From: Nonlabens sp. MB-3u-79
Lineage (GTDB): Bacteria > Bacteroidota > Bacteroidia > Flavobacteriales > Flavobacteriaceae
DNA length: 64,000 nt
Reading direction: 5' to 3'
NCBI RefSeq assembly: GCF_002831625.1
Contig: NZ_CP025116.1
Span: 2,533,501 to 2,597,500 of the forward strand
Of this stretch, positions 1 to 64,000 are shown one piece after another. A program made the translations under genes and the position numbers. Positions within the stretch are counted from its first letter, which is position 1, and each line of letters opens with the position of its first letter. Below the pieces are notes generated by a model, which did no database searches, was not told where the DNA came from, and saw nothing but the letters and a program-made list of their open reading frames with translations.

Positions 1-795
1 TTTAAAATAGGCTTTAAAAAGACCATTGCTAAATACAATCTAGGTTTCCTGCTCGCACTTCTTACAGGAATTGCGATAAGCATACTTAGTCTTTCTAAAT
101 TACTTACCTATTTATTGCAACATCATTCTGTTTTGCTTTGGTCGTTCTTTTTTGGCTTGGTGCTGGCTAGCGTGTTGTATATAGCTAAGCAAATTTCTTC
201 TTGGAACACAGGAGTAATTATCGCTATTATAATAGGTACCGTCATCTCCTATTTTGTCACTATTGCCGAGCCATTAGGTTCGCCAGATAGCTGGTGGTAT
301 ATCATCTTCTCCGGTTTCATCGCTATTATCGCCATGATTTTACCTGGAGTTTCTGGCGCTTTTTTATTATTGCTATTAGGAAGTTATAAAACAGTTTTAG
401 GTTCTATATCTGGATTATTAGAAGCTGTTATTGCCGGAGAATGGAGTCAGGCATTTGATTATTTTATAAATTTATTCCTTTTTGCTATAGGTTGTATCCT
501 TGGACTTAAAGTATTTTCAAGACTTCTTACCTGGCTTTTTGAGCATCAAAAAAACCTAACTTTAGCATTGCTCACTGGTTTTATGATTGGTTCTTTAAAC
601 AAATTATGGCCGTGGAAAGAGGTGCTCAAGTACCGAATAGACAGCCATGGAGAAGAAGTTCCTTTTTTAGAGAAAAGCATCTCTCCTATTTCATTTGAGG
701 GTGATCCACAGATATTATACGTAATTTCCCTTACACTAATTGGGTTTATAATGATTCTTGTTTTAGAAAAATGGGCTAACAAAAAAACAGTGTAA
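1..795 (+). CDS. DUF368 family membrane protein (5' truncated)
   Basis: The reading frame is open from base 1, so the start lies upstream of the window. The product is a polytopic membrane protein with a conserved PGVSGAFLLLLLGSY segment and a closing NKLWPWK motif, both typical of DUF368. DUF368 proteins have been reported as undecaprenyl-phosphate translocases that recycle the cell-envelope lipid carrier; that role is taken from the family. A second DUF368 gene starts directly after the stop codon, so the two are probably translated together and may form a pair. The family is clear; the partner arrangement is inferred. Confidence 0.85.
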   Translation, partial: FKIGFKKTIAKYNLGFLLALLTGIAISILSLSKLLTYLLQHHSVLLWSFFFGLVLASVLYIAKQISSWNTGVIIAIIIGTVISYFVTIAEPLGSPDSWWYIIFSGFIAIIAMILPGVSGAFLLLLLGSYKTVLGSISGLLEAVIAGEWSQAFDYFINLFLFAIGCILGLKVFSRLLTWLFEHQKNLTLALLTGFMIGSLNKLWPWKEVLKYRIDSHGEEVPFLEKSISPISFEGDPQILYVISLTLIGFIMILVLEKWANKKTV

Positions 796-1815
796 TTGGG
801 ACAAGCTACGAGAAATTTCACCGATAAACTTTTCCTGGTTCTTAAAGGAATAGCCATGGGGACCGCAAATAAGGTTCCCGGTATCAGCGGTGGTGTCGTA
901 GCTTATGTAGGTGGATTCTACGAAGAGTTCATTTACTCCTTACAAAAACTCAACCTTAAAGCTTTAAAGTTGCTTCTTACAGGGAGGTTTGGTGTGTTTT
1001 TTGATTATATCAATGGGAGGTTTTTGTCCTTACTTATTTTAGGTGAAGCACTCAGTTATTTTACCGTAAGCAAAGGCTTTGATTTACTGATAGAGTACTA
1101 CCCTATTTTAGTTTGGGCCACCTTTTTTGGAATGATATTAGGCTCTATTTACTACATCTCTATCAATTATGGAGAATGGACTCGTAGGAATGTATTGCTC
1201 TTAATCACCGGTATTCTTATAGGAGTTGGCACTTCCCTACTGGATCCTGCAAGACAAAACACCAATTTAATTTTTGTTTTCTTTTGTGGGATGGTCAGTG
1301 TTTCTGGGATGACATTACCTGGGTTAAGTGGTAGTTTTATTTTGATATTACTAGGTAATTACGTTTTGTTATTGGTAGACAGTATCAACGCGTTTTTTGA
1401 CACCATGGTAGCGATTTTACAAGGTGATTTTTCCTGGTGGTTGGATCCTGAACGAATGGAGATGCTCGGCATTCTCGCTTCATTTGTACTGGGTTCCATT
1501 GTAGGTTTAATAAGTCTTTCTCACCTATTAGGCTGGACTATTAAACATTACCGCAATGAAACTAATGCGATGATTATAGGTTTTATAACCGGTTCACTTG
1601 GTGTGGTATGGCCGTGGAAAAAAGAAGTATATCAGTTGACCGATGCTGGTAAAATTGCTATTGATGCCTCTGGAAAGAAAATTTTAGAAAATTACAGCCG
1701 TTATTGGCCTGAAATTAATGACACTCACACTTGGACTGCCTTCTTGATGATCGTCTTAGGAGTTTTAAGTGTTTATTTATTAGATCGTTATGGAAAATAT
1801 CAAAATACCATCTAG
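796..1815 (+). CDS. DUF368 family membrane protein
   Basis: A 339-residue polytopic membrane protein and a tandem paralogue of the upstream gene. It has the family motifs GIAMGTANKVPGISGG near residues 20-35 and PGLSGSFILILLGNY around residue 175, then VVWPWK. The TTG at 796 directly follows the upstream TAA and keeps the normal N-terminal helix. An ATG at 856 would cut into the first motif and is less likely. The 3' end overlaps aroE by 26 bases in another frame, indicating one transcript. The likely role is lipid-carrier (C55-P) transport across the inner membrane. Confidence 0.85.
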   Translation: MGQATRNFTDKLFLVLKGIAMGTANKVPGISGGVVAYVGGFYEEFIYSLQKLNLKALKLLLTGRFGVFFDYINGRFLSLLILGEALSYFTVSKGFDLLIEYYPILVWATFFGMILGSIYYISINYGEWTRRNVLLLITGILIGVGTSLLDPARQNTNLIFVFFCGMVSVSGMTLPGLSGSFILILLGNYVLLLVDSINAFFDTMVAILQGDFSWWLDPERMEMLGILASFVLGSIVGLISLSHLLGWTIKHYRNETNAMIIGFITGSLGVVWPWKKEVYQLTDAGKIAIDASGKKILENYSRYWPEINDTHTWTAFLMIVLGVLSVYLLDRYGKYQNTI

Positions 1816-2581
1816 TGTTTTTGGCTTGGTAGGAAAACGTTTGGATTATAGTTTTTCTCGCGCTTATTTTTCTGAGAAATTTGAAAAACTGAAACTCTCT
1901 GATCACGAGTATAGAAACTATGAAATGAGCAGGGATTTTTTGCTATCCCGCTTTCGCGAAAGCGTCACCTACGACAAAGAATCTCGCACTACAAATGGTA
2001 AAAATGAGATCGTTAGGGGGCTTAATGTGACCATTCCTTATAAACAGGACATGCTGCAAGTGGTAGATGAATTGAGTGAAGAAGCTAAAATCATAGGTGC
2101 TGTAAATACCATTGTTATTGAAGATAATGTCTGGACAGGTCACAATACCGATTGCTATGGGTTTGGCAAAAGTCTAAAACCCTTCTTACCTATCCATAAA
2201 AATGCTCTTATATTAGGGACTGGTGGCGCATCAAAAGCTGTGGCTTACACATTAGAAGCACTTCAAATCCCTTACCTATTTGTGAGTAGAAATCCCCAAG
2301 ACGAGTTTAGTATAGATTATAAATCACTTACTAAAGAAGTAATGGAAATGGTGAGTCTTATCATCAATACAACACCTCTAGGCGTCGTTCCAGATGTGGC
2401 ATTGCGTCCGGATATTCCTTATGAGTATCTCAATTCTTCTCATGTTCTTTATGACCTGGTATACAACCCTTCCTTGACCATGTTTATGAAGCTAGGACAG
2501 CAAAAAGGCGCCAAAGGTATCAATGGTTATCAAATGTTAGTGCATCAAGCAGAAAAGGCTTGGGAACTTTGGAATAAGTAA
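1790..2581 (+). CDS. aroE: Shikimate dehydrogenase
   Basis: NADPH-dependent reduction of 3-dehydroshikimate to shikimate in the aromatic amino acid pathway. Visible motifs are the substrate-binding YSFSR (20-24), NVTIPYK with catalytic Lys85, NTD with Asp121, the nucleotide-binding GTGGASKA, NTTPLG, and the C-terminal GYQMLVHQAEKAW. At 263 residues the length is normal for the family. The ATG lies inside the end of the DUF368 gene. The chromosomal palindrome CGCTTTCGCGAAAGCG (1949-1964) sits inside the gene and encodes RFRES at residues 54-58, just ahead of the NVTIPYK motif; it may be an inserted loop. Confidence 0.93.
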   Translation: MENIKIPSSVFGLVGKRLDYSFSRAYFSEKFEKLKLSDHEYRNYEMSRDFLLSRFRESVTYDKESRTTNGKNEIVRGLNVTIPYKQDMLQVVDELSEEAKIIGAVNTIVIEDNVWTGHNTDCYGFGKSLKPFLPIHKNALILGTGGASKAVAYTLEALQIPYLFVSRNPQDEFSIDYKSLTKEVMEMVSLIINTTPLGVVPDVALRPDIPYEYLNSSHVLYDLVYNPSLTMFMKLGQQKGAKGINGYQMLVHQAEKAWELWNK

Positions 2582-2646
2582 ACTGCCATAGAATTGTGGT
2601 TGATGAAGAAACTATTTATCTTGCAAGTCCTATTAAAACATAGATA

Positions 2647-4800
2647 ATGGAAAAGAATGACAACCTGCAAGACGCAGACGGAAACTCACCAGAAATGGAT
2701 CAAAAGAAATTAGAGGCACTAGATGCTTTAGAAAACGCTATGGTAGATGAAGCTGCTTTACCTAAACAAGCGGCTGAAGGTCAGGAGACTACTGACAGTG
2801 ATGACGCGAGTACAGAACCCGTAAAAGACGGTTCTAATAAAGGATTAGGAAATCTAGAAGATGCTTCCACGACTCATGAAGATGCCATCCTAGAAGAAAA
2901 GAAAACGGTAGAGAAAGCTGTTGATACCATTGTAGAAGTGGATGAGGATGAGGACGATAACGAGCCGGAAGACGATAGTGTAAAGGAAATTGAAGAAAAA
3001 GATTATGATTCCATGGAAATGCCAGCTCTGATAGTAGAGTTGAGACATTTAATGCAGGAATATCCTATCAATAGTTTTAGGTCACAGGCTGAGGACATCA
3101 AAAAAGCCTTTGAAACTGCAGATGCTGACGCCAAGAAAGAGGCTCAAGAAAAATTCAAAGAGGAAAACCCACCTAGTGATGATGCTCTTGCTCCTCAATT
3201 TGAATATAAAAATCAGCAGGCAACAGAGTTTTATGACTTGCATTCCTTATATAGAAAACAAAAAGGACAATTTCAAAGAGATAAACGCAAACAGCAAGAA
3301 GTAAATCTTGAAAAGCGTCGAGAAATTATAGAAGGGATCAAACTACTGATCAATCAAGAGGAAAATATAGGAACTACATTTAAGAAGTTTCACTCCCTTC
3401 AAGAGGAATGGAAAGCAACCGGTAACATACCTCACGATGCCTACAACATTACTTGGGAAGATTACCGCCTAGCAACTCAAAATTTTTATGATTACATAGA
3501 TCTTAGTAAAGAACTGAGAGATAAGGATTTTGAACGTAATCTTGAATTTAGAAAGAAAATCATCGCTCGTGCGATAGAATTAGGTAACGAAGAAAACATA
3601 CATAAAGCACTGAGAGAATTACAGGAACTTCACCGCATGTGGAAGGAAGACTCTGGACCAGTAGCAAAAGAAGAGCGCGATCCTATTTGGGACGAATTTA
3701 GTGCAGCGACAAAAGTCATTCATGATAAGCGCCAAGCTTATTACGATGAACGTGATAAAATGAGCGCACACCACCAACTGGTAAAGGAAAATATAGTTGC
3801 AGAGATCGCAAAAATAACGGCAAAAGGCGCTAAGAACCACAGAGAATGGCAAGATAGATTAGAAGAAATAAACGTCTTAAGAGAGTTGTTTACTTCTACT
3901 GGCCCTGCTCCTAAAGCTGTTAATAATGAATTGTGGAATCAGTTTAGAGCTAGAACTAGAGAATTCAATAAAGTCAAAAACGATTTCTACAAAGGTCTTA
4001 AAAAAGAACAACAAGATAATCTAGATGCAAAAATGAAGTTGATCGCTATTGCTGAAGAGCATCAAGACAACGAGAATTTTGCTGAAGGACTGCAGATCAT
4101 GAAACGCATACAGGCAGAATGGAAGCAAATAGGTCATGTGCCTAGGAAAGATAGCGATAAGATCTGGAAACGCTTTCAAAAGGCTTGTAATGCATTCTTT
4201 GAAAAGAAGACGGCACAGAAAAATGAAGATAGTAAGGAAGAAGTAGATAATTTTGAAGCTAAGATGCAAGTTTACGATGCTTTAAAAGAAATGATTCCTC
4301 AGGATGATAAAGCAAGCATGCTAGCTGAAGTAGAAAAACATATGGCAGCTTGGGCAAGCATAGGTCGTGTGCCTTATAGCAAACGCATGATCCAAGATAA
4401 ATTTGAAAAATTACTCCATGCAAAATTAAAAGCAGCGGGCTTAAGTGCAGTGGATGCTGAAATGTTGAAATATCAAAACAAATTAGCAAGCTTAAAGAAT
4501 GGTGATGTTCAAGATTTCAAAAATGAACGTTTCTATCTAAAGAAAAGACGCGATGAGATCCAAGATGAAGTGAGACAATTGGATAATAACCTTCAATTTA
4601 TCAACGCTAAAGATGATAAGAATCCATTTTTAGTGCAACAAAGAAAGAATATTGCTGAGTTGACTAAGGAATTAGATGTGATCAAAGAAAAGCAAAAGCA
4701 ATTAAATATCCTGCAACGACAAATTAAAAAGGAAGAAGAGGAAGCCGATGCAGAAAGTGTTGCCTCCATTGAAGGAGAAACTTCCGAAGCTATAGAATAA
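2647..4800 (+). CDS. DUF349 domain-containing protein
   Basis: A 717-residue, strongly charged, mostly helical protein. An acidic low-complexity N-terminus (about residues 1-125) is followed by several copies of the roughly 70-residue DUF349 helical repeat. Each repeat is recognisable by FxxLQxEWKxxG and W..F..A...F patterns (EEWKATGNIP, HRMWKEDSG, QAEWKQIGHVP). The C-terminus is coiled coil and acidic. DUF349 proteins are common in Bacteroidota; their biochemical role is not settled. A strong terminator follows at 4824-4847. Confidence 0.85.
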   Translation: MEKNDNLQDADGNSPEMDQKKLEALDALENAMVDEAALPKQAAEGQETTDSDDASTEPVKDGSNKGLGNLEDASTTHEDAILEEKKTVEKAVDTIVEVDEDEDDNEPEDDSVKEIEEKDYDSMEMPALIVELRHLMQEYPINSFRSQAEDIKKAFETADADAKKEAQEKFKEENPPSDDALAPQFEYKNQQATEFYDLHSLYRKQKGQFQRDKRKQQEVNLEKRREIIEGIKLLINQEENIGTTFKKFHSLQEEWKATGNIPHDAYNITWEDYRLATQNFYDYIDLSKELRDKDFERNLEFRKKIIARAIELGNEENIHKALRELQELHRMWKEDSGPVAKEERDPIWDEFSAATKVIHDKRQAYYDERDKMSAHHQLVKENIVAEIAKITAKGAKNHREWQDRLEEINVLRELFTSTGPAPKAVNNELWNQFRARTREFNKVKNDFYKGLKKEQQDNLDAKMKLIAIAEEHQDNENFAEGLQIMKRIQAEWKQIGHVPRKDSDKIWKRFQKACNAFFEKKTAQKNEDSKEEVDNFEAKMQVYDALKEMIPQDDKASMLAEVEKHMAAWASIGRVPYSKRMIQDKFEKLLHAKLKAAGLSAVDAEMLKYQNKLASLKNGDVQDFKNERFYLKKRRDEIQDEVRQLDNNLQFINAKDDKNPFLVQQRKNIAELTKELDVIKEKQKQLNILQRQIKKEEEEADAESVASIEGETSEAIE

Positions 4801-4823
4801 TATTTTCTAATTTTATTTTAATA

Positions 4824-4852
4824 AAGCGCTGATTTACTTCAGCGCTTTTTTT
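4824..4852 (+). terminator. Intrinsic terminator after DUF349 gene
   Basis: Nine-base stem AAGCGCTGA / TCAGCGCTT with a six-base loop, followed by a T run. It ends the DUF349 transcript. Confidence 0.85.
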
Positions 4853-4879
4853 AGCTTTAGAAATAAATACCCACTACAA

Positions 4880-5581
4880 ATGTTTACATACTTACAAAAA
4901 CTTTTAGGAAAACCTATAAAATACTACGAGATGTTGATGCAAAGCAAATCGGAGCATGCTACAATAACTCAAAAAGATAGGGATAGGCTTTATGAACAAT
5001 TAAAAACACATGAATTAAACGCAATAGTATATACTGAAAAAAGGGAGGTATATAACATTTTATTACCCAACTATGTCAATGAAATTCCCGTAAATAAAAA
5101 GGGAGAACCAATGTTATTTAAGGGTAGTTTTATTCTTAACAATCAACTGTTAACTCTTTTTGTCGATGATAAACTACCATTTAACGATAGCACAAGTTGT
5201 CGCTTAATTGTAAATAACATCGACGAATGGTGCGTACCCATAAAAGAAATAATAGAAAAACAAGAAAATATTTCATGTAGGAGTTTACCTATATGGGAGG
5301 AGGTCATACATAGGTTTCCCTCTATACATAAATTGATTGTTTCCATAAATAAAAAGCATCCATGGACGCTATATAAAGAAACAACTGAGTTTATGAAACA
5401 AACTGATTACTCCATATACTTAGGTGGTTACCCTCAATGGAGAATTAATGACATCGATTTTAGAAAACTAAAAGGCCTAAACTTTTTGATGGAATACCGT
5501 AAAAGCGATAAAAGTTTCTCTATTTATTTTTTTATAAATAAGACTACAAAAACGATCGAGTTTTTTAAACAAATGAGTTAA
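4880..5581 (+). CDS. Hypothetical protein (233 aa)
   Basis: No family is firmly recognised. The protein has no signal peptide or membrane segment. The C-terminal stretch YSIYLGGYPQWRINDIDF followed by a strand-rich end resembles the GGyPqW element of YwqG/DUF1963-type proteins, but this is weak. It stands between two terminators as a single gene. Codon use is more AT-rich than in the neighbouring core genes. Confidence 0.6.
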   Translation: MFTYLQKLLGKPIKYYEMLMQSKSEHATITQKDRDRLYEQLKTHELNAIVYTEKREVYNILLPNYVNEIPVNKKGEPMLFKGSFILNNQLLTLFVDDKLPFNDSTSCRLIVNNIDEWCVPIKEIIEKQENISCRSLPIWEEVIHRFPSIHKLIVSINKKHPWTLYKETTEFMKQTDYSIYLGGYPQWRINDIDFRKLKGLNFLMEYRKSDKSFSIYFFINKTTKTIEFFKQMS

Positions 5582-5708
5582 AAAGTAACTTTAGTTAATT
5601 ATAATAAAAACCACTATAAAGTAATTCATGACTTTATGCTTGTTTAAACTTGTTTCCTTTGCTATTATTGATTGCGACTAATTTTTATTTTGACAAACCC
5701 CCTTAAAA

Positions 5709-6224
5709 ATGAAAAAAGCAATTACATTAATACCAACTGAAATAACCTTCGGGATACATCAATATCGTTACCGCTGGCTTCCTTTAGATGATAAAGTAAC
5801 TGGTGGAGAATCTACCAGTAAATTGGAACTTCATCACAACCGTATTACCTATAGTGGCATCATAAAAAATATCAACAACTCTGCCTGGAGCTGTATGAGA
5901 TCTAATAAAATAAATCAAGATTTAAGCACACATACTCTTGTAGAAATAAAATTGAAAACAGATGGGCGTCCCTATGCTTTTGAAATGGAATATAATGAAG
6001 GATGGCAAAATGAAAAATTAAGCTTTATGATTCATACATTGCCTTATCGTTGGACTACAGTACAACTTCCAATAGCTGAATTTAAACATATGAAATTTAG
6101 GCAAATACTAGATAAGGAGTTAGAAAAAAATGTTTTAAGTCATATTTTAAGGTATAGCTTTCATGTGGCCGAGGAAATAACAGGTCCTTTTCAACTAGAA
6201 GTAGAATACATTAAATTTCTTTAA
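5709..6224 (+). CDS. CIA30-like protein
   Basis: 171 residues matching the pattern of the CIA30 (NADH:ubiquinone oxidoreductase intermediate-associated) family. The order is a LDDKVTGGES start (like the usual ND.VMGG.S), TYSGII, a middle VEIKLKTDGRPY segment, WTTVQLPIAEF, and the terminal GPFQLEVEYIKF. Bacterial members are galactose-binding-like beta-sandwich proteins of uncertain function. No signal peptide is visible. It stands alone with a bidirectional terminator downstream. Confidence 0.7.
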   Translation: MKKAITLIPTEITFGIHQYRYRWLPLDDKVTGGESTSKLELHHNRITYSGIIKNINNSAWSCMRSNKINQDLSTHTLVEIKLKTDGRPYAFEMEYNEGWQNEKLSFMIHTLPYRWTTVQLPIAEFKHMKFRQILDKELEKNVLSHILRYSFHVAEEITGPFQLEVEYIKFL

Positions 6225-6245
6225 GAGTTGTGAAGATTTGATCAT

Positions 6246-6280
6246 AAAAAAGCCGCTTCATTTGATTGAAACGGCTTTTT
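6246..6280. terminator. Bidirectional terminator
   Basis: AAAAAGCCG ... CGGCTTTTT with an inner CTTCA/TGAA extension. The A run on one side and T run on the other let it serve both the CIA30-like gene (+) and the convergent kinase gene (-). Confidence 0.85.
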
Positions 6281-6300
6281 ATCTGTTTATTTATCAAGTA

Positions 6301-7164
6301 CTAATGGCTTGATTTTATTTTTTTGATATGATAATCAACCAAACCTTCGATCGGTCTACGAACTATATTACCTACCTCATAACCAAACTCTGCAGCAACT
6401 TGTTTAATTCTTGCCTGTGCAAAATGAGCAATGCTACCTACAAAATGAACTTCATGAGACTTGATCTCTTCTCTAAATTGTAAAATCATATTACGAGAAA
6501 ATTTACGCAAGCCTTTTCTCAAGAGTTTTTTGATATAACGCTCTTCTAAGTTTTGAAAAATAAATTCCGCATGTTTTGCTAAATATGCATTAGGATTAGG
6601 TTGCTTATAAAGATTAAACTTTATGAAATCTGGATCCATATTGTATAAGGCTTCAAACTTGGTCATTAAATCCTTAGGCATGTTTTTAAAACCGTAATCT
6701 CTTAGTAGATTCTTTCCGTACCAGTTACCACTTGCCTCGTCCATAAGAGTATAACCTAGAGAAACTACACGTTGCTCAATATTTACTCCATCAGAGAAGC
6801 AGCAATTAGATCCTGTCCCTAATATACAAACTACACCTGGATGATCTCCCACCGCAGCATATACCGCAGCAGCAGTATCTTCTTTAACAACTACCTCACT
6901 GTTAATAAAATACGCTTTCAGTAAATTTTCTAAAGCTATCCTAGGATCTTCTGTACCACAACCCGCTCCATAGAAAAACACTTGGTTTACTTGGTTTTTG
7001 TGTGCTACTAGATCTTCACTTTCCACAAGGCGCTCTAACAGTTGGTCACTTGAAAGAATAGCAGGATTCATTCCGCGAGTACGTGTTTTAAATAATTGTT
7101 TGCCGTTATTATCTAGCGCTATCCAATCAGACTTGGTAGAGCCACTATCTGCAATTAGAATCAT
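6301..7164 (-). CDS. N-acetylglucosamine kinase-like ATPase (BadF/BadG family)
   Basis: 287 residues of the ASKHA fold. The N-terminal phosphate-1 motif ILIADSGSTKSDW is followed by FYGAGCG, the phosphate-2 motif GVVCILGTGSN (about 110-120) and a C-terminal FVGSIAHF. Bacteroidota homologues are usually called N-acetylglucosamine kinases, which phosphorylate GlcNAc or GlcNAc-containing wall fragments. It lies downstream of pfkA and gapA on the same strand but behind a terminator, so it is a separate or attenuated part of this sugar-phosphate block. The substrate is inferred from the family. Confidence 0.78.
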   Translation of the reverse strand: MILIADSGSTKSDWIALDNNGKQLFKTRTRGMNPAILSSDQLLERLVESEDLVAHKNQVNQVFFYGAGCGTEDPRIALENLLKAYFINSEVVVKEDTAAAVYAAVGDHPGVVCILGTGSNCCFSDGVNIEQRVVSLGYTLMDEASGNWYGKNLLRDYGFKNMPKDLMTKFEALYNMDPDFIKFNLYKQPNPNAYLAKHAEFIFQNLEERYIKKLLRKGLRKFSRNMILQFREEIKSHEVHFVGSIAHFAQARIKQVAAEFGYEVGNIVRRPIEGLVDYHIKKIKSSH

Positions 7165-7189
7165 AATGTTACATTGAGTTTAGTATATA

Positions 7190-7228
7190 AAAAAAGAGCT
7201 GTGATTTAAGAGATCACAGCTCTTTTTT
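7190..7228 (-). terminator. Terminator downstream of gapA
   Basis: A 14-base perfect stem (AAAAGAGCTGTGAT / ATCACAGCTCTTTT) with a seven-base loop. On the minus strand it is followed by a T run, so it terminates the gapA transcript. It could also work in the plus direction. Confidence 0.88.
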
Positions 7229-7233
7229 ATAAT

Positions 7234-8238
7234 TTATAAAGAGTTAACCTTTTCTGCAAGGTCAACTAGCTTGCTAGAGTAACCAAACTCATTATCATAC
7301 CAGCTTACCAATTTAAAGAATGTAGAATTCAATTCAATGGCAGCGCCAGCATCATAGATACTCGTGCGAGCATCACCTACAAAATCCTGAGAAACAACCG
7401 CTTCATCTGTATATCCTACCACACCTTTCATAGCACCTATAGAGGCTTTCTTAAAAGCAGCATTGATCTCTTCAAGGTTCGTTTCCTTTTCTAACTTTAC
7501 CGTTAAATCTACAACAGATACATCTACTGTAGGAACACGGAAAGCCATTCCTGTCAATTTACCTTTCAAGGAAGGAATTACCTTAGTCACTGCCACAGCA
7601 GCTCCTGTAGTCGCAGGGATGATATTATTCATGGCACTACGCCCTAAACGGTAGTTTTTCTTACTTGGAGCATCAACAGTTTGTTGAGTTGCCGTAGTTG
7701 CATGTACCGTAGTCATTAATGCTTCTTTGATACCAAAGTTGTCATTAAGAACTTTTGCCATAGGTGCAAGACAGTTAGTCGTACAAGATGCATTGGAAAC
7801 AATTGTATGTGCTGCGGTTAATTCTGAATCGTTCACACCCATTACAAACATAGGAGCTGTTTTAGATGGAGCAGAAATTACTACTTTCTTAGCACCAGCA
7901 TCAATATGCGCTTGTGCATTGTCAAGTTCTGTAAAGATTCCTGTACAATCTGCAACTACGTCTACGTCTACTTCGTTCCATTTTAGATTTTTTGGATCGC
8001 GCTCACTAGTCACACGAACTTCAACACCATCAATGATTAAGTTCCCATCTTTGATCTCGATCGTACCGCCATAACGTCCATGGACAGAGTCATATTCTAA
8101 TAAATATGCTAATTGCTCTACATCTACCAAGTCATTGATAGCTACAACTTCAACATTTTCTCTCTTTAATGTAGCTCTAAAAACTATACGACCTATACGT
8201 CCAAATCCGTTTATTCCTAATCTCAATTTTTCACTCAT
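7234..8238 (-). CDS. gapA: Glyceraldehyde-3-phosphate dehydrogenase, type I
   Basis: A 334-residue NAD-dependent glycolytic GAPDH. It shows INGFGRIGR at the N-terminus, the catalytic SNASCTTNC with Cys152, and the C-terminal [15 protein letters not shown]. It lies 115 bases downstream of pfkA on the same strand, forming a lower-glycolysis pair. A second, longer GAPDH at 25.5 kb is a different subtype. Regulatory sites were not identified. Confidence 0.95.
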
Positions 8239-8353
8239 CTTTAAATTATTTAAATTATAAAATTCTTTTTAAAAGATTCATTAAGTAGCATAGCCAGCTA
8301 ATGAACTTATTTGCTTCCCCCATTTTAAACAGTTGGTTCTGTTAATATTTTTA

Positions 8354-9340
8354 TTAAGTAGTCATGATATCACTTACGCGTATCAATTCATTATCGATAT
8401 CTGTCTTGCCTTTTACCGCTTGATCAATAGGACAAAGTACCATTTGAGTATCTCTTATTCCCACCATATAATTTGTTTTTCCTTCTAGCAGACTTTCTAC
8501 TGCTTTCACGCCCATGCGACTGGCGAGTACTCGATCAAAACAGGATGGAGATCCACCGCGTTGCATATGACCTAAGACAGAAACGCGCACCTCATATTCT
8601 GGTAAATTGGCTTCTACATAGTCCTTAAGTTCAAAAACATTATCGCCTGTTTTATCTCCTTCGGCCACCACCACTATACTCGATGATTTTCCTGAAAGTC
8701 TCGATCTCTTTAAACTTTCAATCAATCGCTCTTTTCCTAAATTCTCTTCAGGAATTAAGATTTCTTCTGCTCCTGCTCCTACTCCAGCGTTTAATGCAAT
8801 ATTCCCTACATCTCGTCCCATTACTTCCACAAAGAACAAACGGTCATGGGAACTTGCGGTATCCCTTATTTTATCAATTGCTTCCACTACAGTATTTAAA
8901 GCCGTATCGTAACCTAGTGTATAAGAAGTTCCATAGATATCATTATCTATTGTTCCAGGGATTCCCATCATTGGAAAACCAAATTCTTCAGAAAAGATCA
9001 TGGCACCTGTAAAACTTCCGTCTCCACCTATTACTACGATCGCGTCAAGTCCTTTTTGTTTCGCTTTCGCGAAAGCGGTTTCACGACCCTCCTTAGTCCT
9101 AAAATCTTTAGATCGCGCACTTTTAAGAATAGTACCACCCTTATTAATGATGTTATTAACGCTACGAGCGTCCATTTCTTCAAAGTCGCCTTCTATTAAA
9201 CCTTGGTAACCTCTATAGATCCCAACGCATTCAATTTTATGGTACGCACAGGTTCGTACAACCGATCTGATGGCCGCATTCATTCCAGGAGAATCACCTC
9301 CAGAAGTCATCACACCTATTTTTTTAATCTTTGTGTTCAT
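8354..9340 (-). CDS. pfkA: ATP-dependent 6-phosphofructokinase
   Basis: 328 residues, phosphorylating fructose-6-phosphate in glycolysis. Visible motifs are GVMTSGGDSPGMNAA (9-23), GGDGSFTGA (105-113) and PGTIDNDI (128-135) with catalytic Asp132. Gly at the third position of GGDG indicates the ATP-using type. The chromosomal palindrome (9062-9077) lies inside the gene and encodes AFAKA near residue 90. The gene is divergent from the sodium symporter at 9457. Confidence 0.95.
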   Translation of the reverse strand: MNTKIKKIGVMTSGGDSPGMNAAIRSVVRTCAYHKIECVGIYRGYQGLIEGDFEEMDARSVNNIINKGGTILKSARSKDFRTKEGRETAFAKAKQKGLDAIVVIGGDGSFTGAMIFSEEFGFPMMGIPGTIDNDIYGTSYTLGYDTALNTVVEAIDKIRDTASSHDRLFFVEVMGRDVGNIALNAGVGAGAEEILIPEENLGKERLIESLKRSRLSGKSSSIVVVAEGDKTGDNVFELKDYVEANLPEYEVRVSVLGHMQRGGSPSCFDRVLASRMGVKAVESLLEGKTNYMVGIRDTQMVLCPIDQAVKGKTDIDNELIRVSDIMTT

Positions 9341-9376
9341 TGAATTTTTGATAAAATCTGCGCTAATCTATTAAAG

Positions 9377-9412
9377 TTTTGTGAGTGAACGTAGTGAATT
9401 ATTCTATATTTA
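9377..9412 (+). promoter_or_regulatory. Possible Bacteroidota promoter for the symporter
   Basis: TTTTG at 9377-9381 and TATATTTA at 9405-9412 resemble the Bacteroidota -33 (TTTG) and -7 (TAnnTTTG) boxes, spaced 23 bases apart, with the ATG 44 bases further on. This is by sequence likeness only. Confidence 0.3.
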
Positions 9413-9456
9413 GCTTTTTAAGATAATTCAAACGTTATCGTTAATAACTTTTATTC

Positions 9457-11199
9457 ATGAAATTAGAATTCATAGACATTTGCATCATTCTCGCCTTCTT
9501 TTTGATATCTCTTGCTATAGGAATTATCGTCTCAAAAAGGAGTTCCAAAGACAGTTCTTCCTTTTATCTTTCAGGAAGAAATATGCCTTGGTGGCTGCTC
9601 GGTGTTTCTATGGTTGCTACTACTTTTGCAGCAGATACCCCTAATCTAGTTGCTGGACTCGTAAGAGCAGACGGTGTCTCTGGGAATTGGGTCTGGTGGG
9701 CATTTTTACTTACCGGAATGCTTACGGTGTTTTTTTATGCGCGTTTATGGCGTCGCAGCGGTATCACTACAGATCTTGAGTTTTACGAGATGCGTTACAG
9801 CGGGAAAAGCGCTGCATTTTTACGAGGCTTTAGAGCTATTTATTTAGGAGTCGTCTTTAATATCATTATAATGGGAACCGTTTGCCTTGCCGCTATTAAA
9901 ATAGGACATGTTATGTTTGGTTTTAGTGCTGCTACTACGCTCACCTACGCCTCTATAGTTACACTTGCCTATTCCCTACTCGGAGGACTCAAAGGGGTTC
10001 TTATCACTGATTTTGTTCAATTCATTATCGCTATGGTAGGTTCTATCTGGGCAACATGGTATATTCTTGATCTCCCACAAATCAACGGTATGGCAAATTT
10101 GATTACACATCCTAATGTACAAGGTAAATTAAATTTATTCCCAGACTTCTCTAATACAGATATGATGATGGGAATATTCATTGTTCCGATAGCTGTGCAA
10201 TGGTGGAGTACTTGGTATCCTGGAGCTGAGCCTGGTGGCGGTGGGTATATCGCTCAACGTATGCTGGCAGCTAAGGATGAAAAAAATGCCACTTGGGCAG
10301 TGCTGTTTTTTAATCTCGCACATTATGCCTTACGCCCTTGGCCGTGGATCATTATAGGACTGGCTTCTCTAATTATTTACCCCAATCTTGAATCTCTAGC
10401 AGTAGCATTTCCTAATCTCGACCCTAGCTTTATAAAAGACGATTTGAGTTATCCTGCGATGCTGACCTTTTTACCCGCTGGATTATTAGGACTGGTAGTA
10501 ACATCTTTAGTAGCCGCATTTATGAGCACCATTTCAACACATTTGAATTGGGGCTCTAGTTATGTGGTAAACGATTTTTATGCGCGTTTTATTAATAAAA
10601 ATGCCAGTGAAAAACAAAAAATCATCACTGGACGCCTTTCCATGGTCCTTATGATGGTGCTTGCCGCAATGCTTTCCTTTGTATTAGAGGAAGCTAAATT
10701 TGCCTTTGACCTGATCATACAAATAGGTGCGGGATCTGGGTTGTTATTTATTCTAAGGTGGTTTTGGTACCGCATCAATCCGTGGTCTGAAATTACTGCA
10801 ATGGGGGTTTCCTTTAGTATGGCAGTATTATTCTTTATCAATTCCAGTACAGAATTAGGCTTAACAAACGAGTTGTTTGGAGAACTCCAAAGTTGGGAAA
10901 TGATATGTATCAATGTATTCATTACCAGTATAGCCTGGCTGACAGTGACCTTCCTTACGGAGAAAAGCAATCAAAAAACCATCGATAATTTTCATGCTGC
11001 TATCTTCGGCAAAGAATCAAAGTTCCACAACTTCCAGTTCAAGACACTGGGCTTTCTTCTAGGAGTTATGGGAGTTTACAGTTTGTTATTTGCCACTGGT
11101 AAATTGCTTTATGGTCAGATGGAAATAGGTTTTGGATTACTGGTTATTTTTATAGCTTGTACTTCGGGAATTGTAGCGATGAGGAAGAAACTTTTTTAG
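9457..11199 (+). CDS. Sodium:solute symporter (SSS family)
   Basis: 580 residues with about 13-14 transmembrane helices. The N-terminal signature is SFYLSGRNMPWWLLGVSM, followed by TTFAADTPNLVAG and the conserved YSLLGGLKGVLITDFVQF near residues 170-190. It belongs to the inner-membrane solute:sodium symporter family. The substrate (sugar, amino acid or other) cannot be read from the sequence. It is divergent from pfkA, which hints at sugar use but proves nothing. Confidence 0.85.
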   Translation: MKLEFIDICIILAFFLISLAIGIIVSKRSSKDSSSFYLSGRNMPWWLLGVSMVATTFAADTPNLVAGLVRADGVSGNWVWWAFLLTGMLTVFFYARLWRRSGITTDLEFYEMRYSGKSAAFLRGFRAIYLGVVFNIIIMGTVCLAAIKIGHVMFGFSAATTLTYASIVTLAYSLLGGLKGVLITDFVQFIIAMVGSIWATWYILDLPQINGMANLITHPNVQGKLNLFPDFSNTDMMMGIFIVPIAVQWWSTWYPGAEPGGGGYIAQRMLAAKDEKNATWAVLFFNLAHYALRPWPWIIIGLASLIIYPNLESLAVAFPNLDPSFIKDDLSYPAMLTFLPAGLLGLVVTSLVAAFMSTISTHLNWGSSYVVNDFYARFINKNASEKQKIITGRLSMVLMMVLAAMLSFVLEEAKFAFDLIIQIGAGSGLLFILRWFWYRINPWSEITAMGVSFSMAVLFFINSSTELGLTNELFGELQSWEMICINVFITSIAWLTVTFLTEKSNQKTIDNFHAAIFGKESKFHNFQFKTLGFLLGVMGVYSLLFATGKLLYGQMEIGFGLLVIFIACTSGIVAMRKKLF

Positions 11200-11244
11200 C
11201 ATACTAGGTGCTTGATAGTAAGCACTTTTAAATAAGGGATGTGA

Positions 11245-11279
11245 ATTCCTTAGATCATTATTTTATGGATCTAAGGAAT
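11245..11279. terminator. Hairpin between convergent genes
   Basis: A perfect 12-base stem ATTCCTTAGATC / GATCTAAGGAAT with an 11-base loop, between the convergent symporter and pcm genes. It lacks a long T run, so it is only a probable terminator. Confidence 0.5.
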
Positions 11280-11311
11280 AATTATGTTTTTAAACCTTCT
11301 AGGTGCTATTT

Positions 11312-11911
11312 TTAATTCTTCCCACCTAAAAAAGGCACAAAACGAAACTCGCCAAAGGTTTCCTTAGAGAAATCGGTAGCACTCTCTCGTATTATCAAGG
11401 TCATGATTTGTGGATCACTACCTACGGGAATGACCAGCCTGCCTCCTATTTTGATTTGGCTTAACAAGGTTTGAGGTATTTCTATTGCCCCACAAGTAAC
11501 AATAATGGAATCAAAAGGCGCTTCTTCTGGAAGGCCTTTATACCCGTCTCCAAAAACATATTTCTTAGGTCTGTAGTTCAGCTTTCCAAAAAGCAAACTC
11601 GTCTTTTTATACAGCTCGTTTTGACGCTCAATCGTGTATACCTGTGCTTTCATTTCTAGTAAAACAGCACATTGGTAACCACTTCCCGTTCCTATCTCCA
11701 ATACTTTGTGCCCAGGTTTCAATTGGAGTAACTGACTTTGAAAGGCCACGGTATAAGGATGCGAGATGGTCTGGTCTGCTCCTATAGGAAAGGCTTTGTT
11801 TTGATAAGCGTGTTCTAAGAAAGAACTGTCTAGAAATAAATGTCTAGGCACTTGATTCATAGCTCCTAGAACTGACTCATCGCTGATGCCTTTTGAACGC
11901 ATCATCTCCAC
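11312..11911 (-). CDS. pcm: Protein-L-isoaspartate O-methyltransferase
   Basis: SAM-dependent repair of isoaspartyl residues in aged proteins. Motifs include PRHLF, the substrate loop GADQTISHPYTVA, SAM motif VLEIGTGSGYQCAVL, FGDGYKGLPEEAPFD and IIVTCGA. The first usable start on this strand is GTG at 11911. The frame stays open for about 23 codons upstream and encodes family-like KDNYIHKGKRRQLV, yet no ATG, GTG or TTG precedes it before a stop. Translation may therefore begin at ATC near 11953, or the N-terminus may be shortened. Confidence 0.85.
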   Translation of the reverse strand: MEMMRSKGISDESVLGAMNQVPRHLFLDSSFLEHAYQNKAFPIGADQTISHPYTVAFQSQLLQLKPGHKVLEIGTGSGYQCAVLLEMKAQVYTIERQNELYKKTSLLFGKLNYRPKKYVFGDGYKGLPEEAPFDSIIVTCGAIEIPQTLLSQIKIGGRLVIPVGSDPQIMTLIIRESATDFSKETFGEFRFVPFLGGKN

Positions 11912-12101
11912 CAGTTGGCGGCGTTTTCCTTTATGTATGTAGTTGTCTTTGATAAATTCAAAAATAGCCTCAAGACATCGATAAACCGCTTATTATTCTT
12001 ATCTTTTTTCAACAAAATAGCTTGGATAAAACCTTAGAAGATTCCTGTTGCTAACGATTATTTAACGATCATTTCCCTATTTTTACAAAAATGCAATTAC
12101 T

Positions 12102-13070
12102 ATGCTTAAAGCTGGAGTTCTCGGTGCTGGTCACCTAGGTAAAATTCACCTTAAATTATTACAACAAAGCGAGCGTTACGAATTGGTAGGTTTTTACGAT
12201 GCAAATCCTGAATACGCTGCCCAAATTGAAGCCGATTTAGGGTATACCTATTATTCTGACGTGGACCAACTCATCGCTGCTTGCGATATGATCGACGTGG
12301 TCACTCCTACTTCTTATCATCATGCGAGTGGTGTAAAAGTATTAGAAGCTGGAAAGCACCTCTTTGTTGAAAAACCCATTACCGTAACTGTTGAAGAAGC
12401 TGAGGAATTGATCTCGCTTTCGCGAAAGCATCATTTAAAGGGTCAAGTAGGACAAGTAGAACGTTTTAACCCAGCATTTAAATCTGTGGCAGACCGTTTT
12501 GATAATCCGATGTTTATAGAAACGCACCGCTTAGCAGAGTTTAACCCACGAGGAACGGATGTCAGTGTAGTCTTGGATTTAATGATTCACGATATAGACG
12601 CTATTTTGAGCGTTGTAAAAAGCAAAGTGAAAAGTGTGAGTGCAAGCGGAGTTTCCGTAATTTCTGAAACACCAGATATCGCCAATGCACGTATCGAATT
12701 TGAAAACGGTTGTGTGGCAAATCTTACCGCGAGTCGCATCAGTTTGAAAACCATGCGTAAAGCACGTTTCTTTCAGAAAGACGCTTACATCTCTGTAGAT
12801 TTCTTAACTAAAAAGGTAGAAGTAGTACGTATGAAGGATGCTCCAGAGGTTCCAGGAGATTTTGACATGATCCTACAAAATGCAGAAGGAATCAAAAAAC
12901 AAATATATTTTGACAACCCAGATATAGCAGATAACAATGCCATTCTAGACGAACTAGAAACCTTTGCAGATGCTATAGAAAATGACACCAGACCCATCGT
13001 AAATCTAGAAGACGGAACTGCCGCGCTAGATGTGGCTTTAAGGATCATAAAAGAATTTAGATCCCTTTAA
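12102..13070 (+). CDS. Gfo/Idh/MocA family oxidoreductase
   Basis: 322 residues. The N-terminal Rossmann motif GVLGAGHLGKIHLKLL is followed by the VEKPITVT segment carrying the usual catalytic Lys near residue 95, then the C-terminal Gfo/Idh/MocA domain. The substrate is unknown. It ends 58 bases before the hydroxybutyryl-CoA dehydrogenase and is probably cotranscribed. The chromosomal palindrome (core 12416-12429) lies within the gene and encodes SLSRK. Confidence 0.85.
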   Translation: MLKAGVLGAGHLGKIHLKLLQQSERYELVGFYDANPEYAAQIEADLGYTYYSDVDQLIAACDMIDVVTPTSYHHASGVKVLEAGKHLFVEKPITVTVEEAEELISLSRKHHLKGQVGQVERFNPAFKSVADRFDNPMFIETHRLAEFNPRGTDVSVVLDLMIHDIDAILSVVKSKVKSVSASGVSVISETPDIANARIEFENGCVANLTASRISLKTMRKARFFQKDAYISVDFLTKKVEVVRMKDAPEVPGDFDMILQNAEGIKKQIYFDNPDIADNNAILDELETFADAIENDTRPIVNLEDGTAALDVALRIIKEFRSL

Positions 13071-13128
13071 ATAGAGAATAACAAAAATTGAATCCGCATC
13101 AAGTCGGAAAATCATACATAACAGAACT

Positions 13129-14016
13129 ATGAAAAACGTAACCGTTATAGGAGCAGGAACCATGGGAAATGGTATTGCACACACATTTGCACAATCAGGA
13201 TTTAAGGTATCTCTTGTAGATAGATCCCAAGAATCTATTGATAAAGGTTTAGGTATTATTGCCAAAAACTTAGATCGTATGATTGCAAAGGAGCGCATTA
13301 CAGAAGCTGACAAAGAAGCTACTTTAAGCAATATTACTTCTTTTACAGACCTAAAGGAAGGAGTTTCAAAAGCAGATCTAGTGGTAGAAGCAGCAACAGA
13401 AAACCTGAGCTTAAAATTACAAATATTTGGAGATTTGGATCAATTTGCCCCGGCAGATTGTATACTGTCCACCAACACCTCTTCTATTTCCATTACCCAA
13501 ATTGGTGCAGCCACTCAACGACCAGATAAAGTTATAGGGATGCACTTTATGAATCCTGTGCCTATCATGAAACTGGTAGAAATCATCAGAGGTTACTCTA
13601 CTAGTGATGAAGTGACCACCACCATTATGTACCTTTCAAAGCAATTGGGTAAAACACCTACTGAGGTAAATGATTACCCTGGTTTTGTAGCTAACCGTAT
13701 TTTAATGCCGATGATTAACGAAGCTATAGAGACTTTGTTCAACGGTGTTGCTGGTGTAGAAGAAATTGATACCGTAATGAAATTGGGAATGGCGCATCCT
13801 ATGGGACCCTTACAACTGGCCGACTTTATAGGACTAGACGTATGTTTAAGCATCCTTAATGTCATGCACGATGGGTTTAAAAACCCTAAATATGCACCAT
13901 GTCCTTTATTAGTCAACATGGTTATGGCTGGTAAAAAAGGTGTGAAATCTGGAGAAGGATTTTATGATTACAGCGAGTCTAGAAAAGCTGAGAAAGTGAG
14001 TGCTAGTTTTAAATAA
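13129..14016 (+). CDS. 3-hydroxybutyryl-CoA dehydrogenase
   Basis: 295 residues converting 3-hydroxyacyl-CoA to 3-ketoacyl-CoA with NAD(P). It has VIGAGTMGNGIAHTFAQSG at 5-23, the catalytic GMHFMNPVPIMKLVE, and NDYPGFVANRILMPMINEA. The C-terminal domain ends with KSGEGFYDY. Length and motifs fit short-chain enzymes (Hbd/PaaH type). Its likely roles are fatty-acid or butyrate-type metabolism. Confidence 0.9.
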   Translation: MKNVTVIGAGTMGNGIAHTFAQSGFKVSLVDRSQESIDKGLGIIAKNLDRMIAKERITEADKEATLSNITSFTDLKEGVSKADLVVEAATENLSLKLQIFGDLDQFAPADCILSTNTSSISITQIGAATQRPDKVIGMHFMNPVPIMKLVEIIRGYSTSDEVTTTIMYLSKQLGKTPTEVNDYPGFVANRILMPMINEAIETLFNGVAGVEEIDTVMKLGMAHPMGPLQLADFIGLDVCLSILNVMHDGFKNPKYAPCPLLVNMVMAGKKGVKSGEGFYDYSESRKAEKVSASFK

Positions 14017-14048
14017 AACGAGTCTCAAAATACCTAACAACATAAATT

Positions 14049-14657
14049 ATGAAATCTAAGGTAACACTGCTACTGTACTTGTTGACAATTTCTTTTACTT
14101 ATGGACAGTATGAATGGACGCCTGGCAAGATTTTATTACAAAATAGCGATACCATTCATGGTGAGATAAAGCTTAAGCGTTCAATTTATGATTCCTCTAG
14201 TGAAAAAGTTGAATATAGAGCTACTTGGGATTCTGAAAAATTGACTTATGGCAAATATTTGGTCAAAGAAATTTCATTTGAACCGAAAGGATTCGATACC
14301 GTTAATTATAGGTACATAAATGTTAATACAAATCAACAAATCTTAGTGAGAATAATAACTTCTGGTGAAGTAATGTTATATGCCAGGTATAACGGTAGGA
14401 ACGGATTAGAGACCTATGGTGGAAATTATTGGCAATATGATTTTGACGATTATAATGAATTCTATGTAAAACATAAAGATAAAAAAGTAGCTGAACTTAT
14501 AATAGGCTTTGGGGTTTTAGAATCCTTTAAAAAGAGATCATTGAATTATTTTAAAGAATGCACAAGTGTAGTTACGGATATTAAGGATAGATTCTATAGA
14601 AAACGAGACATACAGTTTATCGTTGAAGATTATAATTATTGTATCTCAAATAAATAA
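14049..14657 (+). CDS. Secreted hypothetical protein (202 aa)
   Basis: A clear signal peptide (MKSKVTLLLYLLTISFTYGQ) is followed by a strand-rich domain starting WTPGKILLQNSDTIHGEIKL. That start resembles Bacteroidota periplasmic or outer-membrane-associated proteins of unknown function. It is AT-rich compared with its neighbours and sits 32 bases after the dehydrogenase gene and 24 before the DUF1015 gene. No family is assigned. Confidence 0.65.
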   Translation: MKSKVTLLLYLLTISFTYGQYEWTPGKILLQNSDTIHGEIKLKRSIYDSSSEKVEYRATWDSEKLTYGKYLVKEISFEPKGFDTVNYRYINVNTNQQILVRIITSGEVMLYARYNGRNGLETYGGNYWQYDFDDYNEFYVKHKDKKVAELIIGFGVLESFKKRSLNYFKECTSVVTDIKDRFYRKRDIQFIVEDYNYCISNK

Positions 14658-14681
14658 TTAGGAGTTACAAAAAACAACTAA

Positions 14682-15899
14682 ATGCCTAAGATAAAACCAT
14701 TTAAAGGAGTACGAGCTGCAACAGATATAGCTGCACATGTCATCACGCGTTCCTATCAGGATTACGGTAAAAAGGAACTCAAAGCTCAGCTCAAATACAA
14801 CCCCTATAGCTTTTTACATATCTTAAATCCTGGTTATAAATTCCAACAAGAGATTACTGGAACAGATCGATTCAAACTGGTAAGAAATAGATTTCTAGAA
14901 TTTAAGGAAGAAGCTTACTTAGTACAAGAAAAGCAACCTGCTTTTTATGTGTATGAAAATACAGACCCACATCATTCTTATACGGGTATTATTGCTGGAA
15001 CAAGTACTCAAGACTACCAAGACAATAAGATTAAAAAACATGAGGATACCTTAAGCCTTAAAGAGACTCTATTTAAAGACTACCTCAAGGCAGTAGGTTT
15101 TAACGCAGAGCCGGTCTTACTAACATATAAGGACCAGCCAGCTATTAACGAGATCATACAACAAGTCAAGACAAATTTGCCGGATCAGCATTTTTCAACT
15201 ACCGATTTCAATTCGCATAAAATTTGGGCGGTTACCGACCCAGAATTGATCCAGTCTATAGAAAGTCAGTTTAAAGAAATCCCAGAACTTTATATTGCAG
15301 ACGGCCACCATCGCAGTGCAAGCTCCAGTTTGCTTTCTCAAGAAATGGAAGGCCAGCAAGACAGCTATCATTATTTTATGAGTCTGCTTATTGCCGAGAG
15401 TCAGCTTCGTATATATGAATTTAACAGGCAGGTAACTGATTTAAACGGACTGAGTAAACAGGATTTTTTGATACAACTCGATCAGCATTTTAGAATTCAG
15501 AATCACGGTAATGAATTGTACAAGCCCTCTAAGAAACATCATTTCAGCATGTATTTAGATGGAGATTTTTACAGTCTTTATTTACGTAAGAGTTTATATA
15601 AAATCACGACTCCTTTGCAGGACTTGGACACCCAAATGTTGTATGAGTTGGTTTTAAAACCAATTTTAGGCATTGAAGATTTACGTACTAATGATAGGAT
15701 CAAGTACAGTTATGGGAAACACGATATGGTTCATATCAAAGAACGCGTGGATAAAAAGGAGATTGAAGTAGGTTTTGGTCTATTTCCAGCGACTGTAGAA
15801 CAAATGAAATCCATTGCTGACGCAGAACTGAGAATGCCTCCTAAAAGCACCTTTATACGTCCCAAACTGCCTAGTGGTTTGATAATTTATGAATTTTAG
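14682..15899 (+). CDS. DUF1015 family protein
   Basis: 405 residues with the DUF1015 hallmarks: the N-terminal PFKGVRA start, PYSFLHI(LNP), and the histidine motif ADGHHR at 206-211. Some members occur with amino-acid or PLP metabolism genes; the function is unproven. It ends two bases before the YggS gene, so the two are almost certainly cotranscribed. Confidence 0.85.
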   Translation: MPKIKPFKGVRAATDIAAHVITRSYQDYGKKELKAQLKYNPYSFLHILNPGYKFQQEITGTDRFKLVRNRFLEFKEEAYLVQEKQPAFYVYENTDPHHSYTGIIAGTSTQDYQDNKIKKHEDTLSLKETLFKDYLKAVGFNAEPVLLTYKDQPAINEIIQQVKTNLPDQHFSTTDFNSHKIWAVTDPELIQSIESQFKEIPELYIADGHHRSASSSLLSQEMEGQQDSYHYFMSLLIAESQLRIYEFNRQVTDLNGLSKQDFLIQLDQHFRIQNHGNELYKPSKKHHFSMYLDGDFYSLYLRKSLYKITTPLQDLDTQMLYELVLKPILGIEDLRTNDRIKYSYGKHDMVHIKERVDKKEIEVGFGLFPATVEQMKSIADAELRMPPKSTFIRPKLPSGLIIYEF

Positions 15900-15901
15900 A
15901 A

Positions 15902-16573
15902 ATGAGCACAATTAAAGAATCACTGTTACGCTTTCGCGAAAGCGTAGAACCACAAGCCACTCTCGTAGCTGTCAGTAAAACAAAACCTATAAGCGATCTT
16001 CAAGAAGCTTATGAGGCTGGCCAGCGACATTTAGGCGAGAATAAAATTCAGGAGATGTCTGAAAAGTGGGAAGCACTTCCTAAAGATATTCACTGGCATA
16101 TGATAGGGCACACACAGCGCAACAAAGTGAAGTACATGGCGCCCTATGTGCATTTGATACACAGTGTGGATTCTCCGAGATTGTTGAAGGAAATCAATAA
16201 ACAAGCAAAAAATAACGATCGAGTGATCAATTGTTTGTTGCAAATACATATTGCACAAGAAGATTCTAAATTTGGCTTTGATGAGCAAGAATTAATCGCT
16301 TTACTCAACGATCAAGCTTTTAAGGAGTACGAGCATGTGCAAATTAAAGGACTTATGGGAATGGCCACTTTTACAGAAAACAAAGATCAGGTAAGAGAAG
16401 AGTTTAAAACACTTGCTGATATGTTTAAAAAAATACAAAAAGAAGAATTGTTGTCTTCCAGACACGATTTTACCGAATTATCCATGGGAATGACTGGGGA
16501 TTATGAAATTGCGATGGAAGAAGGTTCTACGATGATACGTATAGGGAGCGCTATTTTCGGAAGTAGAAACTAA
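15902..16573 (+). CDS. YggS family PLP-binding protein
   Basis: 223 residues of the PLP homeostasis protein (PLPBP/YggS) family: a single alanine-racemase-type barrel. The PLP lysine is in LVAVSKTKP (Lys26), followed by LGENKIQEM, WHMIGHTQRNK, LMGMATFTE, and the phosphate-binding LSMGMTGDYEIAMEEGSTMIRIGSAIFG. The palindrome at 15929-15944 encodes RFRES at residues 10-14. Confidence 0.92.
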   Translation: MSTIKESLLRFRESVEPQATLVAVSKTKPISDLQEAYEAGQRHLGENKIQEMSEKWEALPKDIHWHMIGHTQRNKVKYMAPYVHLIHSVDSPRLLKEINKQAKNNDRVINCLLQIHIAQEDSKFGFDEQELIALLNDQAFKEYEHVQIKGLMGMATFTENKDQVREEFKTLADMFKKIQKEELLSSRHDFTELSMGMTGDYEIAMEEGSTMIRIGSAIFGSRN

Positions 16574-16623
16574 ACTTGCAATTTATTTGAACAGAAGACT
16601 TCATTTTACTTAACACCTCATTT

Positions 16624-17019
16624 GTGGAACTAACACTCAGCATACCTGCACTACTCTTTCCTGCTATTTCTTTAACGATGCTTGCATATAACGCAAGGTA
16701 TCTCGCTATTGCTGCTTTAATCAGAAGTTTACACGGTAAGTACGAAGAAAACGCATCAGAAACCGTACTCTTACAAGTTAAGAAATTAAGCAAGCGGTTA
16801 ACCATAATAAAAAATATGCAGGCGGTGGCTATTGTGAGTTTCTTACTCGCGGTAATTACCATGTTCCTCATATATATTGAACTGAGTTTCTGGGCAAATA
16901 TCGTTTTTGGGACGAGTTTAGTGGCTTTAATGGTTTCACTTATTTTATCCTTAATCGAAGTACAGCTTTCTACAAAAGCATTGAGCATTCAGTTGCAAAA
17001 TATAGAAAGGAAGAATTGA
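16624..17019 (+). CDS. DUF2721 family membrane protein
   Basis: 131 residues with three predicted membrane helices and the family-typical start PALLFPAISLTMLAYNARYLAIAALIR. GTG at 16624 is chosen because it includes the first helix. Function unknown. A strong terminator follows. Confidence 0.75.
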   Translation: MELTLSIPALLFPAISLTMLAYNARYLAIAALIRSLHGKYEENASETVLLQVKKLSKRLTIIKNMQAVAIVSFLLAVITMFLIYIELSFWANIVFGTSLVALMVSLILSLIEVQLSTKALSIQLQNIERKN

Positions 17020-17042
17020 CCCTTTAAAAAAGCTTTTGAAAT

Positions 17043-17081
17043 AAAAAAGGGAGGAATCAGTTGATTCCTCCCTTTTTTTTA
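17043..17081. terminator. Bidirectional terminator
   Basis: A very long stem (AAAAAAGGGAGGAATCA / TGATTCCTCCCTTTTTT) with a two-base centre, between convergent genes. A and T runs on both sides serve both strands. Confidence 0.88.
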
Positions 17082-17097
17082 TACAGCTATTGTGATT

Positions 17098-17736
17098 TTA
17101 TTTAAGCACATCGCTCAAATCATATCCGCCAAATTTTTTCATATAAGACCTTACACTACTACCGTAAGCGTCTTTGTTGCTTTTGCGTCCATTAGATTTC
17201 AAAAACTTCCTTACGCCTCCAGGTCCAGAAAGATGGGCTGCCGCGAGCATACCGCTTTGAGTAACCTCTACACCAGCGATGGTTTTGCCTTCGTATTTTT
17301 TTATATAGGATTTTAACGACCTATTATTGTAACGTAAATTTTTAATAAATATACGTTCTTGAAGTCTTACAGAATTGAGAAATGCCGTGGTATCTGTAAC
17401 CCCAAAATGAGCGAGTGTCACCTTACCAAACTGGTATTTCCCCATATATCCTAGGGTATTCACCTGCCAGTGTTGGCCTCTGGATTCTTTAAACGCAAGT
17501 GCTTCTTTAAAGGATACAAAGCTGTCGGCACTGGAAGTTGCCAGCGAGTAGTCCCGAAGACTGATGTCTTCTTCTTCCTCTTTGGCAACCTTAAAGGGTC
17601 CCACTTTTCTTACCTCTGTCGTCTCTGCAGTTGCAGAGTCATTTGTATAAGAATCGGTTTTAACATACTTTAAAACCGAAAAGCTCATCAGCAATATTGC
17701 TGGATAAGCTATAAAACTCACATATTGTGATCTCAT
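17098..17736 (-). CDS. Lytic-transglycosylase-like secreted protein
   Basis: 212 residues. A hydrophobic N-terminal anchor or signal is followed by an acidic linker (EEEED). The C-terminal domain opens with FKEALAFKESRGQHWQVN and GYMGKYQFGK, as in lysozyme-like transglycosylases where the Glu of the ES pair is catalytic. Peptidoglycan cleavage in the periplasm is inferred. A single gene. Confidence 0.65.
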   Translation of the reverse strand: MRSQYVSFIAYPAILLMSFSVLKYVKTDSYTNDSATAETTEVRKVGPFKVAKEEEEDISLRDYSLATSSADSFVSFKEALAFKESRGQHWQVNTLGYMGKYQFGKVTLAHFGVTDTTAFLNSVRLQERIFIKNLRYNNRSLKSYIKKYEGKTIAGVEVTQSGMLAAAHLSGPGGVRKFLKSNGRKSNKDAYGSSVRSYMKKFGGYDLSDVLK

Positions 17737-18249
17737 AGGTGTTGTTTTCGAAAGTTTCTGTCACTTCTTTCTATAACGCGGCGCAAATTTACGACTCTAT
17801 TTCACTTAAAATCTAGAGAACTGTTAAAGATCTTCTTAAAAGCTATAAATACGTTTAATTGCACCTTAAGTAGATTATTGGCCTTAGCACTTATAGACAA
17901 AAGGTTGTTGGTCTAGAAAAACTCAATATTGATTAACTTAGGGTAATAAAAATCAAAGGTTTTGTTATTGAAATACAGCCTGATATTAACAATAAATAAC
18001 TTTTACGCTCTCAAAATCAATTAATTGAGGGTGATTTAGCAGAATTGGTAAAAGAAATACTTTAAAAAAAAATCCTTTACAGCTGTGTTCCAACGAGATT
18101 TGATCCTAGAAGAGCATTATACGATACTAATGAAGTGTGAATTGAAGGCCCATCGCTCTGCTTTAATCTATATTTAAAGAAGTAAAGGCTCAATACAATA
18201 GGTCATATCAACTAAGCCAAGTTATTGATTGAAGTAAGTATTAGGAGAA
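17737..18249. other. Intergenic region with no recognisable gene
   Basis: About 510 bases. Reading frames are broken by stops on both strands. A plus-strand stretch near 18085-18175 is open for roughly 30 codons and could be the tail of a decayed gene. No repeat, RNA or terminator was recognised. Confidence 0.4.
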
Positions 18250-19293
18250 CTACTTATTATTCTTAGCAATCCACCTTCTATATTCCGCTGCATTGCGATT
18301 GTGCTGTGCAAGCGTTTTGGCAAATTTGTGGTAACCAAAATTTTGTACATCGGCTACAAAATAGAAGTAGTCGTGATTTTCTGGGTGAAGCACCGCATTG
18401 ATGGCAGTAAGATCAGGAGTAACAATGGGACCTGGTGGCAACTGAGAATACTTATAGGTATTGTAAGGGTTATCAATTTTTAGATGCACATAAAGCACCT
18501 GCTTGATTTGCTGGTCAAAATCATGTTCTGATAGTTTCTTGGCATAGATCACTGTAGGATCTGCATCGAGTTTGATGCCTCTAGAAAGTCGGTTGAGATA
18601 GACTCCTGCCACTCTAGGCATCTCGTCCACCTTAGCGGTTTCTTTTTGAACTATAGAAGCAAGAGTATAGACATCACTAGGTGAAAGGTCTAATCTTTTT
18701 GCATTAACAAGTTTTTCTGCACTCCAAAATTGTTTGTGGTAAGCCAACATTTTATCTCTAAAACCAGCTGCTGTGGTATTCCAGTAGGTTTCATAGGAAT
18801 TGGGCAAGTACATACTCAATGCGTTTTGAGCATTCAGCATATTTTCTTTTAAAAAAACAGGGTCACGCATCGCCGTTAAAAAACTAAGGCTATCTGGTTC
18901 CATTTGTTGTGACAACCTTCCTGCGAGGTTTTCCAAGCGTTCTTGGTTATTAAAGGTCACCTTAATAGGCCTGTTTTGACTGCGTACCGTGTTGATAATA
19001 TCGTTATTACTAGAGCCTTTTTTAATGAGAAAACGACCTGATTTTACGTTTTCATTATATTTCTTTTTTACAGCGGTAGTATGTAAATCCTCCCGATTCT
19101 TAACGGCATCTGCGATAATCAAAAAGGCGGTATTGTAATCGGCATCAGTTGGGATAAAAACCTCATAGGTTTCTGACTCAAAATTAGTGTTAGGAGAAAG
19201 GAGTATCGCCCATACATTATAGGCAAAGAATCCCATGATAACAAGTCCTACTAAAACTATTCCAAGGATGATTTTTTTATAATTACTATTCAT
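18250..19293 (-). CDS. mltG: Endolytic transglycosylase MltG
   Basis: 347 residues. A single N-terminal membrane helix (8-30) is followed by a periplasmic YceG-like domain containing LASIVQKETAKVDEMPRVAG with catalytic Glu218, and LDADPTVIYA. It cuts nascent glycan strands in the cell wall. It overlaps the upstream GNAT gene by eight bases and is the last gene of the dapF-GNAT-mltG operon, so precursor supply and wall processing are coexpressed. Confidence 0.9.
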   Translation of the reverse strand: MNSNYKKIILGIVLVGLVIMGFFAYNVWAILLSPNTNFESETYEVFIPTDADYNTAFLIIADAVKNREDLHTTAVKKKYNENVKSGRFLIKKGSSNNDIINTVRSQNRPIKVTFNNQERLENLAGRLSQQMEPDSLSFLTAMRDPVFLKENMLNAQNALSMYLPNSYETYWNTTAAGFRDKMLAYHKQFWSAEKLVNAKRLDLSPSDVYTLASIVQKETAKVDEMPRVAGVYLNRLSRGIKLDADPTVIYAKKLSEHDFDQQIKQVLYVHLKIDNPYNTYKYSQLPPGPIVTPDLTAINAVLHPENHDYFYFVADVQNFGYHKFAKTLAQHNRNAAEYRRWIAKNNK

Positions 19294-19807
19294 TGATCAA
19301 TTGATAAAGATGTTCATTTTTATAAGATTTTTCTGTGGCGATCCAGTCTTTTTTAATTCCGCTTTCGCGAAAGCGTACCTTCTCAAACAGTTTGCGGCTT
19401 GCCATATTATCATCACTAATACTGGCGTATAATTGATGCAGTCTTAAATGTTTAAAAGCATATTCAATAATTAACTCCAACCCAGAAGTAGCGAGACCAA
19501 GTGACCGATCTGATTCTTGAGAGATCACAATTCCTACACCAGCACGTTTGTGATACGGATCAAAATCATAAAGGTCTACCACTCCTTTTATTTCGTTATT
19601 AGGACTACAAATAGCAAGTCTCAATTGCTTTACTTCATATATATCGCGGTGTGCATTCTCTAGGTATTCCCTTATGGTAAATTTAGAATAAGGAGTGATG
19701 GTATTACCAAATTCCCATAGGTCTGGATTGTTCTCAAGTTGATAGATAAAATCTAAATCTTCAGGGTCAACGGCTCGTAAGCTACATATGTCATTTTGCA
19801 ACATCAT
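19286..19807 (-). CDS. GNAT family N-acetyltransferase
   Basis: 173 residues of the RimJ/RimL-like GNAT type: ICSLRAVDPEDLDFIYQLEN at the start, a GVGIVI acetyl-CoA loop, and HQLYASISDDNMASRKLFEKVRF. The substrate is unknown. It overlaps dapF by four bases and mltG by eight. The palindrome at 19360-19375 encodes RFRES near residue 146. Confidence 0.85.
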   Translation of the reverse strand: MMLQNDICSLRAVDPEDLDFIYQLENNPDLWEFGNTITPYSKFTIREYLENAHRDIYEVKQLRLAICSPNNEIKGVVDLYDFDPYHKRAGVGIVISQESDRSLGLATSGLELIIEYAFKHLRLHQLYASISDDNMASRKLFEKVRFRESGIKKDWIATEKSYKNEHLYQLINE

Positions 19808-20586
19808 GGTTTGATCTCGCCTTTAAAAACTTGTATCGCTGGACCCGTAAGCCAGATATCTTCATATCCCTGTGGTGTGGGCTGGTATTTAACCTTTAAC
19901 TCCCCTCCTAGTGTTTGTAGAATTACTTCGTTATTCTTAGTTTGTTGGGTGCGGTGCATAGCTAATGCCACTGCGGTAACTCCTGTACCACAACTCAAGG
20001 TCTCGTCTTCTACGCCACGTTCGTAAGTGCGTACTTTAAAAACATGACCTCCTTGTGGTTCTACAAAGTTGATGTTGGCACCTTCTTGACCGTATAACTT
20101 ATTTCTTAAATGCCTTCCTTGAGTAACGACATCTACATGATCCAGATCGTCTGTTAACTCGACGTGATGTGGAGATCCCGTATTGGTAAATACATGGCCA
20201 TCAAAAACTTGCACCACAGGTACGTTACTCATTTGCAGACTGACATTCCCATTATCAAATAAATGTGCATGATGCACCCCGTCTGTGGCTTCAAAGCTGG
20301 CTTGGTCTTCTACAATACCTAAAAACTGCGCAAAACTTACCAAGCAACGGCCCCCATTTCCACACATACTGCTTTCATTTCCATCGGCATTGTAATAGAC
20401 CATGGTAAAATCTAAGCGATCGTGATTTTCCAACAACATTAATCCATCGGCTCCTATTCCAAATTTTCTATCGCATAGCTGAGCGATACGCTTGCTATCT
20501 TTTTTATCAAAAGAATGCTTGCGGTTATCGATGATAACAAAGTCGTTGCCCGTGCCTTGATACTTAAAGAATTTGATTTTGTCCAT
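19804..20586 (-). CDS. dapF: Diaminopimelate epimerase
   Basis: 260 residues converting LL- to meso-diaminopimelate for lysine and peptidoglycan. Both catalytic cysteine motifs are present, SSMCGNGGRC and ETLSCGTGVTA, along with the N-terminal KYQGTGNDFVIID. It is the first gene of a tight three-gene operon with a GNAT gene and mltG. Confidence 0.95.
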   Translation of the reverse strand: MDKIKFFKYQGTGNDFVIIDNRKHSFDKKDSKRIAQLCDRKFGIGADGLMLLENHDRLDFTMVYYNADGNESSMCGNGGRCLVSFAQFLGIVEDQASFEATDGVHHAHLFDNGNVSLQMSNVPVVQVFDGHVFTNTGSPHHVELTDDLDHVDVVTQGRHLRNKLYGQEGANINFVEPQGGHVFKVRTYERGVEDETLSCGTGVTAVALAMHRTQQTKNNEVILQTLGGELKVKYQPTPQGYEDIWLTGPAIQVFKGEIKP

Positions 20587-20704
20587 TTCTACAAAAATAC
20601 AGTAAGTGATTGAATTCTCTTAGTGTTAAACATCGTTAAACCTATTTTTTAAGCACAATTCTAGCTTTAAATTTAGGTTATAGATCATATCAAACAAATT
20701 ACAC

Positions 20705-22114
20705 ATGAAATCATTTATCAAAACATTAGGGGTTGCCATCCTGGGTGGCGTAGTTGTTTTAGGATCGTATAAATTCTTTTTTGAGGAAGTTCCGCTGCAG
20801 CCTAGTTATCCAAAACAAACACCAATAGAAGATACGTTATCCGTCTCGCCAGTAAATTATGTTGCGAGCACATCCATAGCAGGAGTAGATTTTACCGAAG
20901 CTGCTGAAAAGACCGTTCACGCAGTAGTTCACGTTAAAAACAAAAGCGTTGCAAGAGTACGACAGTCTTGGTCAGATTTAAGATCTGGTCGTGTGCCGTA
21001 CAGAGAAACTATAGGAAGTGGTAGTGGTGTTATTATTACAGCAGATGGTTATATCGTAACCAATAATCATGTGATCGATAATGCTCGTGAGTTAGAGGTG
21101 ACTTTAAACAACAATAAGACTTACAAAGCAAAATTAATAGGAACAGAACCTAATAGCGATATCGCTCTTTTAAAAATTGATGCTGATGAGGCATTGCCTT
21201 ATATCGTATTTGGTGATTCTGACCAGACTAAAATTGGCGAGTGGGTTCTTGCTGTAGGAAATCCATTTAACCTGACCAGTACAGTAACCGCAGGGATCAT
21301 AAGCGCCAAAGGGCGTGATCTAGATGCGACAGATGCAAACGTACAGAGCTTTATACAAACCGATGCCGCCGTTAACCCAGGTAATTCTGGTGGAGCGTTA
21401 GTCAATACAAATGGAGAATTGATAGGGATCAATACGGCCATCGCTTCTAAAACCGGATCTTACGTAGGTTACTCTTTTGCGGTTCCTTCTAACAATGCTC
21501 GTAAAATCATTAACGATATTATGGAGTTTGGTTTTGTTCAAAAAGGCATGTTGGGAATAAGCGGTGGCGAGCTTAATGGCAATATTGCTGATGAATTAGG
21601 TATTGATGAGAGTGAAGGGATTTTTGTTTCTGAGGTTGTTGAGGATAGTGGTGCCGCCATTGCTGGACTGCGCAGTGGTGATGTGATTACCAAGATCGAT
21701 AACATCAAATTACAGAAATTTTCAGACCTCACAGGTTATATCAATAGTAAAAATCCTGGAGATGTAGTCGTAGCTAAGGTGTTAAGAGATCAAAATTTTA
21801 TGGATGTACGTATAGAACTTACTAAAAATAATACGGTTAGTATTCCTTCTATAGACATGAATTTGCGCAATCTTACCAAAGAAGATCGCGCACAATTTAA
21901 AGTAACTGACGGAGTGAAAATCGTCGCTACTACTGGCGGACTTTCTAGGTATGATATGAGCAATTATATCATCACTAAGATTAATGAGGATGATGTGAGT
22001 TCTATTGATGATGTGCAACAAATATTAAGAAAGTTACCACCTAGTGCTACCCTATTGATACAAATGAAAAACAGTGCTGGTGAATTAGAACGTTTTAGAT
22101 ATACGATGGATTAG
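20705..22114 (+). CDS. HtrA/DegP-type periplasmic serine protease
   Basis: 469 residues. An N-terminal membrane or signal helix is followed by a trypsin-like domain with triad His122 (TNNHVID), Asp152 (SDIALLKI) and Ser228 (NPGNSGGAL). PDZ1 follows (about 270-365) and a second, degenerate PDZ comes at the C-terminus. It degrades or refolds damaged envelope proteins. The stop codon TAG (22112-22114) is shared with the first unit of a 21-copy 7-bp tandem repeat. Confidence 0.9.
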   Translation: MKSFIKTLGVAILGGVVVLGSYKFFFEEVPLQPSYPKQTPIEDTLSVSPVNYVASTSIAGVDFTEAAEKTVHAVVHVKNKSVARVRQSWSDLRSGRVPYRETIGSGSGVIITADGYIVTNNHVIDNARELEVTLNNNKTYKAKLIGTEPNSDIALLKIDADEALPYIVFGDSDQTKIGEWVLAVGNPFNLTSTVTAGIISAKGRDLDATDANVQSFIQTDAAVNPGNSGGALVNTNGELIGINTAIASKTGSYVGYSFAVPSNNARKIINDIMEFGFVQKGMLGISGGELNGNIADELGIDESEGIFVSEVVEDSGAAIAGLRSGDVITKIDNIKLQKFSDLTGYINSKNPGDVVVAKVLRDQNFMDVRIELTKNNTVSIPSIDMNLRNLTKEDRAQFKVTDGVKIVATTGGLSRYDMSNYIITKINEDDVSSIDDVQQILRKLPPSATLLIQMKNSAGELERFRYTMD

Positions 22115-22259
22115 GTATGAGGTATGAGGTATGAGGTATGAGGTATGAGGTATGAGGTATGAGGTATGAGGTATGAGGTATGAGGTATGAGGTATGAGGT
22201 ATGAGGTATGAGGTATGAGGTATGAGGTATGAGGTATGAGGTATGAGGTATGAGGTATG
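22113..22259 (+). repeat. 21-copy tandem repeat of AGGTATG
   Basis: Exactly 147 bases, 21 perfect copies of AGGTATG, starting inside the protease stop codon. A 7-base unit shifts frame with each copy, so long open frames here on either strand are artefacts. The same short sequence (TTAGGTATGAG) recurs once in each unit of the downstream minisatellite, so this array may be an expansion of that element. Confidence 0.95.
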
Positions 22260-22378
22260 TATGAAAAATAAAAAAAAATCACGGTAAAAAAGGTCTATCA
22301 GCTTCATTTATTCTTTGAATTATCAAAAAATACCTTATAAATTCTCATTCAAAAAAGCAGACTTCAGTCTGCGCCATA

Positions 22379-23996
22379 GGAAGAACGCCGCAGGCGACAA
22401 CATAAAACCATAGCGGCGGACTTCAGTCTGCTGGTGGGAATGATAATGAAGAAAATATATTATTTTACCAAAACCTTTTCCTAGCCCTAAAGGGTAGGTT
22501 TCTTTTGAACTCGAAATTGAAATTGAACTTGAACTCGAACTCGAATTTGAACTCGAACTCGAACTCGAAATTGAACTTGAAATTGAACTCGAACTCGAAC
22601 TCGAAATTGAACTCGAACTCGAAGTTAAAAACAGAGGTTATGTTTCCGCAGCCTATTAGGTTTAGATATGAGGTAAAATAAAAAGAACGCTACAGGCGAC
22701 AACATATATCCCTAGCGGCGGACTTCAGGCCGCTGTTGGGAACGATAATGAAGAAAATATATTATTTTACCAAAACCTTTTCCTAGCCCTAAAGGGTAGG
22801 TTTCTTTTGAAATTGAACTCGAACTCGAAATTGAACTCGAAGTTAAAAACAGAGGTTATGTTTCCGCAGCCTATAGGTATGAGATATGAGGTAAAATAAA
22901 AAGAACGCTACAGGCGACAACATAAAACCATAGCGGCGGACTTCAGTCTGCTGGTGGGAACGATAATGAAGAAAATATATTATTTTACCGAAACCTTTTC
23001 CTTGCCCTAAAGGGTAGGTTTCTTTTGAACTCGAACTCGAAATTGAACTCGAAATTGAACTTGAACTTGAACTTGAACTTGAACTCGAAATTGAACTCGA
23101 AATTGAAATTGAACTTGAAATTGAACTCGAAATTGAACTCGAACTCGAAATTGAAATTGAACTCGAAGTTAAAAACAGAGGTTATGTTTCCGCAGCCTAT
23201 TAGGTATGAGATATGAGATATGAGGTAAAATAAAAAGAACGCTACAGGCGACAACATATATCCCTAGCGGCGGACTTCAGTCTGCTGGTGAGAAATGATA
23301 ATGAAGAAAATATATTATTTTACCGAAACCTTTTCCTAGCCCTAAAGGGTAGGTTTATTTTGAACTCGAACTCGAATTTGAACTCGAACTCGAACTCGAA
23401 ATTGAACTCGAATTTGAACTCGAACTCGAACTCGAAATTGAACTCGAACTCGAAATTGAACTCGAACTCGAAATTGAACTCGAACTCGAACTCGAAATTG
23501 AACTCGAACTCGAACTCGAAATTGAACTCGAAATTGAACTTGAACTCGAACTCGAAATTGAACTCGAAGTTAAAAACAGAGGTTATGTTTCCGCAGCCTA
23601 TTAGGTATAAGGTATGAGGTAAAATAAAAAGAACGCTACAGGCGACAACATATATCCCTAGCGGCGGACTTCAGTCCGCTGGTGAGAAATGATAATGAAG
23701 AAAATATATTATTTTACCGAAACCTTTTCCTAGCCCTAAAGGGTAGGTTTCTTTTGAACTCGAACTCGAATTTGAACTCGAACTCGAACTCGAACTCGAA
23801 CTCGAACTCGAAATTGAACTCGAACTCGAAATTGAACTCGAACTCGAACTCGAACTCGAAATTGAACTCGAAGTTAAAAACAGAGGTTATGTTTCCGCAG
23901 CCTATTAGGTTTGAGATATGAGGTAAAATAAAAAGAACGCCAAAGGCGACCACATAAATCCATAGCGGCGGACTTCAGTCTGCTGGTGGGAAATGA
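22379..23996 (+). repeat. Compound minisatellite, five full units plus a partial one
   Basis: Each unit starts with AAAGAACGC..CAGGCGACAAC and TAGCGGCGGACTTCAGTCTGC, runs through AATGAAGAAAATATATTATT and CCTAAAGGGTAGGTTT, then carries a run of GAACTC/GAAATT/GAACTT hexamers and ends GTTAAAAACAGAGGTTATG..GCAGCCTATTAGG. Units begin near 22379, 22680, 22899, 23232 and 23626; a shortened copy without hexamers begins near 23929. Unit length varies (about 220-395 bases) because hexamer numbers differ. No gene is supported here; apparent Asn-Ser or Phe-Glu reading frames are hexamer artefacts. Confidence 0.92.
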
Positions 23997-24100
23997 ACAG
24001 GTTACGGATTACTATCTCATTCAATAAGTAGAATTTATTGTGGTGGTTATAAATTCTAAAGTTCCCAAATGATCGTAAAATCATTTGGTTATATTTTTGT

Positions 24101-24811
24101 TTAATCCACTAGTTGGTATTCTGGATAGGTCTCTTGAAGGTATTCTTCTGCTCGTTGGGGTATTTCTACGAGCATCACATAGACCATGATACACACCAAA
24201 ACAAACAGAAAACTGATGACTGCTAACACATACTCATTTAAAGTTGCAAAGGACTCTGTATTGGGTAGGATGAAGTTAAAAAAGTGAATAGGTAATAAGG
24301 CCAAACCAAAACCAGCACCTTGCTGCATCATAATATCTTTAAACAACCATTTCTTTTCTCCTCGTTCTTGCGCTCGCTTTCTATTTCGGTAATTTGAAAC
24401 CGTCAAGACCACAAGATAACCGAGACAGACTGTAAATACAGCTGCTATAAAATAATCTGCTGACAGGGTCAAAAGTCTCAACAAATAGAAAACTAAAATA
24501 CTGGATACCAATAACAAAAATATCCTAGGGATTTTAAAAAAAGCTCGCACGTGTTTCCATATCAATCTGGAATATTTTTTACTTAGAGATTTCTGCCGCT
24601 CTTCCACCACATCCATAAAGCCAAAAACACCAAATTTCTTAAACTCCTTTTGAAGGACATCTTCAAAGCTTAAACTTGGATTTTCCTTCCATTGTGCTTC
24701 AATTCCATGTGCCAGGTGATCTACCAACTCCATCTGTAAATCATACCATTCAACAAAATGCTTTTGAGTAAATGTATAGAGTTGTGCTAATTGAGAATCG
24801 TTAATTTTCAT
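24101..24811 (-). CDS. Membrane protein partner of PadR regulator
   Basis: 236 residues. The N-terminal helical segment (WYDLQMELVDHLAHGIEAQW, then FKKFGVFGFMDVVEERQ) resembles the PadR-associated HAAS-type domain. At least four membrane helices follow. It starts one base after the PadR gene on the same strand. Such pairs form small regulator-membrane modules; the signal sensed is unknown. Confidence 0.7.
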   Translation of the reverse strand: MKINDSQLAQLYTFTQKHFVEWYDLQMELVDHLAHGIEAQWKENPSLSFEDVLQKEFKKFGVFGFMDVVEERQKSLSKKYSRLIWKHVRAFFKIPRIFLLLVSSILVFYLLRLLTLSADYFIAAVFTVCLGYLVVLTVSNYRNRKRAQERGEKKWLFKDIMMQQGAGFGLALLPIHFFNFILPNTESFATLNEYVLAVISFLFVLVCIMVYVMLVEIPQRAEEYLQETYPEYQLVD

Positions 24812-24812
24812 A

Positions 24813-25148
24813 TCAAAAAGCTAATTTAGGATTGGTAATGGCTTGCATGTTTTCCATATACTCCCGCAATTCTGAAAGCATGGTAAGCGTTTGTTTTTTT
24901 CCTTGTGGTGTCAGGGAGTAATACTTGCGAATTCTGTTCTCTACCTTCTCAGCTGCCACTGTTAGGTGCCCTTCTGTCTGTAATTTATGAAGTGACGGGT
25001 ATAAAGCCCCTTCCTTAATATCCATACGGCCTCCGGTTATTTCTTTAACCTTTTGCGTGATTTCATAACCATACATCTTTCCCTCCTGCTCTAGCAATCG
25101 CAAAATAATGGTGGTCAGGCTACCTCTATATAATTGATTATTTGACAT
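24813..25148 (-). CDS. PadR family transcriptional regulator
   Basis: 111 residues, a winged-helix protein with LYRGSLTTIILRLLEQEGKMYGYEI, GALYPSLHKLQTEGHL and RKYYSLTPQGKK, all classic PadR features. It probably controls its own two-gene operon. The repeated TAAGAATCTTAGG inverted element just upstream (about 25150-25192) could be its operator. Confidence 0.88.
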   Translation of the reverse strand: MSNNQLYRGSLTTIILRLLEQEGKMYGYEITQKVKEITGGRMDIKEGALYPSLHKLQTEGHLTVAAEKVENRIRKYYSLTPQGKKQTLTMLSELREYMENMQAITNPKLAF

Positions 25149-25150
25149 AC

Positions 25151-25192
25151 CTAAGATTCTTAGGTGTAAATATACATAAGAATCTTAGGTAA
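25151..25192. promoter_or_regulatory. Possible PadR operator (repeated ACCTAAGATTCTTAGGT element)
   Basis: The palindrome CCTAAGATTCTTAGG occurs immediately upstream of the padR start, and the half AAGAATCTTAGGTAAGA is repeated about 20 bases further on. Position and symmetry suggest an autoregulatory operator. This is inference. Confidence 0.45.
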
Positions 25193-25195
25193 GAC

Positions 25196-25300
25196 AAATT
25201 TAAAATCAAAATGAAAATGAAAATGAAAATGAAAAATAAAATCAAAACGAAAATCAAAACGAAAATCAAAATCAAAATCAAAGTCAAAACTTAAATTTAA
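25196..25300 (+). repeat. AAAATG / AAAATC hexamer microsatellite
   Basis: About 100 bases of 6-bp units (AAAATG, AAAATC, AAAACG) upstream of the padR promoter region. Its logic is similar to the hexamer runs at 22.5-23.9 kb but the sequence differs. Length change here could alter spacing upstream of padR. Confidence 0.85.
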
Positions 25301-25408
25301 ATTCCAGTTGCGGTATTTTGCTTCGCAAAAAAAAATCATTGACCATCTATGGACAAGTAACAATACTATTGAAATCTGATACTGCGATTGAAAACTATTG
25401 ATGTAGCA

Positions 25409-25424
25409 CGCTTTCGCGAAAGCG
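25409..25424. repeat. Chromosomal palindrome CGCTTTCGCGAAAGCG (intergenic copy)
   Basis: One of seven copies in the first 34 kb. This one lies between the padR unit and the second GAPDH gene. Function unknown. Confidence 0.9.
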
Positions 25425-25560
25425 AAACACTTTTATTCTATTTGATTAAAGGAGAAAGCATTGAACAAAAAAAAATAGAATTAAGTCCAAATTAATTTCA
25501 CTATAACGTTATAGTATGATTACTTTTGCAAAAATTTTTAAACCTACTAAACCCACATTT

Positions 25561-27012
25561 ATGAGTAACCCGATAGATACTTATGAAAAAGAGCTTGCTT
25601 TTCAAACCGACAGACGACGTGCAGCTGTCGCCTTTATTAAAGCTGTAAGCGATTTATGGTATGACCGCTCTATAGAATTGGTTATTTTTAGAAATCAATT
25701 GATTGATAGAAACGTGAGCCAAATCATCAATTTACATGAATATGCTGGCCAATTTGTTCAAAAGCCTATTTCGGTTTTTGATAGTGTGGAAATAGCTCAA
25801 GCCATTCTAGCCTTAGACTTGCCGCCAGCTAAATTAGACATAGGTAAGCTTACTTATGAATACCATCTAGAGGAGAATGAACTACAAGATGTCATGAGTT
25901 TTGTAATGAACAAACTAGGAGATGCCCAAAAAACGGAAGAGATCACTCCTAAAGATGTAGTTCTTTATGGTTTTGGCCGCATAGGTAGATTACTCGCTCG
26001 TGAATTAATGACTAAGGCTGGAAAAGGAAGCCAACTTAGATTGCGTGCTATAGTTACTCGTGGAGAAATTACAGAATCTGTTTTAGAAAAGCGGGCTTCA
26101 CTCTTAGCTCAAGACAGTGTTCACGGTGATTTTTCTGGAACAGTGGGTTATAATGTAGAGGAGGAATCTCTTATTGTAAATGGAACCACAGTAAAAATAA
26201 TCAGTGCCAACGCGCCTGAAGATATAGATTATACGGTCTACGGTATCCATAATGCCCTCATTATTGATAATACGGGAGCTTTTAGAGATGATGTTGCCTT
26301 AGCGCGTCATTTAAAAGCAAAGGGGGCTCATAAAGTTTTACTTACAGCACCTGGTAAAGGAATACCTAATATCGTTCATGGTGTCAATCATTTAGAACAC
26401 CATCCAGATCAAGTAGATATTTTCTCTGCTGCTAGTTGTACTACTAATGCCATTACTCCTGTTTTAAAAGCGATAGAAGATAGTTTTGGTGTAAAAAAAG
26501 GACATTTAGAAACCATACATGCATATACCAACGATCAGAATCTGGTAGATAACATGCACAGCAAGTACCGTCGCGGTCGTGCTGCTGCTTTAAACATGGT
26601 CATTACAGAGACTGGAGCCGGTAAAGCGGTAAGCAAAGCGCTTCCTTCTTTTGAAGGGAAATTAACCTCTAATGCCATACGAGTTCCTGTACCTAACGGT
26701 TCTCTTGCCATTTTAAACTTAGAACTAGAAACGGCTACCTCTAAAGATGCGCTTAATGCCACACTTAAGAAATATGCACTGGAAGGTGATCTGGTAGAAC
26801 AAATCAAATACTCTATAGATAACGAGTTGGTTTCCAGTGATATTATAGGATCCAATGCGCCTTCTATTTATGACTCTAATGCCACCATCGTAGGTCCTGA
26901 CGGTAAAAATGTTGTGATTTATGTATGGTATGATAATGAGTACGGATACAGTCATCAAGTCATACGATTGGCTAAATATATTGCTAAGGTGAGAAGATTT
27001 ACTTACTATTAA
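25561..27012 (+). CDS. Glyceraldehyde-3-phosphate dehydrogenase, long form
   Basis: About 483 residues from the ATG at 25561 (an in-frame ATG at 25516 adds 15 residues without family likeness). An unusual N-terminal helical extension of about 135 residues, with WYDRSIELVIFRNQLIDRNV, precedes a GAPDH core: LYGFGRIGRLLAREL, the catalytic AASCTTNAITPV, and WYDNEYGYSHQVIRLAKYI. Long GAPDHs of this type are typical of Bacteroidota and coexist with a normal gapA (7.2 kb here). A gluconeogenic or NADP-linked role is possible but not shown by sequence. Confidence 0.88.
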   Translation: MSNPIDTYEKELAFQTDRRRAAVAFIKAVSDLWYDRSIELVIFRNQLIDRNVSQIINLHEYAGQFVQKPISVFDSVEIAQAILALDLPPAKLDIGKLTYEYHLEENELQDVMSFVMNKLGDAQKTEEITPKDVVLYGFGRIGRLLARELMTKAGKGSQLRLRAIVTRGEITESVLEKRASLLAQDSVHGDFSGTVGYNVEEESLIVNGTTVKIISANAPEDIDYTVYGIHNALIIDNTGAFRDDVALARHLKAKGAHKVLLTAPGKGIPNIVHGVNHLEHHPDQVDIFSAASCTTNAITPVLKAIEDSFGVKKGHLETIHAYTNDQNLVDNMHSKYRRGRAAALNMVITETGAGKAVSKALPSFEGKLTSNAIRVPVPNGSLAILNLELETATSKDALNATLKKYALEGDLVEQIKYSIDNELVSSDIIGSNAPSIYDSNATIVGPDGKNVVIYVWYDNEYGYSHQVIRLAKYIAKVRRFTYY

Positions 27013-27049
27013 AAGGTGAATATTCTTGTTGAATTTTGCTAAAACGTGA

Positions 27050-27080
27050 AAAAGCCATCTCAAATAGAGATGGCTTTTTT
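27050..27080 (+). terminator. Intrinsic terminator after long GAPDH
   Basis: An 11-base stem AAAGCCATCTC / GAGATGGCTTT, five-base loop, then a T run. Confidence 0.88.
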
Positions 27081-27106
27081 GATGAATCTTATTTTTTAAA
27101 AATGTA

Positions 27107-27748
27107 CTACATCTCTAAAGTGCTCATGGTCTCTAATGCTTTACCGATGAGAGTATCTCCCGTTACAATTTCAAAGGTCTCCTTATTTGCTGTATCGTCT
27201 TGTAATACTTTTGTCAATACATGAGCGACATCTGCTCTGGAAATGGATCCTTGCTCCTTTAATTTATGTGACAATTGAATGTGTTGGGTGCCACTGTCAT
27301 TAGTTAATGCGCCAGGTCTAACAATCGTATAATTGAGACCGCTATTTCTAAGATAAATATCTGCATGGTGTTTGGCTACCATATAATCGTGTAACTCTTC
27401 CATTTCTTCTGGTTGATCAGCACCCATAGAGCTTAACATGATAAATTTTTTGATATTATTAGATACAGAGGCATCTATCAACCTCTTAGCTCCCTCTTGG
27501 TCTACCTCTACTACATTTGTTCCTCCAGACCCTGCGGCAAATATAACTTTGTCCATATTCTCACAGATATGGGAAAGATCTTGTGCGAGGTCTCCCATAA
27601 TCCATTGGACTTTTTGATCTTCAAAAATAGATTTTTGATCCTCTTTACGAATCATCGCTATAGGCTCAATATATGGAGATTCTTTTAATAGATTAATAAT
27701 TTTTTTTCCTGTTGCGCCGGTAGCGCCTGCTATTAGTGCTTTTTCCAT
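27107..27748 (-). CDS. NAD(P)-binding SDR-like oxidoreductase
   Basis: About 213 residues from MEKALIAGATGATGKKII (start at 27748; an upstream ATG at 27805 adds a non-homologous leader). Atypical short-chain dehydrogenase with the Rossmann GATGATG motif, VIFAAGSGG, MLSSMGAD, and YTIVRPGALT. It resembles NAD(P)H-binding NmrA/YwnB-like proteins. Substrate unknown. Confidence 0.8.
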   Translation of the reverse strand: MEKALIAGATGATGKKIINLLKESPYIEPIAMIRKEDQKSIFEDQKVQWIMGDLAQDLSHICENMDKVIFAAGSGGTNVVEVDQEGAKRLIDASVSNNIKKFIMLSSMGADQPEEMEELHDYMVAKHHADIYLRNSGLNYTIVRPGALTNDSGTQHIQLSHKLKEQGSISRADVAHVLTKVLQDDTANKETFEIVTGDTLIGKALETMSTLEM

Positions 27749-27947
27749 AAATATAAGGTAGGGCAATAAGCTGCGATTGGTAGTAAGGTTGACTATTTTA
27801 ACCACAATTTGTGCTCGAATTAACTTGGTATTCTTTTTTATTTAAGTTTTCTTTAACTTTACCAATGCAAACAAACAAGACAATGCTAAGGAAATCGCTA
27901 TAATGGCAATTTTTAAACCTTGTCTTTCATTTAAATCTATTTTAATT

Positions 27948-28487
27948 ATGAAACTTACTTTAATAGTACTTGCTTTTTTACTTTCTGCTACAACTGTACA
28001 AGCTCAAGAATGGGAAGTTTATAAAAATGAAACCCTGGAGTTTAGGGCAGCGTATCCAGATACTCCTGAAAAGACCGTTCAAAAAGTTTCTACTGCTGTT
28101 GGAGAATTGGACATGCATATGATCATGTATGCACCCAGCTCTGGCGATGACAATGCAGTGTATTCTGTAATACGCTCTGATTATCCTAAAGGTCAATTTG
28201 AAGGTGCTGATTCTGAAATGTACACTAAAGTACTTGATGGTGCCGTTGAAGGTGCTCGTAGTAATCTAGAGGGTATTTTAATTTTTGATAAAACGGTGAC
28301 TTTTAATGGTTTTCCTGGAAGGAATATTAAAATTGAGATCACAGGAGCCTATGTATACATGAACGCTATACTGGCTTATAATACGATGTTTATCACACAA
28401 GTGATTTGTTCTACTGAAAAAGACAACAACACCAGTATTCAAAAGTTTTTAAACTCGTTTGATATTATTAAAATCAGGGGATATTAG
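27948..28487 (+). CDS. Secreted hypothetical protein (179 aa)
   Basis: The ATG at 27948 gives a perfect signal peptide, MKLTLIVLAFLLSATTVQAQ. An earlier ATG at 27903 only adds an unlikely leader. The mature part begins EWEVYKNETLEFRAAYPDTP, a pattern common in Bacteroidota secreted proteins with a PsbP/lipoprotein-like fold. Function unknown. Confidence 0.72.
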   Translation: MKLTLIVLAFLLSATTVQAQEWEVYKNETLEFRAAYPDTPEKTVQKVSTAVGELDMHMIMYAPSSGDDNAVYSVIRSDYPKGQFEGADSEMYTKVLDGAVEGARSNLEGILIFDKTVTFNGFPGRNIKIEITGAYVYMNAILAYNTMFITQVICSTEKDNNTSIQKFLNSFDIIKIRGY

Positions 28488-28537
28488 GTTCTTTTAGACC
28501 CTAAAATGTAGTAGCTTCCCGATCTCTAAATAGATAC

Positions 28538-29596
28538 ATGCATTTAAAACCACTTACCTCTTTGCGCTTTTTATTTGCCTTGATGGTTTTTGTCTCTCAT
28601 CTTGACTTTTTGAGGAGAAGCAATTATGATTGGTTGAGAACGACCTACCAAGATGTTTTAGTTGAGGGCTACATAGGTGTGAGTTTCTTTTTTATTCTCA
28701 GTGGTTTTATATTAACACATGTCTACCGTTCACAAATAGATGGTAGTAAAAAAGAAAATAAGAAGTTTTTTATTGCGCGATTAGCGCGAATCTACCCTTT
28801 GCATTTTGCCACGTTTTTAATTGCGGTTCCATTGATGTTTTGGGGACAGGAACTAGATGTAAAAGGATGGCTGCTCGCGGCTTCTAACGCGACGCTTACA
28901 CAAAGCTATTTACCCATTAAAGAGTTGTATTTCTCTTTCAATGGTCCCTCATGGAGTGTGTCTTGTGAAGTGTTTTTCTATTTGTGTTTTCCCTTTTTAA
29001 TGCGCTTTTTTGATAAAATAGGACCACTCAAATACTACCTCACTGCGGCATTGGCTTTCGTTATTTTAATACTTCCCCATTTTATTGCTATTCAATGGCA
29101 TCACGGGTTGTTTTATATCAATCCCTTGTTTAGGGTGGTTGATTTTATACTAGGGATGGTTTTGTACGATTTATATGTACACCTGAAAAGTAAAAAAGCG
29201 CTAATCAATTTCACCAGACTAGAACTGTTGAGTATTGGTGTTTTTATGTTGTTTTTTAGCTTGCGCAATAGGGTTTCAGAAACAGCTCTTTACAGTGTGT
29301 TTTATTGGATACCAATGATGGGGATGATTCTAATTTTTGCCTTTCAAAAAGGTAAGGTATCAGAAATTTTAAGTCATAAATACGCCATCTGGCTGGGAGA
29401 AATAAGCTTTGGATTCTATATGCTGCATCATTTGGTGTTGCGTTATTTTAGCTTAGGAAACGGAAAGTTGGAATGGGTAAGCGACGATTGTATAATCATT
29501 GGTATACTACTTTCTGTCTCTATAATAGGTGCTGGAATAAGCCACCGCTATTTTGAAGTGCCTTTGAATCGCATGATACGACATAAGTGGAAATAA
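28538..29596 (+). CDS. Acyltransferase family 3 membrane protein
   Basis: 352 residues with about ten membrane helices. The N-terminus LTSLRFLFALMVFVSHLDF and the GVSFFFILSGFILTHVY motif are typical of acyltransferase-3 (OafA-like) proteins that acylate surface sugars. FNGPSWSVSCEVFFYLCFPF is the second hallmark. The acceptor is unknown. Single gene. Confidence 0.88.
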   Translation: MHLKPLTSLRFLFALMVFVSHLDFLRRSNYDWLRTTYQDVLVEGYIGVSFFFILSGFILTHVYRSQIDGSKKENKKFFIARLARIYPLHFATFLIAVPLMFWGQELDVKGWLLAASNATLTQSYLPIKELYFSFNGPSWSVSCEVFFYLCFPFLMRFFDKIGPLKYYLTAALAFVILILPHFIAIQWHHGLFYINPLFRVVDFILGMVLYDLYVHLKSKKALINFTRLELLSIGVFMLFFSLRNRVSETALYSVFYWIPMMGMILIFAFQKGKVSEILSHKYAIWLGEISFGFYMLHHLVLRYFSLGNGKLEWVSDDCIIIGILLSVSIIGAGISHRYFEVPLNRMIRHKWK

Positions 29597-29622
29597 AATA
29601 GGTGCAGTGTGTCAATACAAAA

Positions 29623-30774
29623 CTACATCTTTGCTTTCAACACTTTTGAGGCTTGCGTATAACCGCCATTATCTCCATCTAAAAAATGAATATGGTAATC
29701 GTCTAGAGCGGTAACAAAACAAGAGAGAATACTACTCGAACTTGTGTAATAACCATATTTCAACTTATTTTCTCCTTCTAGTTGATCCAGATAAGCAAGC
29801 AATTCCTTGCGCTGAGATTCTTCTCCTGTTATGACGGTGTTTATAGAACCATCTATCAGTAGAGTTTCCGTAAGTTGAATCAAATCATGGATATAATTTT
29901 TGCCTGGCCTGGTATACTTGGCAAAGATACTTCCTGCGATACTAAGCCACCAGTTAGCAGCTATTTGCCTACTGGTTACCTTCTTATATTTCATTTTAAC
30001 CTCATTTTTAAATCTGCTGAGGTGGTGTACCATTTTTAACTTACCAGCAGATAAAGGGTGTCTTATCCTATCTTCTCCGTAAATAAGATCAATTTTTTTC
30101 AACACCTCGCTGTATAGTTCAGATTGTGATGCTACCGTAGCGGCACTTATGATGAGTGTTAATACTTCATTTCCCTTTTGAGGGGGTTTTATTTTATCCC
30201 ATTTACACTCCATTCCTTGGAGGTTAAGATTGTAAGTCATTTGTTCCATAGCATCTTGCGGCTCACTTTCTTTTATAGAGCGTTCTGCTATTTGCAGGGC
30301 ATCACCAAGAATAATGGGCATTATATGTAGATCATTGCGCTTGTACCTTGCTATCTTAAGTTGTGCCCCTTGTTTTTTCAATTGACTCACATTGCGATGT
30401 CCCACCCGTAAAAAGAAATCAAAAGAGAGGCTACAACGTTCTTGATGCAGCTGCAATGCATATAAACAATCTGGTAGGATCTCATCAGGAACTAGTAAAG
30501 TAGCTCCATCACCGCCAAAAAAGAATGGGATATCAATGCCTTTAGCACGAGAAATATTTAAACAGGCTACGATTGAGCCTGTCGCGGCAAGATTTACTAA
30601 TTGCTGCTTCCCTTCTTGTACAGCTAGAGTAGAATTCTTTATATCAGTCACTATGATATTCCATTCCTTAGGCACTTCTGTAAAGGCAGTTTCATCGAGG
30701 AGCAGCTCATGCAGTGCTCCATAATGCAGATGTAATTGGGAATAAAAGGAACTGTTTTTGTGTAACATATTCAA
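29623..30774 (-). CDS. DUF3095 family protein
   Basis: 383 residues. It has the family motifs IIVTDIKNSTLAVQEGKQQLVN (nucleotide-cyclase-like metal-binding region) and FFFGGDGATLLVP near residues 100-112. The C-terminal part is a helical region. DUF3095 resembles class III cyclases, but catalytic activity is unproven. A single minus-strand gene. Confidence 0.82.
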   Translation of the reverse strand: MNMLHKNSSFYSQLHLHYGALHELLLDETAFTEVPKEWNIIVTDIKNSTLAVQEGKQQLVNLAATGSIVACLNISRAKGIDIPFFFGGDGATLLVPDEILPDCLYALQLHQERCSLSFDFFLRVGHRNVSQLKKQGAQLKIARYKRNDLHIMPIILGDALQIAERSIKESEPQDAMEQMTYNLNLQGMECKWDKIKPPQKGNEVLTLIISAATVASQSELYSEVLKKIDLIYGEDRIRHPLSAGKLKMVHHLSRFKNEVKMKYKKVTSRQIAANWWLSIAGSIFAKYTRPGKNYIHDLIQLTETLLIDGSINTVITGEESQRKELLAYLDQLEGENKLKYGYYTSSSSILSCFVTALDDYHIHFLDGDNGGYTQASKVLKAKM

Positions 30775-30950
30775 ACTTACGTTTTTCCATCTATACCTTC
30801 ACAAGGAATCGCTAAAATTAGCGCATCATCTCTTATCAGGAGATTAAGAGCTCCTGCTACATGTTGCATAGGAAAGCTATTTCTTTTTTCTAGGGTCATT
30901 ATAATCCCCAAGAACTCCTGAGTTTAACTATCCTTTAAAACGAATTAATA

Positions 30951-30986
30951 AAAAAAATCCGATCTCAAATGAATGAGATCGGATTT
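30951..30986 (-). terminator. Terminator downstream of the helicase
   Basis: A 13-base stem AAATCCGATCTCA / TGAGATCGGATTT, six-base loop, and a T run when read on the minus strand. Confidence 0.87.
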
Positions 30987-31011
30987 ATAATTTATAAACT
31001 TTCTTAATGAA

Positions 31012-33036
31012 TTAGTCCCACTTGGAACCAAAAAACTTAGAACGGCTTCCTTTTTTTTCTCCAGAGCTGTCTGATGATCCAGAATCTTCTCTTTTAGGTC
31101 TAGACTCACGGCTTTTAAAACCACCAGTACTAGAGCTAGAATCATCATTTGATCTAGAGCTGCGACCTTTAAAGCCACCACCAGAACTAGAATCATCATC
31201 ACGACGTCCTCTAGGACTGCTTCCACCGCCATCGCTGCGTCTTCCTTTGAAGCCACCGCCGGAACCGGAGTCACTATCTCTATTGCCTTTATAACCACCA
31301 CTAGAGTTGCTGTCACGATTTCCTTTGTAACCGCCACCGCCGCTTCTACCGCGACCACTATCTCTACCACCGCCATCTCTACCGCCACGACCTCTATCTC
31401 TAGATTCTGTCACTTCACCTTCGTGTATGTTAGCTCTTAGCTCACGACCATTGCGCTCTGCAGAGTTGAGTTTTTCCATTTGAGGAGCCACTTCTTCTTT
31501 TACATCCATAAAAGAGTGAGCGCCATCCAAAACGATACGACCTATGTCATTACCAGTTATTCCAGTAACATCACAAACAAAGCCTAATAAAGCTCCTTTG
31601 TTCATTTCATCTTTACGACCTAAATTAATGAAGTAGGTTTTCATTCCTTCTTCTTTACCTCTAGACCTTGGTTTTCTCTCGCGGTATTCACCACTATCTT
31701 CACGACCTTTAGAATGGTCATTAAGATCAGTAATCGAATTGCGTTTATAAATAGAGTTAAATTCTTTAGTTAAGAATTTACCTATTAATTCATCTTTAGT
31801 AACATCTTCAAGACTTGCTTTTACTTCTTCAAAAAGCTCATCAGTAATTTTTTCATTTACTGTTTGTGCTTTTAAATTTTCAGTCCATCTACCGATACGT
31901 TTCTGTGTAATCGCTTCTAAAGCAGGAATTTCTCCTCTATCAAATTTGATAGAAAGTTTACTCTCCATGTACTTTAATTTACGCATATCACCTTTAGTAA
32001 TTAAGGCAATAGATTCTCCTTTTTTACCTGCACGAGCGGTACGACCAGAACGGTGAGCATAAAATTCAGGATCATCTGGTAAAGCAAAGTGAATAACATG
32101 TGTTATATCTTCTACATCAATACCACGAGCGGCAACATCTGTTGCTATCAATAATTTTAGATTTTTATTTCTAAAACGTTTCATGGCTGCATCACGTTGT
32201 GCTTGAGACATGTCTCCATGGAGTGCTTCTGTAGAATAACCATTGTTATTGAGCTCATCAGCGACTTGTTGTGTATCTCTTTTTGTACGACAGAAAACCA
32301 CACCAAACATATCTTGATCAAAATCCAACATTCTTCTTAAAGCTTCGGTTTTATCACGTGCTTTTAATTGAACATATTGGTGAGAGATATTGGTATTTAC
32401 AATTTCCTCGCGGTTGATACGCACCTCTTCAGGATTTTTCATGTAGGTATCTACAATCTTCTTGATTTCCTTTGCCATAGTAGCAGAGAATAACCAGATA
32501 TTGCGACCTACGTCTGTTTTAGAAAGGATAAAGTCAATGTCTTCACGGAAACCCATGTTCAACATCTCATCTGCTTCATCAAGAATCAAAAACTTCAACG
32601 CATCGAGTTTGATCTCGCGGCGTTTCATAAGATCCATAAGACGTCCTGGAGTCGCCACAATTACTTGTGCTCCACGTCTGATGTCTTTGATTTGGCCCAT
32701 GATGTTTGCTCCTCCAAAAACGGGTACGACATTAAGTCTTCCCATTTTTTGAGACATCGCTTCTATCTGACGACAAATTTGTTGTGCTAGTTCGCGCGTT
32801 GGGGCAAGGATTAATGCCTGCGTGTCTTTTGAGCTGGTATCCATTAGCTCTAGTAACGGTATACCGAAAGCTGCTGTTTTCCCTGTACCGGTCTGCGCCA
32901 GACCTATAAAATCTCCATCGTGCTTCAGCAAGATTGGAATAGCTTGCTGTTGAATGTCTGTTGGATTCACAAATCCCATTTCAGCAAGGCCGTCTAATAA
33001 CGGCTGAGTAAGCCCTAAGGCTTCAAAATTTTTCAA
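31012..33036 (-). CDS. DEAD-box RNA helicase (DeaD/CsdA-like)
   Basis: About 674 residues. The helicase core has AQTGTGKTAA (motif I), PTRELAQQ, VLDEADEMLN (DEAD), SAT, and HRSGRTARAGKKG. A DbpA-type RNA-binding domain follows (TYFINLGRKDEMNKGALLG), then a long Gly/Ser/Arg/Asp-rich tail (RGRGGRDGGG style). It unwinds structured RNA, probably in ribosome assembly or cold adaptation. TTG at 33036 (LKNFEALGL) is preferred because family members begin there; an ATG at 33069 adds eleven residues. Confidence 0.9.
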   Translation of the reverse strand: MKNFEALGLTQPLLDGLAEMGFVNPTDIQQQAIPILLKHDGDFIGLAQTGTGKTAAFGIPLLELMDTSSKDTQALILAPTRELAQQICRQIEAMSQKMGRLNVVPVFGGANIMGQIKDIRRGAQVIVATPGRLMDLMKRREIKLDALKFLILDEADEMLNMGFREDIDFILSKTDVGRNIWLFSATMAKEIKKIVDTYMKNPEEVRINREEIVNTNISHQYVQLKARDKTEALRRMLDFDQDMFGVVFCRTKRDTQQVADELNNNGYSTEALHGDMSQAQRDAAMKRFRNKNLKLLIATDVAARGIDVEDITHVIHFALPDDPEFYAHRSGRTARAGKKGESIALITKGDMRKLKYMESKLSIKFDRGEIPALEAITQKRIGRWTENLKAQTVNEKITDELFEEVKASLEDVTKDELIGKFLTKEFNSIYKRNSITDLNDHSKGREDSGEYRERKPRSRGKEEGMKTYFINLGRKDEMNKGALLGFVCDVTGITGNDIGRIVLDGAHSFMDVKEEVAPQMEKLNSAERNGRELRANIHEGEVTESRDRGRGGRDGGGRDSGRGRSGGGGYKGNRDSNSSGGYKGNRDSDSGSGGGFKGRRSDGGGSSPRGRRDDDSSSGGGFKGRSSRSNDDSSSSTGGFKSRESRPKREDSGSSDSSGEKKGSRSKFFGSKWD

Positions 33037-33069
33037 ATAACTGTTTTTAAATATTTTGCAAAAATACAA

Positions 33070-33377
33070 CTTTAATATGAAATAGTTATCATATATATAT
33101 TTAGGACGTTAAATAACTCTATTATAGGCTGATATTACCCCTTTTTAAAAGTATGAGGCGGCGTTTTTCTAGCTATTAGTTCCCTTTTACGCTTGACAGA
33201 ATTGCATTATATAAAGACAGCATTTTTATAACAGAATAAAAGTTTATGGTCAAGCGAGTTGTTTTGAAAAACTGGACTGCTCCATTTTTCTGAGCTTGAT
33301 ACCGAAAAGGAATCAGCTTATCCAGGATCGCTAAGCAATCTCCCTAGCTGTCTTTATTAGAGAAGGTTTATAAAAAC
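33070..33377. other. Intergenic region, nothing recognised
   Basis: About 300 bases between the helicase start and the nitroreductase stop. It should contain the helicase 5' leader and promoter, but no clear boxes or hairpin were identified. Confidence 0.4.
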
Positions 33378-33953
33378 TTATTCTGCAAACTCGGTAAACT
33401 CAGTAATGTTTTTTCTTTCAGGTAAAGCTACTACTGCCTGGTTATCGTAAGTCCCTAAATAGAAAAAGCCCAAGAATTCCTCTCCTTCTGCTACGTTAAT
33501 ATGCTGGAAATCGGACATATTCACAAAGTCTTTTGGCGAGCTCCAGTAACAACCGTAGCCTAAGTCATGAGTAGTCAACCACATGTTTTGAACACTCATG
33601 CTAACTGCGGCTATTTCTTCCCATTCTGGAATGGATTCTTTTTTATCTCTATGTTTAAAAATAAGCAGCATCGCACTGGTAACGGCTAGTTTTTCTTGTA
33701 GCTTTTTTAATTTTATAGAAAGTGGTTTTCCAGTGGTTTTCACAAACTGATCTCCCATAAAAACGCCCAAATCAGTCAAGGCATTTCCTTGCAGGACTTT
33801 GTAGCGCCAAGGTTCTGTTTTTTTATGGTTGGGTGCCCATCTGGCGCTTTCTAAAATTTTTAAAATATCATCTTGAGGAATTTCTCCACCTGTATATTGG
33901 GAAGGAAACACGCTGCGACGGGTCTGGATCAATTGTTCTAAGCTCTTTTTCAT
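33378..33953 (-). CDS. Nitroreductase family protein
   Basis: 191 residues, FMN-dependent oxidoreductase family. The N-terminus LIQTRRSVFPSQYTGGEIP carries the flavin-binding RRS motif. ILESARWAPNHKKTEPWR and GYGCYWSSPKDF follow. The physiological substrate is unknown. An intergenic palindrome copy lies at 33976-33991 just upstream. Confidence 0.86.
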   Translation of the reverse strand: MKKSLEQLIQTRRSVFPSQYTGGEIPQDDILKILESARWAPNHKKTEPWRYKVLQGNALTDLGVFMGDQFVKTTGKPLSIKLKKLQEKLAVTSAMLLIFKHRDKKESIPEWEEIAAVSMSVQNMWLTTHDLGYGCYWSSPKDFVNMSDFQHINVAEGEEFLGFFYLGTYDNQAVVALPERKNITEFTEFAE

Positions 33954-33975
33954 GTTTTAAAGATACTAGTTGTTT

Positions 33976-33991
33976 CGCTTTCGCGAAAGCG
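33976..33991. repeat. Chromosomal palindrome CGCTTTCGCGAAAGCG (intergenic copy)
   Basis: The rightmost of seven copies, upstream of the nitroreductase start. No copy was seen in the remaining 30 kb, including the cassette array. Confidence 0.9.
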
Positions 33992-34232
33992 GAATCCACC
34001 TACATATCACAAAAATCAACAACTTTATCGCAGTAAGCTATCTGCTTATGATCCTTTCACACCTAGGAAGAAGAGGAACTGTCTTTAAGCCAACTCCACT
34101 ACTTGCCCTCATGTCAATCATAATGAGTGGTTTATGTCGTTTAAATTATAAAGCTGCATACCTATTGAAGGCTTCTTTAAGATATTTTGTAATGTTATCT
34201 TTACTCGCAAGACTCACCGCCTAAAATCTTTT

Positions 34233-34616
34233 ATGAAACTCACTTTACAACTTGCTGCTATTTACAATCTTATTTGGGGAGCTTGGGTCGTAATATTTCC
34301 CAACCATTTTTTTGAACTGGTAGGTATGGAACCGCTCAACCATCCTATGGTATGGCAAGGAATGGGAATGGTCATAGGTGTTTATGGATTAGGGTACTGG
34401 TGGGCGAGCTACAATCCTATGAAGCACTGGCCTATTGTAGCCGTTGGTTTTTTAGGGAAGATATTTGGCCCTTTAGGCTTTTTGTTCAACTATGTTCAGG
34501 ATATTGTTCCTTTTGAATTTATTTTTACCTTGATCACCAATGATTTTATCTGGTGGATCCCTTTTTTCTTGATTCTTAAAAAAGTACATACCGACTATAA
34601 ATGGAAGCTTACTTAA
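34233..34616 (+). CDS. Small multipass membrane protein (127 aa)
   Basis: Four predicted membrane helices with many tryptophans (IYNLIWGAWVVIFPNHFFEL; YWWASYNP). No catalytic motif. It begins a group of three small membrane-protein genes on the plus strand. Function unknown. Confidence 0.7.
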   Translation: MKLTLQLAAIYNLIWGAWVVIFPNHFFELVGMEPLNHPMVWQGMGMVIGVYGLGYWWASYNPMKHWPIVAVGFLGKIFGPLGFLFNYVQDIVPFEFIFTLITNDFIWWIPFFLILKKVHTDYKWKLT

Positions 34617-34692
34617 AAAGTGTCATTACCTAATTAGAGTGAGGTAATGGATTATTTTACAAGTTTGAACCGCTGACCTAGAAAACAAATAC

Positions 34693-35061
34693 ATGAAGAA
34701 AAAAGCGCTTTTATATAGTTTTATAGTTCTCTATACTATTGCTGGAATCATGCATTTTGTGACTCCAGAGGTTTACTTAGAGGTCATTCCGGACTGGTTG
34801 GGAAATAAGTTATGGATCAATTATGCAGCAGGAGTTGCAGAGCTGGTAGTTGCTGGATTAGCTCTTTTTCCTAAAACTCGCAGGATAGCGGGAATAAGCA
34901 CAATAGCCATGCTCCTGGCCTTCTCTATTTCTCATGTATATTTTTTACAGAACGACAGTTGTGCAGGAGACTTTTGTATACCGTCTTGGATAGGCTGGCT
35001 GCGTCTTGTGATCATACATCCTTTATTGATCTATTGGGCTTGGAAAATATCTCGTTTATGA
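34693..35061 (+). CDS. DoxX-like membrane protein
   Basis: 122 residues, four helices. The pattern GIMHFVTPEVYLEVIPDWL then YAAGVAELVVAGLALFPKTRR is typical of DoxX-like small membrane proteins. Function not established. Its stop codon overlaps the next start (ATGA at 35058-35061), implying coupled translation. Confidence 0.75.
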   Translation: MKKKALLYSFIVLYTIAGIMHFVTPEVYLEVIPDWLGNKLWINYAAGVAELVVAGLALFPKTRRIAGISTIAMLLAFSISHVYFLQNDSCAGDFCIPSWIGWLRLVIIHPLLIYWAWKISRL

Positions 35062-35498
35062 ATTATTTAGATCTTTTACAGCTTTTGGTAGATTTTGGAC
35101 TCGTAGTTCTTATCTGGATCGTACAACTTATCATTTATCCTAGTTTTCTCTATTACAATAGCAATACCCTAAGCAAGTGGCATAAAACTTATACAGGCAG
35201 AATTACGATTATCGTGGCCCCACTAATGATTGCTCAAATTGCAATAGCTGCCTACTTATTGCTGACCAAAGGCACATTTGCCATTCCTGAGATCATGGCT
35301 TTGATCTTCATTGCTGTGAATTGGCTGATCACCATGTTCGTTTTTATTCCCTTACACGAGCAGATTGATACGGATTCAGATGATCGCAAAGTACAGCAAC
35401 GACTGGTTCACTTGAACTGGTGGAGAGTTTTGTTGTTCTGTTTGATATTTTTGGTGCATGCGATCAGTTTTATGACAATGGACTTCCTAAATATCTAA
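35058..35498 (+). CDS. Small membrane protein (146 aa)
   Basis: The ATG at 35058 overlaps the DoxX-like stop. An open frame continues upstream but only through the neighbouring gene. About four helices: LLVDFGLVVLIWIVQLIIYP and ALIFIAVNWLITMFVFIPLH. No family is firmly recognised. Probably works with, or is expressed with, the DoxX-like protein. Confidence 0.7.
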   Translation: MNYLDLLQLLVDFGLVVLIWIVQLIIYPSFLYYNSNTLSKWHKTYTGRITIIVAPLMIAQIAIAAYLLLTKGTFAIPEIMALIFIAVNWLITMFVFIPLHEQIDTDSDDRKVQQRLVHLNWWRVLLFCLIFLVHAISFMTMDFLNI

Positions 35499-35680
35499 AA
35501 ACTTAAGCAAAGCTAGTTTTAGGTCATTTCGTTTTATTTAGGTGCTTTATTGAACAAATCTCAAGGGGATTGCCTCAATTTCCAACAAAAAAAGCCACCT
35601 GTATTCACTTTGAGAATTTTATTATTCTTAAAAGTATAGCAAGACAGCCACCAGTGACAGATAGGATTTAATAAGTATTG

Positions 35681-36364
35681 CTAGAGTTGATGAAAAACAC
35701 TAATCACCAGTTGTCCTTTACTAGTGGAAGGTGTGATCTCTCGCATATAGCCGACTTGAAATTTAAAAGAGGCATTCCATTGGTAGCCTAAACCTGCAAA
35801 AGCCCAGTTGCGATCAAAATACTCCACAGTTCCTTTACCTGTATTGGTTTGCCCATTGATAAACAGCTCGTTCCACAAGGCGGCATATAGGGTTTGGTCT
35901 GTAATGGTTTTACGGTGAAGCGGTACATTAAGGAATAAGGTATAGCGGAAACGCGTTCTAAAATCTTGACCTTTTACAAAGCGCTCTTCTATTCTTATAC
36001 GATGTTTGAGTTCCAAACGGCTGTTCACTTTACTTTCAAACCAAAGATCTTGATGCAATCGGTGCTCTGTAGTGGTATCATCTGCTGCACCGAAGGGCTG
36101 ACCCGTAAAATAGCCATAACCTGCATGCACATCGATGGCGGTATTTGCTGGTTGATAAGAAACTGCAGCACGAGCTATAAATTGCTGGAAGTCAGCTCCT
36201 ATTTTATAGGTACGGTATTGAAAATCTCCAGCGATGGCCCATCGGTTAGCTAGTGGTGTTTTATAGAGGTATTGGGACCATAAACCGGTCTCCCTAATTT
36301 TTGTTTGTGACTGACAGTAGACACCTGACAGGATAAGAACTAAGAATAAAAACTTAAGATTCAT
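35681..36364 (-). CDS. DUF2490 family outer-membrane protein
   Basis: 227 residues with a signal peptide (MNLKFLFLVLILSGVYCQSQ). The beta-rich repeat style follows GLWSQYLYKTPLANRWAIAG, with alternating strands to the C-terminus (LVISVFHQL), which suggests a small outer-membrane beta barrel. The DUF2490 family is widespread in Bacteroidota and of unknown function. Confidence 0.8.
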   Translation of the reverse strand: MNLKFLFLVLILSGVYCQSQTKIRETGLWSQYLYKTPLANRWAIAGDFQYRTYKIGADFQQFIARAAVSYQPANTAIDVHAGYGYFTGQPFGAADDTTTEHRLHQDLWFESKVNSRLELKHRIRIEERFVKGQDFRTRFRYTLFLNVPLHRKTITDQTLYAALWNELFINGQTNTGKGTVEYFDRNWAFAGLGYQWNASFKFQVGYMREITPSTSKGQLVISVFHQL

Positions 36365-36615
36365 AAAAAATATTTAAAGGCAAGAAGGAGGCGCTACTCT
36401 TTCTTTTATGGTGTATGGTGGTGCAAAGATGTTATTTTTTTTTCATTATTTGTTGTGCCTTTACGGGCTTACTTTAGAGGGGTTATCGTCATTATCCTAA
36501 GGTTTATATACGACAAGATGGTTCCACTTGTAACAAAAAAGCTATTATAGCGACTAATGTTGAGTGGAGAAAGTCGCGCTATTACTAGCCTGCTAAGCTG
36601 TCAGAAAAAGCTGTT

Positions 36616-36632
36616 TTGGTATGATTTTTGCT
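36616..36632 (+). promoter_or_regulatory. Possible sigma-54 promoter upstream of rpoD
   Basis: TTGGTATGATTTTTGCT has GG and GC exactly ten bases apart, as in the -24/-12 consensus TGGYRYRN4TTGCW. It lies about 60 bases before the rpoD start, flanked by TGTCAG and CTGACA elements. Likeness only. Confidence 0.45.
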
Positions 36633-36691
36633 ACTAGTTTATCATCTGACAAAGGATGTCAGGTCATTAATTTTTAATCTTTATTATTTAA

Positions 36692-37555
36692 ATGAGACAA
36701 CTCAAAATCACCAAACAGGTTACAAACCGTGAATCAAAATCGCTGGACAAGTACCTACAAGACATCTCTAAGATTGATTTAATCACAGCAGAGGAAGAAG
36801 TGGAACTGGCACAGCGCATTAAGAAAGGTGATCAGAGAGCTCTTGAGAAGTTGACTACTGCAAACTTACGTTTTGTGGTATCTGTTGCCAAGCAGTATCA
36901 AAATCAAGGGCTTAAGCTTCCCGATCTCATAAATGAAGGTAATGCCGGACTCGTAAAGGCTGCAAAAAGATTTGATGAGACACGTGGTTTTAAATTCATC
37001 TCCTACGCGGTATGGTGGATACGCCAGTCCATTCTTCAAGCACTAGCAGAGCAGTCACGTATCGTGCGACTTCCATTGAACAAGATTGGTTCCATTAACA
37101 AGATTAACAAGGCTTTTTCTCATCTTGAGCAATTGCATGAGCGTCCACCTTCTCCAGAAGAACTTGCAAAAGAACTGGATATGACGGTAAGCGATGTAAA
37201 GCAATCCCTTAAGAATGCAGGTCGTCACGTATCCATGGATGCGCCTCTTAAAGAAGGAGAGACTTCTAACCTATACGACGTTGTACGTAGTGGTGAGTCT
37301 CCTAATCCTGATAGAGAACTAATGCATGAATCTTTAACACTGGAGATCACACGTGCCTTAGAGACTTTATCTCAAAAAGAAGCAGACGTGATTTCTCTAT
37401 ATTTCGGTATTGGAAATCAACAACCTATGAGTCTGGAAGAAATAGGCGAAACCTTTGACCTTACTCGTGAGCGCGTGCGTCAGATCAAGGAAAAAGGAAT
37501 CAAAAGACTACGTCAGAATTCGAGAAGTAAGATCCTTAAATCATATTTAGGATAG
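36692..37555 (+). CDS. rpoD: Primary RNA polymerase sigma factor
   Basis: 287 residues. Regions 1.2 to 4.2 are present without the acidic region 1.1, as usual in Bacteroidota. Region 2 has [18 protein letters not shown] and [15 protein letters not shown]. Region 4.2 helix-turn-helix is [27 protein letters not shown]. It directs recognition of housekeeping promoters (TTTG/TAnnTTTG type). A terminator follows directly, which separates it from the array. Confidence 0.95.
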
Positions 37556-37580
37556 AACTATTTTCCTAAAGTGAATATAC

Positions 37581-37614
37581 AAAGCACTTCCTTTTTAAGG
37601 AGGTGCTTTTTTTT
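37581..37614 (+). terminator. Terminator after rpoD
   Basis: Stem AAAGCAC-TTCCTT / AAGGAG-GTGCTTT with a three-base loop and a nine-base T run. Confidence 0.87.
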
Positions 37615-38333
37615 TGAAAAGTATTTGTTGATGATCTAACTTTCTTTAGACTATAGAAAATACAAGCCTAATCCAACCGTTTATAGTTTTGTTTTCTGAT
37701 TAGCAGTATCTAAAAATCATTTATTAGAATTTGTAGGAACATGCCATTTGTTACTGAGCTTATTTCCCCTTGTTTTCAACGAATAAAATCTCCACTTCTT
37801 TTTACCCCATTCCATGGTGGGTTTTTTATCTAGATACCTATAGACATCTATTTTCTTTTCCAACGTTTGTTTCTTTTACCCTTGACTATAAAAGAACCTT
37901 CTAACGCCTGAATTTCAACTTCTGCTTTTCCCCTAAACCTAAACTTTCAAGTCAGGGTATACTGCCATAGCTTTTACGCCAGGTACCAACAGGTACCAAG
38001 CTGCAGTACCCCGCTACAAGAGCTTTATTTCCTTTTTTAGAGGGGCTTTCAACAGACCTACAAGCTGAAGCGGTTGCTGTTATGGTGGTAGTGTCGTTTG
38101 GTATGTTTCTTTACAAGCTGCACGTACTATTAAAATACTCCGTAAAACTAGGGTGTTGAAGTACCTCTATCTATTCATAAGTTAGAGAACTCAAATCAAG
38201 TGATTTTTGCAATGCCCACCTTAGCTTGTTGCGTATTATTTTTTAGGCCTTTGTTTTTTACATAACAATTTGAAAATCATATGGTTAAAATTTAGTAACT
38301 TCATCGGTTCGTTTACTCACAAATTTATACGCC
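37615..38333 (-). pseudogene. Decayed minus-strand coding remnants upstream of the recombinase
   Basis: No intact gene. On the minus strand, short open stretches in different frames read NDTTTITATASACRSVESP...VPVGTWRKSYGS (about 38085-37955) and YLDKKPTMEWGKKKWRFYSL (about 37840-37770), separated by stops and frameshifts. The PVGTW..Y style resembles MORN-like or YwqK-type proteins, but too little is left to assign. The final 100 bases should hold the recombinase promoter; no clear boxes were seen. Confidence 0.4.
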
Positions 38334-39488
38334 ATGCAAGAACCTACTATTTACTTTAAAAAAAGCCGCCTTCAACGACAGGACATTGTTGTCTTAGAGT
38401 TTCAATACAGTGCCCCCATTTATACTTTTTTAAAATCCAGCGGATTGGTGTTGTGGAGTGATCAATTGCATAAATGGTATCTTGTTTATGATCGGGATCA
38501 GCTCAACACTCTTTATACACAATTGAAACAACAGCATTTCTTAGTCAATATCAAAGCTGCCCTTCCTCCTATGGAGACCAACAAAGGTTTTAACTTTCAC
38601 AACCTTACTATGTACAAGGACTACCGTTCTTACTTAATAGGCTTGCGTATGAGTGTGAGCACGGTAGACACCTACAGCAACTTTATAATGGCCTATGTAC
38701 GTTATTTAGGATATAAGGACCTGTTAGAAAGCGACGCAGAATGCATTAGAGATTTTATACTTCACAGTGTCCAGCGTTTGAATTACAGCGTGAGTACCCA
38801 CCGACAGATGGTAAGTGCCTTTAAACATTTGGGATTGCTGTATCCTGAATTAGAGACCCTATTGGAAGTAATGAAACGTCCTACAAGAGATAAGTTCCAG
38901 CCACAGGTGTTGAGTACACAAGAAGTTATACTGTTGTTACAAGTGACCGAAAACCTAAAGCATAGATTTGCTTTAGGGATGCTTTACAGTTGTGGTTTAC
39001 GTATAGGCGAACTCTTAAACATGCGTTTATTTCACATTGATCTGGATCGACAACAGGTATTTGTCAAACACGGAAAAGGTCGTAAAGACCGTCATGTAAG
39101 TATTGCGGTGAGCATGTTCCCACTGATTAAAAATTATTTGGCCACTTATAGACCAGAGACCTATGTTTTAGAAAGCCTCTCAGGTGGTCCTTATAGCAGC
39201 AGTAGTATCCGTTCTTTTTTAAGACGTTCTTGTAAGAAAGCAGGTATCACTAAAAAAATAACGCCTCATAGTTTGCGCCACAGCTATGCCACCCATATGA
39301 TAGAGAATGGTGTGGGTTTGCGTCATGTTCAAGAGTTATTGGGTCATAGCAAGCCAGAAACCACGATGTTGTACACCCATATCGCAAGAAAAGATTTACT
39401 ACAAATTGTGAATCCGCTAGATGCTGCTGTCAAAACTTTTAAATCTGCTAAAGAACCACCAAACATCCGTTTATCCGGAGATTTTTAA
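38334..39488 (+). CDS. Tyrosine recombinase of the cassette array
   Basis: 384 residues. An unusual N-terminal domain of about 75 residues precedes a SAM-like core-binding domain (about 90-180) and a catalytic domain. All catalytic residues are visible: Arg223 (CGLRIGEL), Lys248 (HGKGRKDR), His312 and Arg315 (PHSLRHSYATH), His338 (LLGHS), Tyr347 (MLYTHI). The Lys-to-HxxR span is 64 residues, Xer-like; classical IntI has about 106 because of its family-specific insert, which is absent here. It points toward the array and its stop is 33 bp from the first cassette boundary. It is inferred to be the cassette integrase. Confidence 0.88.
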   Translation: MQEPTIYFKKSRLQRQDIVVLEFQYSAPIYTFLKSSGLVLWSDQLHKWYLVYDRDQLNTLYTQLKQQHFLVNIKAALPPMETNKGFNFHNLTMYKDYRSYLIGLRMSVSTVDTYSNFIMAYVRYLGYKDLLESDAECIRDFILHSVQRLNYSVSTHRQMVSAFKHLGLLYPELETLLEVMKRPTRDKFQPQVLSTQEVILLLQVTENLKHRFALGMLYSCGLRIGELLNMRLFHIDLDRQQVFVKHGKGRKDRHVSIAVSMFPLIKNYLATYRPETYVLESLSGGPYSSSSIRSFLRRSCKKAGITKKITPHSLRHSYATHMIENGVGLRHVQELLGHSKPETTMLYTHIARKDLLQIVNPLDAAVKTFKSAKEPPNIRLSGDF

Positions 39489-39528
39489 TGGATAAGGAGT
39501 ATATTTGAGTCGATATAACCAGTTGCCC
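39489..39528 (+). other. Presumed attI integration site
   Basis: The 40 bases between the recombinase stop and the first cassette end in the core GTTGCCC (39522-39528). No long inverted repeat precedes it, unlike every later boundary, so this is the likely insertion point for new cassettes. Confidence 0.65.
39500..39507 (+). promoter_or_regulatory. Possible cassette promoter (Pc) -7 box
   Basis: TATATTTG fits the Bacteroidota -7 consensus TAnnTTTG and lies 26 bases before the first cassette's ATG. No convincing -33 TTTG was found at normal spacing. Confidence 0.4.
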
Positions 39529-39533
39529 ACAAT

Positions 39534-40127
39534 ATGAAAAAACTGCTATCAATAATAATTATACTTCTGATTTGCTCTTGCGCAAGTCCGAAATATAAGG
39601 TTATTGACTTTGGACAATTTGAGATTACTGTTCCTGAAAAATGGAATAAATACGCAAGAAAAGGAATTGATAGTTATGTTGGCGGAATTATTACGGATAA
39701 AAACGATTCGCTAAATTTTGATTTTGGAAGATATTCTGCCGATTTAAGTAAAAGTGATTATCCAATGGTTTATGATTCTATCGGATTAGCAGAACTCACA
39801 AAAAAAGAACGAGAATTATTACCGAAAACTAAACATCTAATTGTCGAAGATTTATTTAAAACAGATGTTGATTTTAAAGAATATTTGCAATACCAAACTG
39901 AATTAGATTCTATTGATTGTTTCAAAGCGAAAATAATTACGCCGAGAAACAAAGGTTACGGAGGAACTGGAATTTACATTGATAGTTTAACTGGTAGCAA
40001 AGAAAAATATAATAAAATCGGAATTGGATTTTATGGATGGTATTTAAACGAAAAAACTCAAACGGAATTTATCAAAGCATTGAAAACATTGCGCTTCGAA
40101 AAATACTGTGGGCAACAACGTATATAA
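39534..40127 (+). CDS. Cassette 1: lipoprotein (197 aa), same as cassette 14
   Basis: A signal peptide with lipobox-like LLICSC (Cys16) marks a lipoprotein. The mature domain begins KYKVIDFGQFEITVPEKWNKY and is of unknown family. Translation runs into the recombination site: the last residues, GQQRI, and the TAA are encoded by the attC arm. The ATG is only 12 bases from the core. The protein is identical to that of cassette 14 (51832-52425). As the first cassette it sits next to the presumed attI and promoter. Confidence 0.85.
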   Translation: MKKLLSIIIILLICSCASPKYKVIDFGQFEITVPEKWNKYARKGIDSYVGGIITDKNDSLNFDFGRYSADLSKSDYPMVYDSIGLAELTKKERELLPKTKHLIVEDLFKTDVDFKEYLQYQTELDSIDCFKAKIITPRNKGYGGTGIYIDSLTGSKEKYNKIGIGFYGWYLNEKTQTEFIKALKTLRFEKYCGQQRI

Positions 40128-40307
40128 AAAATAGCGCGAGTCGTTGCTAACACAAAGGTTCGGGCATTTTTGGAAAGTCGCCAAATTTTTAAATTTGACA
40201 AATTCCCAAAAACAAAATAATTAATAAAATTTAAAAATTCGGCTTGTGTTTTATCCGAAAATTATCGCTTTTTTCAGCGCTACTTTTCATATACAAGACC
40301 GTTAGGC
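40110..40307 (+). repeat. attC 1, family B (198 bp)
   Basis: 5' end GGGCAAC, 3' core GTTAGGC. Arms GTATATAAAAAATAGCGC and GCGCTACTTTTCATATAC pair. The ten bases TGTGGGCAAC complement the cassette start GTTGCCCACA. The inner hairpin is CCAAATTTTTAAATTTG. Confidence 0.85.
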
Positions 40308-40323
40308 ACAATTAAAACAAACT

Positions 40324-40989
40324 GTGGAAAAAGAACCGACATTTACAGAATTCATTGAGCATATATGCAAAAGACCTTTGATGTATTGTTTGGAAAGCAC
40401 TTTTAATGAAATCTCTGCTTTTATAAATGGATATTCTTTTGTTAAAAAAACACCAATAAGCGGAACTGATTTTCATCGATTTGTATGTTTAAAAAATTCA
40501 TTTCCGACAAATTATATTTGGTCTTATGTGATTAAGACTTGTGCTAAAAATGATGAAGAAGCCGTATCGCTTATGAAAAATACAATTCTCGAATTTTGTG
40601 AATTGAAAAATAGAATGAACGAAGATGAAATAATGCAATTTGCTATTGATAATGCTAAAACGAAAGAAGGAGAACCTGAAAAAGTATTTCGGAAATTTGA
40701 CAATGCATTATTAAAAGGAGATAAGAAAGTCATCCAATCTCTAATTGTCGATAATGAAAAAGCGGATTTATTATGGATTGGAAATTATCCCAAATGTGTA
40801 GCTGAGCAATTAAGCGATTTATCAGACGGACAATCGATAAAGAGAATTTACGAATCTGAAAACGGACAGAACATAAAGATATTGACTTCAGGTTGGCCAT
40901 TTCCGATTGAGATGATATTGGAAAATGGCGAATGGAAAGTAAATGCGGATAAAATAATTGAATTAAGAACTGAAAATAACTGTGCCTAA
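40324..40989 (+). CDS. Cassette 2: hypothetical protein (221 aa)
   Basis: GTG start 17 bases after the core. The N-terminal half has the RPLMYCLESTFNEISAFINGY pattern seen in many small immunity-like proteins (RP.MY...L..F..GY). The C-terminal half (about 145-221) looks like an NTF2/DUF4440-type domain ending GWPFPIEMILENGEWKVNAD. Function unknown. The stop TAA lies inside the attC 5' end (GCCTAAC). Confidence 0.75.
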   Translation: MEKEPTFTEFIEHICKRPLMYCLESTFNEISAFINGYSFVKKTPISGTDFHRFVCLKNSFPTNYIWSYVIKTCAKNDEEAVSLMKNTILEFCELKNRMNEDEIMQFAIDNAKTKEGEPEKVFRKFDNALLKGDKKVIQSLIVDNEKADLLWIGNYPKCVAEQLSDLSDGQSIKRIYESENGQNIKILTSGWPFPIEMILENGEWKVNADKIIELRTENNCA

Positions 40990-41178
40990 CACCGTATATA
41001 ACTCATAGCTAATTAGTTGATTAATTCAAAGTTTTAAGCATATTTGCAAGTCCGCCAAATTTTTTAATTTGGCTTATTGAGAAAAAAAGATAATAATAAA
41101 ATTAAAAAATCGGCTCGTGCTTAACCGAATAGTAATCGCTATTTTTAACGCTACGAGCCATATACACAACCGTTGTAC
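40984..41178 (+). repeat. attC 2, family A (195 bp)
   Basis: GCCTAAC ... GTTGTAC. TGTGCCTAAC complements this cassette's start GTTAGGCACA. Family A arms are GTATATAACTCATAGC-like and GCTACGAGCCATATAC. Confidence 0.88.
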
Positions 41179-41201
41179 ACAATTTAGGAACTCAATCATA
41201 A

Positions 41202-41969
41202 ATGAATAAAAATCAAGGAAATAGAATTTTAGGAGCAATATTAATTCCTGAAAAAGAAATTGAACGTTATCATAACGAACTTGGTTTTTTCAAAATAAAA
41301 TTCTCAAAAGAAACTATAAAAGAATACAAAGATACTTTTGATAAGAAACTGAATATTCCATTAACAAAAAGTCATAGTGAGGAATCATTTAAAAGTTTTG
41401 AATTATCTAATTCTTTTCTAATTTCTGAAAACAATAAGAGTTCAATCACTGAACATTATAAAAATTATCCAATTGGAACTTGGTTGGTTGAATACACATT
41501 CAATGACGAAGAAGAATTTCTGAATTTGCTTTCTTCTGACCTAATTGGGTTTAGCATCGAATTAGAATATTCTATTACAGATGAAAATGGAAAAACTTTT
41601 CATCTGAAAGATAATTTTGAACGGATGAATAAATTATCTGAATTACTTTCAATCAATATCTTCATTCGTGGAGGAAGTACTGGTGGGGCTGGAAGAAATG
41701 AACACGGAGAAGCGCATTTTGAAATTCATAAAAAAAATAGTCTTAAGAATATTGGTAAAATATTTATGCCGAAATTAAGCCATTGGAACGAACTAAATTT
41801 TAAAGAAAAATTATCTCTTTTAACAATTGAAAATGGTGAAGATTTACCTAAAAGAGAAAAAAAAGCATTTGTAAAATGGTTGGAAAAAAATGAAAATGAA
41901 AACCTCAAACGTTGCCACAATGAATGGAACAGAATAAATAAGGACAATAATCAAGCAGTATTAATATAA
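41202..41969 (+). CDS. Cassette 3: protein with prohead-protease-like N-terminus (255 aa)
   Basis: The first part (LTKSHSEESFKSFEL, then YPIGTWLVEYTFNDEEEFLN and SSDLIGFSIELEY) resembles the XkdF/prohead-protease-like domain, including the H-S pair. The second part (NEHGEAHFEIH ... AFVKWLEKNENENLKRCHNEW) resembles DUF4160-type small proteins. Both are pattern-level likenesses, not confirmed. Cytosolic, highly charged. Function unknown. Confidence 0.75.
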   Translation: MNKNQGNRILGAILIPEKEIERYHNELGFFKIKFSKETIKEYKDTFDKKLNIPLTKSHSEESFKSFELSNSFLISENNKSSITEHYKNYPIGTWLVEYTFNDEEEFLNLLSSDLIGFSIELEYSITDENGKTFHLKDNFERMNKLSELLSINIFIRGGSTGGAGRNEHGEAHFEIHKKNSLKNIGKIFMPKLSHWNELNFKEKLSLLTIENGEDLPKREKKAFVKWLEKNENENLKRCHNEWNRINKDNNQAVLI

Positions 41970-41978
41970 AAAAACTGT

Positions 41979-42170
41979 GTACAACACCGTATATAGCTCA
42001 TAGCTAAATAGTTGTTTAATCGAAGTTTTAGCATATTTGCAAGTCCGCCAAATTTTTTAATTTGGCTTATTGAGAAAAAAGATAATACGAAAATTAAAAA
42101 ATTGGCTCGTGCTCAACCGAAAAGTAACTGCTATTTTGCACGCTACGAGCCATATACACAACCGTTGTAC
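41979..42170 (+). repeat. attC 3, family A (192 bp)
   Basis: GTACAAC ... GTTGTAC. TGTGTACAAC complements the start GTTGTACACA. The reference copy for family A: GTATATAGCTCATAGC pairs with GCTACGAGCCATATAC. Confidence 0.9.
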
Positions 42171-42196
42171 CCAATTAAAACCGAACTCAAAACTGA

Positions 42197-42820
42197 ATGC
42201 ATAGTGTTGACGAAATAAGAGAAAATTATAAAGACTTTTCCGATTCAAAAATCGAGAATATTGCCAAGAATGAATCGAAAGGTTTAAGAAAAGATGTACT
42301 CGGAATTTTAAAAGACGAAATTGAAAAGCGGAATCTTGACAAAAATTTGATTAGTTGGGTTGAAACAGAAACCAAAAGTTTTGACGGAATTGAACGCGAT
42401 TCTCTGAAAACTAAAATTCAAAATCTGAACTGCCCAAAATGCTCTGAAAAGAAAGATAGACTTTACGGATTTGAAATTAACCAAATCGTATCGGTTTTAC
42501 TTTTTGCGAATGACACGCGGAATGAAAAAATATTGTGTTTGAGTTGTGGTAAAAAAGCAAAGTTTAAGGCGATTTTAATTACTTTTTTTGCAGGTTGGTG
42601 GTCAAGACGTGGAATTTTTCTAACGCCTTTTACTGTTTTAAAAGATTCATTCAACTATCTCTTTATCGAGAAAATTAGTGATAGAATAATTAACCGACTG
42701 ATTGATGAAAACACAGGGCATTTTCGAAGAAAAGGAATTGAAAACGGAACTTTAAACCGATTGATAAAACGAAGGAATGAAAAGGAAATTTTAGAAGACG
42801 AAGGATACGATTTCACCTGA
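42197..42820 (+). CDS. Cassette 4: zinc-ribbon-like protein (207 aa)
   Basis: The N-terminal helical segment (HSVDEIRENYKDFSDSKIENIA) is followed by two CxxC pairs, CPKCSEK and CLSCGKK, which likely bind one zinc. A hydrophobic stretch (AILITFFAGWW) follows, and the C-terminus is charged. Probably membrane-associated; function unknown. Confidence 0.75.
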   Translation: MHSVDEIRENYKDFSDSKIENIAKNESKGLRKDVLGILKDEIEKRNLDKNLISWVETETKSFDGIERDSLKTKIQNLNCPKCSEKKDRLYGFEINQIVSVLLFANDTRNEKILCLSCGKKAKFKAILITFFAGWWSRRGIFLTPFTVLKDSFNYLFIEKISDRIINRLIDENTGHFRRKGIENGTLNRLIKRRNEKEILEDEGYDFT

Positions 42821-42831
42821 TAAAATAACTG

Positions 42832-43027
42832 GGTACAACAATGGCTATAATTAATACGGGTTTTGGTACTTAACCATTAGTTTAGGTGCATTTACTAAGT
42901 CCGCCAAATCTTTTGATTTGGCTTTAAAAATGAAAAAGATAAAACAAAATAAAAAGATTTGGCTAAGTGCTTATTCGGAAATTAATTACTTTTAATTCCC
43001 GTACTAACCATAGCCGAGACGTTAGGC
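42832..43027 (+). repeat. attC 4, family D (196 bp)
   Basis: GTACAAC ... GTTAGGC. Arms TGGCTATAATTAATACGGG and CCCGTACTAACCATAGCCG pair. TGGGTACAAC complements the start GTTGTACCCA. The inner hairpin CCAAATCTTTTGATTTGG is present. Confidence 0.85.
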
Positions 43028-43045
43028 ACAATTAAAAAAAATACC

Positions 43046-43963
43046 ATGAAAAAGTTCAATATTATATTACTGACTTCTACTTTAGTTCATTTATCCTTGT
43101 TTGCACAAACCCATACAAAGATTATTGACATGCATATTCACTCCTACACTGAAAGTGAATTTGAAGGAAAAGAACCAGACCAAGATTATTACGGTAATAA
43201 AGGTTCAAAAGATGCAGAATCACACCGTTTAGAAACATTTGCTGCATTTGAAAAATTTAATATCGTTAAGGCAATGGTAAGTGGTAATCCTGAAAGTGTT
43301 GAGAATTGGGTAACAAAAGATAGTAATCAACGTATCATAAGAGGTATTTTAATGTATACACCAGATGATTATGACATGGATTCTGTAAAATTTGAACAAA
43401 TGGTGAAAGATAATAAAATTGAAGTTTTCGGAGAAACCGCGCCTTATTACGGTGGGACAACGTTAAGTGATTCTATTTGGCAGCCTTACTTACAAATTTG
43501 TGAAAAATATGATATTCCTGTGGCTGTACACATGGGGGGAGGAGATCCTGGTGGAACATATTCTTGGTCACCAAAAGCAAGATTAAAATTAGGTGATCCA
43601 TATACAATTGAAGATGTTTTGGTGAAATATCCTAAACTTCGAATTTATATGATGCATGCTGGTGGAGAAGATTGGCCAGAGCATGCTCTTAGGCTCATGG
43701 CCTATTATCCACAACTCTATACAGATCTTGCAGTAATGTTATGGGTAGAACCTAATACACAACGCTATATTAAAGAATTTATCAAAAACGCAAAAGAAGC
43801 TGGTTATCTAAATCGAGTAATGTTTGGCTCTGATCAAATGAAATTTCCATATGCTATTGAAAAATCAATTAATTTCCTAAAAAGTCTTGATTTCTTGACA
43901 GATAAAGAGAAAGAAGATATTTTTTATAATAATGCAGCAATATTTTTAAAATTGAAAGAATAA
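43046..43963 (+). CDS. Cassette 5: secreted amidohydrolase (305 aa)
   Basis: A signal peptide (to about residue 20) is followed by an amidohydrolase-2 TIM barrel. Metal ligands are visible: His30 and His32 (DMHIH), His162 (VHMGGGDPGG), His204 (MMHAGGEDWPEH), and Asp263 (FGSD). It probably hydrolyses or decarboxylates a small substrate in the periplasm; the substrate is unknown. The gene is identical at protein level to cassette 7 (45165-46082). At over 1 kb it is among the larger cassettes. Confidence 0.85.
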   Translation: MKKFNIILLTSTLVHLSLFAQTHTKIIDMHIHSYTESEFEGKEPDQDYYGNKGSKDAESHRLETFAAFEKFNIVKAMVSGNPESVENWVTKDSNQRIIRGILMYTPDDYDMDSVKFEQMVKDNKIEVFGETAPYYGGTTLSDSIWQPYLQICEKYDIPVAVHMGGGDPGGTYSWSPKARLKLGDPYTIEDVLVKYPKLRIYMMHAGGEDWPEHALRLMAYYPQLYTDLAVMLWVEPNTQRYIKEFIKNAKEAGYLNRVMFGSDQMKFPYAIEKSINFLKSLDFLTDKEKEDIFYNNAAIFLKLKE

Positions 43964-43967
43964 CTGT

Positions 43968-44099
43968 GCCTAACACCGTATAAAAATAATTGCGGTTTAG
44001 TGCTATAAAAAAGGTAGTTGCGTGTTTGCTACATCTGATTTTCCTGCGGAAAATCCTCGCACGCAAACCCGCAACTATTCTTATACATAAACGTTAGGC
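43968..44099 (+). repeat. attC 5, family C (132 bp)
   Basis: GCCTAAC ... GTTAGGC. Short type with central hairpin GATTTTCCTGCGGAAAATC and arms AATAATTGCGG / CCGCAACTATTC. Differs from attC 7 by one base (T/A near 44007). Confidence 0.85.
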
Positions 44100-44233
44100 A
44101 ACATTTGAAAAAAATCGTCCTAAATAACAAACTAAATGAAAAGGGTAATTCACTCATTCTGACTTTCAAGAAACTTAATCAAATCATAGTTTCGAACAAG
44201 AAAAATAAAATTGAATTAACCAAAATCAAACAA

Positions 44234-44944
44234 ATGAAAAAATTAGGACTTTTACTTATCATTGGCTTTTTGACTTTACAAGGTCATTCACAAACTAAAA
44301 ATTTTATCGACCAGCCTTTTTTGGAGACAATTGCGGAAGTTGACACGTTAGTCACACCAGATAAAATTCATTTGATGATTATATTAAACGAGGAAGATAA
44401 TCGTAATCGGAAATCAACAGAAGAATTAGAGGCATCTATGTTTAAGGTTTTAAAATCTTTGAGTATTGATTTAGAAAAATCTTTGTCCGTAGTAGATTAT
44501 AGTAGTGACTTCAAAAAATATTTTCTTGCTGGACAAAAAGTACTGAAAACAAAAATGTTCTCTTTGATTTTAAAAGACGCTCAAACTGTTGGAAAAGTTA
44601 TGGCAGGTTTAGAGCGTGAAGAGATTTCTAATGTATCTATTTCTAAAACAGAATACTCAAAATCTGAACAATTATTGCTTGAGTTAAGAGCAAAAGCTAT
44701 TTTGAAAGCAAAACGAAATGCGGAAAATATGGTTGCGCCTTTAAATCAAAAAATCGGAAAAGCTATTTATGTTTCTGATTTAGAAACTGCATTTATTACA
44801 AGCCAATTACAAGGCAAAGTAGCTGGAGTTCAAATAAGAGGAGCTTCAAGTATTTATGGAAGTCGCGCGAAAGAAGATATTATGATTGATTTTGAAAAAA
44901 TGGCGTTCTCGGCTAAAGTCAACGTGAAATTCATAATCGAATGA
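44234..44944 (+). CDS. Cassette 6: secreted SIMPL-domain protein (236 aa)
   Basis: ATG 44234 gives a signal peptide (MKKLGLLLIIGFLTLQGHSQ). An open frame from TTG 44105 adds 43 unlikely residues. The body follows the SIMPL/DUF541 plan: EVDTLVTPDKIHLMIILNEE, a middle coiled region, and LRAKAILKAKRNAENMV. Within the C-terminal part sits LQGKVAGVQIRGASSIYGSR, which matches the plug-domain motif of SusC/TonB-dependent receptors and is unexpected here. Possibly involved in envelope stress. Confidence 0.78.
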   Translation: MKKLGLLLIIGFLTLQGHSQTKNFIDQPFLETIAEVDTLVTPDKIHLMIILNEEDNRNRKSTEELEASMFKVLKSLSIDLEKSLSVVDYSSDFKKYFLAGQKVLKTKMFSLILKDAQTVGKVMAGLEREEISNVSISKTEYSKSEQLLLELRAKAILKAKRNAENMVAPLNQKIGKAIYVSDLETAFITSQLQGKVAGVQIRGASSIYGSRAKEDIMIDFEKMAFSAKVNVKFIIE

Positions 44945-44952
44945 AAAACGTT

Positions 44953-45146
44953 GCCTAACACCGTATATAGCTCATAGCTAATTAGTTGATTAGTCAAAAG
45001 TTATGGCATATTTGCAAGTCCGCCAAATTTTTTAATTTGGCTTATTGAGAAAAAAAAGTAATAATAAAATTAAAAAATTGGCTCGTGCTTAACCGAAAAG
45101 TAATCGCTATTTTGACCGCTACGAGCCATATACACAACCGTTAGGC
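44953..45146 (+). repeat. attC 6, family A (194 bp)
   Basis: GCCTAAC ... GTTAGGC. GTTGCCTAAC complements the start GTTAGGCAAC. Confidence 0.88.
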
Positions 45147-45164
45147 ACAATTAAAAAAAATACC

Positions 45165-46082
45165 ATGAAAAAGTTCAATATTATATTACTGACTTCTACT
45201 TTAGTTCATTTATCCTTGTTTGCACAAACCCATACAAAGATTATTGACATGCATATTCACTCCTACACTGAAAGTGAATTTGAAGGAAAAGAACCAGACC
45301 AAGATTATTACGGTAATAAAGGTTCAAAAGATGCAGAATCACACCGTTTAGAAACATTTGCTGCATTTGAAAAATTTAATATCGTTAAGGCAATGGTAAG
45401 TGGTAATCCTGAAAGTGTTGAGAATTGGGTAACAAAAGATAGTAATCAACGTATCATAAGAGGTATTTTAATGTATACACCAGATGATTATGACATGGAT
45501 TCTGTAAAATTTGAACAAATGGTGAAAGATAATAAAATTGAAGTTTTCGGAGAAACCGCGCCTTATTACGGTGGGACAACGTTAAGTGATTCTATTTGGC
45601 AGCCTTACTTACAAATTTGTGAAAAATATGATATTCCTGTGGCTGTACACATGGGGGGAGGAGATCCTGGTGGAACATATTCTTGGTCACCAAAAGCAAG
45701 ATTAAAATTAGGTGATCCATATACAATTGAAGATGTTTTGGTGAAATATCCTAAACTTCGAATTTATATGATGCATGCTGGTGGAGAAGATTGGCCAGAG
45801 CATGCTCTTAGGCTCATGGCCTATTATCCACAACTCTATACAGATCTTGCAGTAATGTTATGGGTAGAACCTAATACACAACGCTATATTAAAGAATTTA
45901 TCAAAAACGCAAAAGAAGCTGGTTATCTAAATCGAGTAATGTTTGGCTCTGATCAAATGAAATTTCCATATGCTATTGAAAAATCAATTAATTTCCTAAA
46001 AAGTCTTGATTTCTTGACAGATAAAGAGAAAGAAGATATTTTTTATAATAATGCAGCAATATTTTTAAAATTGAAAGAATAA
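45165..46082 (+). CDS. Cassette 7: secreted amidohydrolase, copy of cassette 5
   Basis: Encodes the same 305-residue secreted amidohydrolase as cassette 5 with the same leader (CAATTAAAAAAAATACCATG). The copies are separated by cassette 6 only. The ligands His30, His32, His162, His204 and Asp263 are retained, so both copies look functional. Gene dosage or a duplication by re-integration is the likely explanation. Confidence 0.85.
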   Translation: MKKFNIILLTSTLVHLSLFAQTHTKIIDMHIHSYTESEFEGKEPDQDYYGNKGSKDAESHRLETFAAFEKFNIVKAMVSGNPESVENWVTKDSNQRIIRGILMYTPDDYDMDSVKFEQMVKDNKIEVFGETAPYYGGTTLSDSIWQPYLQICEKYDIPVAVHMGGGDPGGTYSWSPKARLKLGDPYTIEDVLVKYPKLRIYMMHAGGEDWPEHALRLMAYYPQLYTDLAVMLWVEPNTQRYIKEFIKNAKEAGYLNRVMFGSDQMKFPYAIEKSINFLKSLDFLTDKEKEDIFYNNAAIFLKLKE

Positions 46083-46086
46083 CTGT

Positions 46087-46218
46087 GCCTAACACCGTAT
46101 AAAAATAATTGCGGTTTAGTGCTAAAAAAAAGGTAGTTGCGTGTTTGCTACATCTGATTTTCCTGCGGAAAATCCTCGCACGCAAACCCGCAACTATTCT
46201 TATACATAAACGTTGTGC
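46087..46218 (+). repeat. attC 7, family C (132 bp)
   Basis: GCCTAAC ... GTTGTGC. One base differs from attC 5. The core belongs to the next cassette. Confidence 0.85.
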
Positions 46219-46234
46219 AACATTAAAGAAAACT

Positions 46235-46840
46235 GTGAAAATCGAATTAGTCCCATTAATTGAACTACCAACTTTTAAGTTTCCTGACTTAAACGATATA
46301 ACAGATATTGATGAGAAAAATCGACTTCTAATTGAGCGGAATTATTCGGGTGTAAAAAATCTCAAACCATTTAATGAGCATCAATACAAATTATCTGATA
46401 TTAGTGATTCTGATTTGAAGAAAGCAATCGAATTACACGTTTCAGATATACCAATTGCCGAATCCTGTGCATTTTTTGGTGGATATGGATTGAAAGTAAA
46501 TAACGAATTTGTACTCTTTCCTCAATGTTGTGGATTGTTAAGCGAAATAAATGATTGGAAAAAAATACTACATGAAAATTTTGAGCCATTCTATTTACCA
46601 GAATGTCATCCATCACCAAAATTTAAAAAAATTGGCAATGAAATAATTATTGAATGTGACTCAACTGATGAAGAGTTCTATCCAAAAACGAAAGAAATAA
46701 TAAAAGTAGATTACGAATCTTTGGTTTCTGCTATAAAAAGTGTCTCAATCGAACTAATAGAAATATCGAAGAAACTTGATACATTTAATGCGGAATATGA
46801 AACTGAAAGTGTAGCGAAAAACTTAATATGGGAAGAATAA
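46235..46840 (+). CDS. Cassette 8: hypothetical protein (201 aa)
   Basis: GTG 46235 is the first start after the core; the frame is open further upstream but only through the attC. Contains the distinctive GGYGLKVNNEFVLFPQCCG segment preceded by PIAESCAFF. The N-terminus starts KIELVPLIELPTF. No signal peptide. Function unknown; likely cytosolic. Confidence 0.75.
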   Translation: MKIELVPLIELPTFKFPDLNDITDIDEKNRLLIERNYSGVKNLKPFNEHQYKLSDISDSDLKKAIELHVSDIPIAESCAFFGGYGLKVNNEFVLFPQCCGLLSEINDWKKILHENFEPFYLPECHPSPKFKKIGNEIIIECDSTDEEFYPKTKEIIKVDYESLVSAIKSVSIELIEISKKLDTFNAEYETESVAKNLIWEE

Positions 46841-46844
46841 CGTT

Positions 46845-47043
46845 GCACAACAATGTATATAAAAAATAGCGCAAGTCGTTGCTAACACTTTGGCTTAGGC
46901 ATTTTTGGAAAGTCGCCAAATTTTTAAATTTGACAAATTCCCAAAAATAAAATAATTAGTAAATTTAAAAATTCGGCTTGTGTATCATCAGAAAAGGTAA
47001 TGCTTACTTTCAGCGCTACTTTTCATATACGGAACCGTTGGGC
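46845..47043 (+). repeat. attC 8, family B (199 bp)
   Basis: GCACAAC ... GTTGGGC. GTTGCACAAC complements the start GTTGTGCAAC. Confidence 0.85.
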
Positions 47044-47057
47044 ACAATTCCAAGAAA

Positions 47058-48104
47058 ATGAAAAGAAAGTACTCTAATAACGAAATAAAAGTTGCTGGAA
47101 AAATATTGACTAAACCTTTTGAATTTACTGAGCTTGAATTAGAAAATGCTCAAAATATTTTAACTTATTGGAGAACTATACATGCTTATCCTATAAATAC
47201 TTTTCAAGCAACTTTAAGAGATAAAATAAAGCGTTTAGGATTTCAAGATATTCTTGTTGCTCAACGATTAAAAAGAAGTGTTTCCATAGTTTCTAAACTT
47301 GAAAGGTTCTCGAATATGAAACTTTCAACAATGCAAGATATTTCAGGATTAAGGGCAATTCTTAACGATATCTCTGAGGTAAGGAAAATGGAAGAGAGTT
47401 ATCGTAAAAGTAAATTTAAACATATATTAAAAGACTATAAAGATTATATTAATGAACCAGCTCGAACTGGTTATAGGGGAATTCACTTAATCTATCAATA
47501 TGTAAATGAACAAGCTCTTGAAGCAAATGGATTACGAGTTGAAATTCAAATTCGAACAAAACTGCAGCATGCATGGGCAACAGCTGTTGAAACAATGGGG
47601 ACTTTTTTAAATCAATCCTTGAAATCTAGTCAAGGTTCTGATAGTTGGTTAGAATACTTCTCACTTGTTAGTAGCGGTTTTTCTTTTTTAGAAGATTCTC
47701 CCGTTCATGAAAAACATCAACATTTAAGTAAAAAAGAAATTTTTGAAAAAATAATAGCCGAATCTGACAGACTTAATGTTTCTGAAAGGTTAAGTGCTTT
47801 TACAGTTGCAGCAAATCATATAATTCAAAAAGATTCAAATAGCAAGTACAATTTAATAACTCTGAATTTGGAGAAAAAAATGGTTAATGTTAAAAGCTAC
47901 CCTGCTAGAAAATTAGAACAAGCGAATATAGATTATACGAACATTGAAAAGGAAATAAATAAAGGAGCTCCTCTTCAAGCTGTACTAGTTTCAACAGGAT
48001 CTATAGATTCTCTAAAAAAAGCTTATCCTAGTTATTTTTTAGATTCGCAAGAATTCTTAAATAAGTTGACCTTAATTTTTGCAAAATTACAAGACCTGAA
48101 ATAA
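47058..48104 (+). CDS. Cassette 9: RelA/SpoT-domain (p)ppGpp synthetase-like protein (348 aa)
   Basis: The synthetase domain spans about residues 40-200: RLKR (70-73), QDISGLRAIL (93-102), EPARTGYRGIHLIY (133-146) and VEIQIRTKLQHAWA (161-174) cover the ATP/GDP sites. There is no hydrolase domain, so it is a stand-alone synthetase. The roughly 150-residue C-terminal region is unassigned. Related stand-alone synthetases act as alarmone enzymes or as toxins and phage-defence proteins (toxSAS, CapRel). No obvious antitoxin gene is in the cassette. Confidence 0.82.
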   Translation: MKRKYSNNEIKVAGKILTKPFEFTELELENAQNILTYWRTIHAYPINTFQATLRDKIKRLGFQDILVAQRLKRSVSIVSKLERFSNMKLSTMQDISGLRAILNDISEVRKMEESYRKSKFKHILKDYKDYINEPARTGYRGIHLIYQYVNEQALEANGLRVEIQIRTKLQHAWATAVETMGTFLNQSLKSSQGSDSWLEYFSLVSSGFSFLEDSPVHEKHQHLSKKEIFEKIIAESDRLNVSERLSAFTVAANHIIQKDSNSKYNLITLNLEKKMVNVKSYPARKLEQANIDYTNIEKEINKGAPLQAVLVSTGSIDSLKKAYPSYFLDSQEFLNKLTLIFAKLQDLK

Positions 48105-48108
48105 CTGT

Positions 48109-48241
48109 GCCCAACACCGTATAAAATTAATTGCTAAAGCCGCGTTTCCATGTCGAAAAAAGTAGGAGTGTTTAAATTTATATAATTTCATTAATTTTAT
48201 CGCTAAGAAACCGCAACTAATCTTATACAAACACGTTACCT
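48109..48241 (+). repeat. attC 9, family F (133 bp)
   Basis: GCCCAAC ... GTTACCT. TGTGCCCAAC complements the start GTTGGGCACA. Arms CGTATAAAATTAATTGC / GCAACTAATCTTATAC. Confidence 0.83.
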
Positions 48242-48576
48242 ACAATAGCACAAAAACCCCAAGCTACGGCCAACGCTACCATAATGCTCGGTATATAATT
48301 TTGTAGTGAATAGTAAAGCCTCCCTCCGATCCATTACTGAGATGTTACAAACAATGCACTCCGTGTTGCGGTAAAATCGCGTGAACGGCTCTTAGAGATC
48401 AAAATAAACCTGGATCATACAAACACATAGATCGTTAAAATACATTCACCAAGGCGCTCCATTAGAACCCACAAGATGAAAAGTAGTACTCACAGGATAA
48501 AAATAAATGAGAACCTTAGAACCGCAACACTCCAAAAATGAATTGGCTATGGAATATGCGTATGTGGTGCTACAGT
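48242..48576 (+). other. Cassette 10: cassette without a gene
   Basis: 335 bases with no convincing open frame on either strand. Cassette boundaries are intact (GTTACCTAC ... GTAGGTAAC). A diverged copy forms cassette 16 (53322-53656), with scattered substitutions. Could encode an RNA, a promoter, or a decayed gene. A minus-strand start (ATGGTAGCGTTGGCC) near the left end runs out of the cassette and is not supported. Confidence 0.65.
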
Positions 48577-48790
48577 AGGTAACAACGGTTATAATTCATT
48601 GCAAGTTAAGAGCTAACCAATGGCTGTTAGTAATTGGATCTACAGCCGCAGCCCTTTTGATTGTTTACTAAAAACTGTCGTCTGTAAAAAAAACAGACCA
48701 CAAATAAAGAAAAAGAGCTGGGCTGCTTTGTGCGACATCAAATTTTTGGCTTACTTTCATGCAACGAAATCATAACCGACACCGTTAGCA
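48577..48790 (+). repeat. attC 10, family H (214 bp)
   Basis: AGGTAAC ... GTTAGCA. Arms GGTTATAATTCATTGCAAG / TTTCATGCAACGAAATCATAACC. The longest type; the middle has AAACTGTCGTCTGT and ACAGACCAC elements. Confidence 0.8.
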
Positions 48791-48812
48791 CCAATTTGGA
48801 CAAAATGAGAAT

Positions 48813-49697
48813 ATGAATAATGAAGAGAAAATAAAAACTCTTATAAACGAAGCCAGTAGTTTAAACCTTTCTTCTTTAATTCCGAGTCTCGAAAAAGTTT
48901 TACAGGAAAATGCTTTTGTAGTGCAGTCTTTTTATGACGCTAAACCAAAATTAGGCATTGGCGAATTATATCAGGAAACTCTTTTAATCAAAATAATTTT
49001 TACTTCTCGAAGCATATTAGAATTATCTAAAGGCATTGAATTTGGAATATTAAATAGAAAAGAAAGACCCTTAATTATTGACAGGACATCACTTTACATA
49101 TTGACAAGGTCAGTAATTGAATCCTTTTTGACTTTAGAGTATTTATACTTCAATAATTTATCTAGAGAGGAACAAATATTCAGATATAATCTTTGGAGAA
49201 TTTCAGGCTTTATGGCAAGACAAGATTTTGTAAAAACAAAAAACGAAGAGTTTTTGTCCAAAATAGAAAGAGAAAAAGTAGAAATACAAGAACTAAAAAA
49301 GACTATCAAAACAAGTCCGTATTATTCGAAATTAAAAAAACAGCAATTGTGGAAATTAGACAATTATGGTTTACCAAGAATTATGAGCTGGTCTGCACTT
49401 TTAAACCAGAGTATATTAAAAACAGATATATTTGAAAAAGTTTATAAACTGTATTCAAATTATGCTCACTCTGAATTTATTGCGATGATTCAACTAAACG
49501 AAGGCAAAATGAGCAAATCAGATTCATTTAATACTGAAACTACTGTTACGACTTTAAATAATATACGTGTTATAAATTGTGTTTCTATAATTTCCTTCAT
49601 AAACAAATATAAATTCTCAAAAGATAAATATATGGAGATTGATGAATCATCAAGATACGTAATTGAATTTTGGAATAAATTTGGAATTGAGGAATGA
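48813..49697 (+). CDS. Cassette 11: hypothetical helical protein (294 aa)
   Basis: Mostly helical, no signal peptide. The segment SLYILTRSVIESFLTLEYLYFNNLS and the later LYSNYAHSEFIAM resemble the DUF5677-type/HEPN-like pattern (R...E ... N..H) but this is weak. ATG 48813 lies 23 bases after the core. Function unknown. Confidence 0.75.
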   Translation: MNNEEKIKTLINEASSLNLSSLIPSLEKVLQENAFVVQSFYDAKPKLGIGELYQETLLIKIIFTSRSILELSKGIEFGILNRKERPLIIDRTSLYILTRSVIESFLTLEYLYFNNLSREEQIFRYNLWRISGFMARQDFVKTKNEEFLSKIEREKVEIQELKKTIKTSPYYSKLKKQQLWKLDNYGLPRIMSWSALLNQSILKTDIFEKVYKLYSNYAHSEFIAMIQLNEGKMSKSDSFNTETTVTTLNNIRVINCVSIISFINKYKFSKDKYMEIDESSRYVIEFWNKFGIEE

Positions 49698-49706
49698 AAA
49701 AACTGG

Positions 49707-49899
49707 TGCTAACACCGTATATAGCTCATAGCTACGTAGTTGTTTAATTCAAAGTCCTGGTATAATTGCAAGTCCGCCAAATTTTTTAATTTGGCTTATT
49801 GAGAAAAAAGATAATAATAAAATTAAAAAATTGGCTCGTGCTTAACTGAAAAGTAATCACTATTTTTCACGCTACGAGCCATATACACAACCGTTGTGC
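49707..49899 (+). repeat. attC 11, family A (193 bp)
   Basis: TGCTAAC ... GTTGTGC. TGGTGCTAAC complements the start GTTAGCACCA. Confidence 0.88.
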
Positions 49900-49950
49900 A
49901 AAATATTAAGCAAATCTAGAGACATAAGTAATAAAACCAAAAAAAAGGAT

Positions 49951-50439
49951 ATGCTTGCGAAATTAGAAAAAGACATTATTAACGTTTACAATGAAAAAGA
50001 TATTTTGATAGGTGGAATTAAAACTCAATCAAATTATAAGAATGCGGATATTATAATTGGAGAAAGTAAATACCAATTGACACGTGACAAATGGAACACC
50101 AAAATATTAGAGAATGGTGATGTTAAATACAATCTGAAAAGCAATTCGTTTTCTGGAAATACAGAAGTTTTAGAAACTGGACGAAAAATCACAGGAGTGT
50201 TCGGACTAAAATGGGGAACAAAAATGATTGATAATCAAAAGAATATTCTCATTAAAATTAGAAACGAAAGTCAGTTCATCGACAAGAAGAAATACGAGAT
50301 TGAAATATCAGATAATAATGTAACTGATTTAGAAATCCTTATGACTCTATATGGACATTTATATGGCTCAAATATGAAAGTACAAGCAGTTGTAATTTGT
50401 GCTATCGCAGGCACTGGAGCTATGATTTGGTTGACATAG
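49951..50439 (+). CDS. Cassette 12: hypothetical protein with C-terminal membrane helix (162 aa)
   Basis: ATG 49951 is chosen; the frame also opens at TTG inside the core, which is unlikely to be used. Strand-rich body (IIIGESKYQLTRDKWNTKIL; GVFGLKWGTKMI) and a C-terminal helix VQAVVICAIAGTGAMIWL suggest a tail-anchored protein. It recalls LURP-one/tubby-like folds but is not assigned. Confidence 0.7.
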   Translation: MLAKLEKDIINVYNEKDILIGGIKTQSNYKNADIIIGESKYQLTRDKWNTKILENGDVKYNLKSNSFSGNTEVLETGRKITGVFGLKWGTKMIDNQKNILIKIRNESQFIDKKKYEIEISDNNVTDLEILMTLYGHLYGSNMKVQAVVICAIAGTGAMIWLT

Positions 50440-50457
50440 TCACGCGAAAAATACTTT

Positions 50458-50650
50458 GCACAACACCGTATATAGCTCATAGCTAATTAGTTGTTTAATC
50501 GAAGTTATGGCATATTTGGAAGTCCGCCAAATTTTTTAATTTGGCTTATTGAGAAAAAAAGATAATAATAAAATTAAAAAATTGGCTCCTGCTTAAACGA
50601 ACAGTAATCGCTATTTTTCACGCTACGAGCCATATACATCACAGTTGTAC
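50458..50650 (+). repeat. attC 12, family A (193 bp)
   Basis: GCACAAC ... GTTGTAC. TTTGCACAAC complements the start GTTGTGCAAA. Confidence 0.88.
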
Positions 50651-50677
50651 GTCATTTAAACCAAGCAAAACCAATAA

Positions 50678-51688
50678 ATGAAATTTAAACAAAATACTAT
50701 TCTTTTTTTTCTTCTATCAATTCTAATTTTAGGATGCAAGGACTCTGAAAAAAACAAACCAGAACAAAAAACTAAAAATTCTGATTCTTATGTTTTAGTT
50801 AGCGATTGGCCAAATTTACCTAGTGATTTCATTTTAGGAAATCCAACTGGACTCGGAATCAACTCTGAAAACAATATTGTGGTTTTTCATAGAGCGAGTA
50901 GGGTTTGGCAAGAACCATTGCCAGAAGATAAAATTCAAGAAAACACTATTACGGTTATTGATAAACAAACAGGTAAAGTCTTAAATAGTTGGGGAGCGAA
51001 TTTATTCATAATGCCACACGGATTAGAAATTGATAAAGAAAATAATATCTGGGTAACAGATGTTGCCCTTCATCAAATTTTTAAATTCAGTTCGGATGGA
51101 GCTCTACTTTTGACTTTAGGCGAAGCTCAAGTAGCTGGAAATGACAAAGAACATTTCAATCTTCCGACAGATGTAGCCGTGTCTGCTGATGGCTCTTTTT
51201 ATGTAAGCGATGGATATGGCAACAGTAGAGTTATTAAATTTTCAACAGACGGAAAATACTTATTTGAATGGGGCAAATTCGGAAATAAACAAGGGGAATT
51301 CAATATTCCGCACGGAATTGATTTAGATAAAAATGGATTTGTTTATGTTGCTGACCGAGAAAATAATCGAATTCAAAAGTTTGATAGTAAGGGAAATTTT
51401 ATCACGCTCTGGCAAAACCAGTCAACTGACCAATTATATTCCGTAACCATTGATAATAAGAAAAACCACTTGTTTGGAATAGATTACTGGATTGATAATG
51501 ATACTATTGTTAAAGGCTCTGATATTTTTCGCTTTGATTTAGATGTAAACCTTCAAAAGCAGTTTGGTAGAACTGGATTTTATGAAGGTCCAATTTCGAG
51601 ATATCACGATATTCAAATTGATGATAAAGGAAGTATTTATGTTGGAGATATTTTGGGAAATAGAGTTCAGAAATTTAAATTAAAATAA
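50678..51688 (+). CDS. Cassette 13: NHL-repeat lipoprotein (336 aa)
   Basis: The signal peptide ends in lipobox ILILGC (Cys20). A six-bladed beta-propeller follows with NHL repeats such as LPTDVAVSADGSFYVSDGYG, IPHGIDLDKNGFVYVADREN and DIQIDDKGSIYVGDILGN. The layout matches proteins related to peptidyl-alpha-hydroxyglycine amidating lyase, though enzyme activity is not shown. Exported and lipid anchored. Confidence 0.85.
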   Translation: MKFKQNTILFFLLSILILGCKDSEKNKPEQKTKNSDSYVLVSDWPNLPSDFILGNPTGLGINSENNIVVFHRASRVWQEPLPEDKIQENTITVIDKQTGKVLNSWGANLFIMPHGLEIDKENNIWVTDVALHQIFKFSSDGALLLTLGEAQVAGNDKEHFNLPTDVAVSADGSFYVSDGYGNSRVIKFSTDGKYLFEWGKFGNKQGEFNIPHGIDLDKNGFVYVADRENNRIQKFDSKGNFITLWQNQSTDQLYSVTIDNKKNHLFGIDYWIDNDTIVKGSDIFRFDLDVNLQKQFGRTGFYEGPISRYHDIQIDDKGSIYVGDILGNRVQKFKLK

Positions 51689-51695
51689 AAACGCC

Positions 51696-51826
51696 GTACA
51701 ACAATGGCTATAAGTAATTGCTTGTTCTCGCCTACTTCTGAAAATCCTCGCGGATTTTCAGTTTGGTGTGTACTTGCAAAGCTTAATACTAAACCACGCA
51801 ACTACTCATAGCCGAGACCGTTGCCC
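51696..51826 (+). repeat. attC 13, family E (131 bp)
   Basis: GTACAAC ... GTTGCCC. Short type; central hairpin GAAAATCCTCGCGGATTTTC. CGTACAAC complements the first eight bases of the start (GTTGTACG). Confidence 0.84.
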
Positions 51827-51831
51827 ACAAT

Positions 51832-52425
51832 ATGAAAAAACTGCTATCAATAATAATTATACTTCTGATTTGCTCTTGCGCAAGTCCGAAATATAAGGTT
51901 ATTGACTTTGGACAATTTGAGATTACTGTTCCTGAAAAATGGAATAAATACGCAAGAAAAGGAATTGATAGTTATGTTGGCGGAATTATTACGGATAAAA
52001 ACGATTCGCTAAATTTTGATTTTGGAAGATATTCTGCCGATTTAAGTAAAAGTGATTATCCAATGGTTTATGATTCTATCGGATTAGCAGAACTCACAAA
52101 AAAAGAACGAGAATTATTACCGAAAACTAAACATCTAATTGTCGAAGATTTATTTAAAACAGATGTTGATTTTAAAGAATATTTGCAATACCAAACTGAA
52201 TTAGATTCTATTGATTGTTTCAAAGCGAAAATAATTACGCCGAGAAACAAAGGTTACGGAGGAACTGGAATTTACATTGATAGTTTAACTGGTAGCAAAG
52301 AAAAATATAATAAAATCGGAATTGGATTTTATGGATGGTATTTAAACGAAAAAACTCAAACGGAATTTATCAAAGCATTGAAAACATTGCGCTTCGAAAA
52401 ATACTGTGGGCAACAACGTATATAA
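51832..52425 (+). CDS. Cassette 14: lipoprotein, source-like copy of cassette 1
   Basis: Identical 197-residue lipoprotein to cassette 1, and by eye the whole cassette including its attC is the same sequence, offset by 12,298 bases. The stop again lies in the attC arm (GQQRI then TAA). One of the two copies must be recent. Confidence 0.85.
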   Translation: MKKLLSIIIILLICSCASPKYKVIDFGQFEITVPEKWNKYARKGIDSYVGGIITDKNDSLNFDFGRYSADLSKSDYPMVYDSIGLAELTKKERELLPKTKHLIVEDLFKTDVDFKEYLQYQTELDSIDCFKAKIITPRNKGYGGTGIYIDSLTGSKEKYNKIGIGFYGWYLNEKTQTEFIKALKTLRFEKYCGQQRI

Positions 52426-52605
52426 AAAATAGCGCGAGTCGTTGCTAACACAAAGGTTCGGGCATTTTTGGAAAGTCGCCAAATTTTTAAATTTGACAAA
52501 TTCCCAAAAACAAAATAATTAATAAAATTTAAAAATTCGGCTTGTGTTTTATCCGAAAATTATCGCTTTTTTCAGCGCTACTTTTCATATACAAGACCGT
52601 TGTGT
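52408..52605 (+). repeat. attC 14, family B (198 bp)
   Basis: GGGCAAC ... GTTGTGT. Same sequence as attC 1 up to the core GTT. Confidence 0.87.
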
Positions 52606-52625
52606 GTAATGTTAAAAAAAAGTGA

Positions 52626-53117
52626 ATGAGTAAAAAATACAATCGAATTAAATATTTAGGATACTATCAAATTATAGGAGGAATAATAGGTGTTCTTATG
52701 ATTCTATTTAGTGTTTACGGAAAATTTAATTCAAACGGATTTTTTTTATTCTCTCTCATTGTTTTTAATCTATTATGTGGATTATCCATCTATAGCGGGA
52801 TTTTACTTATCCAGAAAAAATATTTAAAGGGGTTAAAATTTTCAGTTTTTACTCAAGGATTTCAAGTACTAAGTTTTGTTTTGTTTGGATATATTTTTGA
52901 TTTTGCTCTTGGTGTTTATCTTAGACTAACAATAAAACTGACAAATGATAGTCTTCTCGGACTTGATTTCGGATTTGCGAGCTGGAATTTATCACGAAAT
53001 GCTAATCCTGATTTAACCGAACTGAACATTAACTTTGTAGCATTAGTATTATTATTTTTTATAGCAAATAATTTTGATCGAATGAAAACAGAGATAAGTT
53101 TAAAAAATATTGAATGA
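52626..53117 (+). CDS. Cassette 15: membrane protein (163 aa)
   Basis: Four predicted membrane helices (YYQIIGGIIGVLMILFSVYG; LIVFNLLCGLSIYSGILLI; VLSFVLFGYIFDFALGV; FVALVLLFFIANNF). No motif for a named family. Inner membrane; function unknown. Confidence 0.72.
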   Translation: MSKKYNRIKYLGYYQIIGGIIGVLMILFSVYGKFNSNGFFLFSLIVFNLLCGLSIYSGILLIQKKYLKGLKFSVFTQGFQVLSFVLFGYIFDFALGVYLRLTIKLTNDSLLGLDFGFASWNLSRNANPDLTELNINFVALVLLFFIANNFDRMKTEISLKNIE

Positions 53118-53129
53118 ATTAAACACTAC

Positions 53130-53321
53130 ACACAACACCGTATATAGCTCATAGCTAATTGATTGCTTAATCGAAGTTACAGCCTATTTGCTAGACCGCC
53201 AAATTTTTTAATTTGGCTTATTGAAAAAAAAAGTAATAATAAAATTAAAAAATTGGCTTGTGCTCAACCGAAAAGTAACTGCTATTTTGCACGCTACGAG
53301 CCATATACACAACCGTTACCT
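53130..53321 (+). repeat. attC 15, family A (192 bp)
   Basis: ACACAAC ... GTTACCT. TACACACAAC complements the start GTTGTGTGTA. Confidence 0.88.
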
Positions 53322-53656
53322 ACAATAGCACAAAAACCCCAAGCTACGGCCAACGCTACCATAATACTCGGTATATAATTCTGAAGTGAATAGTAAAGCC
53401 TCCCTCCGATCCATTACTGAGATAATATATACAATGCACTCCGTGTTGCGGTAAAATCCCGTGAACGGCTCTTAGAGATCAAAATAAACCCGGATCATAC
53501 AAACACCTAGATCGTTAAAATACATTCCCCAGGGCGCTCTATTAGAACTCACAAGATGAAAAGTAGAACTCACAGGATAAAAATAAATGAGAACCTTAGA
53601 ACCGCAACACTCCAAATATTTACTAGCTATGGAATATGCGTATGTGGTGCTACAGT
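53322..53656 (+). other. Cassette 16: cassette without a gene, diverged copy of cassette 10
   Basis: 335 bases like cassette 10 but with scattered substitutions (for example ATGCTCGG versus ATACTCGG). No open frame is shared. Conservation of length and ends without a gene favours an RNA or regulatory role, or old decay. Confidence 0.65.
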
Positions 53657-53869
53657 AGGTAACAACGGTTATAATTCATTGCAAGTTAAGAGCTAGCCAA
53701 TGTTTGCTAGTAATTGGATCTACAGCCGCAGCCCTTTTGAACGTTTACTAAAAACTGTCGTGTGTAAAAAAACAGACCACAAATAAAGTAAAAGAGCTGG
53801 GCTGCTTTTTGTGGCATCAAGATTTTGGCTTACTTTCATGCAACGAAATCATAACCGAGACCGTTGTGC
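53657..53869 (+). repeat. attC 16, family H (213 bp)
   Basis: AGGTAAC ... GTTGTGC. Diverged copy of attC 10; one base shorter. Confidence 0.8.
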
Positions 53870-53886
53870 GCAAGCTAAAAAAACCG

Positions 53887-54591
53887 ATGAACGAAATAAA
53901 AACCGACATAAAAATTGGACAACGGATTTTTGAAAATGTTCCCAAAATTGTGCGTCCGAACTGGGCAGGATTGGTTTTATCTCGATTTGATAGATATTTA
54001 GAAAAAATGCCTGTCGAGATTTCAGAACTTTATGGAATTATTGACGTGAAAGAAAAATGGAAACTTGCTCACGACCAATTTACCAAAATAAGAATGCTGA
54101 ATTTATCGAATACGGACAAAGATTTTGAATTGTATTTGAGATTGGCTGAAAGAGTTGCGAAAGTAACTTATAATTCATCGGAACAATCAGCACCGTTTGA
54201 TGCAAATAGCGGATTTGCTATTCCAATGTTTGCTTTACAATATTGTGATTTAATTGATGACGAAAATTTACATCAAGAAGTGAAATCCACAATTCTAATT
54301 TTTCAAAGAAACAAAGGTTTTGAAAATAGCATAACCGCAACGACCGATTTAATAGTTTACAAGAAAATTGATGATATTCTTTGGATTGATTGGGACCCAA
54401 TTGGAGTTAATGACTTTGCGCCAAGAGACGAATATCAAGGTTACGTTCCAGAAATATTCCGACTGAAAAAAAACGGAGCTGACAGAATTGAAATCGCAAA
54501 AAAATTATTAGATATTGAAAGAAACCAAATAGGAATGTTAGGAACTTTAGAAGAGTGTTTAATAATAGCTGACAAAATAATAGAAGCGTAG
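53887..54591 (+). CDS. Cassette 17: hypothetical protein (234 aa)
   Basis: ATG 53887, 17 bases after the core; the frame is open upstream only through attC 16. The C-terminal 60 residues carry WIDWDPIGVNDFAPRDEYQG, then a helical tail ERNQIGMLGTLEEC, a pattern frequent in small cytosolic proteins of integron or polymorphic-toxin neighbourhoods. The N-terminal half is helical. Function unknown. Confidence 0.75.
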   Translation: MNEIKTDIKIGQRIFENVPKIVRPNWAGLVLSRFDRYLEKMPVEISELYGIIDVKEKWKLAHDQFTKIRMLNLSNTDKDFELYLRLAERVAKVTYNSSEQSAPFDANSGFAIPMFALQYCDLIDDENLHQEVKSTILIFQRNKGFENSITATTDLIVYKKIDDILWIDWDPIGVNDFAPRDEYQGYVPEIFRLKKNGADRIEIAKKLLDIERNQIGMLGTLEECLIIADKIIEA

Positions 54592-54600
54592 AAAGCCAGC

Positions 54601-54793
54601 GCACAACACCGTATATAGCTCATAGCTAATTAATTGTTTAATCGAAGTTAAAGCCTGTTTGCTAGTCCGCCAAATTTTTTAATTTGGCTCATTGAGAAAA
54701 AAAAGTAATAATAAAATTAAAAAATTGGCTTTAGCTCAACCGAATAGTAATCGCTATTTTGAGCGCTACGAGCCATATACACAACCGTTGTGC
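54601..54793 (+). repeat. attC 17, family A (193 bp)
   Basis: GCACAAC ... GTTGTGC. GCGCACAAC complements nine bases of the start GTTGTGCGC. Confidence 0.88.
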
Positions 54794-54827
54794 AACATTT
54801 GAAAAACCAATCGTTCTAAATTAAAAT

Positions 54828-55817
54828 ATGGGGATTTTTGACATTTTTAAGAGAAAAGAGAAATCTACAAGATTTGAATGTTCGACTTGTGGTCAAGTTC
54901 ACGATGAACTACCAGCTCTTGGGTTTCTGTCACCATTGTATTACGATACTTTAAATGAAAAAGACAAGAAAGAAATAGCCGAATTATCATCTGATTTTTG
55001 TGAAATTAAAAACGAAGACCAAACTGACAGATTTATACGAACAACTTTGACAATCAAAATCAATGATGCGTGCGAAGATTTGGATTACGGAATTTGGGTT
55101 TCTTTGAGCGAAAAGAGTTTTAATGAATATCAATCTGAATTTAAAAACAACGTTGAAGGAAAAACCTATTTCGGAATGATTAGTAACGAAATTCCTGATT
55201 ACGAAGAAAGTACTTTAGGTATTCACGTAAATGTGAATACTCGAAGTGGCGGAGTAAGACCTGAAATAATTCCTCACCAAAACGAACATAAACTCATTTC
55301 CGACTGGGAAAATGGAATTACAATTAAGGAAGCTGAAAAACGAATAGAACGAATGACAAATTCGTTAACCGAAATTAAACCTGAAAAATTAAATAAAGAC
55401 CAAACTAGAATAGAATTTAAAAAATTTGTCGGAGATGAAAAATATAATCATTTCATTTTGACACTTTATGAAGCGTTTCCATTAAGAGAGAAATTATTCT
55501 TTTGGCAAGAAGAATTGCTTCAGAATTTTTCGAATGAATTTGATATTGAACCAATTCTATTTGAAAATGTCCACGAGATATTTAACTATTGTCCAATCCA
55601 CGACTTTGAGTTGAAAAAGGATAACGTGAAAATCGCAGATGGAAATGACATAATTCCAAAAATTTCATACGAAAGAGAAAAAGAGCTTTTTCCAATGGCA
55701 AATATTAATGCACCTAGAGACTTGGAAAGATTTAATTATCCGAAAGATGTTGACGTTGTTTATTGCGAAAAATGTAGGGAATTGAAGAATAAAAACGTTG
55801 CACAACACCGTATATAA
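54828..55817 (+). CDS. Cassette 18: DUF2199 protein with second domain (329 aa)
   Basis: The N-terminal DUF2199 domain (about 17-170) has CSTCGQVHDELPALGF with Cys18, Cys21, His25 as a likely metal site, DFCEI, DRFIR and YGIWVSLSEKSFNEY. The C-terminal 130 residues hold YCPIHDFELKKDNVKI and VYCEKCRELKNK, a second possible metal site. The last codons (QHRI, TAA) come from the attC. A shorter DUF2199 paralogue is in the next cassette. Confidence 0.83.
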   Translation: MGIFDIFKRKEKSTRFECSTCGQVHDELPALGFLSPLYYDTLNEKDKKEIAELSSDFCEIKNEDQTDRFIRTTLTIKINDACEDLDYGIWVSLSEKSFNEYQSEFKNNVEGKTYFGMISNEIPDYEESTLGIHVNVNTRSGGVRPEIIPHQNEHKLISDWENGITIKEAEKRIERMTNSLTEIKPEKLNKDQTRIEFKKFVGDEKYNHFILTLYEAFPLREKLFFWQEELLQNFSNEFDIEPILFENVHEIFNYCPIHDFELKKDNVKIADGNDIIPKISYEREKELFPMANINAPRDLERFNYPKDVDVVYCEKCRELKNKNVAQHRI

Positions 55818-55991
55818 CTCATAGCTAATTAGTTGATGAATCGAAGTTTAAGCATATTTGCAAGTCTGCCAAATTTTTTAATTTGGCTTATTGATTAAAA
55901 AAGTAATAATAAAATTAAAAAATTGGCTCGTGCTCAACCGAAACGTAATCGCTATTTTGCACGCTACGAGCCATATACATCACCGTTACCC
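55800..55991 (+). repeat. attC 18, family A (192 bp)
   Basis: GCACAAC ... GTTACCC. GTTGCACAAC complements the start GTTGTGCAAC. It overlaps the 3' end of the cassette 18 gene. Confidence 0.88.
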
Positions 55992-56015
55992 AACATTTAC
56001 CAAAAACCGTAGAAA

Positions 56016-56255
56016 TTGAAATTTAAAATTGGACTTTCATTATTTTTTATTTTCGGATTTTTCTTCTTTAGAGTAATCGGACCAATAATTACTAGAAAAT
56101 TAAAAGATTTTCATATCAGAAATAATACAGGAATAGTTGAGAAAGCACCAGGTATTTTTAAATTTTTTAGTCTTTTTTTCAAGGCTTTTGCAATATTCTG
56201 TTTGATTTATGTAGTAATGATTTGGACTGGGTTTGTAACTATACCAAGCGAATAA
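56016..56255 (+). CDS. Cassette 19, gene 1: small membrane protein (79 aa)
   Basis: TTG start; two hydrophobic helices (LSLFFIFGFFFFRVIGPI; FFKAFAIFCLIYVVMIWTGF). Its stop overlaps the next start (TAATG), so the two products are made together. Function unknown. Confidence 0.6.
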   Translation: MKFKIGLSLFFIFGFFFFRVIGPIITRKLKDFHIRNNTGIVEKAPGIFKFFSLFFKAFAIFCLIYVVMIWTGFVTIPSE

Positions 56256-56791
56256 TGTTCTGGAAAAGAAGGAAAAATAAAACAACGGAATTTAAATGCT
56301 CTGAATGTAGAAAAGTGCATTCGGAATGGCCTGCTTTAGCTTTTAAATCACCAGCGAATTACGATTATCTTTCTGACAATGAAAAAACGGAACTTGGAAA
56401 ATTGGATACAGACTTTTGCGAGATTCATAATGAAGACCAAATTGACCGATTCATAAGAGTGACGCTTACTCAAAAAATAAATAATGCTTGCGAAGCTCTG
56501 GAATATGGACTTTGGGTTTCCTTAAGCGAAAAAAGCTATTCTGATTATAAAGAAAATTTCAATAATCCGAAATACGAAACTGGCTTTTTTGGTTGGTTAT
56601 GCAGCAATATAAGTGAATATGGAGATACCTCTTCAATTCCTTGTGATGTAACGACAAAAAGCGGAAATGACAGACCTGAAATTTTTCCACACGAAGATTT
56701 TGACCACCCATTTGTTAGTGATTATTATAACGGAATTTCAAAAGCAGAAGCGGAAAATCGAATAAACGAAATGATAAAAAACGTTGGGTAA
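56255..56791 (+). CDS. Cassette 19, gene 2: DUF2199 protein (178 aa)
   Basis: A DUF2199 protein with CSECRKVHSEWPALAF (Cys15, Cys18, His22), DFCEIHNEDQ, DRFIRVTL and YGLWVSLSEKSYSDY. Paralogue of the cassette 18 N-terminal domain but lacking its second domain. ATG 56255 overlaps the stop of the membrane-protein gene; the final TAA lies inside the attC end (GGGTAAC). Confidence 0.83.
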   Translation: MFWKRRKNKTTEFKCSECRKVHSEWPALAFKSPANYDYLSDNEKTELGKLDTDFCEIHNEDQIDRFIRVTLTQKINNACEALEYGLWVSLSEKSYSDYKENFNNPKYETGFFGWLCSNISEYGDTSSIPCDVTTKSGNDRPEIFPHEDFDHPFVSDYYNGISKAEAENRINEMIKNVG

Positions 56792-56979
56792 CACCGTATA
56801 TAGTTCATAGCTTATCAGTTGGTTAATTCAAAGTTTAAGCATATTTGCAAGTCCGCCAAATTTTTTAATTTGGCTTATTGAGAAAAAAAGATAATAATAA
56901 AATTAAAAAATTGGCTCGTGCTTAACTGAAAAGTAATCGCTGTTTTGAACGCTACGAGCCATATACAAGACCGTTGGCA
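56786..56979 (+). repeat. attC 19, family A (194 bp)
   Basis: GGGTAAC ... GTTGGCA. GTTGGGTAAC complements the start GTTACCCAAC. Confidence 0.88.
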
Positions 56980-57005
56980 AACAATGCAAAAAAATCCGTA
57001 ATGAA

Positions 57006-57356
57006 ATGAACATTGATGAATTAACAAACAGAATCAGAAAAGTATCATCTGAAAAAAATGTTCAAAATTTGGCGGAATTAATTCAGCAATGGAAAACCAA
57101 TGATAAAAATGCGATTGAACTAAAAAAAAATATCGAACGGTATTTTGAAAATGAATTGATTGACAAAAAATCGGATTTTGAAAAAGTTTACGGAATGTGG
57201 ACGGATTTTAGAGATTCTGCAATTCACGGTATTGGCGGAATGACAATGAACGAAAGACTCTATTTATTTGGGCTTGTTAATTTGTTTGACAATTCAAAAA
57301 ATATATTAGAGCGAGAAAAATTTTATAAAAAATTATTAGCTAAAAATAATGTCTAA
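57006..57356 (+). CDS. Cassette 20, gene 1: hypothetical protein (116 aa)
   Basis: Helical, soluble, charged (VQNLAELIQQWKTNDKNAIE; MNERLYLFGLVNLFDNSKN). No family recognised. The gene overlaps the next start by eight bases (ATGTCTAA), indicating coupled translation. Confidence 0.68.
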   Translation: MNIDELTNRIRKVSSEKNVQNLAELIQQWKTNDKNAIELKKNIERYFENELIDKKSDFEKVYGMWTDFRDSAIHGIGGMTMNERLYLFGLVNLFDNSKNILEREKFYKKLLAKNNV

Positions 57357-57717
57357 ACGAAAAAAAATCAATTTTATTAAACTAATATTCGTGTCCTTAA
57401 TTCTTTCAGGTTGCGAAGGGTTTGTTGGCGAAAATGGTGTTGTTTTAGATATAGAAACTGGCGAAAGGATTTCAAATGTAAAGGTAAAATTAGAAACTTC
57501 TAATGTAAATGGAATTACCGATTCGACTAACAAGAATGGATATTTTGAAACTTCAACTCTTGTTGGTTGTGTATTTGGAGGTTGCGATGAATATCAATTA
57601 GTATTTGAAAAAGACGGATATTCAACTAAAAAAATTGATGAAAATTATCGTAGAAACTCAAGTACCAAATTTATTGAGGAATCTGACACATTAATAATTG
57701 AACTAAAAAGAAACTGA
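57349..57717 (+). CDS. Cassette 20, gene 2: lipoprotein with carboxypeptidase-regulatory-like domain (122 aa)
   Basis: Signal ending in LILSGC (lipobox Cys). The mature part has GVVLDIETGERISNVKVKLE and KNGYFETST, the pattern of carboxypeptidase-regulatory-like/DUF2606-type beta domains. Probably outer-membrane anchored. Cotranslated with the preceding gene. Confidence 0.75.
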   Translation: MSKRKKINFIKLIFVSLILSGCEGFVGENGVVLDIETGERISNVKVKLETSNVNGITDSTNKNGYFETSTLVGCVFGGCDEYQLVFEKDGYSTKKIDENYRRNSSTKFIEESDTLIIELKRN

Positions 57718-57729
57718 AGAAAGCACTGT

Positions 57730-57921
57730 TTACAACACCGTATATAGCTCATAGCTAATTAGTTGCTTAAACTAAGTTTGGGCATATTTGCAAGTCCGCC
57801 AAATTTTTTAATTTGGCTTATTGAGAAAAAAGATAATAATAAAATTAAAAAATTGGCTCGTGCCTAACCGAAAAGTAATTGCTATTTTGCACGCTACGAG
57901 CCATATACACAACCGTTGTGC
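57730..57921 (+). repeat. attC 20, family A (192 bp)
   Basis: TTACAAC ... GTTGTGC. The end TGTTTACAAC only imperfectly complements the start GTTGGCAAACA (one substitution and one deletion), the clearest exception in the array. Confidence 0.85.
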
Positions 57922-57941
57922 TCAAGCTTAAAAAAACCGTG

Positions 57942-58388
57942 ATGGAATTAAAACCACGTATTGGAATTGATAATATTAAGTTTGGAATGACAAAATCCGA
58001 AGTTATCGAAATATTGGGTTCGCCTGATAAAATCTCAAACGAGAATTACGGATTAGAAAACGAAACGGAAGAGATAATTGAGTGGAATAAACCAAAACTG
58101 CGTTTGACATTTGAAAAAAGCGAAAACTATCGATTGACTTATATTCGAGTTCAAAATCAGTCGCTGACGTATAATGGAAAAAAAATAATGAACCAAACCG
58201 CTGAATTTTTAAAATCTGATATTTTCGCTGATATTTCAAACAAATGGGAAGTGGAAAATTATGATTTTTGTGATGTTCACTTTGATGAAGAAAATTGGTT
58301 ATCTATTAATATCGAATTTGGAGTTGCAAATGAATTTGAGTTCGGAACAACTTTTAAAAATGATAATGAATACGATTGGCCAAACTGA
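57942..58388 (+). CDS. Cassette 21: SmpA/OmlA-like hypothetical protein (148 aa)
   Basis: Contains IKFGMTKSEVIEILGSPD, the helix-turn pattern of SmpA/OmlA/BLIP-like small domains, followed by strands. No signal peptide, so cytosolic here. ATG 57942 is preferred over GTG three bases earlier. Function unknown. Confidence 0.74.
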   Translation: MELKPRIGIDNIKFGMTKSEVIEILGSPDKISNENYGLENETEEIIEWNKPKLRLTFEKSENYRLTYIRVQNQSLTYNGKKIMNQTAEFLKSDIFADISNKWEVENYDFCDVHFDEENWLSINIEFGVANEFEFGTTFKNDNEYDWPN

Positions 58389-58411
58389 CAAGTATTGTGA
58401 AGAAAGCCAGA

Positions 58412-58603
58412 GCACAACACCGTATATAGCTCATAGCTAATTAGTTGTTTAATCAAAGTTCAGGCATACTTGCGAGTCCGCCAAATTTTTTAATTTGGCT
58501 TATTGATAAAAAAGATAATAATAAAATTAAAAAATTGGCTTGTGCTTAACCGAAAAGTAATCGCTATTTTGCACGCTACGAGCCATATACACAACCGTTG
58601 TGC
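58412..58603 (+). repeat. attC 21, family A (192 bp)
   Basis: GCACAAC ... GTTGTGC. GAGCACAAC complements nine bases of the start GTTGTGCTC. Confidence 0.88.
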
Positions 58604-58608
58604 AACAT

Positions 58609-59040
58609 ATGAAAAAAATCGTTTCCATAATCATACTATTAGTTTTCGGAATGTCTTTTGGACAAAATAAAAATGAAAATGATGTTGAGGAGTTGGACGT
58701 GAAAACATTTCGCTGGATAACGGAAAATTGTTCCGATTTGAACAATCCATATGAAAATGATTTGTGCATTAAAAATGAAATAAACAAATTTATAAACAAG
58801 AATTTGAAATGGTCTATTACTGAAAATTTACCAAATGGGAATTATGAAGTTAGAATATATTTAACGATAGAAAAGGATGGCAAAATTTTTAAAATAATTG
58901 CTAAAAGTGATTATGAAGAACTGAACAACGAATTGAAGAATACTCTTATGTTATTTCAAAATCGAATTAAATTTGTTGATGAAAACAAAAACGCTTATAA
59001 GAATACATTAAGTTTTCCAATAACAATTAATGTGGGATAA
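58609..59040 (+). CDS. Cassette 22: secreted TonB-C-like protein (143 aa)
   Basis: A signal peptide (IVSIIILLVFGMSFGQ) is followed by a domain with EVRIYLTIEKDGKIFKI and a C-terminal TLSFPITINV, reminiscent of the TonB C-terminal domain. The ATG begins only six bases past the core. Periplasmic; function unknown. Confidence 0.74.
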   Translation: MKKIVSIIILLVFGMSFGQNKNENDVEELDVKTFRWITENCSDLNNPYENDLCIKNEINKFINKNLKWSITENLPNGNYEVRIYLTIEKDGKIFKIIAKSDYEELNNELKNTLMLFQNRIKFVDENKNAYKNTLSFPITINVG

Positions 59041-59046
59041 TACGTT

Positions 59047-59238
59047 GCACAACAACGTATATAGCTCATAGCTTTTCAGTTGCTTAATCGAAGTTAAGGC
59101 GTGTTTGCAAGTCCGTCAAATTTTTTAATTTGGCTTATTGAGAAAAAAGATAATAATAAAATTAAAAAATTGGCTTGTGCTTAACTGAAAAGTAATCACT
59201 ATTTTTCACGCTACGAGCCATATACACAACCGTTACCT
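59047..59238 (+). repeat. attC 22, family A (192 bp)
   Basis: GCACAAC ... GTTACCT. GTTGCACAAC complements the start GTTGTGCAAC. Confidence 0.88.
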
Positions 59239-59243
59239 GCAAG

Positions 59244-59708
59244 TTGAAAAAAATCGAAACTAACATAACAGACAGAACAATAAAATTTGTGGAATTTGAT
59301 ACCGCAAAAAACTGGATTTCGGATTTTCCGACTGACAATTGGTGTCTGATTTTAATTGCGGACGAAAAAAAAACGAATTATTTTGACGAAATAATCCGAA
59401 AATCAATTGACAGAAATGTTGGTTATATCTGTGGAGTTGGAAAACAAGCTGATTTGATTCACGATATGGCGGACGAAGAAATTGGATTTCGAGATGTTGA
59501 CATTGACGACCATTATTTACCTGAACACGTAATAATGACTGTTGCCGATGAAGATTTTGAAAATGGAATTTGGTTCGGTCTAAATCTGACCTTTAATTCC
59601 GAAACCGATATTAATGAAATTGTAATAGTTGATGTGACTAAAAAAGCGTTTGAGAAAACAACTGAATTAATAAAGAAATTAGAAAGCGGATATTTGCCAG
59701 CGGATTAA
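59244..59708 (+). CDS. Cassette 23: hypothetical protein (154 aa)
   Basis: TTG start directly after the core (no nearby ATG). Alpha/beta protein with WCLILIADEKKTNYFDEIIR, VGYICGVGKQADLIHD and PEHVIMTVADEDFENGIWFG. The C/HD spacing recalls a family of small immunity-like proteins, not named with confidence. No signal peptide. Confidence 0.7.
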   Translation: MKKIETNITDRTIKFVEFDTAKNWISDFPTDNWCLILIADEKKTNYFDEIIRKSIDRNVGYICGVGKQADLIHDMADEEIGFRDVDIDDHYLPEHVIMTVADEDFENGIWFGLNLTFNSETDINEIVIVDVTKKAFEKTTELIKKLESGYLPAD

Positions 59709-59718
59709 AAAAACCTGC

Positions 59719-59849
59719 AGGTAACACCGTGTATAATTAATGGCTAGCCCTCGCCTACTCACAAAAATCCTAGCGGATTTTCTATTCGGTTTGTATTTAC
59801 TAAATTAGGTGCTTCAACACGCCACTAATCATACACAAGACCGTTGCCA
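59719..59849 (+). repeat. attC 23, family E (131 bp)
   Basis: AGGTAAC ... GTTGCCA. Short type with AAAATCCTAGCGGATTTT. TGCAGGTAAC complements the start GTTACCTGCA. Confidence 0.85.
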
Positions 59850-59866
59850 CACATTTGAAAAACACA

Positions 59867-60343
59867 ATGCGAACGATATTAAAATATTTAGGATTAGTTA
59901 TTATTATGACGATGATTGGATTTGTAATTCGAAACTATTTCTTTGAACTGTCATTATCGCAAATAGCAAATAATAACGTGGAAGTTGTTTCCAGAAATAT
60001 GAGCGGACAATTTCAATCTCATATTATTTTCGCTCTGACAATTGGAATTTTACCACTACTCTATCTAATTATTGAAAAGATCACCAAATTAGAATTTATT
60101 AAGAAAGGTTTAATTGCCTGCGGAATATTAATTACGAGCGGAGTTGTATTGTGGCAATTCAGAATCTATCAACTGAATACTGAAGTTCAAAAATTATCTG
60201 AATACAACATTACTAATGACTTTAAAATGTCTTTAGATTATGAAATTCTAAATTTTGATAGGTTTTTATTTTTTGGTTTTTTGATAGGAACGATTATAAG
60301 TATTTTGATTTTTCGAAATAGAAAAAAAAACCACGCTGAATAA
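59867..60343 (+). CDS. Cassette 24: membrane protein (158 aa)
   Basis: Three to four helices (YLGLVIIMTMIGFVIRNYF; SHIIFALTIGILPLLYLII; LIACGILITSGVVLWQF; FGFLIGTIISILIF). ATG 59867 or TTG 59855 are both possible starts. Function unknown. Confidence 0.7.
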   Translation: MRTILKYLGLVIIMTMIGFVIRNYFFELSLSQIANNNVEVVSRNMSGQFQSHIIFALTIGILPLLYLIIEKITKLEFIKKGLIACGILITSGVVLWQFRIYQLNTEVQKLSEYNITNDFKMSLDYEILNFDRFLFFGFLIGTIISILIFRNRKKNHAE

Positions 60344-60351
60344 AAAACGTG

Positions 60352-60550
60352 TGGCAACAATGTATATAAAAAATAGCGCAAGTCGTTGCTCAATAAATGG
60401 TTTGGGCGTTTTTGGAAAGTCGCCAAATTTTTAAATTTGACAAATTCCCAAAAATAAAATAATTAGTAAATTTAAAAATTCGGCTTGCGTATCATCCGAA
60501 AAGTTATCGCCTACTTTCAGCGCTACTTTTCATATACGGAACAGTTGTGA
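60352..60550 (+). repeat. attC 24, family B (199 bp)
   Basis: TGGCAAC ... GTTGTGA. GTGTGGCAAC complements the start GTTGCCACAC. Confidence 0.86.
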
Positions 60551-60571
60551 GCAATTTTAGATCAAATACAT

Positions 60572-61138
60572 ATGAAGATAAAACCAAACGCTACTTCTGA
60601 TGAAAAGTCTTCACCATTTTATAAAATAAATGAAGATTTTAGCGCTGATTTTGAAAAATACATCGCAGCAAAAAACGGGAAAGTAAAAGGTAATTACAGC
60701 GCTTGGTCTTATTTGATTTTTGGAAAAATATATTCACCAAAAAAGTGGAATTTGATGTATAAGAAAGCAACATATACGACTAGCGGTAATTTATTTCTCT
60801 CTTCCAAATCTCAAAGCCTGTTGGTATTAGCTGAATGGGAAACTGAAAGAAAAGGAACTCATAATTCTGAATTTACCATAAGAAAAAAAACAAATATTGA
60901 CTTTTTGAGAAAAATCATAAACAAGTCTTTATTCGAGTTGGATTTGACCGATAAGTATATCTTAGAAACTAAAAACAACCAACCACAACTAATTTCCAAA
61001 CTAACCAGAATACTGAAAAGTCTTTTCTTATCTGGGGAGATATATAAGATTGATCATCGTGATGACAAATTAAAAATTGAAATGAGAACTGAAAAGCATC
61101 ATTTCGAAATACTGGATAAATTAATAACTGAGATATAA
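60572..61138 (+). CDS. Cassette 25: hypothetical protein (188 aa)
   Basis: Soluble, with GNYSAWSYLIFGKIYSPKKWN and a strand-helix C-terminus (EMRTEKHHFEILDKLI). No recognised family, signal or catalytic motif. Confidence 0.72.
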   Translation: MKIKPNATSDEKSSPFYKINEDFSADFEKYIAAKNGKVKGNYSAWSYLIFGKIYSPKKWNLMYKKATYTTSGNLFLSSKSQSLLVLAEWETERKGTHNSEFTIRKKTNIDFLRKIINKSLFELDLTDKYILETKNNQPQLISKLTRILKSLFLSGEIYKIDHRDDKLKIEMRTEKHHFEILDKLITEI

Positions 61139-61145
61139 AAACTGC

Positions 61146-61338
61146 TCACAACAACGTATATAGCTCATAGCTAATTAGTTGTTTAATCGAAGTTATGGCA
61201 TATTTGGAAGTCCGCCAAATTTTTTAATTTGGCTTATTGAGTAAAAAAAGTAATAATAAAATTAAAAAATTGGCTTTAGCTTAACCGAAAAGTTATCGCT
61301 ATTTTGCACGCTACGAGCCATATACACAACCGTTCTAC
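61146..61338 (+). repeat. attC 25, family A (193 bp)
   Basis: TCACAAC ... GTTCTAC. TGCTCACAAC complements the start GTTGTGAGCA. The core GTTCTAC departs from GTTRRRY at its fourth base. Confidence 0.86.
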
Positions 61339-61343
61339 ACCAT

Positions 61344-61643
61344 TTGAAAAAAATATTCGCCATATCATTAATAACCTTTTTTATCTTAGCATTCGTGGCG
61401 CTTTCTATGGGTGGCGGTCATGGATTTTTTTGGCCAGCTAAAGTGGTTTATCCATATTCAATGATAATAGCAATAACAAATAACCAGATCGGAATTTTAG
61501 CAATTATAGTGGCTGTTCTACAAGTTCCGATTTATGGATTTATAGCACATAAAAAAACTAAATGGACTTATCTAATTTTCGGAATTCATTTGATTTCAGC
61601 AGTTATTTGCCTGAATTTACCAACAGAAACCTTTAGCGGATAG
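61344..61643 (+). CDS. Cassette 26, gene 1: membrane protein (99 aa)
   Basis: TTG start five bases after the core. Three helices, with MGGGHGFFWPAKVVYPYSMI between the first two. Its TAG is directly followed by the next ATG, so the two are cotranslated. Function unknown. Confidence 0.65.
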   Translation: MKKIFAISLITFFILAFVALSMGGGHGFFWPAKVVYPYSMIIAITNNQIGILAIIVAVLQVPIYGFIAHKKTKWTYLIFGIHLISAVICLNLPTETFSG

Positions 61644-62054
61644 ATGAAAATAGGAATTGTAAGAGCACTGATATTTTACGGAATTGGTTTCGGCATTGCG
61701 GGAATAGTTTATTTGATTATTGGTCATCCGTATATTCACGCACCAGGAATTCATCATTTTATTTTATTACTTACAGTATTAATTGGATTAATTTGGACGA
61801 TTATAAGTTTAGCTATCTATTTTTTTAAAGAAAAGACAAAAACACTTAGTGGATTTATTTTAACAAATTTGATTATAATAATTGGATGTGCTTTATACAT
61901 AGAAGCTCCTTTATATCTTGATTCTAAGAAAAAAAATAACGTCCCAACAGAATTCATAAAGACGGAAGTAACTGGAGATACAACTAAAATATATCACAAT
62001 GAAAATCTGATTTTTATTAAAGTTAAAGATTCTGTACTTTTAGATTTGAGATAA
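61644..62054 (+). CDS. Cassette 26, gene 2: membrane protein (136 aa)
   Basis: Three helices followed by a short soluble tail (TEVTGDTTKIYHNENLIFIK). The pairing with gene 1 and zero spacing suggest a two-component membrane unit. No family recognised. Confidence 0.7.
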   Translation: MKIGIVRALIFYGIGFGIAGIVYLIIGHPYIHAPGIHHFILLLTVLIGLIWTIISLAIYFFKEKTKTLSGFILTNLIIIIGCALYIEAPLYLDSKKKNNVPTEFIKTEVTGDTTKIYHNENLIFIKVKDSVLLDLR

Positions 62055-62075
62055 AACAAACCAAAGAAAAACGGT

Positions 62076-62272
62076 GTAGAACAATGTATAAAAAACATAG
62101 GGCGTTTGTGGTTTAACCGAAAGGTCTGTGTCTATTTACAAAGTCCGCTAAATATAAAATTTAGCGTTTACAGAAGAAAAGATAAAAGCAAAATATTTAT
62201 ATTTAGCTAAGTAATAAACCGAAACAATAGTGCTTATCACCTGCCCTACGTTTCTTATACGTAACGTTGTGT
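62076..62272 (+). repeat. attC 26, family G (197 bp)
   Basis: GTAGAAC ... GTTGTGT. GGTGTAGAAC complements the start GTTCTACACC, so the non-consensus base is matched at both ends. Inner pair GCTAAATATAAAATTTAGC. Confidence 0.84.
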
Positions 62273-62298
62273 GTAAGTTAAAAAAACAGAACGCAAAA

Positions 62299-62658
62299 AT
62301 GACAGAAACTGTTGAATTGAGGAATAAGCCCGAATTGAAAATAATTCTGAACGAAAACGAATTCGAAATCGTTGATGCTTCTGAACCGAAAAACAGCGGA
62401 ATCTACTCATTTGGAAAACTTAAAAATGCGAAATTGAATGTGGAAAGAACGAATTGGTTGATAACTACTTTAAGTATAATTGTGGATTTATTTACTGGAG
62501 GTGCTGTAGGTGGAAAATTTAAGGATAAAGCAAACTTAAATCTTGATATGGAAAATCTGAATTTTAAAGTTTGGCTGATCAATGCAGATATTGAAAAAGC
62601 AAAACGAGTAACGGAATTAATAAACAGTAAAAAAACCTACACACAACACCGTATATAG
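62299..62658 (+). CDS. Cassette 27: hypothetical protein (119 aa)
   Basis: Small protein with LRNKPELKIILNENEFEIVD and a Gly-rich hydrophobic segment (IIVDLFTGGAVGGKF). ATG 62299 is the first start in the cassette. The final residues YTQHRI and TAG are encoded by the attC arm. Function unknown. Confidence 0.7.
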   Translation: MTETVELRNKPELKIILNENEFEIVDASEPKNSGIYSFGKLKNAKLNVERTNWLITTLSIIVDLFTGGAVGGKFKDKANLNLDMENLNFKVWLINADIEKAKRVTELINSKKTYTQHRI

Positions 62659-62832
62659 CTCATAGCTAATTAGTTGTTTAATCGAAGTTATGGCATATTT
62701 GGAAGTCCGCCAAATTTTTTAATTTGGCTTATTGAGAAAAAAGATAATAATAAAATTAAAAAATTGGCTTGTGCTTAACTGAAAGGTAATCGCTATTTTG
62801 CACGCTACGAGCCATATACATCACCGTTATGC
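62641..62832 (+). repeat. attC 27, family A (192 bp)
   Basis: ACACAAC ... GTTATGC. TACACACAAC complements the start GTTGTGTGTA. Confidence 0.88.
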
Positions 62833-62844
62833 TACATTAGACCA

Positions 62845-63630
62845 ATGAAACAAACATTAATACTTTTAATTGGAATTTTAGTTTCCACAACAACTTTTTC
62901 GCAGAACAAAGCGACGGAATTATATACTTCTGGAAACTCGAATTTTAAATCAGGAAAATTTCAAGAGGCAATTTCAAATTATACGGAATTGATGGAAATG
63001 GTGGACGAAAAAACTGTTCGAAAAACTTGTTTCATAAATCGTGGACTATCATATGACCGAATTAAAAAATATGATTTAGCAATATCTGACTTTACAGAAG
63101 CAATTAAGTTGGACAGCACTGATATGGCTTCCTTTATAGACAGAGGACTTTCTCAAATGCACGCTGGAAATTTAGAAAAAGCAAAAGAGGATTTTAATTA
63201 TGTCGTTGTAAAAAACAATAACAATGGAATGATGGAAGCATCACTTTATTGGCTCGCTCGAATTAATTATTCTCAAGGTAAGTTTGAGGAAGTAATTAAA
63301 AATTGTGACAGATATTTTACCATAAACGCAAAAGACCCTGAATTATATTTCATTCGTGGAACGGCGAACGATATGTTGCGGAATTTTGAGCAATCAATAA
63401 TTGACTATTCAAAAGCAATTGAATTAAAACCAAATTATGTGGAATCTATTGCAAATCGTGGAACTGCGAAAATCAATCTTCTGACTGGAAACGGAAATTT
63501 ACAACCGAGTAAAAAAGAAACGAAAAGTGCTTGTAAAGATTTAAAGAAAGCGAAAGAATTGGGAGATAATGCAGTCGATGATTTAATTTATGTTTATTGC
63601 GACAGAAAAGATAAAAAGAAACGGAATTAA
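62845..63630 (+). CDS. Cassette 28: secreted TPR protein (261 aa)
   Basis: A signal peptide (LILLIGILVSTTTFSQ) is followed by about five tetratricopeptide repeats, such as GNSNFKSGKFQEAISNYTEL, GLSYDRIKKYDLAISDFTEA and RNFEQSIIDYSKAIELKP. These form a protein-binding superhelix in the periplasm. The partner is unknown. It has an intact ATG 12 bases from the core. Confidence 0.85.
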   Translation: MKQTLILLIGILVSTTTFSQNKATELYTSGNSNFKSGKFQEAISNYTELMEMVDEKTVRKTCFINRGLSYDRIKKYDLAISDFTEAIKLDSTDMASFIDRGLSQMHAGNLEKAKEDFNYVVVKNNNNGMMEASLYWLARINYSQGKFEEVIKNCDRYFTINAKDPELYFIRGTANDMLRNFEQSIIDYSKAIELKPNYVESIANRGTAKINLLTGNGNLQPSKKETKSACKDLKKAKELGDNAVDDLIYVYCDRKDKKKRN

Positions 63631-63637
63631 TAACGTA

Positions 63638-63769
63638 GCATAACACCGTATATAATTTATTGCTAGTTCTAGCCTACTTACGAAAATCCTCGCGGATTTT
63701 CTATTCGGTTTGTATTTGCTAAATTAGGTGCTTAAAACACGCAACAAACCATATACAAACAAGTTGTAA
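63638..63769 (+). repeat. attC 28, family E (132 bp)
   Basis: GCATAAC ... GTTGTAA. GTAGCATAAC complements the start GTTATGCTAC. Central hairpin GAAAATCCTCGCGGATTTTC. Confidence 0.85.
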
Positions 63770-63796
63770 AACATTTGAACAAAACCACGAACTGAA

Positions 63797-64000
63797 TTGG
63801 GAACTTGGGGAACAGCCATAAAAAGTAATGATACTTCAGCAGATATTTATGCTGACTTTTTTGATTTGTATAATGACGGAAAAGAACCAACTGAAATCAA
63901 AAACAAATTGATTTCCGACAATCCAAACGGAACAAATGACTTTTGGTTTACATTGGCTTTAGCTCTTTGGGAAACTAAAAGCTTGCCAAATGACATTTTG
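63797..64000 (+). CDS. Cassette 29: DUF4259-like protein (3' truncated by the window)
   Basis: From TTG 63797 the product starts MGTWGTAIKSNDTSADIYAD, the opening typical of DUF4259 proteins (MG.WG....ND.A.D). 68 codons are visible and the frame is open at the edge. No ATG is available nearby, so TTG is inferred as the start. The cassette's own end lies outside the window. Confidence 0.75.
   Translation, partial: MGTWGTAIKSNDTSADIYADFFDLYNDGKEPTEIKNKLISDNPNGTNDFWFTLALALWETKSLPNDIL

Follow-up and report, generated by a model that had tools for sequence, protein, structure and literature searches.

Organization of the locus

The window, that is the whole stretch of 64,000 nt analysed here, contains an intact open reading frame for a tyrosine recombinase, and 33 nt past the end of this gene begins an array of cassettes (Table 1). 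The array comprises 28 complete cassettes between 39522 and 63762, in tandem on a single strand and in one orientation, with lengths of 548-1198 nt (mean 866), and all 28 end in an attC-like site. This agrees with the first-pass annotation, which had described a recombinase gene followed by 28 complete same-strand cassettes. A + strand ORF of at least 122 aa is present in 26/28 cassettes, and none longer than 51 aa in the cassettes starting at 48235 and 53315. Duplicated cassettes are identical from GTT to GTT (779/779 and 1072/1072), one copy standing at the attI-like position, and cassette 5 has an identical copy about 54 kb downstream, outside the window. Cassette 20 is possibly a fusion of two cassettes.

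Table 1. Recombinase gene, adjoining elements and cassettes, in window positions
Feature	Positions	Strand	attC-like site	Remarks
Recombinase gene	38334-39488	+		tyrosine recombinase, 384 aa, intact, without IntI insert
N-terminal domain	38334-38558	+		residues 1-75, predicted small alpha/beta domain, additional relative to canonical IntI
Predicted cassette promoter	39500-39507	+		TATATTTG, matches Bacteroidetes -7 element TAnnTTTG
attI-like site	39512-39524	+		GATATAACCA/GTT, boundary before GTT; predicted insertion point of cassette 1
Cassette 1	39522-40300	+	40108-40309	779 nt, identical to cassette 14
Cassette 2	40301-41171	+	40982-41180	
Cassette 3	41172-42163	+	41977-42172	
Cassette 4	42164-43020	+	42831-43029	
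Cassette 5	43021-44092	+	43966-44101	amidohydrolase (PF04909)
Cassette 6	44093-45139	+	44951-45148	SIMPL domain
Cassette 7	45140-46211	+	46085-46220	copy of cassette 5 (1071/1072)
Cassette 8	46212-47036	+	46843-47045	
Cassette 9	47037-48234	+	48107-48243	RelA/SpoT-domain protein
Cassette 10	48235-48783	+	48575-48792	no ORF >51 aa, repeated cassette family
Cassette 11	48784-49892	+	49705-49901	DUF5677
Cassette 12	49893-50643	+	50456-50652	
Cassette 13	50644-51819	+	51694-51828	NHL repeats
Cassette 14	51820-52598	+	52406-52607	identical to cassette 1
Cassette 15	52599-53314	+	53128-53323	
Cassette 16	53315-53862	+	53655-53871	ORF-less family, no ORF >51 aa
Cassette 17	53863-54786	+	54599-54795	
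Cassette 18	54787-55984	+	55798-55993	DUF2199
Cassette 19	55985-56972	+	56784-56981	DUF2199
Cassette 20	56973-57914	+	57728-57923	start mismatches own end
Cassette 21	57915-58596	+	58410-58605	
Cassette 22	58597-59231	+	59045-59240	
Cassette 23	59232-59842	+	59717-59851	
Cassette 24	59843-60543	+	60350-60552	
Cassette 25	60544-61331	+	61144-61340	
Cassette 26	61332-62265	+	62074-62274	
Cassette 27	62266-62825	+	62639-62834	
Cassette 28	62826-63762	+	63636-63771	TPR repeats
Cassette 29	63763-64000	+		start only; ends at 64765 (continued coordinates), past the window

The array continues past the window: in continued coordinates, the stretch from 39.5 to 99.8 kb holds 53 cassettes that match exactly at positions 4-9. 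The whole genome has 65 hits of the site model at E<=0.01. Synteny of two congeners with the window ends at 37.6 kb, directly past a sigma-factor (RpoD-like) gene. The next 20-40 kb of the congeners gave no match longer than 250 nt to the following ~220 kb of this chromosome, so that no right-hand border was found. No Rfam family matched positions 36000-64000 at gathering scores.

The recombinase

The missing insert is the 42-aa insert (I2) of IntI, and the region in question has 17 residues in the recombinase as compared to 60 in the Vibrio IntI (2a3v). The distance from the lysine K to the HxxR motif is 64-67 aa in the 104 of 108 relatives in which it could be measured, all of them without the insert, versus 107 aa in 11 of 12 canonical IntI, which have it (the twelfth was not measured). 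The match of the recombinase to the IntI model TIGR02249 is split and falls under the cut-off, which bears out the earlier statement that the adjoining recombinase lacks the insert specific to IntI. It is nevertheless the best-scoring gene for this model in its own genome, where no match lies above the cut-off; a canonical intI in another part of the chromosome or genome, which the first-pass annotation had named as a refuting finding if it fitted these sites, was thus not detected by TIGR02249. The best-scoring family model is the XerA-type NF040815 with 188.5 bits (cut-off 220), and the scores for the XerC and XerD models are 160.8 (cut-off 329.6) and 152.7 bits (cut-off 335.15); none of the three cut-offs is reached. 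The genome has two more recombinase genes with the size of Xer, at 233,768 and 391,848, which are presumed to be XerC/XerD. The catalytic residues R223, K248, H312, R315, H338 and Y347 are intact in the recombinase and invariant among 38 aligned relatives. An N-terminal extension covers about residues 1-95 and may replace I2; since the structure comparison barely covers residues 1-86, no new fold is claimed for this part.

In the phylogenetic tree, clade A, which comprises one set of these recombinases, and IntI each fall on one side of a supported branch, so that a clade distinct from IntI is supported by the sequences. The order in which A, B, IntI and the Xer-like proteins branch is poorly settled, and the row L001 forms a very long branch. 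Arrays adjoin at least two related groups of recombinases, A and B. The earlier suggestion of a separate lineage therefore holds as regards the distinctness from IntI, but not as regards a single lineage.

Cassette ends and the attI-like site

In 27/28 cassettes the first 10 bases are complementary (9-10/10) to the cassette's own end, and rarely to that of the neighbour. Over positions 4-10 the complementarity totals 187/196, whereas 20,000 random pairings reached 123 at most, the cassette end in this test being picked among AACs for the best own match. When the ends were picked by the inner arm alone, the own start was matched (>=6/7) in 27/28 and the next start in 1/28. Two of the 28 boundaries, 48784 and 53863, had themselves been located via the own match. 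This complementarity implies that the complete site would arise in a circular cassette only, and the match of start and end is, judged from sequence, the mark of cassettes that would formerly have been circular. The pairing is symmetric under reversal and cannot place the site before or after the gene, and orientation from it was rejected; the site is placed at the 3' end of the cassette because the identical cassette blocks settle the orientation. A first list of sites made by regular expression held chance hits and was dropped, and chaining by own match was used instead. The core consensus of integrons is GTTRRRY; 5/28 cassette starts fit it, and 27/28 fit GTTR.

A putative attI next to the recombinase gene, which is one of the marks of an integron, is indicated by the sequence. 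A ATATAACNA/GTT-type motif within 150 nt of the recombinase stop was found in 41/50 clade-A loci, as against 3.3% of random stretches. In 23 of these 41 motif-bearing loci a relaxed TAnnTTTG-like (-7-like) element precedes the motif by 12-15 nt, and in at least 18 of the 23 by exactly 13 nt.

Predicted folding of the sites

Measured from the R'' 9-mer to the R' 9-mer, the sites are 196-203 nt long in 19/28 cassettes, 217-218 in two and 135-137 in 6/28 (cassette 20 is misassigned in this measurement). The assertion that they are longer than usual thus stands for most of them. Compensatory changes in the bottom-strand structure amount to 187 double-change cells as compared to a shuffled mean of 59.6, with 0/500 shuffles as high, for 52 sites whose selection relied in part on a complementary inner-arm 5-mer. 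RNAalifold gave -7.02 kcal/mol for the bottom strand versus -0.61 for the top strand.

The sites differ from ordinary attC. Their outer arm has 14 nt with A.C at position 11, which is a T.G wobble on the bottom strand; this A.C is present in 329/370 cassettes versus 2/64 near canonical IntI. Wobbles in the inner arm are asymmetric, with 146:4 in this array and 526:91 in 40 related loci, as compared to 34:25 in 8 canonical-IntI loci. In the own array 48/56 sites are unbulged. At the middle penalty 246/336 sites over 38 loci are unbulged, 10 of these loci being without an unbulged majority, whereas 46/50 sites beside canonical IntI are bulged; the contrast varies with the penalty (unbulged 231/347, 246/336 and 265/328; bulged beside IntI 53/56, 46/50 and 29/40). 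The extrahelical bases on the folded bottom strand by which integron sites are recognized are thus mostly lacking, to an extent that depends on the penalty.

Distribution of the recombinase and the sites

Sites of this kind, one or more per genome, were found in 266/299 sampled genomes of the family: in 189/191 recombinase-positive and 77/108 recombinase-negative genomes (Fisher p 2e-13, uncorrected for kinship or genome size). Sites without a recombinase at E<=1e-40 accordingly occur in 77/299 genomes, and nine of these, when examined, had only weaker recombinase matches, at least two of them broken. At least two chained cassettes within ~19 kb were present at 23/28 loci, drawn from complete genomes or long contigs, versus 1/28 reversed sequences. 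These figures and the 189/191 speak against a recombinase that occurs mostly without arrays, the outcome against which the first-pass annotation had wished its proposal to be checked. Five of 20 clade-A loci (L144, L148, L149, L152, L153) have no chained cassettes nearby; the site model still matches in four of the five, once in L148, and nowhere in L144.

The R1 site model matches at 27/28 recombinase loci and 0/16 canonical-IntI loci. In a phylum-wide sample it has a hit in 123/247 genomes, and hence it is not confined to its own family. Canonical IntI above the cut-off occurs in 70/247 genomes of the phylum, and because 29 of the 123 genomes with a hit have both, IntI elsewhere may use such sites. 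Among the matches listed, canonical IntI above the cut-off is absent from the own family, and a single one, G333, comes from a different family within the class of this organism. XerD-like loci proved invalid as a negative control, as several insert-less recombinases in family f23 also lie near sites that fit this model, with at least three chained cassettes at 2/7 such loci; these recombinases, which have no N-terminal extension, may be a third lineage.

Discussion

Our data indicate that this locus is probably an integron-like platform, on which the insert-less recombinase would capture, excise and re-insert cassettes. The best reading of the sequence is that the platform would be integron-like in its working, yet its recombinase is without the IntI insert and its sites are mostly without bulged bases. 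The substrate would be the folded bottom strand. Arm positions reading A.C on the top strand can pair as T.G wobbles only on the bottom strand. The strand would be marked by this asymmetry, which would stand in for the bulged bases read by the I2 helix of IntI. Exchange would take place at GTT, and cassettes would insert at the attI-like site; expression of the first cassettes would be driven by a promoter that ends directly before this site.

An ordinary double-strand, Xer-like exchange at short core sites, in which single-strand folding plays no part, is unlikely. It suits an enzyme without I2 whose resemblance to archaeal XerA is as strong as that to integron integrase, and the attI-like site, as judged without folding, has no obvious hairpin; but it fails to explain the compensatory pairing across 120-200 nt, the cassette-specific pairing of start and end and the strand bias of the wobbles. 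We hold it very unlikely that the array is a CALIN-like relic of a canonical integron, which lost its intI and is adjoined by an unrelated recombinase. The 77 genomes with sites and no recombinase count towards a relic, as does the canonical IntI in 70/247 genomes of the phylum, 29 of which have a site-model hit somewhere. However, among the matches listed canonical IntI is absent from the own family and appears once elsewhere in the class, arrays of canonical IntI in this phylum have sites of another build, the model has no hit at 16 canonical loci, and the adjacency of the enzyme, the attI-like motif and the site design recur across dozens of loci. It is very improbable that the cassettes are mobilised by housekeeping Xer recombinases, with a different role for the adjoining recombinase. 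To our knowledge Xer proteins are nearly universal, and sites persist in some genomes that lack the recombinase, both of which would suit mobilisation by Xer; against it, all site-model hits are more than 80 kb away from the genes at 233,768 and 391,848, the array starts right behind this recombinase, and the attI-like motif adjoins this recombinase family, the one that the motif search covered.

Beyond the capture of cassettes at this locus, we lean somewhat towards the view that Flavobacteriaceae and their relatives possess a second kind of integron, in which an insert-less recombinase acts on folded single-stranded sites without I2 and mostly without bulges, the strand being chosen through G.T wobbles. 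Single-strand cassette capture without I2 would then predate I2 or have arisen twice. In the parts of the literature available to us, recombination of single-stranded DNA is tied to the I2 helix (PMC7790495, PMC9668308), and I2 is currently viewed as having enabled it (PMC7790495); because of this tie an insert-less enzyme is expected to be incapable of it. If the second-integron reading is true, single-strand cassette capture needs no I2. The available sections of two integron surveys describe selection for the IntI insert (PMC2426708, PMC9024848), and one of them reports, beyond Chlorobi and Ignavibacteriae, one complete Bacteroidetes integron, in Salinibacter (PMC9024848). To the extent that these sections represent them, published surveys appear to have overlooked a pairing of enzyme and site that recurs across the family. 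No insert-less integrase with such arrays was described in the titles and abstract openings searched, which were those of published, mostly open-access papers. Should the enzyme act as proposed, there would be a large overlooked pool of mobile genes, and the origin of integrons would become testable via swaps of enzymes and sites between two natural designs.

Comparison with known systems

The recombinase has the same fold as XerC/XerD and, like them, no insert, but it is far below both family cut-offs and separate Xer-sized genes are present in the genome. Archaeal XerA is a dimer resolvase and is not known as a cassette recombinase. Its model NF040815, named 'site-specific tyrosine recombinase/integron integrase', is the best model and the closest solved structures, for the catalytic part, are of this type, although the score stays under the cut-off. 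As compared to a sedentary chromosomal integron (IntI, attI, attC), the locus differs in the missing IntI insert and the N-terminal extension of ~95 aa, in a recombinase that reads in the direction of the cassettes, and in sites with a 14-nt outer arm, a wobble at position 11, a mostly unbulged inner arm and few GTTRRRY starts. It shares with such an integron the tandem same-strand cassettes, the GTT junction, the complementarity of start and own end, an attI-like site by the recombinase, long arrays, duplicated cassettes and site clusters without an enzyme.

Results

The cassette array reported by the first-pass annotation is real. The first cassette begins 33 nt past the end of the recombinase gene, and each of the 28 complete cassettes in the window carries GTT followed by variable bases at its start and a long inverted-repeat site at its end. 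In 27 of the 28 the own start and own end are complementary over 9-10 of 10 bases, and the observed total of own matches was not reached by random pairings of starts and ends in 20,000 trials. When the end was picked from the inner arm alone (the pairing further in) and the start was ignored, the own start was still matched in 27/28 cassettes (6 or more of positions 4-10); the start of the next cassette matched equally well in 1/28. Such complementarity is expected for cassettes once closed as circles at GTT. Cassette 20 is the sole exception and contains two ORFs that overlap, as would result if two cassettes had fused. The array extends beyond the window, with 53 cassettes up to 99.8 kb when the window numbering is carried past 64000 (exact match, positions 4-9). 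Cassette products matched in Pfam include amidohydrolase, SIMPL, RelA/SpoT domain, NHL repeats, TPR repeats and DUF2199, and many window cassettes have no Pfam match over the cut-off.

Features of the array and of its own genome (window numbering; C1, own-genome chromosome)
Feature	Position	Strand	Remark
Tyrosine recombinase gene	38334-39488	+	384 aa
GTT of first cassette	39522
ORF of cassette 9	47058-48104		RelA/SpoT-domain protein; matches PADLOC candidate defence family PDC-S33
528-550 nt cassette family, window copies	48235-48783; 53315-53862		six copies, 84-95% alike, four of them past the window; no ORF >51 aa in either window copy
DUF2199 proteins	54828-55817; 56222-56791		from two adjacent cassettes
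Cassette 20	56973-57914		no own start/end match
Second cluster of same-type sites	C1:1,720,531-1,762,915	opposite	outside the window
Frame within second cluster	C1:1,744,956		481 aa; weak tyrosine-recombinase match

There are signs of movement. Cassette 1, which lies at the attI-like site, is identical to cassette 14 (779/779 bases); an identical copy of cassette 5 (1072/1072 bases) lies about 54 kb off, and cassette 7 differs from cassette 5 by one base. Identity between duplicates starts 0-3 bases from GTT, and in those followed to their end it ceases after the next GTT, the flanks being unlike. Cassette 5 was matched in 95 of 299 Flavobacteriaceae genomes, by its site part alone in nearly all among the matches listed. 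Synteny with two congeneric genomes ends at 37.6 kb, ahead of the recombinase.

The adjacent recombinase indeed lacks the IntI insert, as had been proposed. Its named relatives place the window in Flavobacteriaceae. It matches XerA-, XerC/D- and integron-type models, every score being below the cut-off of that model. At the insert it has 17 residues, whereas the Vibrio integrase 2a3v has 60. Lysine box and HxxR are 64-67 aa apart in 104 of 108 related loci (the other four gave no measurement), in contrast to 107 aa in 11/12 loci of canonical IntI from the same phylum. About 95 extra residues are present at the N-terminus, of which residues 1-75 are predicted to form a small alpha/beta domain, in a model with mean pLDDT 82 and pTM 0.54 and low confidence near 342-355. 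In a quick tree, built after removing mostly empty insert columns, the 14 rows of canonical IntI and the 19 rows of clade A (window gene included) are each set apart from the rest by a branch with full SH-aLRT support; clade B, the related insert-less group, was not resolved in it.

The sites differ from canonical attC in both arms. The outer arm, in which a cassette's start pairs with its own end, spans 14 nt over 40 insert-less loci against about 11 nt in 8 canonical-IntI loci. Across the 40 loci positions 12-14 are paired in 85-95%, and position 11 is an A.C mismatch in 269/307 cassettes; the canonical arm is without this mismatch. All 28 window cassettes carry it, and among loci of three or more cassettes it is in the majority in 37/39, against 0/8 canonical loci (by cassette, 329/370 against 2/64). 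Read on the bottom strand, this top-strand A.C becomes T.G. Wobble pairs of the inner arm are biased in the same direction, 146:4 in the own array and 526:91 in related loci, whereas canonical sites show 34:25; one inner G.T pair is common to 50/52 aligned sites. The inner arm is without a bulge in 246/336 sites (majority in 28/38 loci) but bulged in 46/50 canonical sites (7/7 loci), a contrast whose size varies with the bulge penalty. In G314, a genome with both systems, 4/4 canonical sites are bulged and 4/4 of the other sites unbulged, with the position-11 mark in only 2/4 of the latter.

Past the recombinase stop, a ATATAACNA|GTT-type, attI-like motif occurs within 150 nt in 41 of 50 clade-A loci having a C-tail of at least 62 aa, against 3.3% of random stretches from the same loci. 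It lies 14-35 nt past the stop in 31 of the 41. A few of the 41 matches (L020, L022, L148, L070) look like chance. Clade B has a related motif in 23/53 loci, mostly 68-129 nt off (background 2.0%). A relaxed element of the TAnnTTTG type, the flavobacterial -7 consensus (PMC6847099), stands 12-15 nt upstream in 23 of the 41 clade-A loci, mostly at exactly 13, and a promoter is predicted there, before the attI-like site.

Discussion

Had the recombinase occurred mostly without arrays, its role would be in doubt; the opposite was found. It is present in 191 of the 299 family genomes (E<=1e-40) and at least one site in 266 (covariance model, E<=0.01), both together in 189, an association whose Fisher test is uncorrected for genome size and kinship. 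The enzyme occurs without sites in G062 and G284 only; 31 genomes have neither. The 77 with sites alone resemble the known site-only clusters of integrons, and in nine of these examined there are weaker recombinase matches only, at least two of them broken. By a model-free method at least two chained cassettes were found at 23/28 enzyme loci, against 1/28 reversed sequences, and at 8/12 canonical IntI loci. In 49/80 loci the draft contig stops less than 3 kb past the enzyme on the downstream side, in 5/80 on the upstream side, in keeping with assemblies that break at repeats.

The phylum-wide sample, which overlaps the family in part, counts against the explanation favoured here: the site model matches in 123/247 genomes, and 29 of these belong to the 70 whose canonical IntI scores over the cut-off. 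Searched directly at the loci, the model matched at 0/16 canonical IntI and 27/28 insert-less recombinases. Canonical IntI is frequent in the phylum's other classes (70/247 genomes), and none from Flavobacteriaceae stands among the listed matches over the cut-off. In the taxonomic family f23, from another class, recombinases of 280-319 aa that lack both the insert and the N-terminal extension (L194:2365-17774, L196, L198, L201) lie near sites of the same model, from which they are apparently divergent; they are possibly a third lineage. In other classes, G304 and G314 (L204-L207) appear to hold canonical IntI together with the insert-less system. The proposal of a separate cassette-capture system in Bacteroidota is largely right, clade A standing apart from canonical IntI in the tree.

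Selection for a folded bottom strand best accounts for the pairing over spans above 100 nt, for the compensatory changes within it and for the strand bias. The recombinase would bind the arms of the folded strand, exchange strands at GTT and join the cassette to attI.

IntI is defined through its additional domain (PMC2426708, PMC9668308), and in one classification the insertion is described as essential to integron function, yet incompletely conserved within the subgroup (PMC8138268). The IntegronFinder 2.0 account gives one complete Bacteroidetes integron, in Salinibacter, besides Chlorobi and Ignavibacteriae (PMC9024848), and a review lists Bacteroidota among integron-bearing phyla (PMC8618304). 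No description of an insert-less array system was found among the titles and abstract openings of the published, mostly open-access papers that were searched.

Judged by its sequence features, the platform appears to work like an integron. Two defining features of integrons, the IntI insert and the bulged attC, are wanting, and it is therefore filed outside integron membership, as a variant. Extrahelical bases matter for how canonical integrons recognise the bottom strand (PMC3053210); such bases are docked by the I2 helix, which also impedes second-strand exchange (PMC7790495). The insert-less system, by contrast, has no I2 helix and for the most part no bulges, and wobble pairs could serve instead to mark the strand.
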